Origin: an uncultured Anaerolineae bacterium
GTDB lineage: Bacteria; Chloroflexota; Anaerolineae; Anaerolineales; Villigracilaceae
DNA length: 46,763 nt
Reading direction: 5' to 3'
NCBI GenBank assembly: GCA_903910795.1
Contig: CAIWAX010000464.1
Coordinates: 1 to 46,763 of the forward strand
Below are positions 1 through 46,763 of this stretch, piece after piece. The first letter of the stretch is position 1, and the number at the start of each line of letters is the position of its first letter. Made by a program: the position numbers and the translations under genes. Under the pieces are notes generated by a model, which worked only from the letters and a program-made list of their open reading frames with translations, was not told the origin of the DNA and made no database searches.

Positions 1-1142
1 ATCATGCAGGATGCCGCGCTGACATTCCCAAAATCATTCAGCAGCCAGGGCATCGGGTATTGGATGCCGTCTTTCAGGAGCTGCTTGGCTTTCAATAGAT
101 TGATCTTATAATTGGCGTGATGGACAATGCCCATGTCGATTTTATGATCAGGCGTGCCCATTTTATCCATCAAGGTTGTGTATTCCTGGAATACATCCGT
201 CACTACCTGCACACCCGAGCGCACAAACAGCTTGACCATTCCCATCAGTCCCGCCATCACAATCGGCAGCCCGTCAGCAGGTTCGTGCATCATGCCGGAG
301 ACCCGGATTTTGTTCGAGTCTTCCTGGTACACTTCCAGCAACGATTTCCCGGGAGCCATTTCCTTAGAGTGCGGATAGTACATGGCGACCTGCAGCAGCC
401 CTTCATCATCGTAATTTTCTGAGCTCCGGCCAACCAGTAGTTTGATGTTTTCGCCCGGAACAATCCCGATCACACCGGCGCCATTGCCAAACAACTGCAG
501 GGCGTTCTTATCTTTCGCCCGGCTGGTAAAGCGGCTCAAACCCTCAATGCCACCAACCAGTAATTTTTTCCCGGCCAATTCCTCGGCCAGATTGATTTCA
601 CCGGTAAGGCCAAGTTCAGGGTTAAGCGCCAGGTTTAAGGCACCCATCGAACCGTCGCAAGCCTTATGCACACTGACGGTCAATGCCTCAGGACGGATAC
701 CGGCCCGCCGCGAAATCTCCTCGACATAATCCAGGCTGACTGGGCCGCTCATTCCGAGCAAAACGCCATCCACTTCCGACGGCTTCCAACCGTTGGCCCT
801 GGCGGCCTGTCTTAACAGGCGGCTGCCCACTTCCAATTCCGCTTCCAAATGTTCAGCTTCTGTAAGATCCTGAATATGATGGCGGCTTACAAAACCGAGC
901 TCGCTGAGATTCATGGCTTCTGATTCTGCGAATGGCGCTCCCAATCGTTTGCTCACAAAAGCTGGCAATTGCTGGTTATTGTAACTGGGCCCCCAGGCCG
1001 CATACGCGCCGCCAAGCCCCAGCGCGGAATTCGTCACGCTCTCCATGCCGAAGGGGATTCCGCCTGCCACGGGGATTACTTCCATCTTGACATTCGGGCG
1101 CTCAAAGAACGAAGTACCAGTATTATTTTCGTTTTCGCTCAT
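1..1142 (-). CDS. FabH-like 3-oxoacyl-ACP synthase III family protein (3' end cut by window)
   Basis: This is an open minus-strand frame of 380 codons running off the left edge. It starts at ATG 1142-1140, preceded by AAGGAGA. It is a thiolase-fold condensing enzyme of the KAS III (FabH) type. The active-site Cys is near residue 162 (HKACDGSMG), the His near 341 (VHHANYKI, the FabH HxAN motif), and the Asn near 373 (FGNVSAAS). Such enzymes condense an acyl-CoA or acyl-ACP with malonyl-ACP, or make related head-to-head condensations. At 380 or more residues it is longer than ordinary FabH (about 320), so a specialised acyl-condensing role is possible and the substrate is unknown. A TATAAT -10 box lies at 1169-1174 on the minus strand. 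The family call is firm, the exact reaction is not. Confidence 0.82.
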   Translation of the reverse strand, partial: MSENENNTGTSFFERPNVKMEVIPVAGGIPFGMESVTNSALGLGGAYAAWGPSYNNQQLPAFVSKRLGAPFAESEAMNLSELGFVSRHHIQDLTEAEHLEAELEVGSRLLRQAARANGWKPSEVDGVLLGMSGPVSLDYVEEISRRAGIRPEALTVSVHKACDGSMGALNLALNPELGLTGEINLAEELAGKKLLVGGIEGLSRFTSRAKDKNALQLFGNGAGVIGIVPGENIKLLVGRSSENYDDEGLLQVAMYYPHSKEMAPGKSLLEVYQEDSNKIRVSGMMHEPADGLPIVMAGLMGMVKLFVRSGVQVVTDVFQEYTTLMDKMGTPDHKIDMGIVHHANYKINLLKAKQLLKDGIQYPMPWLLNDFGNVSAASCM

Positions 1143-1293
1143 CGAAATTTCTCCTTAATTTGATGAAGATTATAACCCCGCCGGTTCGTTTCGGTTCTTT
1201 TTCGAATCGGTTTACTCCAACTCTTACACACAACCAGCAGTGATGTTTGCTAACATGGCGCCTATTTTCACGCACAGGAACAAGGCTGAAAAG

Positions 1294-1299
1294 TATAAT
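1294..1299 (+). promoter_or_regulatory. -10 box TATAAT seven bases before the start codon (leaderless candidate)
   Basis: A perfect TATAAT ends 7 nt before ATG 1307. Transcription would therefore start at or next to the start codon. No Shine-Dalgarno sequence lies between the box and the ATG. No convincing -35 element is seen. Confidence 0.45.
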
Positions 1300-1306
1300 A
1301 AACGTT

Positions 1307-2230
1307 ATGCAAACAGAAGTTATCGATTGGCTGATGACCGGAGACGCCTCCATCCGCTGGCAGGTGCAGCGCGACTTGCTTGGGAAACCACCTGAAGAGT
1401 ACCAGGCAGAGCAGGCGCAAGTGGCAGAAACTGGCTGGGGCGCAGAACTGCTTGCCCGCCAGGATGAAGACGGCAAATGGGGCGGCGGCTGGTACAGCCC
1501 CAAATGGACCAGCACCACCTACACCCTGCTCCTGCTCTTCCAAATGGGATTGCCGCCCGGCAACCCACAGGCTCTGCGCGGCTGCGCGCACTTTTTCGTA
1601 CGCGATCTTGAAAAAGACGGCGGAATCAACCTGGTAAAGAGCATGCGCACCAGCGAGACGTGCATCAACGGCATGCTGCTGGGTTTGCTGACCTACTTTG
1701 GCTCTCCCGATCCGCGCGTTCACAGCGTGGCAAATTTTCTGCGGCACGACCAGATGCCAGATGGCGGCTGGAACTGCCGCCACCCGCGCGGAGCCACCCA
1801 TGCTTCCTTCCATACCACCATCCTGGCGCTGGAAGGGCTGCGGGAATACTGCCGGGCAGCCCCAGAGCGCAGGCAGGATTTTCAACCAGCCATCGAGCGC
1901 GCCCATGAATTCCTGCTTCTGCATCAACTATACCAATCACATCGCACAGGTCTGCCCGCCCGCCAGGAATTCACCCGCATGTGCTTCCCGCCACGCTGGC
2001 ATTATGACTTTCTGCGCGGCCTGGACTACTTCCAATCCATCAACGCCCCGCGCGATGACCGCATGCAGGCTGCCATCGATTTGCTGATCAGCAAGCAAAA
2101 TGCAGACGGTTCCTGGAATTTGAACCAGCCCTGGACTGGCAAGGTATTTTTTACCCTGGAAACACCCGGGCATCCCAGCCGTTGGAATACTTTGCGCGCA
2201 CTGCGCGTGCTAAAATGGTGGGAGGGATAG
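1307..2230 (+). CDS. Squalene-cyclase-like alpha/alpha-toroid repeat protein
   Basis: This 307-residue protein carries QW-like repeats of the terpenoid cyclase/prenyltransferase toroid fold. They are DEDGKWGGGW at about residues 53-62, DGGWN at about 152-156 and ADGSWN near 265-275. The family includes squalene-hopene cyclases and protein prenyltransferases. At half the length of squalene-hopene cyclase (about 630), and with no DxDD catalytic motif seen, it is unlikely to be a true cyclase. Similar short proteins are usually annotated only as prenyltransferase/squalene-oxidase repeat proteins. I chose ATG 1307 over the upstream in-frame ATG at 1247 because conserved-looking sequence begins there and a TATAAT box sits directly upstream. 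No signal peptide is visible. The function is unknown. Confidence 0.7.
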   Translation: MQTEVIDWLMTGDASIRWQVQRDLLGKPPEEYQAEQAQVAETGWGAELLARQDEDGKWGGGWYSPKWTSTTYTLLLLFQMGLPPGNPQALRGCAHFFVRDLEKDGGINLVKSMRTSETCINGMLLGLLTYFGSPDPRVHSVANFLRHDQMPDGGWNCRHPRGATHASFHTTILALEGLREYCRAAPERRQDFQPAIERAHEFLLLHQLYQSHRTGLPARQEFTRMCFPPRWHYDFLRGLDYFQSINAPRDDRMQAAIDLLISKQNADGSWNLNQPWTGKVFFTLETPGHPSRWNTLRALRVLKWWEG

Positions 2231-2321
2231 TATAGAACTGGTTCAAAACAATTAAGAACCTGCTGACGGTAATCAACCAGCAGGATATTACAAGATATTA
2301 AATAAAGGAGCAACACAAACC

Positions 2322-3521
2322 ATGAAGAATCTTTCCAGCAAAGCCTTCCAGACCCGCGCCATCCACGCTGGTGAACGCAAAAAAGGCGCAAAATACACAC
2401 CTGTGGCAACCCCCATCTGGCCCACCGCCGGATATGTGTACGACAGCATGGATGATACCGACGCGGTGCTTGGCGGAGCGGAAGGTTTTGTATACACGCG
2501 TTACGCCAACCCGACTGTCTCGGCCCTGGAAGAAGCGGTTGCCAGCCTGGAGGGCGCCGAAGCTGTTCAGGCTTACGGGTCAGGGATGGCAGCCATCCAC
2601 GCCGCCCTGCTGGTAGCTGGCGCGCGCGCTGGGAGCACCGTTCTGGCCGCCCTGGATGTATATGGAGCCACTTTCAGCATGTTGCGCGGGTTATTCAGCA
2701 CCCTCGGGGTTAGCACTCGTTTTGTGGATGTGACCGACCTGCAAGCCACCGAAACTGCACTCAAGGAAAGCCATCCGGTGCTGTTGATCTGCGAGACTCT
2801 CTCCAACCCGCTGCTCAAGGTCGCAGATGTGCCGGCGCTGGCAAAACTGGCTCACGCCTATGGCGCCTTAATGCTGGTGGATAACACTTTCGCCTCGCCA
2901 TACCTGTTCACCCCGTACCAATACGGTGTTGATTTTGTGATCCACAGTGCCACAAAATACCTGGGTGGGCATGGCGATGTCACTGCCGGGGTGGTGGCCA
3001 GTTCGCTCGAAAATAAGAAAAAGCTGTACGAAACAAACAAACTGGTCGGCTCTATCCTGGGGCCTTTTGAAGCCTGGCAGGTTCTGCGCGGCATCAAAAC
3101 CCTGCCGCTGCGCATGCGCCAGCATTTTCAGAATGCGCAAAAAGTGGCTGAGTATTTAGCCGGTCATGCGCGCATTGCCAGAGTCAACTTCCCTGGTCTG
3201 CCGGAGCATCCGCAGCACCAACTGGCAGACCAGCTTTTTGAAGGCCGCGGCTACGGCGGCATGCTATCCTTTGAAATCAAAAATGCCGACAAAGCCCTGG
3301 TATTCCGGTTCATGGAGGCGCTGGAACTTTGCCTGCCCGCCACCACCCTGGGCGATGTTTACTCGCTGGTGCTGCATCCTGCCACGGCCTCGCACCGCGC
3401 GCTGACGCCCGAGGAACGCGCCCGGGTCGGCATCCCGGATGGGCTGGTGCGGCTCTCCGCCGGGATCGAAGATGTGGATGACATCCTGGCCGATTTGGAA
3501 CAGGCGTTGAGCAAAATATAG
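2322..3521 (+). CDS. Cys/Met metabolism PLP-dependent enzyme (cystathionine gamma-synthase / gamma-lyase family)
   Basis: This is a 399-residue fold-type I PLP enzyme of the trans-sulfuration family, acting in the cytoplasm in methionine or cysteine metabolism. The YTRYANPT motif (about 58-65) contacts phosphate. Asp187 (LVDNTF) pairs with the PLP ring, and Lys212 (HSATKYLGGH) is the Schiff-base lysine. Length and motifs fit cystathionine gamma-synthase, cystathionine beta- or gamma-lyase, or methionine gamma-lyase. The Cys that methionine gamma-lyases carry in the DVYGxT region is Ala here, which argues mildly against that activity. The start at 2322 is supported by AAAGGAG at about 2305. 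The gene stands alone and ends at a strong terminator. Confidence 0.88.
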   Translation: MKNLSSKAFQTRAIHAGERKKGAKYTPVATPIWPTAGYVYDSMDDTDAVLGGAEGFVYTRYANPTVSALEEAVASLEGAEAVQAYGSGMAAIHAALLVAGARAGSTVLAALDVYGATFSMLRGLFSTLGVSTRFVDVTDLQATETALKESHPVLLICETLSNPLLKVADVPALAKLAHAYGALMLVDNTFASPYLFTPYQYGVDFVIHSATKYLGGHGDVTAGVVASSLENKKKLYETNKLVGSILGPFEAWQVLRGIKTLPLRMRQHFQNAQKVAEYLAGHARIARVNFPGLPEHPQHQLADQLFEGRGYGGMLSFEIKNADKALVFRFMEALELCLPATTLGDVYSLVLHPATASHRALTPEERARVGIPDGLVRLSAGIEDVDDILADLEQALSKI

Positions 3522-3545
3522 GTCATTTTCCCTGCATGAAAGCAA

Positions 3546-3579
3546 ACACCCACAAAGTTCAAACTCTGTGGGTGTTTTT
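3546..3579. terminator. Bidirectional intrinsic terminator
   Basis: ACACCCACA (3546-3554) pairs perfectly with TGTGGGTGT (3567-3575) and is followed on the plus strand by a T run. It lies between the convergent PLP-enzyme gene and the SufR-like gene, so it can serve both. Confidence 0.8.
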
Positions 3580-3600
3580 CATATTATTACAAAACAAGAA

Positions 3601-4227
3601 TTACCTCAACTCAAACTGGCAAAAAGTCGTTCCGCGCGCATTCTTTTCGAGGCGCGCAGTTTGTTCTACGCGGCCACCCAGTGCCTGCTCCAAAATACAA
3701 CGATCCATCAGACAGATTTCTGGATGATCAGCAATCAACGCCGCGTAAGGACAGTGATCAAAGATGATGCGCGGAGCGATGGCATGCGCTTCCCAACGCG
3801 CAGCATAGCTGGAACGATTAAGGCGGGCGATGATCTGTGCGAGACGCCGGGTGATGTGCAGATTGGCTTCCCCTGGCAGTCGTGGCGCCAGCCGATTTGC
3901 AAGCTTCTGCAAAAGGGTATCGCGCTCTTCTGGACTGGCGTTTTCAAATAACTGAACCAGCAAAACGCCCGCCAATGCCTCCAGATTATCGCCCTGCGCG
4001 GCTTCACCAATTCCGAACACCTGCACCGGGCGTCCTCTGTCTTGCTCCTGACGCGAACCGAGCACCTGCGCCCTTCCATCCGCAACCAGGATGGAAAGGT
4101 GATGTCGGATATTGGCAGCCGTTACCTTCAGGGCGCGGCTGATTTCCAACGCGCTGGCGCCGTTATGCTGAGACAAATAGCCCAGGATTCGCTGCCGGGC
4201 GGTGGATTTTGTCATGACATTTGTCAT
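3601..4227 (-). CDS. SufR-like iron-sulfur-sensing winged-helix repressor
   Basis: This is a 208-residue regulator. An N-terminal winged helix (about residues 9-65, with ALEISRALKVTAANIRHHLSIL as recognition region) precedes a C-terminal Cys-rich region. Cys159, Cys172, Cys177 and Cys203 follow the CPY...PEIC...FCQFEL pattern of SufR-type regulators that bind a labile Fe-S cluster. SufR proteins repress Fe-S assembly genes when they hold a cluster. The gene is divergent from iscX-nuoBCDI, and a perfect 36-bp palindrome covers both promoters, so it probably controls itself and iscX-nuo. The frame is open back to 4401, but that extension crosses the divergent promoter. I chose ATG 4227; 4230 or 4215 are possible. 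No good ribosome-binding site is seen. Confidence 0.8.
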   Translation of the reverse strand: MTNVMTKSTARQRILGYLSQHNGASALEISRALKVTAANIRHHLSILVADGRAQVLGSRQEQDRGRPVQVFGIGEAAQGDNLEALAGVLLVQLFENASPEERDTLLQKLANRLAPRLPGEANLHITRRLAQIIARLNRSSYAARWEAHAIAPRIIFDHCPYAALIADHPEICLMDRCILEQALGGRVEQTARLEKNARGTTFCQFELR

Positions 4228-4240
4228 CATATCATCACTT

Positions 4241-4276
4241 ATTGAATTATGCAAATATATATTTGCATAATTCAAT
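4241..4276. promoter_or_regulatory. Perfect 36-bp palindromic operator between divergent promoters
   Basis: All 18 base pairs match around a centre at 4258/4259; the core is GCAAATATATATTTGC. Its right end touches the TTGACG -35 box for iscX. On the minus strand it contains a possible TTGAAT (4275-4270) and CATAAT (4251-4246) promoter, 18 bp apart, for the SufR-like gene. It is the obvious binding site for that dimeric repressor, although no binding data exist here. Confidence 0.7.
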
Positions 4277-4304
4277 TGACGGTTCAAGTTCAACTCGCTA
4301 TAAT
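4276..4304 (+). promoter_or_regulatory. Sigma70-type promoter of iscX-nuoBCDI
   Basis: TTGACG (4276-4281) and TATAAT (4299-4304) are separated by exactly 17 bp. Transcription would begin near 4311. The -35 box abuts the 36-bp palindrome, so a bound repressor would block RNA polymerase. Confidence 0.8.
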
Positions 4305-4311
4305 CTTCACA

Positions 4312-4335
4312 AAGGAAGGTACCCATCAGTTCAAT
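4312..4335 (+). repeat. 24-bp dispersed repeat, copy a (degenerate)
   Basis: The copy reads aaggaaggtacccatcagtt followed by caat. It differs from the consensus at several positions. It lies between the AAAGGAAGG Shine-Dalgarno-like stretch, which overlaps its start, and the iscX ATG at 4339. It is in the same reading frame as iscX ([13 protein letters not shown]), and no stop intervenes. Confidence 0.7.
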
Positions 4336-4338
4336 ATC

Positions 4339-4545
4339 ATGGCAGAGTCTCTTAATTGGGAAGCAACTTATGCGCTGGCGCTGGCTCTCAAAGCCGCTCA
4401 CCCGCTGGTTAGGCTGGAAGATGTCAGTCTCCAGATGATTTATAGATGGGCGCTGGAACTACCCGGCTTCGAAGACGATCCGGCTCTCGCCAATGATGAT
4501 ATCCTTCTGGCAATTTACCAGGACTGGTTCGAGGAGATGATATGA
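4339..4545 (+). CDS. iscX: IscX family Fe-S cluster assembly protein
   Basis: This small acidic protein of 68 residues matches the IscX pattern: LNW near the N-terminus, a central W, the [17 protein letters not shown] segment (E. coli has DFDDDPQASNEKILEAI) and a terminal W-[FL]-x-E. IscX binds IscS and iron and tunes Fe-S cluster assembly. It is the first gene after a strong promoter and overlaps nuoB by ATGA (4542-4545), so the two are translationally coupled. The Shine-Dalgarno-like AGGAAGG at 4313-4319 is unusually far (19 nt) from the ATG because the dispersed repeat lies in between. Initiation may use a non-ATG codon within the repeat. IscX next to complex I genes is an unusual context. 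Confidence 0.85.
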
Positions 4546-5195
4546 GTACAAATGAACTCAACTTGCCGGATTTCAACATTCCATCCGAGTTGGATGGCAA
4601 GGTAGCCATCACAACGCTTGACCGGGTTTACAACTTCGGGCGGCGTTCATCCATCTGGCCTATGATGTTCGGTCTGGCTTGCTGCGCGATCGAAATGATC
4701 GCGGCCCAGGCTGCCCGCTATGATATGGCCCGCTTTGGCATGGAAGTGATGCGCCCCAGCCCCCGGCAAAGCGATGTGATGATCGTCGCCGGTACCGTGA
4801 CCAAGAAAATGGTACCGGCCATCGTGCGCCTGTACAACCAGATGCCCGAGCCCAAATACGTGGTAGCCATGGGCGCCTGCGCTTCAGGCGGCGGCCCATT
4901 CAAGGAAGGCTACAACGTGGTGGCCGGGATCGACAAATTCCTACCTGTGGATGTTTACGTTCCAGGATGCCCGCCCACCCCGCAAGCGCTGGTGGCCGGG
5001 ATGATCAAACTCCAGGAAAAAATCGACAAACAATCCATCAGCAAGGTGCGTTGGTATCAAAAAGGCGGCGACTCAGTGGAAGTGGCTGTGCCCTTCCTCG
5101 GTCCGGATTTGATCGATCCACGCCGTATCCCTGAAATCAAGGCCAAGGCTGCCGAACTGGCCACGCCTTCCGCCCAAAACGCCCCGGAGAAATAA
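4542..5195 (+). CDS. nuoB: NADH-quinone oxidoreductase subunit B
   Basis: This 217-residue complex I subunit carries the N2 [4Fe-4S] cluster next to the quinone site. Ligands are visible as the tandem Cys47-Cys48 (GLACCAIEM), Cys113 (GACASGGG) and Cys143 (PGCPPTP). The C-terminal tail after about residue 190 is Ala/Lys-rich and not conserved. It is coupled to iscX by a 4-bp overlap, and nuoCD follows 1 bp after its stop. No nuoA precedes it, although nuoA is the usual neighbour. Confidence 0.96.
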
Positions 5196-5196
5196 G

Positions 5197-5220
5197 ATGG
5201 AAAGTACCCATAAATCCAAT
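5197..5220 (+). repeat. 24-bp dispersed repeat, copy b (forms the nuoCD start)
   Basis: This copy begins with the ATG that follows the nuoB ribosome-binding site GGAG and encodes MESTHKSN. The next codons are ATGGCA, so the unit is flanked on both sides by ATGG. Confidence 0.85.
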
Positions 5221-6966
5221 ATGGCAACCCCTGTACTCACTGAAACGATTGATCTGGCAGCCAAATTTCCAGGCCGGGTCACACCCGATGCCCGCCCCGG
5301 TTATTCCGGCTGGATGGTTGCAAAAGAAGCCCTGGTGGAAGTCTCCACGGCCATCCGGGATGAGTTGGGCTACGATTTGCTCTCCAACGTTACCGGCGTG
5401 GATTATCCCGAGCAATCCAAACTTGAAGTTGTCTATCATGTCTACAAAACCACGGGCGGCCCGGCTCTGACCTTTAAAACCCAGACCGAGCGCGTTGACC
5501 CGGCTGAGGTGCCCTCGCTGGTCTCTGTCTGGCCCGGCGCTGAACTCCAGGAGCGCGAAGCCTGGGACATGTTTGGCATTAAATTCACCGGACATCCCGA
5601 CCTGCGCCGAATTTTGATGTGGGAAGGTTTTGAAGGATTCCCGATGCGCAAAGATTACAAGGAACCCTTCCACGAAGAAGATAATAAACCCCTCAAAAGC
5701 CGTTGGCCCGAAGGCAAGCACAGTTATGCAGAAGCTCGCAACCCCTACGGCGATAACATCATGTTCAAACCCGGTTTTGATCCCGAGAAGTGGACGCCCA
5801 CCGATCCGGAAGAAGCCCTGTATGCGGCCCTGAAAAAATATAAGACGGAGGAGAAGGACGGCATAAAAACCGATCATATCATCGTTAATATGGGGCCGCA
5901 GCATCCATCCACACATGGAGTGTTCCGCGCGGTAGTAGTTCTGGACGGCGAAACGATTGTCAGCCTGAAACCTGTCATGGGGTATCTGCATCGCAACCAC
6001 GAGAAAATCGGCGAACGAAATACCTTCCTGCAGAACGTACCTTATACTGACCGGTTGGATTACTTCAACTCTATGTACAACGCCTGGCCGTATGCCCTGG
6101 CAGTTGAAAAATTAATGGGGCTCAAGGTGCCCGAACGCGCCGAATACATCCGTGTGATCATGGGCGAGCTCAGCCGCATCCAGAACCACCTGATCCTGTT
6201 TGGCATGTTGTGGAACGACCTGGGCGCTTATTTCACCCCGGCCCTGTACGCCTTTGAAGAGCGAGAATTGATCCTGGACATCTATGAAGCCGTGGCTGGC
6301 TCGCGTATGATGTGCAATTACCAGCGCTTTGGCGGCGTGGTGCGCGACATCGACGAAGCCAACATGAAGAAGATCAAGGATCTTGTTTTCGAACGCCTGC
6401 CGCGCAAGATCGAAGAATTTGACCGGCTGCTCTCAGAAAATGAAATCTTTGTGGCGCGCATGAAGGGTATCGGTTACCTGAGCCCTGAAGATGCCGTGGC
6501 CTATTCGGTCACCGGGCCAACACTGCGTGCTGCCGGTATCCCTTACGACATCCGCCGCGCTGACCCCTACGGAATTTACGACCGCTTTGAATTCGATATC
6601 CCCGTGCGTCACAACAGCGATCTGCTCGATCGTTACCTGGTGCGCGTGGATGAGATCCGCCAGTGTCTGCGCATTTTGCAGCAGGCCGTCAAGCAGATCC
6701 CCGAAGGCCCGTTCCTGGCTGGCAAGCCGCAATACCAGGTGCGCGTACCGGCTGGCGAAGTCTACGGACGCGTTGAAGCTCCCAAGGGCGAACTCGGATT
6801 TTATGTCATTTCCACTGGCAAGGGCAACCCCTATCGTTACCACATTCGCACTCCATCGTTTATCAACATCACCTCGGTGGAAAAAATGTGTGTGGGCACC
6901 AAGATCGCCGATTTTGTTACCATCCTGGGCATGGTTGATATCGTGCTCGGTGAACTCGACCGGTAG
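5197..6966 (+). CDS. nuoCD: Fused NADH-quinone oxidoreductase subunit C/D
   Basis: This 589-residue fusion has a NuoC (30-kDa) domain over about residues 15-190, including [24 protein letters not shown] linker follows, then a NuoD (49-kDa) domain from about residue 226 ([11 protein letters not shown]) to the conserved C-terminus DIVLGELDR. NuoD forms much of the quinone pocket with NuoB. The size matches the fused NuoCD of E. coli. The start at 5197 is supported by GGAG 7-8 nt upstream. The first eight residues come from the dispersed repeat. ATG 5221 would remove them but has no ribosome-binding site of its own. Confidence 0.96.
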
Positions 6967-6977
6967 GAGCGTGTATT

Positions 6978-7559
6978 ATGTATGGTCAAGGTTTAATAAA
7001 AGGTCTGAGCGTAACGTTTTCCCGGTTCTTCGAATCGTATACCGAGGATATCCGCTGGCTGTTCAAACGCTACAGCAAAGTGGAATTTCATTCCAGCAAA
7101 GACACGCGTGGCACATTCACGATCCAGTACCCGGAAGAGCGGTTGATCATCCCCGAAGAATTTCGTTATGTGCCATTCCTGGTGTATGATGAAGGTGAAA
7201 ACGGTGAGAAGAACATTCGCTGCACCTCCTGTGGTATCTGCGCCAAAGCCTGTCCTCCGCAGTGCATCTGGATCGTGCGTACCAGCGATCCCGTTACCGG
7301 ACGCCCACTTCCACAGCCGGCAGAATTCTATATTGACGCCGATATCTGCATGAACTGCGGTTTCTGTGCCGAGTACTGTCCCTTCGATGCGATCAAGATG
7401 GATCATGACTTCGAAATCGCATCCTACACTCGCAACTTGCTGAACAAAGAACGCTTGATGAAGCCGGCATCTTATTACGCGGGCATCCGCCCCAAGAATA
7501 ACGCCCGCGAAGAAGCCGCTCGTGCTGAAAAGGCGGCCGCCAAGGCTGCAAAGCCCTAA
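6978..7559 (+). CDS. nuoI: NADH-quinone oxidoreductase subunit I (2x[4Fe-4S] ferredoxin-like)
   Basis: This 193-residue protein has two classical CxxCxxCxxxC motifs: Cys82/85/88/92 (CTSCGICAKAC) and Cys124/127/130/134 (CMNCGFCAEYC). They bind clusters N6a and N6b, which connect the input module to NuoB. The C-terminal 30 residues are Ala/Lys/Glu-rich. It is the last gene of this cluster; a terminator-like hairpin follows. NADH-oxidising (E, F, G) and membrane (A, H, J-N) subunits are not in the window. Confidence 0.95.
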   Translation: MYGQGLIKGLSVTFSRFFESYTEDIRWLFKRYSKVEFHSSKDTRGTFTIQYPEERLIIPEEFRYVPFLVYDEGENGEKNIRCTSCGICAKACPPQCIWIVRTSDPVTGRPLPQPAEFYIDADICMNCGFCAEYCPFDAIKMDHDFEIASYTRNLLNKERLMKPASYYAGIRPKNNAREEAARAEKAAAKAAKP

Positions 7560-7598
7560 CTCGGCCAATTAATCACAACTCCGACAATGTTTGCATGA

Positions 7599-7638
7599 CT
7601 GCAGGTTAGGGTATAATCCTGACCTGCAGTGTCTTTTT
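7599..7638 (+). terminator. Intrinsic terminator of the nuo operon with a -10-like loop
   Basis: CTGCAGGTTAGG (7599-7610) pairs with CCTGACCTGCAG (7618-7629) with one mismatch. The loop is GTATAAT, and five T residues lie at 7634-7638. The loop contains an exact TATAAT (7612-7617), with TTGCAT at 7591-7596 only 15 bp upstream. The site may therefore double as a palindromic operator/promoter for the downstream mrp gene. Confidence 0.6.
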
Positions 7639-7727
7639 AATTTGCTGCATCATCTCCGTTAACCGCCACAAAAAACAACCCCCGCTGAAAATTAACGAGG
7701 GAAAACCATTATCCATAGGAATAATAA

Positions 7728-8801
7728 ATGACCGAAATCACCAGAGAAGCCGTACTTGCCGCCCTGGGTAAAGTACAGGAACCGGAATTACACCAGGATC
7801 TCGTCAGCCTGGGTATGGTAAGAGATTTGAATATCGGCGCAGATGGCGATGTCAGCTTCAGTGTCATGCTGACGACACCCGCCTGCCCGTTGCGCGGACA
7901 AATTGAAAAAGAAGCTCGTCAAGCCGTTGAAGCCCTGGGAGCCAAAAAAGTCAGCGTCAAGCTGGATTCAGATGTTCCCAATGATGGAAGGATGCGCGGG
8001 TTGGTGAATGCCCCGGTCCGAAACGCCATCGCGGTTGCATCCGGCAAGGGTGGGGTGGGCAAAAGCACGGTCGCGGTCAATCTGGCTGTTGCGCTCGCAA
8101 AAAGCGGCGCACGGGTCGGCCTGATGGATGCCGATATCTACGGGCCTAACATCCCAACCATGATGGGCGCCATGTTCATGCCCAATCCCAAGGGAGATAA
8201 GCTGCAGCCCGCCGTGGCCTACGGTGTCAAAATCATGTCGATGGGGTACCTGGTAAAACCTGGCCAGCCTCTTATTTGGCGGGGGCCAATGCTCAACTCT
8301 GCCATCCGCCAATTCATCAGCGATGTGGAATGGGGCGAGCTTGATTACCTGATCATCGACCTGCCGCCGGGAACGGGCGATGCGCCTCTCTCGCTGGCGC
8401 AGGCTTTACCACTCTCCGGCGTGGTGATCGTGACCCTGCCTCAGGCGGTTTCACTTGAAGATGCCAGCCGCGGTTTGGAAATGTTCCAAACCCTGAAAGT
8501 GCCCATTCTGGGAGTGATTGAGAACATGAGCTACCTGAGCCTGCCTGACGGCTCGCGCATGGATGTATTCGGTCAGGGCGGTGGCGAATCAATGGCCAGA
8601 CATTACAATGTGCCTTTCCTAGGCGCTGTTCCGCTCAATCCCAATGTGCGTATCGGCGGAGATTCTGGCAAACCGATTGTGATCACAGAACCTGATTCAG
8701 ATACAGCCAAAGCCCTGCAAAGTTTGGCAGAAACCGTGGCCGCGCGCGTCAGCCTGGCTGCCCTGAACGGCAGCGACGCCCCCACCATCAACGTTATCTA
8801 A
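7728..8801 (+). CDS. Mrp/NBP35-family ATPase with N-terminal MIP18 domain
   Basis: This 357-residue protein has an N-terminal MIP18 (DUF59) domain (about 1-80, with Cys53 in TTPACPLRG). A ParA/MinD-type P-loop ATPase domain follows, with the deviant Walker A GKGGVGKS at 106-113. Mrp/ApbC proteins carry Fe-S clusters to apo-proteins, which fits the neighbouring iscX, nuo and ricT genes. The CxxC pair that normally follows GVIENMS is absent and replaced by [14 protein letters not shown], as in the actinobacterial-type variant. Cluster binding by the usual bridging mode is therefore unlikely. The start is supported by TAGGAAT shortly before ATG 7728. Confidence 0.9.
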
Positions 8802-8837
8802 TCTACAGCCCTAATAATGGTAGTTATGCAGCCGAAT

Positions 8838-8861
8838 ATGGAAAGTACCCATAAGTTCAAT
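8838..8861 (+). repeat. 24-bp dispersed repeat, copy c (forms the ricT N-terminus)
   Basis: This copy is a full match to the consensus and encodes MESTHKFN. It is immediately followed in frame by the conserved PSP1 start IVGIRF. No other ATG lies between the repeat and the conserved domain. Confidence 0.85.
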
Positions 8862-9839
8862 ATTGTTGGTATCCGTTTTAGTAAAATAGGAAAAGTCTAT
8901 CATTTTGACGCTACACCCATCCCGGATATAGCGGTGGGTGATTATGTAGTTGTTGATACTGTACGCGGCCGTCAGATTGGGGATGTCATGCAGTTCATTC
9001 AGAATCCTCCGCCGCCCTCCGAAGGCACATGGAAACTCATTGAACGAAAAGCCACTCCCGCTGACTTGCTGCTGCGCCAAACCTGGGCGCAAAAACAGAC
9101 CGAGGCCATGATTAACTGTCGCGCGCGCGCCTCCGAACTCAAGCTGGTGGGGGTCAAAATCATCGCGGCCGAATATTCCTTTGATGGCGCACGGCTGGGC
9201 TTTATGTTCAGCACCGAAACCGAAGACAAGGTCGATCTGAAAAGCCTGCGCAAGGATATGCAGCGACTTTATCCTCAGACCCAGGTTGAAATGCGCCAGA
9301 TCGGCCCGCGCGATGTAGCCAAATTTCTGGGTGGCATGGGCGCCTGCGGCCTGGAAACACGCTGCTGCTCCAAATTCCTGACGGAATTCAGCCCAATCTC
9401 GATCAAAATGGCCAAAGAACAAGGCATTTCCCTGACTCCCACCGAAATCACCGGGATGTGCGGGCGTCTGCGCTGTTGTCTGATATATGAATATGAACAG
9501 TATGTCGCGGCTCGCAAGGAACTGCCGAAACGCGGCAAGCGCGTGGTAACCCCGGATGGCGAAGGCAAGGTTTTGGACACCTACCCGCTGCGCAACGTGG
9601 TTCAGGTTGAACTCGATCCGCGCGTGGTTGAACATACCGAACATCACGATCGCCCCGAACGGCCCGAACGATTTGAACGACCCGAACGACCGATCGTGCG
9701 GGAATACGAACGCGATCTGTTAGAGCCATGGGACGAGTTAGAGGCGCTACGGCGTAAAGCCGGAGAGCCATGCGACAAACATGATGGCGGAAATTGCGAT
9801 TGCGGCAAAAACGAGAAAAAAACAGCACCCAAAAAGTAA
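8838..9839 (+). CDS. ricT: PSP1-domain protein RicT/YaaT-like, Fe-S associated
   Basis: This 333-residue protein has an N-terminal barrel-like part and the PSP1 C-terminal domain. Six cysteines cluster at 170, 176, 177, 208, 213 and 214 (GACGLETRCC and MCGRLRCC). In Bacillus, RicT with RicA and RicF binds [4Fe-4S] clusters and helps RNase Y mature mRNAs. After about residue 265 a charged RPERPERFERPERP tract gives a disordered tail. In-frame ATGs also exist at 8817 and 8826, and none has a clear ribosome-binding site. I chose the repeat-encoded ATG by analogy with nuoCD. It lies 36 bp after mrp and may be co-transcribed. Confidence 0.85.
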   Translation: MESTHKFNIVGIRFSKIGKVYHFDATPIPDIAVGDYVVVDTVRGRQIGDVMQFIQNPPPPSEGTWKLIERKATPADLLLRQTWAQKQTEAMINCRARASELKLVGVKIIAAEYSFDGARLGFMFSTETEDKVDLKSLRKDMQRLYPQTQVEMRQIGPRDVAKFLGGMGACGLETRCCSKFLTEFSPISIKMAKEQGISLTPTEITGMCGRLRCCLIYEYEQYVAARKELPKRGKRVVTPDGEGKVLDTYPLRNVVQVELDPRVVEHTEHHDRPERPERFERPERPIVREYERDLLEPWDELEALRRKAGEPCDKHDGGNCDCGKNEKKTAPKK

Positions 9840-9859
9840 TCCAATGAAACCAGGTCAGG

Positions 9860-9916
9860 CAGCACGCCGGTCTACCCATGCATGGGACGATCAAGTATGT
9901 GCTGTCTGATTTTTTT
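9860..9916 (+). terminator. Intrinsic terminator after ricT
   Basis: CAGCAC (9860-9865) pairs with GTGCTG (9899-9904). The loop holds the nested perfect palindrome CCCATGCATGGG (9875-9886). Seven T residues follow at 9910-9916. Confidence 0.6.
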
Positions 9917-9955
9917 ATTCAAAAGCAAAGTTTTTTACAAAAGGAAAATTTCAGT

Positions 9956-10681
9956 ATGGAAGATATCTCAGCAAAATGGCCCGGAAAACAACGGGTACTG
10001 GTTATTCTGGCACATCCGGATGATCCTGAATTTTTTTGCGGCGCCACCCTGGCACGTTGGGCAAAATCCGGTCATGAAATAATCTATTCGCTGATCACCT
10101 GCGGCGACAAGGGCCGCAATGACAACAACAAACACATTCCAGGCGATGAACTGTGTGCCCTGCGTCACGAAGAAGAACGCGCCGCGGCTAGCGTGTTGGG
10201 CGTTAAAGAAGTCAATTTCCTGGATCGGGATGACGGCTACCTGGTAGCCGATCTGGCACTGCGCAAAGATATCGTGCGTGTCATCCGCCAGGTAAAGCCG
10301 GATGTACTGGTAACCTGCGATCCGCAAAACTTATTCGCCACCTACGGTTTGAACCATCCAGATCACCGGGCAGCCGGTCAGGTGGTGTTGGACGCGGTTT
10401 TCCCAGCAGCCGGCAATGAACTCTTCTTTCCCGAACTGCTGCGGGAAGGCTGGGAACCGCACACGCCCAAGGAAGTCTGGGCCTCGCTTACCAGCCAACC
10501 AAACGTTGTCATGGATGTGACCGACACCTGGGATTTAAAAATTGAAGCCCTCAAGCAGCATGTTTCTCAAATCGGTGACCCTGCCAAACTTGAAGAGCGC
10601 ATGCGCACGCGGCTGGCAGGCGACAGCACCCCCGAAAACCCGCGTTATGAAGAAACTTTCCGCGTGATCAACTGGAGATAG
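9956..10681 (+). CDS. PIG-L/LmbE family deacetylase
   Basis: This 241-residue metal-dependent N-deacetylase family protein has the zinc-site motif AHPDDPEF (about residues 20-27) and a second HPDHRAAG motif near 145, both typical of LmbE/PIG-L enzymes. These remove acetyl groups from GlcNAc-type amino sugars or similar conjugates. ATG 9956 is preferred over 9878 because AAAAGGAAAA precedes it and the family starts close to the AHPDD motif. The M20 gene follows 1 bp after its stop, so the two probably work together on amidated substrates. The substrate is unknown. Confidence 0.88.
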   Translation: MEDISAKWPGKQRVLVILAHPDDPEFFCGATLARWAKSGHEIIYSLITCGDKGRNDNNKHIPGDELCALRHEEERAAASVLGVKEVNFLDRDDGYLVADLALRKDIVRVIRQVKPDVLVTCDPQNLFATYGLNHPDHRAAGQVVLDAVFPAAGNELFFPELLREGWEPHTPKEVWASLTSQPNVVMDVTDTWDLKIEALKQHVSQIGDPAKLEERMRTRLAGDSTPENPRYEETFRVINWR

Positions 10682-10682
10682 C

Positions 10683-11861
10683 GTGAGCGATTTTTATCAG
10701 GAAGCCCTCAACCTGTTCCCCTATTCGCAAGCCATCCGGCGCGACCTGCATATGCACCCCGAACTTGGCTTCCAGGAAGTGCGTACTTCCGGGATTATCG
10801 CCAGAGAGTTGCGTGAAATCGGCCTGGAAGTCACAACCGGCATCGCAAAAACCGGCGTGATCGCCATGATTGACGGCGCCAAACCCGGCCCGATTATTAT
10901 GCTGCGCTTTGATATCGATGCCTTGCCGGTCAGCGAACAAACCGGCGCCGCTTACGCCTCCCAGAACCCGGGTCTGATGCACGCATGTGGTCATGACGGT
11001 CATGTCGCCATCGGATTGACTGTGGCCCGGCTGCTCAACGCTCACCGCGATGAAATCCCCGGCACAATCAAGCTGCTCTTCCAACCGGCCGAGGAAGGCA
11101 TGAACGGCGCAGAAGTTGTGATTCGAGACGGTGCCCTGGAAAACCCGGCCCCAATCCGCTGCCTGGGATTGCACATCTGGAATGAACAGCCAGTCGGCTG
11201 GCTGGGCGTCGCCGCCGGTCCAGTCATGGCCTCCGCAGGAGTCTTCCACCTGACCCTGACTGGCAAGGGTGGGCACGGCGCCATGCCGCACCAGACCATC
11301 GATCCAGTGGTAGCAGCGGCGCAGATCATCACTGCCGCCCAAACCATCAGCTCACGCAACACCGACCCGCAAAAAGCCTGCGTGGTATCCTTCTGTGTTC
11401 TGCACGGTGGGGAGGCCTTCAATGTTATTCCTCAAACTGTCGAAATGAAAGGCACCATCCGCGCTTTTGAACCCGAAGTGGAGCAAATGGCATTTAAACG
11501 TCTGGCGGAAATCTGCCAGGGCATCGGTGAAGCCATGGGCTGCCAGGTGGAGATCAAGATCGACAACCTGACACCAGCGGTGATTAATGACAGCTTCGGC
11601 GCAGCGGCGGTTAAACGCGCCGCAGAAAATTTATTTCCCGGACACAACCTGGATGAACGCGGACGTTTTACCATGGGCGCGGAAGACTTCGCCTTTTACC
11701 AGAAAAAAATCCCCGGCACCTTCTTCTTCGTTGGTTCAACCAACGTTGAGAAAGGCTTTGTCTACGGTCACCACCACCCCAAATTTGATTTCGACGACTC
11801 AGCCCTGCCCACCGGCGCTGCTCTGATGGCTCAGGCTGCCATTGAATTGCTGAAATCGTAA
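10683..11861 (+). CDS. M20-family amidohydrolase (hippurate/IAA-amino acid hydrolase type)
   Basis: This 392-residue di-metal amidohydrolase has the DLHMHPELGFQE start and metal-ligand motifs MHACGHDGH (about residues 100-108) and LFQPAEEG (about 135-142). LHIWNEQPVG and GGHGAMPH follow in the dimerisation lid domain. Family members cleave N-acyl amino acids, releasing the amino acid and a carboxylic acid. It starts with GTG 10683, with GGAG five bases upstream inside the end of the PIG-L gene. The two genes are almost contiguous. A role in using acylated amino acids fits the amino-acid-degrading genes elsewhere in the window. Confidence 0.9.
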   Translation: MSDFYQEALNLFPYSQAIRRDLHMHPELGFQEVRTSGIIARELREIGLEVTTGIAKTGVIAMIDGAKPGPIIMLRFDIDALPVSEQTGAAYASQNPGLMHACGHDGHVAIGLTVARLLNAHRDEIPGTIKLLFQPAEEGMNGAEVVIRDGALENPAPIRCLGLHIWNEQPVGWLGVAAGPVMASAGVFHLTLTGKGGHGAMPHQTIDPVVAAAQIITAAQTISSRNTDPQKACVVSFCVLHGGEAFNVIPQTVEMKGTIRAFEPEVEQMAFKRLAEICQGIGEAMGCQVEIKIDNLTPAVINDSFGAAAVKRAAENLFPGHNLDERGRFTMGAEDFAFYQKKIPGTFFFVGSTNVEKGFVYGHHHPKFDFDDSALPTGAALMAQAAIELLKS

Positions 11862-11876
11862 TTTCTGCGATTAAAT

Positions 11877-11929
11877 AAAAAAACTCCTGGCGGTTTGCAC
11901 GCTTGTGCAATGCCTCGCCAGGAGTTTTT
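11877..11929. terminator. Bidirectional intrinsic terminator
   Basis: AAACTCCTGGCG (11881-11892) pairs with CGCCAGGAGTTTT (11916-11928) around an inner TTGCAC/GTGCAA stem, with A and T runs outside. It separates the convergent M20 and TfoX genes. Confidence 0.85.
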
Positions 11930-11930
11930 A

Positions 11931-12254
11931 TTACTTGTTTTTCTTTTTCGGAAGCGGAAGCCCGGCGCAGGTTAGCCGGGTCAATTCGTTCATCCATTCA
12001 TGATCATCCCAATGCTCGCCCGAAATCAAGAAGTACGGTTTCGCGCCTGGGTAAGGCGGTACTTCCTCCACTTCGCCAAGGAAAGCCCGTCCGGCTGCGG
12101 TAGGCTTCAAGAATAATTGATCATCGCCTACAATTGCCACCATTTTCCCATCGCAAAAAATGCCGTATTCTCCGAACATCTTCTTAGCAGAAACAACACC
12201 AGCACCTGACATCTGCTCAACAATAAAATCGACAGTGGTCTGGTTTGAGGTCAT
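11931..12254 (-). CDS. TfoX N-terminal domain protein
   Basis: This 107-residue protein is a single TfoX-N domain, recognisable by KKMFGEYGIFCDGKMVAIV and LFLKPT. Proteins of this size are common and are not proven competence regulators; the domain's function is poorly known. A basic tail (PLPKKKNK) ends the protein. Its ATG (12254-12252) overlaps the TGA stop of the methyltransferase upstream, so the two are translationally coupled. Confidence 0.88.
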   Translation of the reverse strand: MTSNQTTVDFIVEQMSGAGVVSAKKMFGEYGIFCDGKMVAIVGDDQLFLKPTAAGRAFLGEVEEVPPYPGAKPYFLISGEHWDDHEWMNELTRLTCAGLPLPKKKNK

Positions 12255-13120
12255 ACCTGCTCCTTATAAGGTGGCCTGGGGATTCCTTTTTTAGATTGTG
12301 GCCGGGAATGTTCTTTGCCTGGCAAAATAGAAGGCTTATGCGACTTGAGCTTGTTCGCCGGAACCTTCTTTTGGGTGGTTTTGCGATTTTCCAAAGGCTC
12401 TTTACGATCCAATTGGGTTGGCTCGCTACCGCCGGGAGGCAAAATGGCTTCATCCTCTGCCGCAACCCAGATGAAAAGCGGCTTCGTCTTGCTGCCCGGG
12501 TAGTTTTTCACCTTATAGCGTTTCACCTTGAACCCGCCATTTTTCAAAAATCTCTCATATTTTTTACTCGGCTCAGTCGACCAGACCGCCAGAATTCCCT
12601 GTTTGCGCAGGGCCCGGCGGCAGATTTGAATTCCGGCCGGGTCATAAAGTCGCTGGTTCCCCGAATCAACCATAGCCGTCGGGCCATTATCAACATCCAG
12701 CAGGATCGCATCAAACTGGTCGGAGGTTTTGGCAATAAGCTGGTAAATATCCCCATCGACAACTTCAACGCGCCTATCTTCCAGGGCATTGTTGTTCAAA
12801 CTGCCCAGATACTCGCGGTTCCAAATTACAACCTCCGGCATCAATTCACTGATTACCACGCTGGCATCTTCGGCCAGCATATCCAGCGCCTGCCGCAACG
12901 TGTAACCCAGCCCCAGCCCGCCAACCAGAATTTTGACACCCGCACGGCTGGATAATTGAGCGCATCCCAGGCGCGCCAGCTCCTGCTCTGATTCATGCTG
13001 GCGGCTGTTCATCAGTTCCAGCCCATTGATCCTGATCGAGAAGTCATTGTCATGCTGATAAAGCACCATCTCTCCGCCATCTGGAGTCGCGCTAGTGGCC
13101 AATTTTATGGTTGGTTTCAT
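12251..13120 (-). CDS. Spermidine-synthase-like SAM-dependent methyltransferase fold protein
   Basis: This 289-residue protein has a Rossmann core resembling spermidine synthase. Features are a glycine-rich SAM loop LVGGLGLGYTLRQAL (about 65-79), a following acidic strand VVISELMPEV, and DAILLDVDNGP (about 135-145). Such proteins in bacteria are often annotated as spermine/spermidine synthase without proof. Residues beyond about 225 form a Lys/Pro-rich disordered tail not expected in spermidine synthases. ATG 13120 is chosen over TTG 13123 because of GGGTGA upstream. It is the middle gene of a minus-strand NTF2-like/methyltransferase/TfoX-N set. The activity is unknown. Confidence 0.75.
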   Translation of the reverse strand: MKPTIKLATSATPDGGEMVLYQHDNDFSIRINGLELMNSRQHESEQELARLGCAQLSSRAGVKILVGGLGLGYTLRQALDMLAEDASVVISELMPEVVIWNREYLGSLNNNALEDRRVEVVDGDIYQLIAKTSDQFDAILLDVDNGPTAMVDSGNQRLYDPAGIQICRRALRKQGILAVWSTEPSKKYERFLKNGGFKVKRYKVKNYPGSKTKPLFIWVAAEDEAILPPGGSEPTQLDRKEPLENRKTTQKKVPANKLKSHKPSILPGKEHSRPQSKKGIPRPPYKEQV

Positions 13121-13129
13121 CAATTCACC

Positions 13130-13561
13130 CTATGAAGGCAATAATCCTAACTCTTTGGTTCTTTCAATTAAATCTTGATGGTCAAGCTGAAATACAATTT
13201 GCAATCTGTCTTCTTTTTGGATTAGAACATAAGTTGCAGAAGTCATCTCGCGTAACGGTTGATCGCCATCTTTTTCAAACCGCATTTCCCAATTTACCCT
13301 GACAAGGAAATAATTCTTATCCAATTGAGTTTCTTCAATTGCAGTAATTTTCGAAGAAACCAGACCAATTGTTTTAAAGAAACCGTATCTTTTGGGAAGA
13401 ACCTTTAGGAAGTCATCTTTTTTAATCGATATTGCGCCTGCCCGGCCTGCGAACATAAAAGAATCGCCGTATTGAGATCCAAGCAGTTCAAGATTAAGAG
13501 TATTACTTGATTCTTCAAATCCATCGAAAAAATTCTGAACTATTGTGCTTACCAGATTCAT
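13130..13561 (-). CDS. AT-rich NTF2-like (SnoaL-fold-like) hypothetical protein
   Basis: This 143-residue protein starts at ATG 13561, which has AAAAGG six bases upstream; the frame is open to 13708. The pattern FFDGFEESSNT...LLGSQYGDSFMFAGR...VRVNWEMRF resembles NTF2-like small-barrel proteins, but I do not recognise a named family. Its base composition is visibly more AT-rich than its neighbours, with many AAA, TTT and ATT codons, suggesting recent acquisition or weak selection. It ends 9 bp before the methyltransferase ATG, so co-expression is likely. Confidence 0.65.
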   Translation of the reverse strand: MNLVSTIVQNFFDGFEESSNTLNLELLGSQYGDSFMFAGRAGAISIKKDDFLKVLPKRYGFFKTIGLVSSKITAIEETQLDKNYFLVRVNWEMRFEKDGDQPLREMTSATYVLIQKEDRLQIVFQLDHQDLIERTKELGLLPS

Positions 13562-13660
13562 GGGCGACCTTTTAATAATTGGCATTTGCGATTTTGGATG
13601 ATCAAATTTATTTATGGTGGATAAAAAGTATAGCATAAAAGAACTCGGCATCTTTCCATC

Positions 13661-13689
13661 TTGACCTTGCTCTTTACCCGTGATATATT
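13661..13689 (+). promoter_or_regulatory. Promoter of the GntR/FCD regulator and korAB
   Basis: TTGACC (13661-13666) and TATATT (13684-13689) are 17 bp apart. Transcription would start near 13696, about 28 nt before the regulator ATG at 13724. The promoter overlaps the beginning of the open frame on the opposite strand. Confidence 0.6.
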
Positions 13690-13723
13690 TAATCATCTGA
13701 TTAATCAAATTTATCGGAATAAT

Positions 13724-14413
13724 ATGCCTTCACTCGAGAACTTGTCTGAATTCATGCGCTACCTGGCTGCTCACCCGCAGTCACTGGAAACTTTGCCCCC
13801 GCTAACTTCGCTGAGCGCAGAATTAGGCGTCAGTGTGGCCAGCCTGCGCGAACAGTTGGAAGTAGCCCGCGCCCTCGGCCTGGTAGAAGTGCGGCCGCGG
13901 AAAGGCATGCGGCGCATGCCTTTTACCTTCCTGCCGGCAGTACGCCAAAGCCTTGGGTATGCGATGGCTCTCGACAAGACTAATTTTGGCCTGTTCGCCG
14001 ATCTGCGCCAGCACATGGAAGCCAGCTATTGGAACGAAGCTGTGGAAAAGCTGACTGCCGAAGATCGTGAACGGCTGAAAGAACTGGTTCAGAGCGCCTG
14101 GCAAAAGCTGGACGGCAGACCCATCCAAATCCCCCACGACGAACATAAACAACTCCATCTCACCATTTATTGTAGATTGAACAATCCCTTTGTCAATGGC
14201 ATCCTGGAAGCCTACTGGGAATCCTATGAGGCCATTGGCTTGAATGTTTTTACCGATTACAACCACCTGCGCAGTGTCTGGCAATACCATGAAACCATGG
14301 TCAATGCCATCGTAACTGGAAACTTCGAAGCCGGTTACAAAGCGCTGGTTGAACACACAGACTTGCTGGCAGACCTGCTCGATCCCACAGGGCGCACGCA
14401 GCGCGCTGCCTGA
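13724..14413 (+). CDS. GntR/FadR-type (FCD domain) transcriptional regulator
   Basis: This 229-residue regulator has an N-terminal winged helix (about 15-60, with SLSAELGVSVASLREQLEVARALGL) and a helical C-terminal FCD-like ligand domain. FadR-family regulators usually sense carboxylic acids or acyl-CoAs. It sits 26 bp upstream of korAB in the same direction and probably regulates 2-oxoacid oxidation. ATG 13724 has CGGAAT upstream. The earlier in-frame TTG at 13661 lies within the promoter and was rejected. Confidence 0.82.
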   Translation: MPSLENLSEFMRYLAAHPQSLETLPPLTSLSAELGVSVASLREQLEVARALGLVEVRPRKGMRRMPFTFLPAVRQSLGYAMALDKTNFGLFADLRQHMEASYWNEAVEKLTAEDRERLKELVQSAWQKLDGRPIQIPHDEHKQLHLTIYCRLNNPFVNGILEAYWESYEAIGLNVFTDYNHLRSVWQYHETMVNAIVTGNFEAGYKALVEHTDLLADLLDPTGRTQRAA

Positions 14414-14439
14414 AAATTCCAAAGACCAATGAGGAGCTT

Positions 14440-16260
14440 ATGACCCAGCGTATTGTCAATGATTTTTCCATCGTAGTAGGAACCGCCAACGGTTCGGGCT
14501 CGCAGACGTCAAATGCGACGATTCTGCGCGCGCTGTTCAAGATGGGCATCCCTGTCTCGGGCAAGAACTTGTTCCCGAGCAACATCCAGGGTCTGCCGAC
14601 ATGGTACATTATCCGCGCCAGCAAGGATGGTTACACCGCCCGCCGGGATGAACGTGAGATAGTGGTTGCCATGAATCCTAATTCTTTCGAGAAAGACCAG
14701 GCCAGCGTTACGCCTGGCGGGGCTTTCTATTATGATGATTCAATTAAAGCACCCGTAACCCGCACGGATATTGTTGTCTACCCAATGCCGGTCAAGCAGA
14801 TTGTCCGCAACGACCCGGATATTCCCTCCAATCTGCGCGACATGATCGCCAATATGGTTTATGTGGGCATCCTGGCCCAGATGATTGGCATTGACATGGA
14901 AAAAATCGACGCGGCGCTCAGCTTCGCCTTCAAAGGCCGCCGAAAAGCAGTTGACCTGAATCTGAACGTAGCCAAGTCTGCCGCAGCCTGGGCCAAAGCT
15001 AATCTGGAAAAGAAAGACCCTTATTACATCGAACCAATGAACAAAACCGACGGTCTGATCATGACTGACGGCAACACGGCAGCCGCGATTGGCTCCATCT
15101 ATGGCGGCGTGCAGTTTGTTGGCTGGTACCCGATCACACCCGCCACCAGCCTGGCCGAAGAGTTGAACGAATACCTGCCCAAGCTGCGCAAGACACCGGA
15201 AGGCAAGGAAACCTACGCCGTAGTACAGGCTGAGGATGAACTGGCCGCCATTGGCATGTGCGTGGGTGCCGGCTGGTCGGGTTTACGCGCCATGACCTCC
15301 ACTTCGGGGCCAGGTTTGAGCCTCATGACAGAGTTCGTTGGTCTGGCCTACTTTGCTGAAATTCCGCTTGTCATCTGGGATGTAACTCGCATCGGCCCCA
15401 GCACCGGCCTGCCCACCCGCACATCTCAAGGCGATTTGAATTTCGCTGCGAATATGGGTCATGGCGACACCGATAACATCATCCTGCTGCCTGGCTCTGT
15501 CAATGAATGTTTTGAATTCGGCTGGCGCGCTTTTGATATCGCCGAACGCATCCAAACACCTGTCATCGTATTGAGCGACCTGGATTTTGGTATGAACCAG
15601 TGGATGTCGGAACCGTTCAAATACCCGGATGTTCCCATGGATCGCGGCAAGATTTTGTGGGAAGAAGATATCAAGAAATTAACTGAACCCTGGGGTCGCT
15701 ATCTGGACAAAGACGGCGATGGTATCCCCTACCGCACTCTGCCGGGCAATCGCCTGCCGGGAAGCTCCTACTTCACCCGCGGCACCGGTCACGATCCCTA
15801 TGCCCGCTACTCAGAGGAAGCCGGTGTTTGGGAAACCAACATGGCGCGCATTAAGAAGAAGTTCACCACTGCGCTGGAATACCTACCCAAACCGGTGATC
15901 GAAAATGTGGATGGCGCTCGGAAAGGCATCATCACCTTTGGCTCCACCATCACCGCTGTCCATGAGGCACGCGCGTTGCTCGAGACAGAACAGGGCATTA
16001 AAACCAACCTTTTACGGCTGCGCGCCCTGCCCATCGCAACTGAAGCGAAAGAATTTATTGCCCAGCAAGATAAAGTTTATATTGTGGAAATGAATCGTGA
16101 TGGTCAGCTATACGAAGAAATATTAATCGCCATGCCTGAATTAGCCTCGAAGCTTGTCTCAGTGGCTTACAGCGACGGCATGCCGCCGACAGCCAAACGC
16201 ATCACGAAGGAAATTATGGCAATGGAAAATACCCATAAGTTCGGTAAGGAGAGCAAATAA
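14440..16260 (+). CDS. korA: 2-oxoacid:ferredoxin oxidoreductase, fused gamma-alpha subunit
   Basis: This 606-residue protein joins the gamma domain (about 1-185, start IVVGTANGSGSQT) to the alpha/pyrimidine-binding domain (from about 200; ITPATSLAEELNEYLPK, AEDELAAIGMCVGAGWSG, TSTSGPG). It oxidatively decarboxylates 2-oxoglutarate or another 2-oxoacid to an acyl-CoA, reducing ferredoxin, together with KorB. GAGGAG precedes ATG 14440. The last residues (MENTHKFGKESK) come from a copy of the dispersed 24-bp repeat, which also leads into the korB ribosome-binding site GGTAAGGAGAG. Substrate choice (2-oxoglutarate or branched-chain/other 2-oxoacid) cannot be read from sequence. Confidence 0.9.
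   Translation: MTQRIVNDFSIVVGTANGSGSQTSNATILRALFKMGIPVSGKNLFPSNIQGLPTWYIIRASKDGYTARRDEREIVVAMNPNSFEKDQASVTPGGAFYYDDSIKAPVTRTDIVVYPMPVKQIVRNDPDIPSNLRDMIANMVYVGILAQMIGIDMEKIDAALSFAFKGRRKAVDLNLNVAKSAAAWAKANLEKKDPYYIEPMNKTDGLIMTDGNTAAAIGSIYGGVQFVGWYPITPATSLAEELNEYLPKLRKTPEGKETYAVVQAEDELAAIGMCVGAGWSGLRAMTSTSGPGLSLMTEFVGLAYFAEIPLVIWDVTRIGPSTGLPTRTSQGDLNFAANMGHGDTDNIILLPGSVNECFEFGWRAFDIAERIQTPVIVLSDLDFGMNQWMSEPFKYPDVPMDRGKILWEEDIKKLTEPWGRYLDKDGDGIPYRTLPGNRLPGSSYFTRGTGHDPYARYSEEAGVWETNMARIKKKFTTALEYLPKPVIENVDGARKGIITFGSTITAVHEARALLETEQGIKTNLLRLRALPIATEAKEFIAQQDKVYIVEMNRDGQLYEEILIAMPELASKLVSVAYSDGMPPTAKRITKEIMAMENTHKFGKESK
16222..16245 (+). repeat. 24-bp dispersed repeat, copy d (end of korA)
   Basis: The copy encodes MENTHKFG in the korA frame, ten bases before the korA stop codon. 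It differs from the consensus at the AGT codon and at the last codon. The sequence just after it supplies the korB ribosome-binding site. Confidence 0.75.
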
Positions 16261-16261
16261 T

Positions 16262-17317
16262 ATGAACCAGGCACTTCCAATGGCCGGCGCAAACGTACAG
16301 GTAAACCTCGTCGGCATGAGCAAAAACGATTATCGCGGCTTACCGAGCACCCTGTGCCAGGGCTGCGGACACAACTCCATCGCCAACCAGATCATCTCTG
16401 CCGCCTATGAAATGAACCTGGTTCCCGAAAACGTGGTCAAGTTCAGCGGCATCGGCTGCTCCAGCAAATCGCCAACCTATTTTCTAAACCGTTCGTTTGG
16501 CTTCAACGGACTGCATGGACGCATGCCTTCCATCGCTACTGGCGCGTTGTTTGGCGATATCACCATGAAGGGCATTGGCGTATCGGGTGATGGCGATAGC
16601 GCCAGCATCGGCATGGGACAGTTCAAGCACATGATGCGCCGCAACGTCAATATGGTTTATATTGTCGAGAACAACGGCGTTTACGGCTTGACCAAGGGTC
16701 AGTTCTCCGCCACCGCTGAGGTTGGTCTGACCTTGAAAAAGCAGGGTATCAACCAGTACATGCCGATCGATATCTGCATGGAAGCCATCGCCTCCAACGC
16801 CACTTTCGTGGCCCGCTCCTTTGCTGGCGATCCGAAACAAGTCAAAGAACTCCTTAAAGCTGCCATGGCGCATAAAGGACTGGCCCTGCTGGATATCATC
16901 AGCCCTTGCGTAACTTTCAACAACCAGGACAATGCCTACCATTCCTATACCTGGGGCAAGGACCACGAAGCGCCCCTGCATGAAATTTCATTTATCCCTG
17001 CCCGCGATGAAATCATCATCCCTGACGAATTCGAAGAAGGCACCGTCCGGGAAGTTGAAATGCACGATGGCTCCAGCATCGTGCTCAAAAAGCTTGAGCA
17101 TGATTACGATCCGACCTCCAGGTTCCAGGCGCTTCACAAATTGGAAGAAGCCCAGGAAAATAACTGGCTGGTCACTGGTTTGATTTACCTGGACACGAAA
17201 AAGCCGGCCTTGAATGAAAAATATCATCTCGTAGATACTGCCCTCAATCGCCTGACTGAAAAAGAACTGCGGCCTGGCCCCGAAACCATCAAGCAGATCA
17301 ACGACTTGATGTTTTAG
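16262..17317 (+). CDS. korB: 2-oxoacid:ferredoxin oxidoreductase, beta (TPP-binding) subunit
   Basis: This 351-residue protein has Cys32 and Cys35 in LCQGCGHNS, and a distal Cys in ISPCVTFNNQD, which fit the single [4Fe-4S] cluster of beta subunits. GVSGDGDSASIG and NNGVYGLTKGQFSAT form the thiamine-diphosphate site. It completes the KorAB enzyme, starting one base after the korA stop with GGTAAGGAG upstream. A perfect 20-bp terminator stem follows. Confidence 0.93.
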   Translation: MNQALPMAGANVQVNLVGMSKNDYRGLPSTLCQGCGHNSIANQIISAAYEMNLVPENVVKFSGIGCSSKSPTYFLNRSFGFNGLHGRMPSIATGALFGDITMKGIGVSGDGDSASIGMGQFKHMMRRNVNMVYIVENNGVYGLTKGQFSATAEVGLTLKKQGINQYMPIDICMEAIASNATFVARSFAGDPKQVKELLKAAMAHKGLALLDIISPCVTFNNQDNAYHSYTWGKDHEAPLHEISFIPARDEIIIPDEFEEGTVREVEMHDGSSIVLKKLEHDYDPTSRFQALHKLEEAQENNWLVTGLIYLDTKKPALNEKYHLVDTALNRLTEKELRPGPETIKQINDLMF

Positions 17318-17336
17318 CTGGTCATTGGCAAGCAAC

Positions 17337-17383
17337 AAAGAGATGTTGGCTGAAGCGCTAGAAGCTTCAGCCAACATCTCTTT
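17337..17383 (+). terminator. Intrinsic terminator after korB
   Basis: Twenty bases at 17337-17356 pair perfectly with 17364-17383 around the 7-nt loop GCTAGAA, with T residues at the end. This ends the regulator-korAB transcript. Confidence 0.85.
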
Positions 17384-17457
17384 ATTAATCGCTATAATAT
17401 GCACCTATCGTCAAGTTACAATGAATTATCTTCAGCAATGCACAGCACAATGTTTGT

Positions 17458-17463
17458 TACAAT
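17458..17463 (+). promoter_or_regulatory. -10 box TACAAT six bases before the aspA start codon
   Basis: TACAAT is followed by only six bases (AGTCCC) before ATG 17470. This spacing predicts a leaderless mRNA; no Shine-Dalgarno sequence is present. The -35 region is weak. Confidence 0.45.
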
Positions 17464-17469
17464 AGTCCC

Positions 17470-18894
17470 ATGATACAAAATACCCATAAGTTCAATAAAA
17501 CAGCCCCTACCCGCACCGAACATGACCTGTTGGGTGAACGCGAAGTTCCGTCGGCCAGTTACTACGGCATTCACACGCTGCGCGCGATGGAAAATTTCCC
17601 CATCAGCGGCACCACCATTCAGGCATACCCTGCACTGATCCAGGGTCTGGCTTTTGTCAAGGAAGCCTGCGCCCAGGCAAACCTGAAGCTGGGCCTTTTG
17701 GATACAAAACGTGCGCATGCCATTACGCGCGCCTGCCAGGAAATCCGCGCCGGGAAACTACGCAATCAATTCGTGGTGGATGTCATCCAGGGAGGCGCCG
17801 GAACATCCACCAACATGAATGCCAACGAGGTTATCGCAAACCGCGCATTAGAAATTATGGGCTTTGAGCGCGGCCAGTACAACGAGTTGCATCCGCTTGA
17901 ACATGTTAATCTCAGTCAAAGCACAAACGATGTATATCCCACGGCGCTCAAAGTGGCGCTCGGTTTTGAAATCAAACGTCTTGTGGAAGCCATGGAAGTT
18001 TTGCGCATCGAGTTTGATTTAAAAGCCAGGGAATTTTCGGATGTATTGAAAATGGGCCGCACCCAACTTCAGGATGCCGTGCCCATGACACTTGGTCAGG
18101 AATTCAGCACGTACGCGGTCATGCTGCACGAAGACCAGCAGCGCCTGCGTGAAGCTGCCCTGCTCATCCAGGAGATCAACCTGGGCGCCACCGCAATCGG
18201 AACGGGCATCAACGCCCCGGCTGATTATGCACCCCTGGCTTGCGAGGCACTCTCCATCCTGACCGGCATGCAGTTCATTACTGCCGGAAACCTGGTCGAA
18301 GCAACCCAGGATGCGGGCGCATTTGTGCAACTTTCGGGCGTGCTCAAACGCGTGGCGGTTAAATTATCAAAGGTCTGCAATGACCTGCGGCTGCTTTCCT
18401 CCGGGCCGCGCGCCGGGCTGGGCGAAATCAACCTGCCGCCCGTCCAGGCTGGTTCAAGCATTATGCCCGGGAAAGTCAACCCGGTCATTCCAGAAGTAGT
18501 CAATCAGATTGCCTTTGAAGTGATTGGCAATGATGTTACAGTTTCTTTCGCTGCCGAGGCGGGACAATTGCAGTTGAATGCGTTTGAGCCGATCATCGCC
18601 CGCAACCTGCTGAACAGCCTGATCTACCTGCGCCAGGGCTGTCTGATTCTGGCCGAGCGCTGTGTGCGCGGCATCACCGCCAACCGTGACCGCCTGGATG
18701 ACATTGTCAAAAACTCAATTGGCATCGTGACGGCCCTGAACCCCTATATTGGTTATGAAAACGCCAGCATGGTAGCGCGTGAAGCCTATGCCACCGGCAA
18801 GGGGGTGAACGAAATCGTGCTGCAAAAGGGGCTGCTGACGCGCGAACAGCTGGAAGAAATCCTGCGCCCCGAAAACCTGACTCGGCCAAAATAA
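17470..18894 (+). CDS. aspA: Aspartate ammonia-lyase
   Basis: This 474-residue protein of the fumarase/aspartase superfamily converts aspartate to fumarate and ammonia. The signature GSSIMPGKVNPV (about 334-345) is the flexible catalytic loop. TRTEHDLLGEREVPSASYYGIHTLRA at the N-terminus and NLSQSTNDVYPTA are aspartase-type. The first 14 residues are an extension relative to the family start; residues 3-9 derive from the dispersed repeat (IQNTHKFN). The start codon lies six bases after a -10 box, so the gene may be leaderless. It fits amino-acid fermentation with ald and rocD. Confidence 0.93.
   Translation: MIQNTHKFNKTAPTRTEHDLLGEREVPSASYYGIHTLRAMENFPISGTTIQAYPALIQGLAFVKEACAQANLKLGLLDTKRAHAITRACQEIRAGKLRNQFVVDVIQGGAGTSTNMNANEVIANRALEIMGFERGQYNELHPLEHVNLSQSTNDVYPTALKVALGFEIKRLVEAMEVLRIEFDLKAREFSDVLKMGRTQLQDAVPMTLGQEFSTYAVMLHEDQQRLREAALLIQEINLGATAIGTGINAPADYAPLACEALSILTGMQFITAGNLVEATQDAGAFVQLSGVLKRVAVKLSKVCNDLRLLSSGPRAGLGEINLPPVQAGSSIMPGKVNPVIPEVVNQIAFEVIGNDVTVSFAAEAGQLQLNAFEPIIARNLLNSLIYLRQGCLILAERCVRGITANRDRLDDIVKNSIGIVTALNPYIGYENASMVAREAYATGKGVNEIVLQKGLLTREQLEEILRPENLTRPK
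17477..17496 (+). repeat. 24-bp dispersed repeat, copy e (within the aspA N-terminus)
   Basis: The conserved core AAAATACCCATAAGTTCAAT is in frame with aspA (NTHKFN). The first bases of the unit are changed and one codon is added after the ATG at 17470. Confidence 0.75.
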
Positions 18895-18949
18895 ACCGAT
18901 CCAATTACAGGAAATCACCTGATGATAACCAAATTTTTCTCTGAAACCC

Positions 18950-20986
18950 ATGGATAGCGAACGGAAGAACAACCACAGTTTTCGCCAGGTTCACTTGGAT
19001 TTTCATACCGCGCTCGAATGTGGGGCTGTCGGGGATCAATTTAACCCCGATACTTTTGTTGAAACACTGCAAATGGGTCATGTTGATACGATCAACATCT
19101 TCGCGAAGTGTCATCACGGATACTCCTATTACGACACCAAGGTAGGTACAAAACACCCCGGGCTAAACTTTGATTTACTTGGAACGATGATCGAGAGCTT
19201 GCACAGCCGGAATATTCGCTGCCCCATTTATCTATCTGTCAAATGGGATGATCTGGCAGGCATGCAGCACCCAGAATGGATTTGCGTAAACAAGGCCGGG
19301 AAATTAAACATGCGCTCTCCTCTCAGCAGCGAATGGGGTTGGAGTACCATGGATCTCGCCACTGGCTATTCAGATTACTTCATTGCCCAGGTGGAAGAAC
19401 TCATCACAATGTTTGGCCCACAGGTTGACGGCTGGTGGTTTGATATCTGTTTTACCGCGCCCAATTATTCGCCCTGGAGCATGGAAGGGATGCGCAAAAG
19501 TGGAGTGAATCTGGAAGACGATCAGGCGGTTTGGCGCTATGCCCGCCAGCAGGATCTGGCATTTTTCAAAAAGGTAAGTGCTATTTGTCAGAAAAAAACA
19601 CCACGCAGCACAATTTTCTATAACGGCACCGTTACCGCCGAAATGAGCGAGGTTCTCCCCTACATCACCCACATTGAAGTTGAAAGCCTGCCGACATCCG
19701 GTGAGACCTGGGGTTACATGCATTATCCGATCATGGCCCGCCTGGCGCGCACCAGCGGGAAAGAAATGATCGGAATGACCGGGCGATTTCATCGCTCGTG
19801 GGCTGACTTTGGCGGATTAAAAACCCAGGATCAACTCGACTATGAATGCGGGACCATCCTCTCAGCGGGCGGTCGAATATGCATTGGCGATCAATTGCAT
19901 CCACGAGGAGCGCTTGATCAGGCTGTTTACCGTCTGATCGGTAAATCTTACGCACGCGTGGAAGCTTTGGAACCCTGGCTGAATAATTCGCAACCAGCCG
20001 CGGAGATCGTTTTGCTAACGATGGATGCACCTGCCGGGGCACTGCCTGGAGTTGGTGCACTAAACCGCGAAATTGAAGGAGCCACCCAGATGTTGCTGGA
20101 AACAGGCATCCAGTTCGATATCGCGGATGAGAGCGTTGATCTTTCCCATTACCCCGCAGCTTTTGTGCCGGATGGCGCCTCCTTAACCCCTTTATGGAAG
20201 GAAAAGCTGTCAGCCTTTCTGGCGAAAGGTGGCAAATTGGTGGTCAGCGGCACAGGTGCACTTGACCCGGCCAACCTGCAATTTCAATTAGATGAAATTC
20301 CAGTAATTTATCGTGGTACAAGCCCAACCAGGCCGTCTTATCTGCGTCCTGATAGCGCCATGCTGGATGGCAGTGAGCTCGCGGCTGATTATGATTATGT
20401 TTTTTATGACCAGGCTCACCTGGTACAGCCCGTTCAAGGGGCCACCTGTTTTGGGGAGATCAAGCGCGCCTTATTCAACCGCGATTGGGATCACTTCACC
20501 AGCCACCAACACGCACCTGTTGGGGACTCGCTTGGCTCGCCTATCGCAGTTCAGAAAGACCAGATTTTGTATTTTGCCGTGCCGCTTTTTGGCGGCTATC
20601 GGAACTGGGATTATTGGGCATACCGCGCCCTGGCAATCAAACAATTGCGCAACTTTCTGCCGCCGGCGCTTGTCATAGCCCACGCCCCCGGTTGGGTTGA
20701 AGTATCGCTGCACCACCAACCCAGGACAGAAAACAACCCTGAGCGGAAGATTGTGCACATTGTAAGTTATCATCCACGACGTTCCTCGCAAGCCATTCCT
20801 CACGTTGATCAAAGTTGGCAGATGGCCGGGTTATCGATCAAGGTACGATTGGATGATGAACGGCCAGCGCGTACCTATCTTGCTCCAGATCAAAGGGAAC
20901 TACCTTTTTCCATTGAAGGAAGGTACGTCAATATAAACCTTCCACCTGTGGGCGCCCATGCAGTTTTGGTTCTGGAGAATGAATGA
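18950..20986 (+). CDS. Putative glycoside hydrolase (GHL6-like) with beta-galactosidase-trimerisation-like domain
   Basis: This 678-residue protein starts with QVHLDFHT, typical of hypothetical glycosyl hydrolase family 6, followed by a TIM-barrel-like region to about residue 350. That region contains VDGWWFDICF, and IEVESLPTSGETWGYMHYP with candidate acidic catalytic residues. A middle part (about 370-470) resembles the glutamine-amidotransferase-like trimerisation domain of GH42-type enzymes, and a beta domain ends the protein. No signal peptide is seen, so it acts in the cytoplasm. The ATG at 18950 has no Shine-Dalgarno sequence. A short reading frame (18922-18955) with AGGA upstream ends over it and may couple translation. 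It overlaps arfB by ATGA. The substrate is unknown. Confidence 0.72.
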   Translation: MDSERKNNHSFRQVHLDFHTALECGAVGDQFNPDTFVETLQMGHVDTINIFAKCHHGYSYYDTKVGTKHPGLNFDLLGTMIESLHSRNIRCPIYLSVKWDDLAGMQHPEWICVNKAGKLNMRSPLSSEWGWSTMDLATGYSDYFIAQVEELITMFGPQVDGWWFDICFTAPNYSPWSMEGMRKSGVNLEDDQAVWRYARQQDLAFFKKVSAICQKKTPRSTIFYNGTVTAEMSEVLPYITHIEVESLPTSGETWGYMHYPIMARLARTSGKEMIGMTGRFHRSWADFGGLKTQDQLDYECGTILSAGGRICIGDQLHPRGALDQAVYRLIGKSYARVEALEPWLNNSQPAAEIVLLTMDAPAGALPGVGALNREIEGATQMLLETGIQFDIADESVDLSHYPAAFVPDGASLTPLWKEKLSAFLAKGGKLVVSGTGALDPANLQFQLDEIPVIYRGTSPTRPSYLRPDSAMLDGSELAADYDYVFYDQAHLVQPVQGATCFGEIKRALFNRDWDHFTSHQHAPVGDSLGSPIAVQKDQILYFAVPLFGGYRNWDYWAYRALAIKQLRNFLPPALVIAHAPGWVEVSLHHQPRTENNPERKIVHIVSYHPRRSSQAIPHVDQSWQMAGLSIKVRLDDERPARTYLAPDQRELPFSIEGRYVNINLPPVGAHAVLVLENE

Positions 20987-21378
20987 TTGATGAAAGCGAA
21001 ATTCAACTTGATTACGTTCGCGCTTCCGGGCCCGGCGGTCAGAACGTAAACAAAGTTTCGACCTCCGTCCAGCTTCGTTTTAACGTTCAAAATTCCCCAT
21101 CCCTGGAACCCGAAGTCAAGCAGCGATTACTGAAATTAGCCGGCAGCCGTATTACCCTTGAGGGTGTTTTGATCATTGAGGCCAAACGCTACCGTACTCA
21201 GGAACAGAATCGGGTGGATGCGCTTGCCCGATTAAACACGCTGATTCAGAAAGCGATGGAGACACCCAAAACACGCCGGCCAACCCGCCCAACCCTGGCC
21301 TCCAAAACCGAACGCTTGCAAACCAAGCAGCGCCGGAGCCAGGTCAAACACTTGCGACGCAGTCTGCCGGAAGACTGA
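20983..21378 (+). CDS. arfB: ArfB-like peptidyl-tRNA hydrolase (ribosome rescue)
   Basis: This 131-residue protein has the release-factor catalytic motif GPGGQNVNK (Gly18-Gly19-Gln20) near the N-terminus and a basic Arg/Lys-rich tail (about 95-131). This is the ArfB/YaeJ/ICT1 architecture, without codon-recognition domains. Such proteins bind stalled ribosomes through the tail in the mRNA channel and hydrolyse peptidyl-tRNA. The ATGA overlap with the glycosidase gene implies translational coupling, although no functional link is evident. Confidence 0.92.
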   Translation: MIDESEIQLDYVRASGPGGQNVNKVSTSVQLRFNVQNSPSLEPEVKQRLLKLAGSRITLEGVLIIEAKRYRTQEQNRVDALARLNTLIQKAMETPKTRRPTRPTLASKTERLQTKQRRSQVKHLRRSLPED

Positions 21379-21437
21379 GACTTATTTATTCCAAAGGGGT
21401 ATTCAAGCAGATCCAAAAGGCTTTCTCACACGACCAG

Positions 21438-21462
21438 CATCTCATAAAATGAGATGTATAAT
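21438..21462 (+). promoter_or_regulatory. Inverted repeat directly upstream of a TATAAT box
   Basis: CATCTCAT (21438-21445) and ATGAGATG (21449-21456) form a perfect 8-bp inverted repeat with a 3-nt spacer. TATAAT follows at once at 21457-21462. This resembles an operator next to a promoter for the MFS gene. Confidence 0.45.
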
Positions 21463-21475
21463 CTCGAAGCCATTC

Positions 21476-21505
21476 AGGACAGGAAATATTCTTGTCCTAT
21501 TTTTT
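21476..21505 (+). terminator. Intrinsic terminator in front of the MFS gene
   Basis: AGGACAGGAA (21476-21485) pairs with TTCTTGTCCT (21489-21498) over ten pairs with one G-U, loop ATA, followed by six T residues (21500-21505). It lies 24 nt before the MFS ATG. It either ends the arfB transcript or attenuates a transcript starting near 21469. Confidence 0.75.
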
Positions 21506-21528
21506 GCGAATTGGTAATAAATTACCGA

Positions 21529-22728
21529 ATGTCTTTCCTGAAGCTGAAAAATAAACTCCAACCGCCAGAACTGGCTCTCACACGTCTATATTATTTCTTC
21601 TATATGGGCGGATCCGGGTTTATCAATCCCTTTATCAACCTGTTTTACATCAGCCTGGGTCTGAATGGCAAACAAATCGGCACGATTGCCTCTACCAGCG
21701 CTGTAATAGGATTGTTTGCAGCTCCCATTGTCACGAACGAAATCAAAAAACGACCGGGGGCCCGCGGCTATTTGCAGCTCATCCTGCTGGCTGGCGCGGT
21801 TGGATATACGATGATCGCCAGGCAGACATCCTTTCTGCCGATCATCATCATTATGATCCTGACTTCTCTGCTGGTTTCAAGCGCTGCCCCACTTTCAGAC
21901 TCACTTGGTGTGGCCATGGCCAGGGCCACCGAAGCCGGATACGGCAGTTTAAGAGTTTTCGGATCACTCGGCTGGATTGTAATGGTACCAATATCAGGCT
22001 GGGTTATCCAAAACCTGGGCTACCAGGCCGGATTTGGAGGGTTCAGTTTGGCCTGGGTCGCCACGGGTCTCTTGCTATTCTGGATCTCGCCCAAATATTT
22101 CACGACTCCCGCCAGCATCACAATTGGCAGATCAGGGTTACGCCAGGCGGGCAGGAAAATTATACAAAATCGCGCACTGCTCGGTTTCGCGATTGGGTTG
22201 GTTGCCATTACCTTGCTCAATAATGGCGTCAACCAGTTTGAGAATGTCTATTTGTCGGATTTAGGCGCAACCAAACAGGTGATTAGCATCGCCGGGATCA
22301 TGAGCGCGATGGTTGAGTTGCCCTTCATGGTGTTATCCGATCGGATTATGCGCCGCACCGGGTCACATAAATTATTATTAATCTCCCTGGCATTGACACT
22401 CCTGGGCCGTTTGGCGGTTCTGATCCTGCCATCCATCGCCACCATCATGGTTGTACGTTTTGTAGGCGGCATGGGTTTTAGCTTTTATACAGTATCCTAT
22501 ATCGGTCTGATCAGTTCGCAAACCGAAACCCACGAGACAGGCACAGTCCTGGCGCTCTACACAGTGACCCTGGCCGGGCTGGTCAACGTATTGGCTTCAC
22601 CGATCTCGGGTGCTATCTATGATGCTCTTGGCGGGCGCTGGCTATACGCCCTGGCAGCAGCCGGTTACGCAATTGCAATTCTCAGTCTCTGGCTTAACCG
22701 CCCCCATCCATTAAATCAACCGCAGTGA
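21529..22728 (+). CDS. MFS transporter (MFS_1/LacY-like)
   Basis: This integral membrane protein of 399 residues has about twelve hydrophobic segments. It begins with LYYFFYMGGSGFINPFINLFYISLGL, typical of the MFS_1-like/LacY-type permeases. Candidate substrates are sugars, nucleosides or drugs; sequence alone does not tell. ATG 21529 is preferred. The upstream ATG at 21454 would place the terminator hairpin inside the coding region. No Shine-Dalgarno sequence precedes 21529. TTGTCC (21492-21497) and TAATAA (21515-21520), 17 bp apart, could make a leaderless promoter. An EamA transporter follows 10 bp after its stop. Confidence 0.85.
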   Translation: MSFLKLKNKLQPPELALTRLYYFFYMGGSGFINPFINLFYISLGLNGKQIGTIASTSAVIGLFAAPIVTNEIKKRPGARGYLQLILLAGAVGYTMIARQTSFLPIIIIMILTSLLVSSAAPLSDSLGVAMARATEAGYGSLRVFGSLGWIVMVPISGWVIQNLGYQAGFGGFSLAWVATGLLLFWISPKYFTTPASITIGRSGLRQAGRKIIQNRALLGFAIGLVAITLLNNGVNQFENVYLSDLGATKQVISIAGIMSAMVELPFMVLSDRIMRRTGSHKLLLISLALTLLGRLAVLILPSIATIMVVRFVGGMGFSFYTVSYIGLISSQTETHETGTVLALYTVTLAGLVNVLASPISGAIYDALGGRWLYALAAAGYAIAILSLWLNRPHPLNQPQ

Positions 22729-22738
22729 GGCATCCGAT

Positions 22739-23611
22739 ATGCAAAAACATTCGATTCTGGGACTGATCGCCGGCCTGGCCGCCGCGGCCATTTGGGGCGG
22801 TATGTATGTAGTCAGCAAAGTAGTCCTGGATGTCATACCACCTTTTACACTGCTCTCCATGCGGCTTTTGCTTGGTTTTTTTGCATTGGGAGCTGTCATC
22901 CTGCTGCGCGGTGGTTTTACGGTTAATTCCCGCCAATTCTGGAGCTATTTTGGGGTAGGCGTGATCGGTTATGGGGTTTCTCTGAGCTTTCAGTTTGTTG
23001 GAACAAAACTCTCCACGGCCGCCAATGGTTCACTGGTCACCTCGGCAACACCAGCGCTGGTGCTTCCCTTCGCATTTTTCCTACTAAAGGAACCCGTTAC
23101 CCGGCGTAGAATGGCGGCCATCCTGCTCGCCAGCCTGGGAGTGCTGGCGGTGATCGATCCGCGCAGCGCCCAGTTATCCTCATCGCTGTTTATTGGCAAC
23201 CTCTCACTCCTGGGCGCAGCCATCACCTGGGCTTTGTATTCCGTGTTGGTGCGAAAAGTCTCTTCAAATGCCGACCTATTGCAGGCGTCAGCCATCATGT
23301 TGTTGGGTGGGCTGCCCCTCACCTTACCGGTCAGCGCGTGGGAATTAACCACACAGGGAATGGGTGCCATCACCCCGGGTATTATCGGTGGCATCCTGTT
23401 CCTGGGAATCATATCGACAGCCATCGCCATGTTTCTATGGAATTTTGCCTTCAAGGAACTCCCCGCGGCGGTTGCCTCGCTGACATTTTTCGCCCAACCC
23501 CTGGTCGGTTCTCTACTGGGCTGGTTTTTTCTGGGCGAAAAAATCACCGCCCTCTTCGTTCTGGGCGGTGTCTTGATCGGGATTGGGATTTTAATTTCGA
23601 GCAGGGAATGA
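22739..23611 (+). CDS. EamA/DMT-family transporter
   Basis: This 290-residue protein has ten predicted membrane segments in two EamA repeats (about 8-140 and 155-288). The repeats show the characteristic AAIWGGMYVVSK and FAFFLLKEPVTRRR motifs, then FFAQPLVGSLLGWFFLGEK in the second half. Members export amino acids or other metabolites. It is ten bases downstream of the MFS gene, with GAGG near the start, so both transporters are probably co-transcribed. It ends 10 bp from the convergent pyk gene. Confidence 0.9.
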   Translation: MQKHSILGLIAGLAAAAIWGGMYVVSKVVLDVIPPFTLLSMRLLLGFFALGAVILLRGGFTVNSRQFWSYFGVGVIGYGVSLSFQFVGTKLSTAANGSLVTSATPALVLPFAFFLLKEPVTRRRMAAILLASLGVLAVIDPRSAQLSSSLFIGNLSLLGAAITWALYSVLVRKVSSNADLLQASAIMLLGGLPLTLPVSAWELTTQGMGAITPGIIGGILFLGIISTAIAMFLWNFAFKELPAAVASLTFFAQPLVGSLLGWFFLGEKITALFVLGGVLIGIGILISSRE

Positions 23612-23621
23612 ATATCTCATT

Positions 23622-25061
23622 TTAAAGTTTCTCTCCAACATTGTGCAGCAAGGCCATGTTCGATGGTCTGACCGTGCTGACCGGGAAACCGCTGATAATC
23701 ACCACCTGTTGCCCGGGCTGCAACCAACCCGATTCAACCAACCGGTTATCAGCCTTGTTGACCATATCCCTGAGAGTGGCAGACATCGGCACAAAGTATG
23801 GAATCACACCCCATAAGAGGGCCAGCCGCCCGATGGTAGCATGAGTGGGAGTAAACGCCAGGATCGGTACGCGAGCGCGCGCTTTTGACATCAACAGGGC
23901 CGTCCGGCCAGTATGTGTAAAGATTGCGATGGCGGCTACATTCAAATCATGGGCCAGTTCGCGAGCCGCGCGTGTCATCGAGGCAGCATCATCGCCGCTG
24001 GCAATGGATGGTGTGTGATAATGCCCCCATTCCTCAAAGCTGGTTTCTGCTGAACGCACGATGCGATCCATCATCTGGACAGCCTCCAGCGGATAAGCTC
24101 CGCTGGCTGTTTCGCCCGAAAGCATGACGGCATCCGAGCCGTCAAAAATGGCATTGGCCACATCCGATGCCTCTGCGCGCGTGGGAAGCGGGTTCACAAT
24201 CATAGAATCGAGCATCTGGGTTGCGGTAATGACAATCTTGCCATGCTCATTGGCCGACTGAATGATACGTTTTTGGGCGATCGGCACACGTTCGGGCGAC
24301 ATTTCCACCCCCAGATCTCCGCGCGCCACCATGACACCATCCACGACCTTCATGATCTCTTCAAGATTATCCAATGCTTCCGGTTTTTCCAGCTTGGCGA
24401 TCACCAACGGATGGTCGCCTTCTTCATCCAGCTCATCCATGGCTGCGCGCACAGATTGAACATCCTGGGCCGTGCGGACAAACGAAATGGCCACAAAATC
24501 TACATTTTGGGACAAGCCAAAAGCCAGGTCAGATCGATCCTTTTCGGTGAAACCTGGGATAGTCAGGCGCACGCCTGGCAAATTGATGCCCTTGTGCGAA
24601 GACAGTTTTCCGCCAACCAGCACCCGGGCGCATAAAAAGGATTTGCCAGTTTCCACCACGGTCAGAGATAAGTGGCCATCATCCAACAAAATCCGATCCC
24701 CGGTCGTGGCGCAGTCAAATAACTCAGCGAAAGCAACCGGGATGGTTTTCCCTTTTCCATCCGGCGCCTTGATACTTTCAGCATACAGGGTGACGATTTC
24801 TCCTTCAACCAGTTCGATGGAGGAATCAAGGATACCGACCCGAATTTTGGGCCCTTGCAAATCCTGTAAAATGCCGACCGGTTTCCCGAGTTTTTCGGCC
24901 AGATCACGGATGCAAATAATCCGCTCGGCATGCTCGGCATGCGTCCCGTGCGAAAAATTCAAACGGGCAACATTCATCCCCGCCAGGATAAGTTTCTCAA
25001 GCATTTCGGCTTCCATGCTCGACGGGCCGATGGTGGCAACAATTTTAGCTCTACGTTCCAT
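23622..25061 (-). CDS. pyk: Pyruvate kinase
   Basis: This 479-residue glycolytic enzyme makes pyruvate and ATP from phosphoenolpyruvate and ADP. It starts with RRAKIVATIGPSS and contains LNFSHGTHAEH, the active-site signature VIAKLEKPEALDNLEEI and DGVMVARGDLGVEM for metal and substrate binding. A B domain and a regulatory C-terminal domain are both present. AGGA lies upstream of ATG 25061. It appears monocistronic; the 100-bp gap before it holds no recognised signal. Confidence 0.96.
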   Translation of the reverse strand: MERRAKIVATIGPSSMEAEMLEKLILAGMNVARLNFSHGTHAEHAERIICIRDLAEKLGKPVGILQDLQGPKIRVGILDSSIELVEGEIVTLYAESIKAPDGKGKTIPVAFAELFDCATTGDRILLDDGHLSLTVVETGKSFLCARVLVGGKLSSHKGINLPGVRLTIPGFTEKDRSDLAFGLSQNVDFVAISFVRTAQDVQSVRAAMDELDEEGDHPLVIAKLEKPEALDNLEEIMKVVDGVMVARGDLGVEMSPERVPIAQKRIIQSANEHGKIVITATQMLDSMIVNPLPTRAEASDVANAIFDGSDAVMLSGETASGAYPLEAVQMMDRIVRSAETSFEEWGHYHTPSIASGDDAASMTRAARELAHDLNVAAIAIFTHTGRTALLMSKARARVPILAFTPTHATIGRLALLWGVIPYFVPMSATLRDMVNKADNRLVESGWLQPGQQVVIISGFPVSTVRPSNMALLHNVGEKL

Positions 25062-25161
25062 AAAATAATCCTGTGATGAGATAAGATATCGGAGCTGTTC
25101 ACAATAATTCTACACCGTTTAACCGGAAAAACATCACCGTTTGCACTTATTAACACAATCG

Positions 25162-26472
25162 TTACAGATAGTTCAATTCTTCGGCTTTGTGTTTCAACTC
25201 TTCCCTGAATTGCGGATGTGCAATATTTATTAAAGCCTGGGCGCGCTGACGAATGGATTTTCCGTACAATTCGGCAGTGCCGAACTCAGTAACCACAAAT
25301 CGAACATGGTTCCGGCTGGTAACAACGCCCGCCCCTTGCTTGAGCATTACGGTAATTTTACTGATCGTGGTTCCATCCCGCAGGATGGATGTACTGGGCA
25401 TGGCGATGATCGGCACGCCGCCTTTCGATCGGGAAGCACCGTAAATGAAATCCAACTGCCCACCAACCCCTGAGTACAATTTTGGCCCAATGCTATCCGC
25501 ACACACCTGGCCGGTCAAATCAATTTCGATTGCCGAATTGATCGCCACCATGCGATCATTCTGAGCGATCACAAAGGGATCGTTAACATATTCCGTGCGG
25601 TGCAATTCCATAAGCGGGTTGTCATCCACCCAGTCATATAGCCGCTTGGTACCCAGGATGAAACCGGCCACAATCTTACCAGGATGCAGGCTTTTACGCG
25701 CATTCGTCAACACACCCGCCTCCACCAGGTCGATCACGCCATCCGAAAACAATTCACTGTGAATGCCGAGATCTTTTTTATTGAAAAGATAATTCAAAAC
25801 TGCATCTGGAATGGCGCCAATCCCCATCTGCATGGTGGCGCCATCGGGGATCAATTCCGCGATATATCCCGCGATCTTCTGCACTGTAGCCTGATCACCT
25901 TCTTCCGCCATAGCCATTTCTGGGATCGGGTAACTGACCGGTACCACATAATTCAAACGGCTGACGTGGATGAAGGAATCGCCCAACGTGCGCGGCATCT
26001 GTTCATTCACTTCGGCAATCACAATGTTGGCCGATTCCGCGGCTGTCTTGGTCAACCCCACCTCCACGCCCAGCGAGCAAAAACCGTGTTCATCTGGAGG
26101 AGAAACGTGAATCAGAGCGGCATCCAGCGGCAGCACCTTGTTCTTGAACAGCAAGGGGAATTCTGAAAGAAGCACAGGGGTGAAATCCGCCCGGCCCTCC
26201 TGGACAGCTTTGCGGACATTGGCACTGATAAACATGGTATTTATGCGCAGATGGCCTTCCATTTCTGGGGCTACAAAATCAGCCGGGCCAACGGTCAGCG
26301 CCTGGCAAATTTCGACATCCTTCAAAACCGGCGCGCGGCGCACAAGCGCCGCCAGAATCGTTTTTGGCACAGACACATTGCCCGTTAGAAAAAGGCGGTT
26401 GCCCGAATTGATCGCCTTAATAGCTTCATCGGCGGAAACCACCCGTGATTGGTATATGCTTTTCCAGCTCAT
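25162..26472 (-). CDS. Acetyl-CoA hydrolase/transferase family protein (acyl-CoA:carboxylate CoA-transferase)
   Basis: This 436-residue protein of the AcoHT/Cat family exchanges CoA between acids such as acetate, butyrate, propionate or 4-hydroxybutyrate. The catalytic Glu is likely the one in IHSELFSDGVIDL, and GAIPDAVLNYL and GGQLDFIYGASRSKGG follow the family pattern. The start at 26472 is chosen because AAGGAGATTGACA precedes it, inside the end of ald. The upstream in-frame codon at 26499 lies within ald. Close coupling to ald supports a role in converting fermentation-derived acyl-CoA to acid. Confidence 0.88.
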   Translation of the reverse strand: MSWKSIYQSRVVSADEAIKAINSGNRLFLTGNVSVPKTILAALVRRAPVLKDVEICQALTVGPADFVAPEMEGHLRINTMFISANVRKAVQEGRADFTPVLLSEFPLLFKNKVLPLDAALIHVSPPDEHGFCSLGVEVGLTKTAAESANIVIAEVNEQMPRTLGDSFIHVSRLNYVVPVSYPIPEMAMAEEGDQATVQKIAGYIAELIPDGATMQMGIGAIPDAVLNYLFNKKDLGIHSELFSDGVIDLVEAGVLTNARKSLHPGKIVAGFILGTKRLYDWVDDNPLMELHRTEYVNDPFVIAQNDRMVAINSAIEIDLTGQVCADSIGPKLYSGVGGQLDFIYGASRSKGGVPIIAMPSTSILRDGTTISKITVMLKQGAGVVTSRNHVRFVVTEFGTAELYGKSIRQRAQALINIAHPQFREELKHKAEELNYL

Positions 26473-26474
26473 TG

Positions 26475-27563
26475 TCAATCTCCTTCCACAGCATTCCACT
26501 GTTGAAGATGAAGGAGTTCACCATTATGGGTGTTCACTGCCAACTCAATAGCCGGGTTATGCTTCAGCGCTGTTTCGATCCCATTTGCGGCGATTTCAGA
26601 AATATAGGGCATCGCGGCATTTTCAAAGGCATACGTCGCAGAACGCGCCACCAGCGCGGGCACATTCGGCACACAGTAATGGATCATGCCTTCTTCAATA
26701 TAGGTCGGGTGATCGTGACTGGTAGGACGTGAAGTTTCAAAACAACCGCCCAGGTCAATGCTCAGATCGATCATGATCGAACGCGGTTTCATTTTTTTGA
26801 GTGTTTCACGGGTTACAACAATTGGCGCACGTTCCCCGGGCACCAGCACCGCTCCCACAACCACGTCCGCGTATGCACAGGCGCGCTCGATATTCCGGTG
26901 CGTCGCTATCATGGTGACCACGTTCTGGATCCGTTCACAGATGCGTTGCAACGCGTTGATATCCTTATCCAAAACCGTAACATGTGCGCCCAGGCCCATG
27001 AATACGCGCGCCGCGTTTGAACCGGCTGTGCCGCCTCCAATGATGACCACCTCAGCCGGAGGGACACCGGCGATGCCCCCAATCAGGATGCCCTTGCCAC
27101 CGTAATTCGTCTGCAAATTCCGCGCGGCGATTTGCGCCGCGAGCTGTCCGCCAATCTGGCTGAGTGGTCGCAACACCGGCATGGAGCCATCCGGCAGTTG
27201 GATTTGTTCGTAGGCAATGGAAGTGATCTTGCTCTCCAGCATGGCCTGCACACGATCCTGCCGGGCCGAGGCGAGATGCAGAAAACCCATCATGGTTGTT
27301 CCAGGATTGATCCACTGCAATTCGTCTTGCATGGGCCGAGCCAGCTTTAGCACCAGGTCAGCCCTTCCAAAAGCTTCATGCGGGGAATAAACAATATTTG
27401 CCCCCGACTTTTGGTACGAAGAATCACTGAACCCGGCTGAAAGCCCGGCGTCATGTTCAACAAAAACGGTATGACCCTGATTGGCAAGAATTTCAACCCC
27501 CGCGGGGGAAAGACCCACGCGGAATTCAAACGGCCTGCGTTCTTTTGGGATCCCAATTTCCAT
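26475..27563 (-). CDS. ald: Alanine dehydrogenase
   Basis: This 362-residue NAD-dependent enzyme interconverts alanine and pyruvate plus ammonia. It begins [23 protein letters not shown], carries [13 protein letters not shown], a Rossmann loop [22 protein letters not shown] (about 168-188), and [21 protein letters not shown] with the catalytic region. AGGAGG precedes the start. It lies downstream of rocD and upstream of the CoA-transferase on the same strand, with only 2 bp between its stop and the next start codon. Confidence 0.95.
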
Positions 27564-27579
27564 AGAACCTCCTGTATAA

Positions 27580-27611
27580 ATAGAGGCGACTCATTCACGA
27601 GTCGCCTCTAT
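27580..27611 (-). terminator. Hairpin between rocD and ald
   Basis: ATAGAGGCGACTC (27580-27592) pairs perfectly with GAGTCGCCTCTAT (27599-27611). On the minus strand only a short T stretch follows, so termination may be partial and allow some read-through from rocD into ald. Confidence 0.6.
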
Positions 27612-27621
27612 AGGGTAACAA

Positions 27622-28824
27622 TTACGACATTTGCAAAACTTCCCGAATACGAGGCAAGGCCCAATCTATCGTTTCCTTGTCTATCACCAGGGGCGGCGCA
27701 AACCGGATGACATAATCATGGGTTTCCTTGGCCAGCACGCCCTTTTCTTTTAACCCTTCACAAAAACGACGCGCACCGCCAGATTCTTTGTTCAATTCCA
27801 CGCCGATCAAAAGTCCCCGCCCTCGCACTTCCTTAACATGCTGGCTGGGGATTTCAGAGAGTTGCTCCATAAAGTACTCGCCCATTTCTGCGGCGCGTTC
27901 AGCCAGGTGTTCCTCCGTCAATACCTTAAGCGCCGCGCGGGAAACAGCGCAGGCCAGAGGATTACCGCCAAAAGTGGACCCATGCTCACCGGGTTTAAAA
28001 AGGCCCAAGATGGATCTGTCAGCCAATACTGCCGAGACAGGATAAAACCCTCCGGCCAGAGCCTTGCCAATCACGATCATATCTGGGCGCACATCCTCAT
28101 GTTGACTTGCGAACAATTTGCCAGTCCGGCATAACCCGGTCTGGATTTCATCCGCAATCAGGAGTACATTATTTTTCTTGCAAATCTCAGCCACTTTTTT
28201 GAGATAGCCAGCCGGAGGAATGACCACGCCAGCTTCTCCCTGAATCGGTTCCAACATCACGGCAGCGGTATTGGGGGTAATAGCCTGGGCGATGGCTTCC
28301 ACATCTCCATAAGGAACCGTCAAAAAGCCGGGCGTAAACGGGCCAAAATCATCCCGGTATGATGGCTCTGTCGAAAATGAGACAATCGAAATGGTTCGAC
28401 CATGAAAATTACCAGTGGCTGTGATGATCTCAGCCTGGTGTCGTGGAACTTTTTTTACCTGGTAAGCCCATTTGCGCGCCAGTTTCAGGGCGGTTTCAAC
28501 TGCCTCCGCTCCAGAATTCATTGGGAGCGAATTTTCGTAACCGGTAATTTCAGAAAGCTCCTTATAAAGCAGCGGAAGCTGGTCATTTCGGAAAGCCCGC
28601 GAAGTAAGGGTAACTTTTTTCGCCTGTTCCAACAGAGCAGCCAATATCTTCGGGTGAACATGTCCCTGGTTGACTGCAGAATAAGCGGAGAGACAGTCGA
28701 GGTAACGCCTGCCTTCCACATCGTAGACCCAGACACCTTCGGCTTTTTCAATCACCACATCCAGTGGATGATAGTTATGGGCACCGTACTGCTCTTCAAT
28801 CTCAATATATTCCTGCGAATTCAT
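27622..28824 (-). CDS. rocD: Ornithine aminotransferase
   Basis: This 400-residue class III PLP aminotransferase converts ornithine and 2-oxoglutarate to glutamate semialdehyde and glutamate. It begins with [33 protein letters not shown], typical of ornithine rather than acetylornithine transaminases. [16 protein letters not shown] holds the PLP-binding Asp, and [14 protein letters not shown] the Schiff-base Lys. ATG 28824, with GAGGTG six bases upstream, is preferred over GTG 28833. It lies 82 bp after argF, in the same direction. Together with argF it links ornithine and carbamoyl phosphate metabolism. Confidence 0.94.
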
Positions 28825-28906
28825 ATTCTGCACCTCAATGGAGTGAAATTTGCTTTCGCCCCGAGCGCCGCGCAGTCGAGAGGCAGTGATATTGATAAAT
28901 TTTTAC

Positions 28907-29830
28907 CTACGCTACTTCGAACATACGAGCCAGAACCGCCTTCTGTGCATGCAGGCGGTTGTGAGCCTGCGGGAAAATGACTGAATGCGAACCGTCTGCT
29001 ACATCATCAGTCAATTCCTGGTTGCGGTGCGCCGGCAAGCAGTGCATCACGATCACATCCTTACCGGCCTCGCTGACCAGTCTGGAGTTGACCTGGTACG
29101 GCGGGAAGACAGCCTCACGTTTGGCTGTTTCTTCTTCCTGCCCCATGCTGGTCCAGGTATCTGTATAAATAACGTGCGCATCCTTTACTGCGGCATGCGG
29201 ATCGCGCAGGTAAGTAATCTTTGTTCCGCTGGTTTTAGCCAGGCTTGCGCCAGTATCCATCGCGACCTTCGTCATGTCGTACCCCTCAGGGTTCGCGATC
29301 GTGAAGTTGGCACCCAACATGACTGAAATATGCATGAGCGAAACCGCAACATTGTTTGCATCGCCGACATAAGCAATATTCAGGCCTTTCAAGGAGCCGA
29401 ATTTCTCAATAATGGTCAGGGCATCCGCCATGGCCTGGCAGGGGTGACTGAAATCGCTCAAACCGTTAATGACAGGTACAGACGACCAGCGTGCCAATTC
29501 GATCACGTGTTCATGCTCAAAGACCCGCGCCATCATTCCCTGGACATAGCCGGAAAGAACGCGCGCCACATCCGCGATTGATTCACGCTTACCCAGACCT
29601 ATTTCCGCCGGGGACAGATACAGAGCGTCTCCGCCCATGTGGCGCATCGCCATATCAAAAGATACCCGCGTGCGCAGGCTTGGCTTTTGGAAAATCAAAG
29701 CCAGGACTTTGCCTTTAAAGAGAGGCTTATTGCCTCCAACAAAGTATTCCTTTTTCAACTTTATGGCTAAATCCAGGATATCCTGAATTTCAGAGGGAGA
29801 ATAATCAGCAACATCGAGAAAGTGGTTCAT
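28907..29830 (-). CDS. argF: Ornithine carbamoyltransferase
   Basis: This 307-residue protein has carbamoyl-phosphate motifs SLRTR (about residue 52), HPCQ (about 130), the ornithine-loop DTWTSMG (about 228) and HCLPAHR (about 265). These together define ornithine carbamoyltransferase. ATG 29830 is preceded by AAGGAAA; the upstream in-frame codon at 29872 is less likely. No other arginine-biosynthesis gene is nearby. With rocD next to it, the enzyme could work catabolically (citrulline to ornithine plus carbamoyl phosphate) or anabolically; sequence cannot decide. Confidence 0.95.
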
Positions 29831-30088
29831 CTTCAAGGTTTCCTTAGATTTTTGATCTCGCCAAAGCCGCAACAGCCTGGCAATCTTTGAAATAATTTAG
29901 GTTGTTGTCATTGAAAAAATTAGAGTACGGTCAATTTCCGTATGAAAATTTTATCACACGCAATTTTTCAAAGCGCGTAGTGGGTGTCACCGGGTATCTG
30001 TGACAATTGTACTCATTTCACAATATCGGCAAAATACGAAAATCTTTCCGTTCTATTATTTATTTAAAGTCAGCAGGCCAAATGAAAA
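29831..30088. other. Intergenic region without recognised genes
   Basis: This 258-bp gap precedes argF and follows the MBL-fold gene, both on the minus strand. It is AT-rich around 29890-30070 and probably holds the argF promoter. I see no convincing coding frame, tRNA or hairpin with a T run. Confidence 0.5.
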
Positions 30089-30997
30089 TCAGGCCTGCGG
30101 CATACGGAATTTTTTCCAGTACCGTACAAGGCCATCAACAGACATTCCAATCGGGTTGGAAAGCTGGTAGGCTTCGGCTACTTTAGGGTCAAGACCCTGC
30201 TTGATGGCCTGTTCATCCATCCAGACAGAGAAATTTTCTTTTAATATCTCAACCGGCGGATCAGCGGGCATATTTTTATTCAGCCAGACTTCCACATCAT
30301 CCAATGCCGATTCAATGGCCTTGAAATGCCAGCTTACATCCTCAAATATTCCAAAATGAGTTGGAGCAATTCGTTTAAAAGATTGTTTTTTCAAGAAAGC
30401 GATGCTTTCGCGCCATTTTTCGAGATGAAACTCCGGCGGAGGCATGGGTACCCGTAGATATGGATAACCCGGAATGCGCACCGCGCCCACATCACCGCTA
30501 AAACACAGATCCTCGAATTGGTAGCAATAATGATGTTCGGCATGGCCTGGCGTATTCAAGGCTCGGAATCGCAAATTACCAACAGTCACCTCATCCCCAT
30601 CTTGCAAAATAGTCAATTTATCTTCCGGCACAGCCAGAAATTGACCCCATAGCGTATCCATCCTATCACCATAAATTCTTGTGGCGCTGTTAATCAGCTT
30701 GGCCGGGTTGAGCATGTGCGCCGCCCCATTTGGGTGTACGTAAATCTGGGCGCCGTATCCAGCCAATTCGCCAGCCGCACCGGCATGATCGAGATGAATA
30801 TGAGTCAGCAGCACATGCGTAATATCCTTCAAATCATAGCCAAAAATTTTCAGACCGGCCCCAAGAGCAGCAACAGTTGAACCTGGACCAGATTCAACCA
30901 GAATAACCCCGCCGCTATGTTCCAGCATATAAGAGGAAATCGCCAGTGGGCGGCCCTGAAAGTTCAAATCTAAAGTGTGGATGGGAGTGTGATCCAT
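30089..30997 (-). CDS. MBL-fold metallo-hydrolase
   Basis: This 302-residue metallo-beta-lactamase-fold protein has the zinc motif THIHLDHAG (about 64-72), a third His in TPGHAEHHY (about 149-157), Asp in CFSGDVGA and a distal His in IAPTHFGIF. Closest family appearance is glyoxalase II/RNase-Z-like hydrolases of unknown substrate. It overlaps the end of the DUF58 gene by 28 bp. The stretch AGGAGAATCGTTC lies before its ATG. It may be co-translated with that operon. Confidence 0.88.
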   Translation of the reverse strand: MDHTPIHTLDLNFQGRPLAISSYMLEHSGGVILVESGPGSTVAALGAGLKIFGYDLKDITHVLLTHIHLDHAGAAGELAGYGAQIYVHPNGAAHMLNPAKLINSATRIYGDRMDTLWGQFLAVPEDKLTILQDGDEVTVGNLRFRALNTPGHAEHHYCYQFEDLCFSGDVGAVRIPGYPYLRVPMPPPEFHLEKWRESIAFLKKQSFKRIAPTHFGIFEDVSWHFKAIESALDDVEVWLNKNMPADPPVEILKENFSVWMDEQAIKQGLDPKVAEAYQLSNPIGMSVDGLVRYWKKFRMPQA

Positions 30998-32283
30998 GAA
31001 CGATTCTCCTGTGAGTGATGCAGGCTGGTGAAACCTGCCAGAACCTGACCAAGATTTGCATTATTATAAACCTTGCAGACCGGAACACCACGATGCTCTA
31101 ATTTCGCGGCAAGTTCTTCAGAGCCTTTTTTTCCGCCAAAACTGTACGCCATCAAAAGAATCACTACTGGCTGCAACTTGCGCCGTTGGAGCAGTTCAAC
31201 CGCCAATAGTACGTCATCGCGCGTGGAGGGTGTAATTAAAACAGCGCTGGAACCAAGCGGCATTTGCGGAGATTGTATATCCACAAGACTGGAAAGCGAC
31301 AGGCGGCCTTCGCCGGTCACAAATGCCAGCATTTCCAGAATTTTGCTCTCCTGGCGTTCGCTGATCTCAGCCGGAATGACAGTATAGATTGGGCCATCCG
31401 TTACAAAACCAACCGCCCGACGTTGTTTTGTAAAATAATGCGCCAGTGAGGAAGCCAGACAGACACCATATTCAAGCGTGGAGGGCGGCAGGTGAACCTC
31501 AGGGCGTCCTGCGAAAATCCAGCCTTCCCTCAACCTGGGAGCTTCATAAGGCAACTCAGCCTGGATAAAATTTTGAGCATCCAGGTAAATCCAAAATTCA
31601 GACTGCGGATCCTGTTCGAACTCTTTCACCATCAATTTGCCGTGTCGGGCAGTCGAAGTCCAGTGAATGCGCTTAAAGGCATCACCGTGTGCATATTCCC
31701 GCACCCCGCTGGCGTGTGGGGTCACGTCCAGTGATTTACGCTGAATAGCCTTGCCACCCGGCAGCAGTCCAGCAGGAGAAATAAAATTATCCATTGGGAT
31801 GATCATGGGCAATACCAAAAGCGAAACATCCGAGGAAAAGGTGCGCTTTTGGGTAAAGAAACCAAATGGATCTCCCGATATTAACGTTGTGGGGCCCAGA
31901 CGATAAGCGCCGCGCTGGGTCAGCCAGGATCGCGCGATGTAAGCACGGTTCTCTTTCCCGCCAATCCAGGTCAGTAACCGCGAGCCTGAAGCGGTCGGCA
32001 GGTTGGTCTGGTTTAATACTTCCACAAATAAACGCGGAATCTGACTGTGGTTGTAAAGTTCAAAAGTTTCTTCAAAAATATCGCCAACGCTGGCGCGCAA
32101 AGATCGTGCGCGCCGGGTAATCCGCAACTCATTGAGCGAAATCCGAGTCCAGGCCCATGTTGAAATTAAAAGGAAGGCCCCCATATACATTAACCGTACA
32201 TACAGGACAACCCCGGTCGTCAACATGCCTGCCAGACCGGCCAAAAATAAGCACAAAAACAAAACCCAGCCAGTTTTACGCAT
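30970..32283 (-). CDS. DUF58 domain membrane-anchored protein
   Basis: This 437-residue protein has two N-terminal membrane segments (about 5-25 and 28-45), then a domain with the DUF58 signature REYAHGDAFKRIHWTSTARHGKLMVKEFE near residue 210. The C-terminal part has a von Willebrand A-like fold region (SEFWIYLDAQ). DUF58 proteins accompany MoxR ATPases and are thought to assist protein-complex maturation at the membrane. Its ATG overlaps the TAA stop of moxR by one base, so the two are tightly coupled. The transglutaminase-like partner often found here is absent. Confidence 0.9.
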   Translation of the reverse strand: MRKTGWVLFLCLFLAGLAGMLTTGVVLYVRLMYMGAFLLISTWAWTRISLNELRITRRARSLRASVGDIFEETFELYNHSQIPRLFVEVLNQTNLPTASGSRLLTWIGGKENRAYIARSWLTQRGAYRLGPTTLISGDPFGFFTQKRTFSSDVSLLVLPMIIPMDNFISPAGLLPGGKAIQRKSLDVTPHASGVREYAHGDAFKRIHWTSTARHGKLMVKEFEQDPQSEFWIYLDAQNFIQAELPYEAPRLREGWIFAGRPEVHLPPSTLEYGVCLASSLAHYFTKQRRAVGFVTDGPIYTVIPAEISERQESKILEMLAFVTGEGRLSLSSLVDIQSPQMPLGSSAVLITPSTRDDVLLAVELLQRRKLQPVVILLMAYSFGGKKGSEELAAKLEHRGVPVCKVYNNANLGQVLAGFTSLHHSQENRSWITLPSTL

Positions 32284-33233
32284 TAATAAGCGAAACTGCC
32301 TCCAGGCACAGGTGTAGCCAATAAAATTTCTTGAACGATCCGTTCCGCGGTAACTTCGCGCAAACGCGCGGCCGGATTGACAATAATCCGGTGCCCCAGG
32401 ATTGGCTCAGCCAGCGCCTTGATGTCATCCGGAAGGACATATTCGCGTCCAAGCAAGGCCGCGCGAGCCTGCCCGCCCCGGAAGAGAGCCAGTGAGCCGC
32501 GCGGGCTGGCGCCCAGATAAACATCATTGCTGGAACGTGTGCGGTGTGTCAGTTCCACAATATATCTTTGAATTACCGGAGCCACATAAATGTTTTTCAC
32601 CTGCGCCACGGCTGCCAGCACCTCATCCGCAGAAAATACCGCCTCAATCGCATCGATTGGATGGCGCAATTTCTGACCTTCCAGAACGCGGATTTCATCA
32701 TTCATAGAAGGGTATCCAAGCCGCACCCGCAGTAGAAAACGATCCAATTGAGCTTCCGGTAAGGGAAAGGTGCCTTCGTATTCGATCGGGTTCTGGGTTG
32801 CCAGAACGATAAACGGTCGCGGCAGGGGATGAGTGACGCCATCTACCGTAACCTGCCGTTCATCCATCGCTTCCAGTAACGCCGCCTGGGTTTTGGGTGT
32901 AGCGCGATTGATTTCATCGGCCAGCACCACCTGCCCGAAAATCGGTCCGGGGCGAAATTCAAAACTACGATTTTCCTGATTAAAAATCGAAACACCGGTT
33001 ACATCCGAGGGCAGCATATCAGGTGTAAACTGTATCCGGTTGAAAACACAACCCAGGGAGCGTGCCAGGGTACGTGCCATGATCGTCTTTCCCACCCCGG
33101 GCACATCTTCAATCAACACATGACCCTGGCACAACAGGCCAATCACCACCAGCTCAAGAGCGCTGTGCTTACCGATTACAACCATTTCGAGATTTTTGAA
33201 CAGCTTTTCGCCGAATTCATCTAATTTAGACAT
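32283..33233 (-). CDS. MoxR family AAA+ ATPase
   Basis: This 316-residue AAA+ protein has Walker A in EDVPGVGKT (about 45-53), Walker B in VVLADEINRATPKTQAALLEAMDERQVTVDG, and sensor 1 in VLATQNPIEYEGTFPLPEAQLDRFL. This is the MoxR signature. MoxR ATPases act as chaperone-like factors with DUF58 partners. ATG 33233 has GGGAA upstream and is preferred over TTG 33245. It is the first gene of a moxR-DUF58-MBL operon. Its target is unknown. Confidence 0.94.
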   Translation of the reverse strand: MSKLDEFGEKLFKNLEMVVIGKHSALELVVIGLLCQGHVLIEDVPGVGKTIMARTLARSLGCVFNRIQFTPDMLPSDVTGVSIFNQENRSFEFRPGPIFGQVVLADEINRATPKTQAALLEAMDERQVTVDGVTHPLPRPFIVLATQNPIEYEGTFPLPEAQLDRFLLRVRLGYPSMNDEIRVLEGQKLRHPIDAIEAVFSADEVLAAVAQVKNIYVAPVIQRYIVELTHRTRSSNDVYLGASPRGSLALFRGGQARAALLGREYVLPDDIKALAEPILGHRIIVNPAARLREVTAERIVQEILLATPVPGGSFAY

Positions 33234-33509
33234 GCTTTTTCCCAATAAATCGGTTAGGATCGTAAAAGATATCCTGACACATTACTAAAACTCGATGGAT
33301 AGCTGGCCCGGCTACATGGAATAGATTCACGACCATACACATCCATCTTTTTGAATATCAACAAAGACCGCAGTCGAGTCTGCTTTTAAATATTATACCT
33401 CTTGAAAAGCAGGACATTTTTAAAACTGTATTCGGGGTTGCAGATACCGGTTTGTCATTGTGAAAACATCCAAAGGCGTTGATAACGGCAACTCTATAGT
33501 GGAGATCAT
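33234..33509. other. Divergent intergenic region without recognised genes
   Basis: This 276-bp gap between moxR (-) and yjbQ (+) is AT-rich in its middle. It must carry both promoters, but I found no pair of -35/-10 boxes with acceptable spacing and no RNA gene. Confidence 0.45.
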
Positions 33510-33929
33510 GTGAAATCTTACCGAAAAGAACTATGGTTCAACATCCCATCCCGGCGCGGATTCGTTAATATTACCGGTCAGGTCGAAGCCTGCCTGCGTG
33601 AAAGTGGCATCCGCGAAGGGCTGTGCCTGTGCAACGCCATGCACATTACCGCCTCGGTGTTCATCAATGATGACGAAAGCGGCCTGCACCATGATTATGA
33701 AACCTGGCTCGAAAGCCTGGCGCCGCACGAACCGCTCGGTAATTACTGGCATAACCGCACCGGTGAAGATAACGCCGATGCACACCTCAAACGCCAGGTG
33801 ATGGGTCGTGAAGTAATGGTGGCCATCACAAACGGGCGGCTGGATTTTGGCCCTTGGGAGCAGATTTTTTACGGCGAATTTGATGGGCTGCGCGCCAAGC
33901 GCGTGCTGGTCAAGATCATCGGAGAATAA
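33510..33929 (+). CDS. yjbQ: YjbQ family protein
   Basis: This 139-residue small beta-barrel protein of the YjbQ/UPF0047 family carries the conserved His residues [20 protein letters not shown] and [35 protein letters not shown]. Some members have weak thiamine-phosphate synthase activity. The physiological role remains unclear. It starts with GTG 33510; GGAG lies five bases upstream, and the overlapping ATG is followed at once by a stop in its own frame. Confidence 0.9.
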
Positions 33930-33931
33930 AA

Positions 33932-33957
33932 ATCTCTCCGCCTGTTTGCGGAGAGAT
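33932..33957 (-). terminator. Intrinsic terminator of fbp
   Basis: ATCTCTCCGC (33932-33941) pairs perfectly with GCGGAGAGAT (33948-33957). Read on the minus strand it is followed by five T residues, so it mainly ends the fbp transcript, although it also lies just after yjbQ. Confidence 0.8.
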
Positions 33958-33965
33958 CAATTTGT

Positions 33966-34961
33966 TCATCCTTTGTGATCCTCGCGGATAAACTCTTCGG
34001 CCTTTTCCACCAGCGAGCGGTTGCCAAGAAAAACTGGCGTGCGCTGGTGGATATGATCCGGTTGGGTATCAAGCATCGCCTTGACACCGGTTGAGCCGTA
34101 CCCGCCAGCTTGCTCCGCCAAAAAAGCCATTGGCCCAGCTTCGTACAATAATCGAATCTTGCCGTTGGGAGATTTGACATCCGCGGGGTAAGCATAAATG
34201 CCGCCATACAGCATATTTCGATGGAAATCGGCTACCAAGGAACCAATATAACGTGAGGAGAGGCGCGGCTGCTGAGTGGATTGCAGCCAATCCCCAAACT
34301 TCTTTACGCCGGGAGACCAGGAAGGATAGGCCCCATAGTTCATGCTGTAGTAAGTGGGATTCTCTGGGAAACGCATGTTTTCATGCGTAAGCAGAAACTC
34401 GCCTATTTCTGGGTCGAGCGTGAAGGCGTGCACACCGTGACCGGCGCTGTATACAAACATGGTGCTGGTGCCATAAATGATATAGCCAGCCGCCACCAGG
34501 TTGCGCCCCGGTTGCAGGCAATCCTCAATCCTTCCGCGCTTTTCTTCATCCAAAGCGCGGAAAACGCCAAAGATGGTGCCAATGGTGACATTGGAATCTA
34601 TATTACTCGAGCCATCCAGCGGATCATAAACCAGCACGTAATGGCCTTTGGAGAAATTATCAGGAATACGGATCCAATCTTCGCGCTCCTCCGAAACCAT
34701 GGCACACAACCTGCCAGTATGGTCATTCAGTTTATAAATAGTTTCATCAGCGGATACATCCAGTTTACGCTGGCGTTCTCCTTGAACATTGGTGGTATCT
34801 TCATATCCGAGGTTATTAAGGAATGCCCCCCGGCGGGTTTGCATGGCAATGATCTTGGCTCCCAGGGCGAGATCATAAAACAGCGTTGTCAAATCGCCCT
34901 TGGCATATTCGGGCTGCTGACTTAATAAGAACCGTTCGATCGTTATCAATGGTTTGCTCAT
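33966..34961 (-). CDS. fbp: Class I fructose-1,6-bisphosphatase
   Basis: This 331-residue gluconeogenic enzyme hydrolyses fructose 1,6-bisphosphate. The metal-binding signature [26 protein letters not shown] (about 112-137) and the C-terminal [20 protein letters not shown] with the substrate-contacting region are intact. AAGGGAAGGG precedes the ATG at 34961. It stands alone on the minus strand with its own terminator. Together with pgm at 35.8 kb it indicates sugar synthesis or storage. Confidence 0.96.
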
Positions 34962-35135
34962 GTGGGCCCTTCCCTTATGCTACTGTACTGTTTAGAAGAA
35001 TGATAATAAGATTATATAACGCGATGGTGCTTTTTGTTTCTGATTTAACCACTAAAATTTTAAAGGCGATTTTTGAAGTTTGTGACACCGTGAAACAATT
35101 GAAATTCCGCAATTAAAACCAAAACAGGGAAAAAT

Positions 35136-35642
35136 ATGGAACCTGCCTGGAAAACAATGATTGGGCGCCAGTTGGAAGCATCCATTAACATGTTTGGAGA
35201 TGTCTTGAAGCAATGTCCAGATGATTTGTGGACTTCTAACCTATGGCTTGACGCAGACATGCCCGCCGGGCTTTCGGATTTCTGGTATGTAGCCTATCAT
35301 ACATTGTTCTGGCTGGATCTTTACCTGGGAGGCGAGGTTGAAGGTTTTCAACCGCCAAAACCTTTCGACCTTTTGGAGCTGGATCCATCCGGTCTAATCC
35401 CGGGGAGAATTTACATGCGCGAAGAATTACTAAATTATATGCAACACTGCCTCGAGAAATGCAACAACATCGTTAATGGATTGACCGATGAACAAGCCAA
35501 CCGCTTATGCAAATTCTCATGGGGAAAAATAACATTTGCTGAACTGCTGCTCGACAATATACGCCACGTTCAGGAACATGGCGCCCAGTTGAGAATGTTC
35601 CTCGGGCAACAATCTGGAATACACAGTCGCTGGCTCGTGTAG
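35136..35642 (+). CDS. DinB/YfiT-like metal-binding four-helix protein
   Basis: This 168-residue protein has the helical DinB-like pattern with candidate metal-binding histidines in VAYHTLFWLDLYL (near residue 54) and RHVQEHGAQLRMFLGQ (near 150-155). DinB-family proteins include thiol-dependent S-transferases for bacillithiol or mycothiol, but many have no known reaction. AGGGA precedes the start. It appears monocistronic, followed by a 146-bp gap before pgm. Confidence 0.75.
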   Translation: MEPAWKTMIGRQLEASINMFGDVLKQCPDDLWTSNLWLDADMPAGLSDFWYVAYHTLFWLDLYLGGEVEGFQPPKPFDLLELDPSGLIPGRIYMREELLNYMQHCLEKCNNIVNGLTDEQANRLCKFSWGKITFAELLLDNIRHVQEHGAQLRMFLGQQSGIHSRWLV

Positions 35643-35734
35643 CAAGAGCCAGAAAAAACCATTCACGCTGTCATCAATCCGCGAGTTCAAAAAAGATACA
35701 CAAACCTGACTCGGGTATTTTTACCAAAAAACGA

Positions 35735-35759
35735 TAAAATAGAGTGATTAACTTCACTC
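35735..35759 (+). promoter_or_regulatory. -10-like box and inverted repeat before pgm
   Basis: TAAAAT (35735-35740) is followed at once by GAGTGA-TTAACT-TCACTC (35742-35759), an inverted repeat with 6-bp arms. This position suits an operator over the transcription start of pgm. The pgm ribosome-binding site AGGAGG lies further on. Confidence 0.35.
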
Positions 35760-35788
35760 ATCCTTACGGAAAACCCAGGAGGCTTCCC

Positions 35789-37441
35789 ATGTCCCTTAAC
35801 CCATTGGCTGGAAAACCCGCCCCACGCGAACTGCTGACAAACATCCCCCAACTTGTCTCGCGTTATTACACAAACCATCCAGAGAGCGAGAATCCCGCCC
35901 AACAAATTTCATTTGGAACTTCCGGCCATCGCGGTACCTCCACCGAAGGAAGCTTTAATGAAGATCACATTATGGCGGTTTGCCAGGCACTGGTTGAATA
36001 CCGGCAGCAACAGGGCATAACAGGACCGCTTTTCATCGGCAAGGATACCCACGCGCTGTCCGAACCGGCCGAGGCAACCTCTATTGAGGTTTTCGCCGCG
36101 AACGGCCTGGAAATTCGCATTTCATCTGGGCAAACCTACACACCTACCCCGGTTGTTTCGCATGCCATCCTGACATACAACAAGGCACGCACATCCGGTC
36201 TGGCAGATGGCATAGTAATCACGCCTTCCCACAATCCGCCCGGGGATGGCGGTTTCAAATATAACCCACCCAGCGGGGGCCCGGCTGGCCCGGAAATTAC
36301 AAACATTGTTCAGGCCCGTGCTAATGAAATTCTGCGCGAAGGATTGAAAACCGTTAAACGCATGTCCCTCAAACAGGCCTTGCAAGCAGGTACCACCCAA
36401 CCGCATGATTTTGCCTTGCCATACGTCCGCGATCTGGGCAATGTTATTGAAATGGAAAAAATAGCTGCCTCCGGATTACGCATCGGGGTTGACCCGTTAG
36501 GCGGCGCGGCAGTTGGATATTGGGATATCATTACTGACCTGTATAAACTCAATATCACGGTTGTTAACCGCGCCGTTGACCCGGCCTTCGGTTTCATGAG
36601 TGTAGATCACGATGGCAAGATTCGAATGGACTGTTCTTCACCATACGCAATGGCTGGCCTGATACAGCTTAAAAACGATTTTGACATTGCCTTTGGAAAC
36701 GACCCGGATTCTGACCGGCACGGCATTGTGACCCCGACTGCCGGGTTGATGAATCCGAACCATTACCTTGCGACAGCCATCGCTTACCTGTTTCGCCATC
36801 GGAACGGCTGGCGCAAAGATGCAAAGATCGGCAAGACGCTGGTTTCCAGTTCAATGATCGATCGGGTAGCCAGGGCCCTCGGGCGTGAACTTGCCGAAGT
36901 ACCAGTTGGCTTCAAATGGTTTGTGGATGGGCTGGTGGACGGCTCCTTCGGGTTCGGCGGTGAAGAGAGCGCCGGTGCGTCTTTTCTGCGCAAAGACGGT
37001 ACGGTCTGGACAACAGACAAAGATGGTGTGCTTTTAAACCTGCTGGCGGCCGAGATCACGGCCATTACCGGTCAAGACCCTGGTCAGCATTACAAGGAAC
37101 TAGAAAAACAATTTGGCAGCCCAGTTTACAAACGAATTGACGCAGTTGCGAATGGCGCGCAGAAAAACGTGCTCAAAAACCTCTCCCCGGATGATGTGAA
37201 AGCTGAAAGCCTGGCAGGTGAAAAGATCATCGCCCGCCTGACCAGAGCACCGGCCAACAACGCATCCATTGGCGGGTTAAAAGTGGTTACTGAAAATGGA
37301 TGGTTTGCCGCACGCCCATCCGGAACCGAGGAAATTTACAAAATTTATGCCGAGAGCTTTCTTGGCGCGGAACACCTGAACCAGGTCATAGACGAAGCCC
37401 AGAGTATCGTCAGCGCAGCCTTTCAAGCCGCGGGGGCTTAA
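35789..37441 (+). CDS. pgm: Phosphoglucomutase (alpha-D-glucose phosphate-specific)
   Basis: This 550-residue protein has the phosphoserine loop [22 protein letters not shown] (about 147-168), the metal-binding DPDSDRHG (about 310) and the sugar-binding [10 protein letters not shown] (about 390). A C-terminal [16 protein letters not shown] phosphate-binding site completes it. It interconverts glucose 1- and 6-phosphate. ATG 35789, with AGGAGG upstream, is preferred over 35744. An aldo/keto reductase gene begins two bases after its stop, so they are co-transcribed. Confidence 0.96.
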
Positions 37442-37443
37442 TT

Positions 37444-38298
37444 ATGGAGACCAGGCGCTTTGGCCGCTCCGGCCACATGAGCACAGTTGCGATTTTCGGT
37501 GGTGCTGCCTTCTGGGAAATATCGCAACCCGAGGCCGATAAGGTCATGGAAACTGTGATTGAGGCGGGAATTAACCATATCGATGTGGCCCCATCCTACG
37601 GCCAGGCCGAATTGCGCATCGGGCCATGGATGCCGCGTGAAAGAGAACGTTTCTTCCTGGGCTGTAAAACCATGGAACGCACCCGCGAGGGGGCCTGGGC
37701 CGAGATGCAGAAATCGCTAAAGCTGCTCCAAACCAAGAGTTTTGACCTCTATCAGGCTCACGCAGTGACCACCCTGGAAGAGTTGGATCAAGTTACCATG
37801 AAAGGCGGAGCACTCGAAGCCATGATCGAGGCAAAACAGGCCGGACTTACCAGATACCTGGGAATTACCGGACATGGTGTGGATGCTCCTGCTATTTACC
37901 TGGAGGCGTTGCGCCGTTTCGACTTCGATTCTGTCTTGTTCCCGCTTAATTTTGTACAGATGGCTAACCCGATATATCGCAAAAACGCTGAAGATTTGGT
38001 GGCTGAATGTGTCAAAAAAGATGTAGGCATGCTGGTGATCAAGTCGATTACCCGCGGGCCGTGGGGCGAACGGCAACACACCGCAACCACCTGGTATGAA
38101 CCCTTTGCCCAGGCCGCCGAGATTCAGCAAGCCATCAATTTTGTTCTTTCTTACCCGGTTACAGGTATTTGCACCGCTGGCGATACTCACATCCTGCCTT
38201 TGGTGCTGCAAGCCTGCCAGAATTATTCAGAGCTCTCAAATGGCGAAATTGAAAATTTGATAGAATCCGGCACCCATTACCAGCCGCTTTTTTCATAA
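37444..38298 (+). CDS. Aldo/keto reductase
   Basis: This 284-residue TIM-barrel oxidoreductase has the catalytic tetrad in the expected order: Asp and Tyr in HIDVAPSYGQAE (near residue 40-45), Lys in FLGCKT (near 75) and His in YQAHAV (near 105). These enzymes reduce carbonyls with NAD(P)H. The start is 2 bp after the pgm stop. The upstream open frame overlaps pgm and was rejected. The substrate is unknown. Confidence 0.88.
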   Translation: METRRFGRSGHMSTVAIFGGAAFWEISQPEADKVMETVIEAGINHIDVAPSYGQAELRIGPWMPRERERFFLGCKTMERTREGAWAEMQKSLKLLQTKSFDLYQAHAVTTLEELDQVTMKGGALEAMIEAKQAGLTRYLGITGHGVDAPAIYLEALRRFDFDSVLFPLNFVQMANPIYRKNAEDLVAECVKKDVGMLVIKSITRGPWGERQHTATTWYEPFAQAAEIQQAINFVLSYPVTGICTAGDTHILPLVLQACQNYSELSNGEIENLIESGTHYQPLFS

Positions 38299-38369
38299 CC
38301 TCAAATGTTTTTACAATTACCCTGACAGCAAGTGCCAGGATAGCTCAATCTTAGATTTTTGGAGCTCAC

Positions 38370-39470
38370 ATGCCCGACCCGCGCGTCTCAAAACTGGCGA
38401 AATTACTGGTTCATTACTCCCTAAAACTAAAACCTGGTGAACAGTTTGTCTTGCGCACCCACCCACTGGCGGATGAACTGACCCTGGCGGTTTACGAAGA
38501 AGCTGTCAAGGCTGGTTCACATGTTCTGCTGCAAAGCAGTGTGCCAGGCGCGCAGGAAATTTTTTATAAATATGCCAGCGATGAACAACTGGCGTACGTC
38601 TCTCCGATTCGTAAAATTACGGCTGAAACCTTTGACGCATCCCTGAACATCTGGACGGAACATAATACGCGTAACATGACCGGGATCGATCCCAGCCGGA
38701 TGGCTCGATCTGCCAGGGCTGGATCTCCGTGGGGCAAGATTTTTATGGAACGTGCCGCCAGGAAAGAATTGCGCTGGTGCCTGACTGTTTTCCCCAGTCA
38801 GGCCCTGGCCCAGGAAGCGGATATGTCTCTCTCTGATTACCAGGATTTCGTCTACAATGCCGGGATGCTTGATCATGAAGATCCCGTGGCGCTTTGGAAA
38901 CAGATGGGGATTGAACAACAAAAATTGGCAGATTGGCTGGCAAACAAGGATAAAGTCATTCTAAAGGGCTCAAATATTGATTTGAGCATGTCGATCAAAA
39001 ACCGAGTATTCATCCCCTGCGATGGGCAGGTCAACTTCCCGGATGGTGAAATCTTCACTGGTCCGGTTGAAGAATCGGTCAATGGTTGGGTGCGTTACCG
39101 CTATCCAGCCATCGAATTGGGCAATGAGGTCACAGATATTGAACTCTGGTTTGAGAATGGCAAAGTTGTAAAAGAAAAAGCCAGTAAGAACCAGGAGCTG
39201 TTAACTTCTCAGTTGAACATGGATGCGGGTGCGCGCTACCTGGGTGAATTTGGAATTGGCACCAATTATGGCATCCAGCGCTTCACTAAAAACATGCTCT
39301 TTGATGAAAAGATGGGCGGCACCATCCACCTGGCAGTTGGCGCAGGCTATCCCGAGACCGGCTCCAAAAACGATTCCGGCCTGCATTGGGATATGCTGTG
39401 CGATATGGCTGACGCAGAGATCATTGCCGATGGCGAAGTGTTTTACAAGAACGGCAAACCTGTTATTTGA
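38370..39470 (+). CDS. M29 family aminopeptidase
   Basis: This 366-residue protein of the thermophilic aminopeptidase (AmpS/PepS/AmpT) family shows the metal-site motifs EIFTGPVEESVNG (about 228-240), GEFGIGTNYGI, LFDEKMGGTIHLAVGAGYPETG and NDSGLHWDM. It removes N-terminal residues from peptides in the cytoplasm. GGAG precedes the ATG. It supports the peptide-using lifestyle suggested by aspA, ald and rocD. A terminator follows. Confidence 0.94.
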   Translation: MPDPRVSKLAKLLVHYSLKLKPGEQFVLRTHPLADELTLAVYEEAVKAGSHVLLQSSVPGAQEIFYKYASDEQLAYVSPIRKITAETFDASLNIWTEHNTRNMTGIDPSRMARSARAGSPWGKIFMERAARKELRWCLTVFPSQALAQEADMSLSDYQDFVYNAGMLDHEDPVALWKQMGIEQQKLADWLANKDKVILKGSNIDLSMSIKNRVFIPCDGQVNFPDGEIFTGPVEESVNGWVRYRYPAIELGNEVTDIELWFENGKVVKEKASKNQELLTSQLNMDAGARYLGEFGIGTNYGIQRFTKNMLFDEKMGGTIHLAVGAGYPETGSKNDSGLHWDMLCDMADAEIIADGEVFYKNGKPVI

Positions 39471-39505
39471 GCGTTACTACCGAATCTGAACGCACAATTT
39501 CAACC

Positions 39506-39542
39506 ATAAGTATGGGCACGGTCATGCGTTGCCCGTACTTAT
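39506..39542 (+). terminator. Intrinsic terminator after the M29 gene
   Basis: ATAAGTATGGGCA (39506-39518) pairs with TGCCCGTACTTAT (39530-39542) with one G-U pair. A short T-rich stretch follows. Confidence 0.7.
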
Positions 39543-39591
39543 TTGTTAAATATGGGATATTTTACATCCAAATTCCCGACAAATATCAGGT

Positions 39592-39618
39592 TTGAACCAG
39601 ACCCGAGGCGGGTATAAT
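39592..39618 (+). promoter_or_regulatory. Promoter of the radical SAM gene, with the -10 box seven bases before ATG
   Basis: TTGAAC (39592-39597) and TATAAT (39613-39618) are 15 bp apart. ATG 39626 follows after seven bases (CGGGCGC), with no Shine-Dalgarno sequence. The transcript is therefore likely leaderless. Confidence 0.6.
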
Positions 39619-39625
39619 CGGGCGC

Positions 39626-41560
39626 ATGATAACTCCAGCCGAAATTGAAAACAGACTTGATAAGATACTTTTAAAGGTAAGCAAGCCGGGCCGCTATGTT
39701 GGCGGCGAAATGAATATCACCATCAAGGATTGGGCCGCGGTGGAGACCAGCGTGGCGCTGATTTTCCCTGATATTTATGATATCGGTGTATCCAACGTGG
39801 GCCTCAAAATCCTGTATGACCAGGTCAACCAGCGTGAAGATGCCCTGGCCGAACGGGCTTATGCACCCTGGCGCGATATGGAAGACCAGATGCGCGCCAA
39901 CGGCATTCCGCTGTATTCCCTGGAAACTTACCACCCACTGGCGGCCTTTGACCTGATCGGTTTTTCCCTGCCGTATGAAACGTTATACACCAACGCATTA
40001 AATATTCTGGACCTGGCTGGTTTACCGGTCAAGTCAATGGAACGTGATGAGAACCACCCAATTGTGATCGCTGGCGGTCATGCCTGCATGAATCCGGAAC
40101 CCATGCACGCTTTCATTGATGCCTTTGTGATCGGCGAGGGTGAAGAAGTTATCCATGACATCATCAACACCATTCAAAAGGTAAAAGGTACCCGTACTCA
40201 CCCCATGCCTTACCAGCGCAATGATTTACTGCGAGCGCTGGCTCAAATCCCCGGCGTATATGTACCCATCTTCTACAGTGTGAAATATCTGGATGACAAC
40301 AGCATTGAAACAGTAACACCTATCATCCCAGAAGCCCCCAAATTGGTGATCAAGCGCATGGTGCCCAAACTGCCAGCGCCGCCCACTACCTTCATTGTTC
40401 CCAACATCGAGGCCGTTCACAATCGCATTTCAATTGAAATTATGCGCGGCTGCACCCGCGGCTGCCGCTTTTGCCACGCTGGCATGATCAACCGACCAGT
40501 ACGCGAACGGTCAGTGGAAGAAGTCGTCAAGGCAGTGGATAATGCCATCCGCTCGACAGGTTTTGAAGAACTGGCATTATTGTCGCTGTCATCTTCTGAT
40601 TACACGAATATTCTGGAGCTTGTAACAGCGGTTGGGGATCATTTTGGAGATAAACACCTGGCAATCTCACTGCCATCCCTGCGCATTGAAACCGTTTCAG
40701 TGGATTTGATGGATAAACTGCGTGACCGGCGCGGCACAGGTTTCACACTGGCTCCCGAAGCCGCGACTGAACGCATGCGCCGCATCATCAACAAATTCAT
40801 CCCGGATGACCAACTTCTGGAAACCGCGCACGAAATTTACAGCCGGGGTTGGACAACCATCAAGCTGTACTTTATGATCGGGCACCCTTCCGAAACATTG
40901 GAAGATGTGCAGGCGATTGCCGATCTTTGCAAAAAGGTGTTGGCAGTAGGGCGCAAGGTAATCGGGTTTAAAGCCAAGGTCCACGCTGGCGTCAGCACTT
41001 TTGTCCCCAAACCGCATACACCATTCCAATGGGTGGCCTGCGACACAGTTGAACAAATAACCCTCAAACAAAACCTGCTCAAACGTGAGTTGCGCGATAA
41101 GAACATCAAACTATCCTGGACACCGCCCGATGACACCATGCTTGAAGCCTGGCTAACGCGTGGCGACCGCCGGATGAGCGAGGTGATCTATACCGCCTGG
41201 AAAAATGGCGCGAAATTCGATGCCTGGCAGGAAGAACGCCGCTTTGCCATCTGGACAGCAGCCTTTGAAGAGCACGGATTGGAGCCCGGTTTCTACACTC
41301 ACCGTCCGCGCCGCACCGATGAAATCTTCCCATGGGATCATATCAGCTCAGCAGTTCGGAAGAATTTCCTGTTTCAAGATTTCCGCCAATCCCTGGAAGG
41401 TCAAGTTCGCGTCGATTGCCGCCAGCATTGTTTCGCCTGCGGTATTTTGCCAACCTTCAACAGCCTGCGTCGCGAAAACCCCGGCGAGTATTGGAAGTGC
41501 CCAGTCTTAAAATCACCGGCACAACCTGTTGAAACTGCCTTGCCTGTGCTGGGAGGTTGA
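39626..41560 (+). CDS. TIGR03960-type radical SAM protein with N-terminal B12-binding-like domain
   Basis: This 644-residue protein has an N-terminal cobalamin-binding-like region (to about 220), then a radical SAM core whose cluster motif is CTRGCRFC at about 276-283. DCRQHCFACGILP and WKCPVL near the C-terminus add cysteines that may hold a further cluster. This is the long half of a TIGR03960/TIGR03936 pair. Its partner (DUF2344) is encoded at 42009, separated by a small membrane protein gene. The reaction is not established; a role in RNA or cofactor modification has been suspected. The start is supported by a TATAAT box seven bases upstream. Confidence 0.88.
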   Translation: MITPAEIENRLDKILLKVSKPGRYVGGEMNITIKDWAAVETSVALIFPDIYDIGVSNVGLKILYDQVNQREDALAERAYAPWRDMEDQMRANGIPLYSLETYHPLAAFDLIGFSLPYETLYTNALNILDLAGLPVKSMERDENHPIVIAGGHACMNPEPMHAFIDAFVIGEGEEVIHDIINTIQKVKGTRTHPMPYQRNDLLRALAQIPGVYVPIFYSVKYLDDNSIETVTPIIPEAPKLVIKRMVPKLPAPPTTFIVPNIEAVHNRISIEIMRGCTRGCRFCHAGMINRPVRERSVEEVVKAVDNAIRSTGFEELALLSLSSSDYTNILELVTAVGDHFGDKHLAISLPSLRIETVSVDLMDKLRDRRGTGFTLAPEAATERMRRIINKFIPDDQLLETAHEIYSRGWTTIKLYFMIGHPSETLEDVQAIADLCKKVLAVGRKVIGFKAKVHAGVSTFVPKPHTPFQWVACDTVEQITLKQNLLKRELRDKNIKLSWTPPDDTMLEAWLTRGDRRMSEVIYTAWKNGAKFDAWQEERRFAIWTAAFEEHGLEPGFYTHRPRRTDEIFPWDHISSAVRKNFLFQDFRQSLEGQVRVDCRQHCFACGILPTFNSLRRENPGEYWKCPVLKSPAQPVETALPVLGG

Positions 41561-41565
41561 TCGGT

Positions 41566-42012
41566 GTGACAGAAAATAAAAACCATACTGAACGATTTGC
41601 TAAGCAAATCGTGGGTACTTTCGATGCAAGTAAAAACTGGCGCTTCCACCTGACTTTGTGGGATGTTCTGGTGGGGCTGCCCGCCGGGTTGCTGGTTTTC
41701 ATGGCAACTGTGCTCTTCAGCACCCTTCTCAGCCCGCATACACCCCTGCCAGTTTTCGTTCCCCCCGTATTACTGGCGGTTTCGTGCCTGCTCGTCGGAA
41801 TTTTAACGGGAATAACACGGCTGCGCCAGGGGCCAGCCACCGGAATGGTGGCCGGAATTGTCACGGCAGGCATCCTTTGTTATCTGTGGCTGGTCGCCGC
41901 CCCGGGGGATCAGTTCAATCCGCTGGTGATCGGCCCGGCAGGCATGCTTATCAGCCTGCTTGTCTGTCCAACCAGCGGCTGGCTTGGAGCCAGACTTAGA
42001 AAGGCATTATGA
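41566..42012 (+). CDS. Small integral membrane protein between the radical SAM pair
   Basis: This 148-residue protein starts at GTG 41566 with GGGAGG nine bases upstream. The N-terminal 25 residues are hydrophilic. About four hydrophobic stretches follow (VLVGLPAGLLVFMATVLF, VFVPPVLLAVSCLLVGIL, MVAGIVTAGILCYLWLVA, LVIGPAGMLISLLVC). I recognise no family. Its ATGA overlap with the next gene and close spacing to the radical SAM gene make one transcription unit, so the three products may act together or merely share expression. Confidence 0.72.
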   Translation: MTENKNHTERFAKQIVGTFDASKNWRFHLTLWDVLVGLPAGLLVFMATVLFSTLLSPHTPLPVFVPPVLLAVSCLLVGILTGITRLRQGPATGMVAGIVTAGILCYLWLVAAPGDQFNPLVIGPAGMLISLLVCPTSGWLGARLRKAL

Positions 42013-42635
42013 GAATCAGGATTACATTTTCAAAAACCGGCGCTCTGCGCTATATAGGCCATCTCGATCTGCATAAGCTCTGGGAGCGCACCTCACGACG
42101 CGCTGGGCTCGATTTGATATACAGCCAGGGTTTCCATCCGCAGCCAAAAATTCAACTCGCCTCGGCCCTGCCGCTTGGTTTCTCCTCCATCTGTGAATTG
42201 ATCGACATGTGGATTAACGGCGAGGTTGATCTCGAGAAGCTGCCTGAACGATTGTCAAAGGCTGTACCACCCGGTTTGAGTATTCAAAAAGTGGAACAAG
42301 TGGACGAAAAGAGCCCTCCGCTGCAAACCCAGGTGATTTCATCCGAATATGATGTTGTCCTGCCGGAATGGCTTGACCTTGGGGCAGTTGAGGACAAAAT
42401 TTCAGCCTGTTTGCAGGCTGATACTTTGCCAAGAGAGCGGCGCGGTAAGACCTATGATCTGCGCCCATTGATCGAGCAATTGAATTTAAGCGAACGCGAC
42501 ACGCAGGCACACCTCTTGATGCGGCTGACCGCGCGCGAAGGCGCCACAGGCCGCCCCGAGGAAGTGCTGGATGCACTTGGCATCCCTTATGAAGAAACAC
42601 GAGTGCAACGAACAAGGCTGATATTTAAAGAATAA
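42009..42635 (+). CDS. DUF2344 (TIGR03936) radical SAM-linked protein
   Basis: This 208-residue protein has the DUF2344 pattern: IRITFSKTGALRYIGHLDLHKLWERTSRRA and YSQGFHPQPKIQLASALPLGFSSICELIDMW. It is fused to or adjacent to TIGR03960 radical SAM proteins in many bacteria. The function is not proven. It overlaps the membrane protein gene by ATGA, and its stop codon lies in the loop of a terminator hairpin. Confidence 0.9.
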   Translation: MRIRITFSKTGALRYIGHLDLHKLWERTSRRAGLDLIYSQGFHPQPKIQLASALPLGFSSICELIDMWINGEVDLEKLPERLSKAVPPGLSIQKVEQVDEKSPPLQTQVISSEYDVVLPEWLDLGAVEDKISACLQADTLPRERRGKTYDLRPLIEQLNLSERDTQAHLLMRLTAREGATGRPEEVLDALGIPYEETRVQRTRLIFKE

Positions 42636-42644
42636 ATATCAGCC
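42616..42644. terminator. Bidirectional terminator hairpin
   Basis: GGCTGATATTTA (42616-42627) pairs perfectly with TAAATATCAGCC (42633-42644); the loop AAGAA lies just before the TAA stop of the DUF2344 gene, which falls in the stem. It lies between convergent genes. Confidence 0.7.
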
Positions 42645-42647
42645 TAT

Positions 42648-43322
42648 TTATGTTCTACTCACCCCAAACAGTCTTTTTATATTCAGGGCTGTAAAGTCAG
42701 GTATGACATACTGGACTTGCGGCAGCCTGGCAACTTCCCTGGCATCATGCGAAGTGGAGACCAGGACAACATCCATCCCGGCGCGGCCAGCGGCCTCAAC
42801 CCCGTTTAACGCATCCTCAAAAACCAGGCAGCCAGACTGTCCCACGCCCAAAGATTGGGCAGCTTTTAAGTATAGGTCTGGATGCGGTTTGCCCCTCATA
42901 ACATCCTGACCGCTGACCACACGTTTGAAATAATGACGCAGACCAATGCCATCCAGGATAAAGCGGACATTATCTGGCGGCGCTGCGGTGGCAACCGCCA
43001 TGGGAATGTCCATCTCGCTGGCAAATTCCAGCAATGGCTGAAGTCCCGGCACTGGTTTGCGTAAACGAATGTAACCCTCGCGGTAAAGAGCTTCCTTCCT
43101 GTCGCTCCAAAAAGCTACTTCCGCATCCGAAGCCCTCGGGCCAAGTAAAGCGCGGAAAACTTCGTTTGTTTTTTTCCCGTAAAGAGAGCGATGGAATTCA
43201 TTCATATTGGCGGGCAGCATAACACCAGCCTCCCGCATGGTTTCCTCCAGGGCCGTTCGGTGGTAGGCCATGTTATCAACCAGCGTTCCATCCATGTCAA
43301 ATATCAGCGCAAGATAATTCAT
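42648..43322 (-). CDS. HAD-superfamily phosphatase (beta-phosphoglucomutase-like)
   Basis: This 224-residue HAD hydrolase has motif I DMDGTLVDN (about 9-17) and motif II in VATAAPP. Motif III Lys lies in RGKPHPDLYLKAAQSLGV, and motif IV in VFEDALNGVEAAGRAGM. The cap domain is alpha-helical (subfamily I). Closest resemblance is to beta-phosphoglucomutase and phosphatase-type HADs. The substrate is unknown. A degenerate repeat copy lies 40 bp upstream (43362-43379). Confidence 0.88.
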   Translation of the reverse strand: MNYLALIFDMDGTLVDNMAYHRTALEETMREAGVMLPANMNEFHRSLYGKKTNEVFRALLGPRASDAEVAFWSDRKEALYREGYIRLRKPVPGLQPLLEFASEMDIPMAVATAAPPDNVRFILDGIGLRHYFKRVVSGQDVMRGKPHPDLYLKAAQSLGVGQSGCLVFEDALNGVEAAGRAGMDVVLVSTSHDAREVARLPQVQYVIPDFTALNIKRLFGVSRT

Positions 43323-43361
43323 GATGCTATTCTATCAATCCTCCAATTCGGCTGTAATTCT

Positions 43362-43379
43362 CCATTTGGGTACTTTCTG
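43362..43379 (-). repeat. Possible degenerate copy of the 24-bp repeat
   Basis: Read on the minus strand it is CAGAAAGTACCCAAATGG, matching GAAAGTACCCA of the unit. It is upstream of the HAD gene but not fused to it. Only about half of the unit is conserved, so chance similarity cannot be excluded. Confidence 0.3.
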
Positions 43380-43445
43380 AAAAAAATAGTGACGGGGTAG
43401 ATTTCACCGGCTTACCATTAACCTCGAATTACATTACGAAAAGGG

Positions 43446-43510
43446 TTATACCTGTTCGCGTCTGGAAATGGGTGAGCACAGCCCATGTGCCCTGCGGGTC
43501 TGGCGAAACA
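43446..43510 (+). ncRNA. Structured intergenic segment, possible small RNA
   Basis: A TTATAC -10-like box (43446-43451) precedes a GC-rich segment with an outer TTCGC/GCGAA pairing and an ATGGG/CCCAT hairpin. This leads directly into the strong hairpin at 43511. There is no coding frame of note. I could not match it to SRP, 6S, cobalamin or ZTP RNA patterns, so this is only a candidate. Confidence 0.2.
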
Positions 43511-43555
43511 AAATACTCCCGAAGCAGGCCGTCTTCCGGCGCTTCGGGAGTATTT
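43511..43555. terminator. Intrinsic terminator of htpG
   Basis: AAATACTCCCGAAGC (43511-43525) pairs perfectly with GCTTCGGGAGTATTT (43541-43555). On the minus strand TATTTTGTTTC follows, so it ends the htpG transcript about 55 nt after its stop. It could also end a plus-strand small RNA. Confidence 0.75.
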
Positions 43556-43610
43556 GCAATGTTTGATTTTAAATTTCTAAAGTTTTGACAGCCTCGGAAA
43601 TCTAACCCGT

Positions 43611-45506
43611 TTAATTCTTCTCGAGCGCCAGTTGGATGAGATCCTGAACACGCTGTACCATGCTGGATGGATCGGGATGCAGACCCTCGACAAGCATGGC
43701 AGAGTCAAAAATTTGCTCAATCACCATCTTCTGCAAATCAGACTCCGGGTCAAGTTTGAGCAGGCTTTTCAGGATTGGATGTGAAGGATTAAGTTCAAGG
43801 ATTTTCTTGGAATCCTCATATTCCCTGCCTAGATAGCGATAAACACGCTGCATTTCAGGATTGAGAGCCCCTTCAGGCTCAACCAGCCGGGCCACAGACT
43901 GTGAAAGGCGCGTACTCGCATGCACATCCGCCACACGTTCACCCAGCACCGCTTTAAAACGTTTTACAAGACCATCAAAATCAGCTTCGGCAATCTTTTC
44001 TTTTTCAGCCTCAGGGTCCCTGGGTTTTTCATTATCAAGTTTCCCAGCCTGGGCAACATTCTGCAGCTCAAAATCCTTATATTTATGCAGCCCCATCAAC
44101 ATGAATGAATCGATGGGCTCTGTCAGCAGCAAAACTTCCGTACCCTGGGCCTGGAAGTAATCCAGGTGTGGGCTGCGCAACACTGATTTAGGGTCTTCGC
44201 CCAAAATGAAGTAAACGTTTTTCTGCTCGGGCTGCATCCGGCCAACATAATCTTCCAGTGAAGACCAAGTCTCGGGGTGCAAATTAGTTTTGAAGCGCAG
44301 CAAAGGGTATATCTTTTCGGCATCTGGCTGGTTAGCCGCAACACCCTGTTTCAAAAACGGACCGTATTCCTTCCAGAAAATTGCATACTTATCGGGGTCA
44401 TTTTTGGCCAGATTTTCAAATTCTTTATTGAGTAGGTTTGTCAGGGCCTTCTTCAAACGCGCCATCAAAGCTGAGGATTGGATGGTTTCTCTGGATACGT
44501 TCAGTGGCAAGTCTTCTGAATCGATCACACCCTGGATAAAGCGCAGATGCTCTGGCAGTAAATCTTTATTGTATTCATCGATCAGGATGTTCCGGCAGTA
44601 AAGTTTTAGGCCATCATCCTTGCGTATTGAAAAAACAGCGCGCTCAGCTTTTTTAGGCACATACAGCAACGCGTAAAACTGCACCGGTGCATCAGTAATG
44701 GAATGAACATGCAGCAGCGGTTCTTCAAAATCCAGCGTCATCTGCCGGTAGAAGTCCTTATAGGCATCTCCCATCACATCCTGCTTTGAGGTGCGCCAGA
44801 TGGCTATTTGTTTATTAATCTGGGTTGTTTCAGTACCCATACCCGCAGGGCCCATGTAAATGGGAAAACTAATATAGTCTGAGTGCTTGCGAATGATTTC
44901 CCTCAAGCGGTATTCTTCGGCAAATTCAGCCGCATCTTCCTTGAGTTTAATCTCTATGATGGTGCCGCGCTCGGCTTTCACTGCGGGGGCAATCTGATAG
45001 TTGTCTTCGCCGGTAGCGTACCATGTGACCGGTTCATCATCCGGCCGGAAGGAATGCGAGGTAACCTTGACCCATTCAGCCACCATGAAGACTGAGTAAA
45101 AACCCACGCCAAATTGGCCAATAACCTGAGAGAAATCCCCTTTCTGATCCTTGGCAACTTCCAAAAATTTACGCGCGCCAGATTGGGCGATGGTGCCCAG
45201 ATTCTCAATCATTTCACTGCGGTTCAACCCAATGCCAGTGTCCTGGATGGTCAGCATGCGTGTTTCCTTGTCTGCTGAAACCCGGATACACAGCTCCGTG
45301 TTTGCATCCAGTACCACCTGATTGGTCAGCATTTCAAAACGGAAACGGTTCAGTGCGTCAGAGGCGTTTGAAAGTAATTCCCGTAGAAAGACATCCTTTT
45401 CCTTGTACAGGGAATGGATCAGGATATTCAATAGCTGTTTGGTCTCAGCCTTGAATGAAAAAGATTCGGCATTATCAATAACGGGGGTTTGGTTGGAATC
45501 GTCCAT
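43611..45506 (-). CDS. htpG: Molecular chaperone HtpG (Hsp90)
   Basis: This 631-residue protein is full-length for bacterial Hsp90. The N-terminal GHKL ATPase domain shows the sequence SLYKEKDVFLRELLSNASDALN (about 33-54), DTGIGL (about 92-97) and IGQFGVGFYSVFMVA. The middle domain has PLNVSRE, and the C-terminal dimerisation domain ends with QLALEKN. AGGAG precedes the ATG. The 180-nt leader contains a terminator hairpin 24 nt before the start codon and a sequence able to compete with it, suggesting attenuation. Confidence 0.96.
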   Translation of the reverse strand: MDDSNQTPVIDNAESFSFKAETKQLLNILIHSLYKEKDVFLRELLSNASDALNRFRFEMLTNQVVLDANTELCIRVSADKETRMLTIQDTGIGLNRSEMIENLGTIAQSGARKFLEVAKDQKGDFSQVIGQFGVGFYSVFMVAEWVKVTSHSFRPDDEPVTWYATGEDNYQIAPAVKAERGTIIEIKLKEDAAEFAEEYRLREIIRKHSDYISFPIYMGPAGMGTETTQINKQIAIWRTSKQDVMGDAYKDFYRQMTLDFEEPLLHVHSITDAPVQFYALLYVPKKAERAVFSIRKDDGLKLYCRNILIDEYNKDLLPEHLRFIQGVIDSEDLPLNVSRETIQSSALMARLKKALTNLLNKEFENLAKNDPDKYAIFWKEYGPFLKQGVAANQPDAEKIYPLLRFKTNLHPETWSSLEDYVGRMQPEQKNVYFILGEDPKSVLRSPHLDYFQAQGTEVLLLTEPIDSFMLMGLHKYKDFELQNVAQAGKLDNEKPRDPEAEKEKIAEADFDGLVKRFKAVLGERVADVHASTRLSQSVARLVEPEGALNPEMQRVYRYLGREYEDSKKILELNPSHPILKSLLKLDPESDLQKMVIEQIFDSAMLVEGLHPDPSSMVQRVQDLIQLALEKN

Positions 45507-45529
45507 TTGGGTTACTCCTGTAATAAATT

Positions 45530-45582
45530 AAAAAAACTTCAGGTATCCTGAAGCCGAGTTGAAGGCGGTAAAGTCAGGATAC
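45530..45582 (-). promoter_or_regulatory. Terminator/antiterminator-like leader of htpG
   Basis: On the minus strand, CTTCAGG-ATA-CCTGAAG (45553-45537) is followed by seven T residues (45536-45530), an intrinsic terminator just before htpG. Its 5' part, TCAGGATAC (45551-45543), is also exactly complementary to GTATCCTGA at 45582-45574 upstream. The two hairpins exclude each other, which is the layout of an attenuator or riboswitch expression platform. Confidence 0.55.
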
Positions 45583-45694
45583 TGTTTTGCAAATCCAATC
45601 CTGCCTGCTAAAAAATATCGAAGTCTACGTCCCGGCCTTGGTTCGAAGAAAAAAGCATCCGTACTGCGGCAGGTGAGTTAACTTTACGAAAAAT

Positions 45695-45722
45695 ATTCTA
45701 ATTGACGCGTATCAATGCTCAA
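45695..45722 (-). promoter_or_regulatory. Candidate htpG promoter
   Basis: On the minus strand TTGAGC (45722-45717) and TAGAAT (45700-45695) are separated by 16 bp. The spacer holds the inverted repeat ATTGA-TACGCG-TCAAT. Transcription would start near 45688, giving a 180-nt leader. No CIRCE element is present. Confidence 0.45.
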
Positions 45723-45805
45723 TAAGAGGATTGTAAGAAAATCATTAACGCGTCCATACTGAACTTATGGGTACTTTCCATACTGAACTTATGGGTACTT
45801 TCCAT
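45719..45805 (-). CDS. Possible 28-residue small ORF made of two repeat units
   Basis: The frame reads MESTHKFS twice, then MDALMIFLQSSY and a TGA stop. It starts inside the end of the alpha/beta hydrolase gene in a different frame. The hydrolase frame carries a GGGG stretch just before the ATG, a poor ribosome-binding site. Whether it is translated is unknown. It is listed because the same peptide begins other genes in the window. Confidence 0.25.
   Translation of the reverse strand: MESTHKFSMESTHKFSMDALMIFLQSSY
45758..45805 (-). repeat. 24-bp dispersed repeat, tandem copies f1 and f2
   Basis: Two identical 24-bp units lie head to tail (45805-45782 and 45781-45758), followed by another ATGG. 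This tandem defines the period and the unit boundaries. The first unit supplies the TAA stop codon of the alpha/beta hydrolase (GKYP-stop). Confidence 0.9.
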
Positions 45806-46571
45806 TCCCCAGGAAGTTTTTCACAACCGCATTGAACTTTTCATATTGATCGATGGCAACTGCATGCCCCGCGTCAGGGATAATGATCTGCCGTGCATCT
45901 GGAATTTCATCAGCCAGCACTTTTTGATAAACCGGCGCAACCGTACTGTCATTCGCTCCACTGATGACCAGCGTAGAAGCTTTAATTTCCCGAAGCCTGT
46001 CACGTGAATTAAAGAAAGCCAGGCTGCGCATTGCGGCGCGATAAGCGCGGACATCAGCAGAAGCAATTTGTTTTTCTGCCATCTCACGCAACTCATCCTG
46101 TCCGGGTTCGGGAAAAACGCGCCGGGCAACAATTTTTGACTGGGCGGACAGTCCCATCGCATGAACCACCACCGCGCGCTGAGCGAAGTAAAACCACTGT
46201 GACAGACTCGCTGGCTGCAAAACCGCAAAAGTGCTGACCAATACAAGTTTGCGTACCAGAGCAGGGTAATCAAGAGCGAACTGCTGGGCAATCACACCAC
46301 CCATCGACAAACCAATCAGGTGCACCGGCCCTACCTGAAGATCAGAAACCAGACCTGCCAGAGCAGCAGCCACGCGCCGGAAAGTCCATCCATGCCCATC
46401 ATATTTAGATTCGCCAAAACCCGGGATATCTGGTGCAAGCGGGCGCAAACCAATAGATTGGAGCGCCTCAAATTGCAGCGCCCACATCGAACTATTCGCA
46501 CCCAGCCCATGCAACAAAAGCACTGCCGGGGAACCTTCCGTAAAGGGGTCCAGGCAGTGCAATGCAGTCAT
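45789..46571 (-). CDS. Alpha/beta-fold hydrolase
   Basis: This 260-residue serine hydrolase has the oxyanion-hole motif LLHGLGANSSMW (about 19-30), the nucleophile elbow GLSMGG (Ser near residue 90), Asp in ISGANDSTV and His in PDAGHAVAID. The 3-oxoadipate enol-lactonase/BioH-like type is likely, but the substrate is unknown. The last residues and the TAA stop are formed by the 24-bp repeat, so the original C-terminus may have been altered. It begins 6 bp after the tatA-like gene, so the two are probably co-transcribed. Confidence 0.9.
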   Translation of the reverse strand: MTALHCLDPFTEGSPAVLLLHGLGANSSMWALQFEALQSIGLRPLAPDIPGFGESKYDGHGWTFRRVAAALAGLVSDLQVGPVHLIGLSMGGVIAQQFALDYPALVRKLVLVSTFAVLQPASLSQWFYFAQRAVVVHAMGLSAQSKIVARRVFPEPGQDELREMAEKQIASADVRAYRAAMRSLAFFNSRDRLREIKASTLVISGANDSTVAPVYQKVLADEIPDARQIIIPDAGHAVAIDQYEKFNAVVKNFLGNGKYP

Positions 46572-46577
46572 ACTAAT

Positions 46578-46763
46578 TTATTTTCCAGACTCAGGATGAG
46601 TATCCGCAGGAGTTGTTGTTTCAGCAGGGGCAGCAGTTACGGCTGGTTCGACAGGTGCCTGGGGTTTCTTTTCATCCGAACCCTCCAAACCATCTTTGAA
46701 CGAACGGATGCCTGTGCCAAGCTCGCCCAGGATTTTGCCAAAACGGCCAGGCCCAAACAAGAC
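46578..46763 (-). CDS. tatA: TatA/TatE family twin-arginine translocase protein (5' end cut by window)
   Basis: The partial frame begins VLFGPGRFGKILGELGTGIRSFKDGLEG, the hinge and amphipathic helix that follow the single membrane segment of TatA. An acidic, Pro/Ala/Thr-rich tail ends the protein. TatA multimers form the pore for folded proteins with Arg-Arg signal peptides. The transmembrane segment and start codon lie beyond the right edge. TatB cannot be excluded, but the short tail favours TatA. Confidence 0.85.
   Translation of the reverse strand, partial: VLFGPGRFGKILGELGTGIRSFKDGLEGSDEKKPQAPVEPAVTAAPAETTTPADTHPESGK

Follow-up and report, generated by a model that had tools for sequence, protein, structure and literature searches.

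A 24-bp repeat dispersed through an Anaerolineae genome is probably a very small mobile element with a short preferred target

Introduction

Mobile repeats of very small size have been described from only a few lineages. The small dispersed repeats (SDRs) of Nostoc include nested copies, and some families have a common secondary structure. Those of Nostoc punctiforme, the subject of work by Elhai et al. in 2008, are reportedly 21–27 nt long, with several families per genome. According to an excerpt of one paper, SDR5 is inserted in the octamer HIP1, between its nucleotides 3 and 4 (PMC4390886), and a passage in another describes SDRs as some 20 bp long, tandemly repeated and possibly mobile (PMC2884548). 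Excerpts on Rickettsia palindromic elements (RPE) report in-frame repeats in many unrelated protein genes (PMC10969869, PMC2229807), and an excerpt on REP sequences places some of them within genes and at NH2 ends, many of the latter being possibly extragenic (PMC3733652). Among the matches listed from open-licence papers, none dealt with the repeat described here or with SDRs outside cyanobacteria.

Here we describe a 24-bp unit in the genome of an uncultured Anaerolineae bacterium. Its nearest known kind appears to be the Nostoc SDRs, and in its in-frame insertion it resembles RPE. The unit shares with SDRs the small size (21–27 nt), high-copy dispersal, sibling families, tandem copies and precise insertion into a short target, with empty counterparts found here. 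It differs in its degenerate target (CNNN^AWNG) and in its insertion at start codons and in frame, and probably also in sequence; unlike the SDR families with a common secondary structure, a lone unit does not fold. RPE likewise insert in frame in protein genes, but they are about 105–150 bp long and palindromic with a long stem, whereas the unit is neither palindromic nor stably folded. REP/REPIN sequences (RAYT transposases) are also small, high-copy and in part intragenic; REPs, however, are stem-loops tagged GTAG or CGTC, and the unit has neither tag nor a stable stem. The unit also differs from a MITE of a DDE transposon, having no terminal inverted repeats and a target-site duplication of at most a 1-bp A. 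With its hundreds of copies, its empty sites, its sibling families and a target that can be measured, the genome makes it possible to test how such repeats move. Such small insertions can rebuild start codons, lengthen N-termini by eight residues and furnish stop codons, and are thus relevant to gene annotation and to the evolution of protein ends.

Results

The window, that is, the whole stretch of 46,763 nt that was analysed, contains seven matches to the 18-mer core of the unit (≤ 3 mismatches), against a mean of 0.02 and a maximum of 1 in 100 shuffles. All copies listed in the original prediction were found. The consensus of the unit is ATGGAAAGTACCCATAAGTTC[A/G][G/A]T. Gene products in the window include IscX, NuoC and NuoD, RicT, AspA, an alpha/beta-hydrolase-fold protein and a 2-oxoacid:acceptor oxidoreductase alpha (korA-like); the names first given to these genes (iscX, nuoCD, ricT, korA and aspA) were upheld, korA as korA-like.

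Five copies lie on the + strand, and those in nuoCD, ricT, the korA-like gene and aspA are in-frame insertions in protein genes. The unit before iscX (4312–4335, inserted as CACA^ATCATGG) lies 3 nt ahead of the native start; it opens with AA instead of AT and so holds no ATG. At nuoCD (5197–5220) the unit sits on the start codon; its own ATG becomes the start and puts MESTHKSN in front of the native MATPV. The unit in ricT (8838–8861) had been thought to form or extend the N-terminus. It is not at the gene start but internal, in frame downstream of a conserved MQPN start (MQPN-[MESTHKFN]-IVG), and this start, ATGCARCC, is retained in congeners. In the korA-like gene the unit is in frame close to the 3' end (16222–16245; ...IMA-[MENTHKFG]-KESK-stop). 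The aspA start codon is followed by a diverged unit (17473–17496; M-[IQNTHKFN]-KTAP), whose boundary is less certain because only one congener locus of nine gave a single clean 24-nt gap there.

The remaining two units form the predicted tandem pair at 45758–45805. Its orientation had been missed: both units are on the – strand, and the first (45782–45805) provides the hydrolase gene (45789–46571, – strand) with its stop codon; the translation of this gene terminates NFLGNGKYP-stop. The second (45758–45781) was recognised by sequence match. Also overlooked was a 39-bp cousin (41587–41625, – strand) that ends as the 24-bp unit does and in which the palindrome CGATTTGCTTAGCAAATCG replaces TAAG. 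The cousin is an open frame within a + strand ORF that starts at 41557 and has no Pfam family.

Each of the five + strand copies was compared with congener loci. Of the 45 locus comparisons, 15 showed a single 24-nt gap, with at least one such empty site for every copy; the other 30 were ragged or unaligned. Four of nine loci had such a gap at iscX (in register in L141, L142 and L143, displaced by 3 in L146) and five were ragged. At nuoCD there were three of nine (in register in L141, displaced by 4 in L142 and by 7 in L143) and six ragged loci, and at ricT five of nine (L153, L157, L158, L159 and L161) and four ragged, the placement of the ricT gap being ambiguous by 3–4 nt. At the korA-like site the gap was in register in L162 and L164, L170 differed by 24 nt net in two gaps, and the remaining six of nine loci were unaligned there. 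Finally, only L166 of nine loci had a single 24-nt gap at aspA; L163 and L168 differed by 24 net in pieces and the other six by 20–40 net. Alignment of orthologues had been set beforehand as the refutation test for the idea of inserted starts. The extra residues of NuoCD, RicT, the KorA-like protein and AspA were absent from the cleanly aligned congener loci and hence do not reflect ordinary conservation.

Empty sites were also found among paralogues. A larger repeat is present in 17 copies, six of which were empty, while five carried an additional 24 bp, three 39 bp and one 63 bp; two lacked the right anchor. Since the net insertion equals the unit length, a common target duplication can be at most a 1-bp A. 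Dense arrays lie on contigs C1, C319 and C367. Nine arrays on contig C319 (L124) were also compared with congener loci: one (16756) was readable as an in-frame insert with ragged boundaries, and the other eight were unaligned or uninformative. Present activity is unproven, as no site was seen to be filled in one strain and vacant in a second.

The copy count proposed with the original prediction gave 424 unit matches in the genome itself (5.01 Mb; reversed pattern, 1 + 1) whereas 100 relatives, 10 congeners among them, had 0 to 3 matches per genome (≤ 2 mismatches). Similarly, the left-arm 15-mer (≤ 1 mismatch) occurred 348 times in the genome and three times in total in the 10 congeners. In a collection of 84,980 species, from which records of this genome were possibly excluded, the exact 19-mer was present at two loci (L039 and L040), and it was not found in viral contigs. 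L039, in a MAG labelled Rhodospirillaceae, differs from contig C386 of our genome by 7 mismatches in 7,940 bases and has the same two unit sites. The units of that MAG (three matches) are confined to this one contig. We read L039 as mis-binned and rejected horizontal transfer. L040 was not accepted as a copy of the repeat: it is a lone exact match whose flanks are not unit-like, and ≈ 1.9 chance matches are expected in 257 Gb.

The genome is a draft of 496 contigs and several arrays lie at contig ends, as an artefact of assembly or binning might produce. Such an artefact is nevertheless extremely improbable, given that conserved genes hold lone units and there differ from their congener counterparts by a clean 24 nt, and that the contig from the other public assembly shares two unit sites with ours.

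To define the target, we excised the unit in silico at 107 sites. The rejoined sites gave the consensus C-N-N-N^A-W-N-G, with C at –4 in 61, T at +2 in 67 and G at +4 in 61 sites, against background frequencies of 0.25, 0.27 and 0.23 at 7,420 nearby A positions; the profile derives from the same arrays that were counted. The preference was also seen in the subset of 64 non-genic sites. On the right flank, A was found at +1 in 96%, T at +2 in 63%, G at +3 in 37% and G at +4 in 57%, including L058, L137 and L221, whose right flank was misread as the 39-bp cousin was taken as the last unit. On the left, only C at –4 was strongly conserved; –3 was weak, and –1 and –2 showed no preference for T or G.

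The genome also contains sibling families of 27, 25 and 15 bp. The 27-bp sibling is most abundant in this genome and in the congener G004, which has 25 copies. Its 23 arrays have A at +1 in 96% and G at +4 in 74%, five of the 23 right flanks being degenerate tandem units, and lack the C at –4 (35%). Both families begin with ATGG, so the preference on the right could reflect resemblance to the unit start.

This resemblance of the right flank to the unit start would also be expected if the repeat spread by replication template switching, in which a polymerase switches to a unit or array already present and comes back via ATGG microhomology, with no dedicated enzyme. Multi-unit arrays point the same way. 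In our sample of the genome, which was partly selected for unit-bearing contigs and from which single matches with 4 mismatches had been removed, 30 of 123 arrays consist of 2–5 units with a 24-bp period. In addition, a ..CAAT variant is clustered on two contigs, picked post hoc (12 of 15 arrays there and 8 of 103 in the rest). We nonetheless consider template switching somewhat unlikely: the unit end ..CAGT is not mirrored at the entry flank, and most of the listed copies are whole units in register. The tandem arrays with their 24-bp period are also reminiscent of minisatellites or VNTRs; in contrast to these, 93 of the 123 arrays consist of one dispersed unit only, and the sites that were compared have empty counterparts.

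We then related the insertions to genes, using a home-made gene caller; these counts exclude 16 of the 123 arrays (≤ 40 bases from a locus end, or irregular). The original prediction suggested insertion at start codons. Five of the 107 sites fall precisely on a start codon with the unit in sense orientation (0.68 expected), but they are a minority, and 59 are intergenic (23 expected). As many as 26 of 43 genic sites are ≤ 75 nt from a gene end, a zone that makes up 13.8% of gene length. Antisense genic sites numbered 13, 0 and 3 in phases 0, 1 and 2, with 17.2, 6.5 and 17.8 expected; phase 1 has a stop only in units ending AGT or AAT and none in those ending GGT, and the three phase-2 sites are all 2 nt inside the start codon. 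The sense stop frame was found at 5 sites (12.5 expected), all 4–74 nt from the gene end, and the sense frame WKVPISSV at 5 (6.9 expected). Deep within genes, the unit thus avoids stop frames and the antisense frame that is hydrophobic. It shows no such avoidance of the sense frame WKVPISSV, and a filter acting on hydrophobic inserts in general is therefore not established. Gene starts are supplied only sometimes; internal in-frame inserts and stop codons are also produced. A purposeful N-terminal tag, one of the functions first suggested, is disfavoured, since units occur in both orientations, are translated in more than one frame and also terminate genes.

Another suggested function was that of a regulatory or protein-binding site common to many genes. 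The excess of intergenic sites would fit such a role, as would the eight arrays in divergent spacers against one in convergent spacers (a further 11 of 47 arrays had no neighbour). Orientation in co-directional spacers, however, is even (14 arrays along and 13 against the gene direction), units occur in tandem arrays, within genes and at gene ends, and congeners have the same genes without the repeat. A shared regulatory site is accordingly very unlikely.

Discussion

The unit is most probably a very small non-autonomous mobile repeat, whole copies of which are inserted at sites like CNNN^AWNG. This reading is based on the net 24-bp differences, the target preference, the bias in position and frame, the confinement to one species among the genomes tested, and the cousins of 39 and 63 bp that share its ends. 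The original suggestion of a minimal mobile or amplifying sequence was therefore borne out, by orthologous and paralogous empty sites as well as by dispersal, and the same observations argue with good confidence for a targeted element.

The mobile repeat would insert as a whole unit (net + 24 bp) directly ahead of an A, with no fixed target duplication above 1 bp, and at some sites units may multiply into tandem arrays. Insertions would persist where they are least harmful, that is, in intergenic regions, at gene ends and at start codons, and deeper within genes only as open frames. As the unit begins with ATG, start and frame would be rebuilt after insertion at a start codon. We infer that an activity acting in trans recognises both unit and target. 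Searches for a Y1 transposase and a reverse transcriptase in this genome and eight congeners identified no mobiliser. Y1 transposase matches numbered one in this genome, a 565-codon frame (G000:C496), and 0 to 3 in the congeners. Reverse transcriptase matches numbered three in this genome, none in four congeners, and 1, 1, 5 (G004) and 8 (G008) in the other four.

Mobility through an RNA copy made by reverse transcription has reportedly been proposed for some Nostoc SDRs. Here, G004 and our own genome, both rich in reverse transcriptase matches, also hold most copies of the 27-bp sibling; G008, which has the most such matches, contains no 24-bp units and only two sibling matches. Of three tandem units, one strand folds better than shuffles (z –2.90), but a lone unit has no significant fold (z –0.46, –0.71), and good folding is confined to the three tandem units and the 39-bp cousin. 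On balance, we regard an RNA copy as unlikely. Palindromy is absent from the 24-bp unit, no terminal inverted repeats were seen in it, and no Rfam family reached the gathering score in the window.

More speculatively, the mobile repeat might stand for an undescribed class of ultra-small mobile DNA, with 24–39-bp units lacking inverted repeats, an enzyme that reads the eight-base target CNNN^AWNG, and a genome-wide role in furnishing new protein ends. Because it opens with ATG and its length is a multiple of three, the unit would then be able to traverse reading frames and start codons. We hold this broader proposal to be possible but doubtful. If the added residues are translated, the N-terminal peptide of RicT is expected to begin with MQPNMESTHKFNIVG.

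Copy number and species distribution of the unit

As originally predicted, near-identical copies of the 24-bp unit are dispersed in the window: we found seven matches to its 18-mer core at ≤ 3 mismatches, against a mean of 0.02 in 100 shuffles. Column counts from 176 units gave the sequence ATGGAAAGTACCCATAAGTTC[A/G][G/A]T. The whole genome (G000; 5.01 Mb, 496 contigs, of which the window is C464) contained 424 unit matches, compared with 1 + 1 for the backwards-read pattern. In a 1.27-Mb sample of this genome, 178 units formed 123 arrays (93 single, 15 double and 15 of three to five units); single hits with four mismatches were left out of this count, and the final "unit" of 3 of the 123 arrays was a 39-bp cousin. 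The ..CAAT variant was enriched on contig C319 (L124) and the window (12 of 15 arrays versus 8 of 103 elsewhere; contigs picked post hoc), which suggests local spread. At 43347–43387 on the minus strand, CAGAAAGTACCCAAATGGAG resembles the left arm with two mismatches and may represent either a degraded copy or a coincidence.

With ≤ 2 mismatches allowed, G000 yielded 358 matches, whereas 94 of 100 relatives (10 from its genus, 50 from its family and 40 from its order) had none and six had one to three. The 15-base left arm, with one mismatch allowed, was found 348 times in G000 and three times in the 10 congeners together. Across 84,980 species, an exact 19-mer occurred at two loci. One (CAIULK010000088.1; 57 kb) lies in a MAG labelled Rhodospirillaceae; since it differs from our contig C386 by 7 mismatches in 7,940 bases and is the only unit-bearing contig of that MAG, we rejected it as apparently mis-binned. 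The other was an isolated single match. Within the limits of these searches, amplification of the unit is confined to the species of the window's genome.

Empty sites in congeners and within the genome

Each of the five plus-strand copies in the window was aligned to nine congener loci (45 comparisons; gene names verified by Pfam and NCBIfam). An uninterrupted single 24-nt gap was obtained in 15, with such loci at all five sites: four for the unit at 4312 (three in exact unit register), three for 5197 in nuoCD (one exact), five for 8838 in ricT, two for 16222 near the end of a korA-like gene (both exact) and one for 17473 in aspA (exact). Register-exact inserts always lay immediately 5′ of an A. 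The other single gaps were shifted by 3 to 7 nt, partly because AAT terminates both flank and unit at ricT. The remaining 30 comparisons were ragged, gave 24 net in pieces or were unaligned, as expected near poorly conserved gene ends.

At nuoCD the unit coincides with the start codon (..AAG|ATGGAA..AAT|ATGGCA); its ATG replaces the native start, adding MESTHKSN and leaving the spacing from the upstream GGAG to the first ATG unchanged. In ricT it is placed after MQPN. In some congeners, iscX, ricT and aspA start a few bases 3′ of a TATAAT- or TACAAT-like box (window about 4290–4340, 8800–8840 and 17455–17480); judged from this motif, as we read it, these genes may be leaderless. If so, the insert at 4312 would supply a leader to iscX.

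Empty sites were also seen within the genome sample, in a larger repeat (TTTCACTTGGGCATTAAATCGTG ... TTATGCCCAAACCAAGACACGGGTGAG; 17 copies). Six copies had an empty 12-nt spacer, five carried an additional 24 bp, three 39 bp and one 63 bp; two had no right anchor. The occupied copies may stem from few insertions duplicated with the host repeat and were not counted as independent.

Insertion target

Units were cut by script from 107 arrays, and the rejoined sites were set against 7,420 A positions in the vicinity. Preferences were found for C at −4 (61/107 versus 0.25 nearby; p = 1e-12), T at +2 (67/107 versus 0.27; p = 1.5e-14), G at +3 (40/107 versus 0.22; p = 2e-4), G at +4 (61/107 versus 0.23; p = 2e-14) and A at +5 (48/107 versus 0.26; p = 4e-5). 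They persisted among 64 extragenic sites, and 27% of sites combined C at −4 with G at +4. The 39- and 63-bp cousins had similar flanks (31 copies, some within the larger repeat). The 27-bp sibling ATGGAATAATCCCGGTACTTGATTGGG (23 arrays) showed A at +1 (96%) and G at +4 (74%) and no preference for C at −4 (35%); as both families begin with ATGG, similarity to the unit's own start could explain part of the preference.

The main rival explanation, generation of copies by template switching, predicts microhomology on both sides; the right side matches, but the left misfits at −1 and −2. We infer a putative sequence-reading activity that would act in trans. Searches of the genome and eight congeners for Y1 transposase (one match; 0–3 in congeners) and reverse transcriptase (three matches; none in four congeners, and 1, 1, 5 and 8 in the others) did not reveal a mobilising enzyme. 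A single unit showed no fold in a folding test; three tandem units folded (z −2.90 on one strand, a weaker −1.58 on the other).

Gene position and reading frame

Besides precise net-24-bp differences, target preference, and dispersal with tandem growth, the unit has a bias in position and frame. Using 931 genes called on unit-free sequences by a home-made fifth-order model, and expected counts derived from sites that precede an A, with the target profile as weight, we found 5 of 107 sites to coincide exactly with a start codon in sense orientation (0.68 expected, with a Poisson p of 7e-4). The proposed insertion at start codons holds for a minority; 59 sites are intergenic (23 expected), 41 lie inside genes and 2 at stops. 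Among the 43 sites that fall within gene limits, 26 are ≤ 75 nt from a gene end, a zone comprising 13.8% of gene length. The tandem pair at 45758–45805 provides the stop codon of a hydrolase gene. Among 47 intergenic arrays (11 without neighbour), eight lay in divergent and one in convergent spacers; in co-directional spacers orientation was even (14 along, 13 against).

In the sense direction, phase 0 (MESTHKFS) was observed 15 times (21.9 expected), phase 1 (stop) 5 times (12.5), all lying 4–74 nt away from gene ends, and phase 2 (WKVPISSV) 5 times (6.9), about as expected and without avoidance. Antisense phase 0 (TELMGTFH) occurred 13 times (17.2), phase 1 (stop unless the unit ends in GGT) never (6.5) and phase 2 (LNLWVLS) 3 times (17.8), always 2 nt inside a start codon. 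These counts and end-near locations indicate that units far inside genes avoid stops and the hydrophobic antisense frame. Selection acting on a target-inserting unit would leave such a picture. It also accounts for the length divisible by three and the shared frame noted originally, with no need to invoke a tag.

Known and related repeats

The small dispersed repeats (SDRs) of Nostoc are presumably the closest known kind. SDR5, according to PMC4390886, interrupts the octamer HIP1 at a precise point, between its nucleotides 3 and 4, whereas the target of our unit is a degenerate eight-base sequence. In-frame insertion is shared with Rickettsia palindromic elements (PMC10969869) and some REPs (PMC3733652). 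Our unit differs from these repeats in its sequence, its degenerate eight-base target, its lack of a palindrome and its rebuilding of start codons.

The 39-bp cousins are of two types: in one the palindrome CGATTTGCTWAGCAAATCG replaces TAAG, and the other has an internal 15-bp CCCACAGGGCAAATG. The genome sample also contained tandem families of 27, 25 and 15 bp; 24-, 27- and 15-bp arrays of these families were not found in 273 kb of relatives' loci. The 27-bp family had 117 matches in the genome, 25 in congener G004 and 0–4 in the other nine. It is tandem and dispersed (e.g. L069:10773–10854, L134:1–125 and L216:2538–2619), and one frame gives a WNNPGTLLG-like peptide. Tandem 15-bp units with CCCACAGGG occur at L230:14157–14186, L137:8983–9023 and L044:10163–10218; a similar 15-mer within the 24-bp unit yields a 39-mer. 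Among the 40 of 72 matches listed, several different repeats of this genome carry a common 3′ end, GTGAGCAGTTAC, with A-rich DNA beyond it (e.g. at loci L043, L072, L089 and L137), as if recognised by one putative enzyme.
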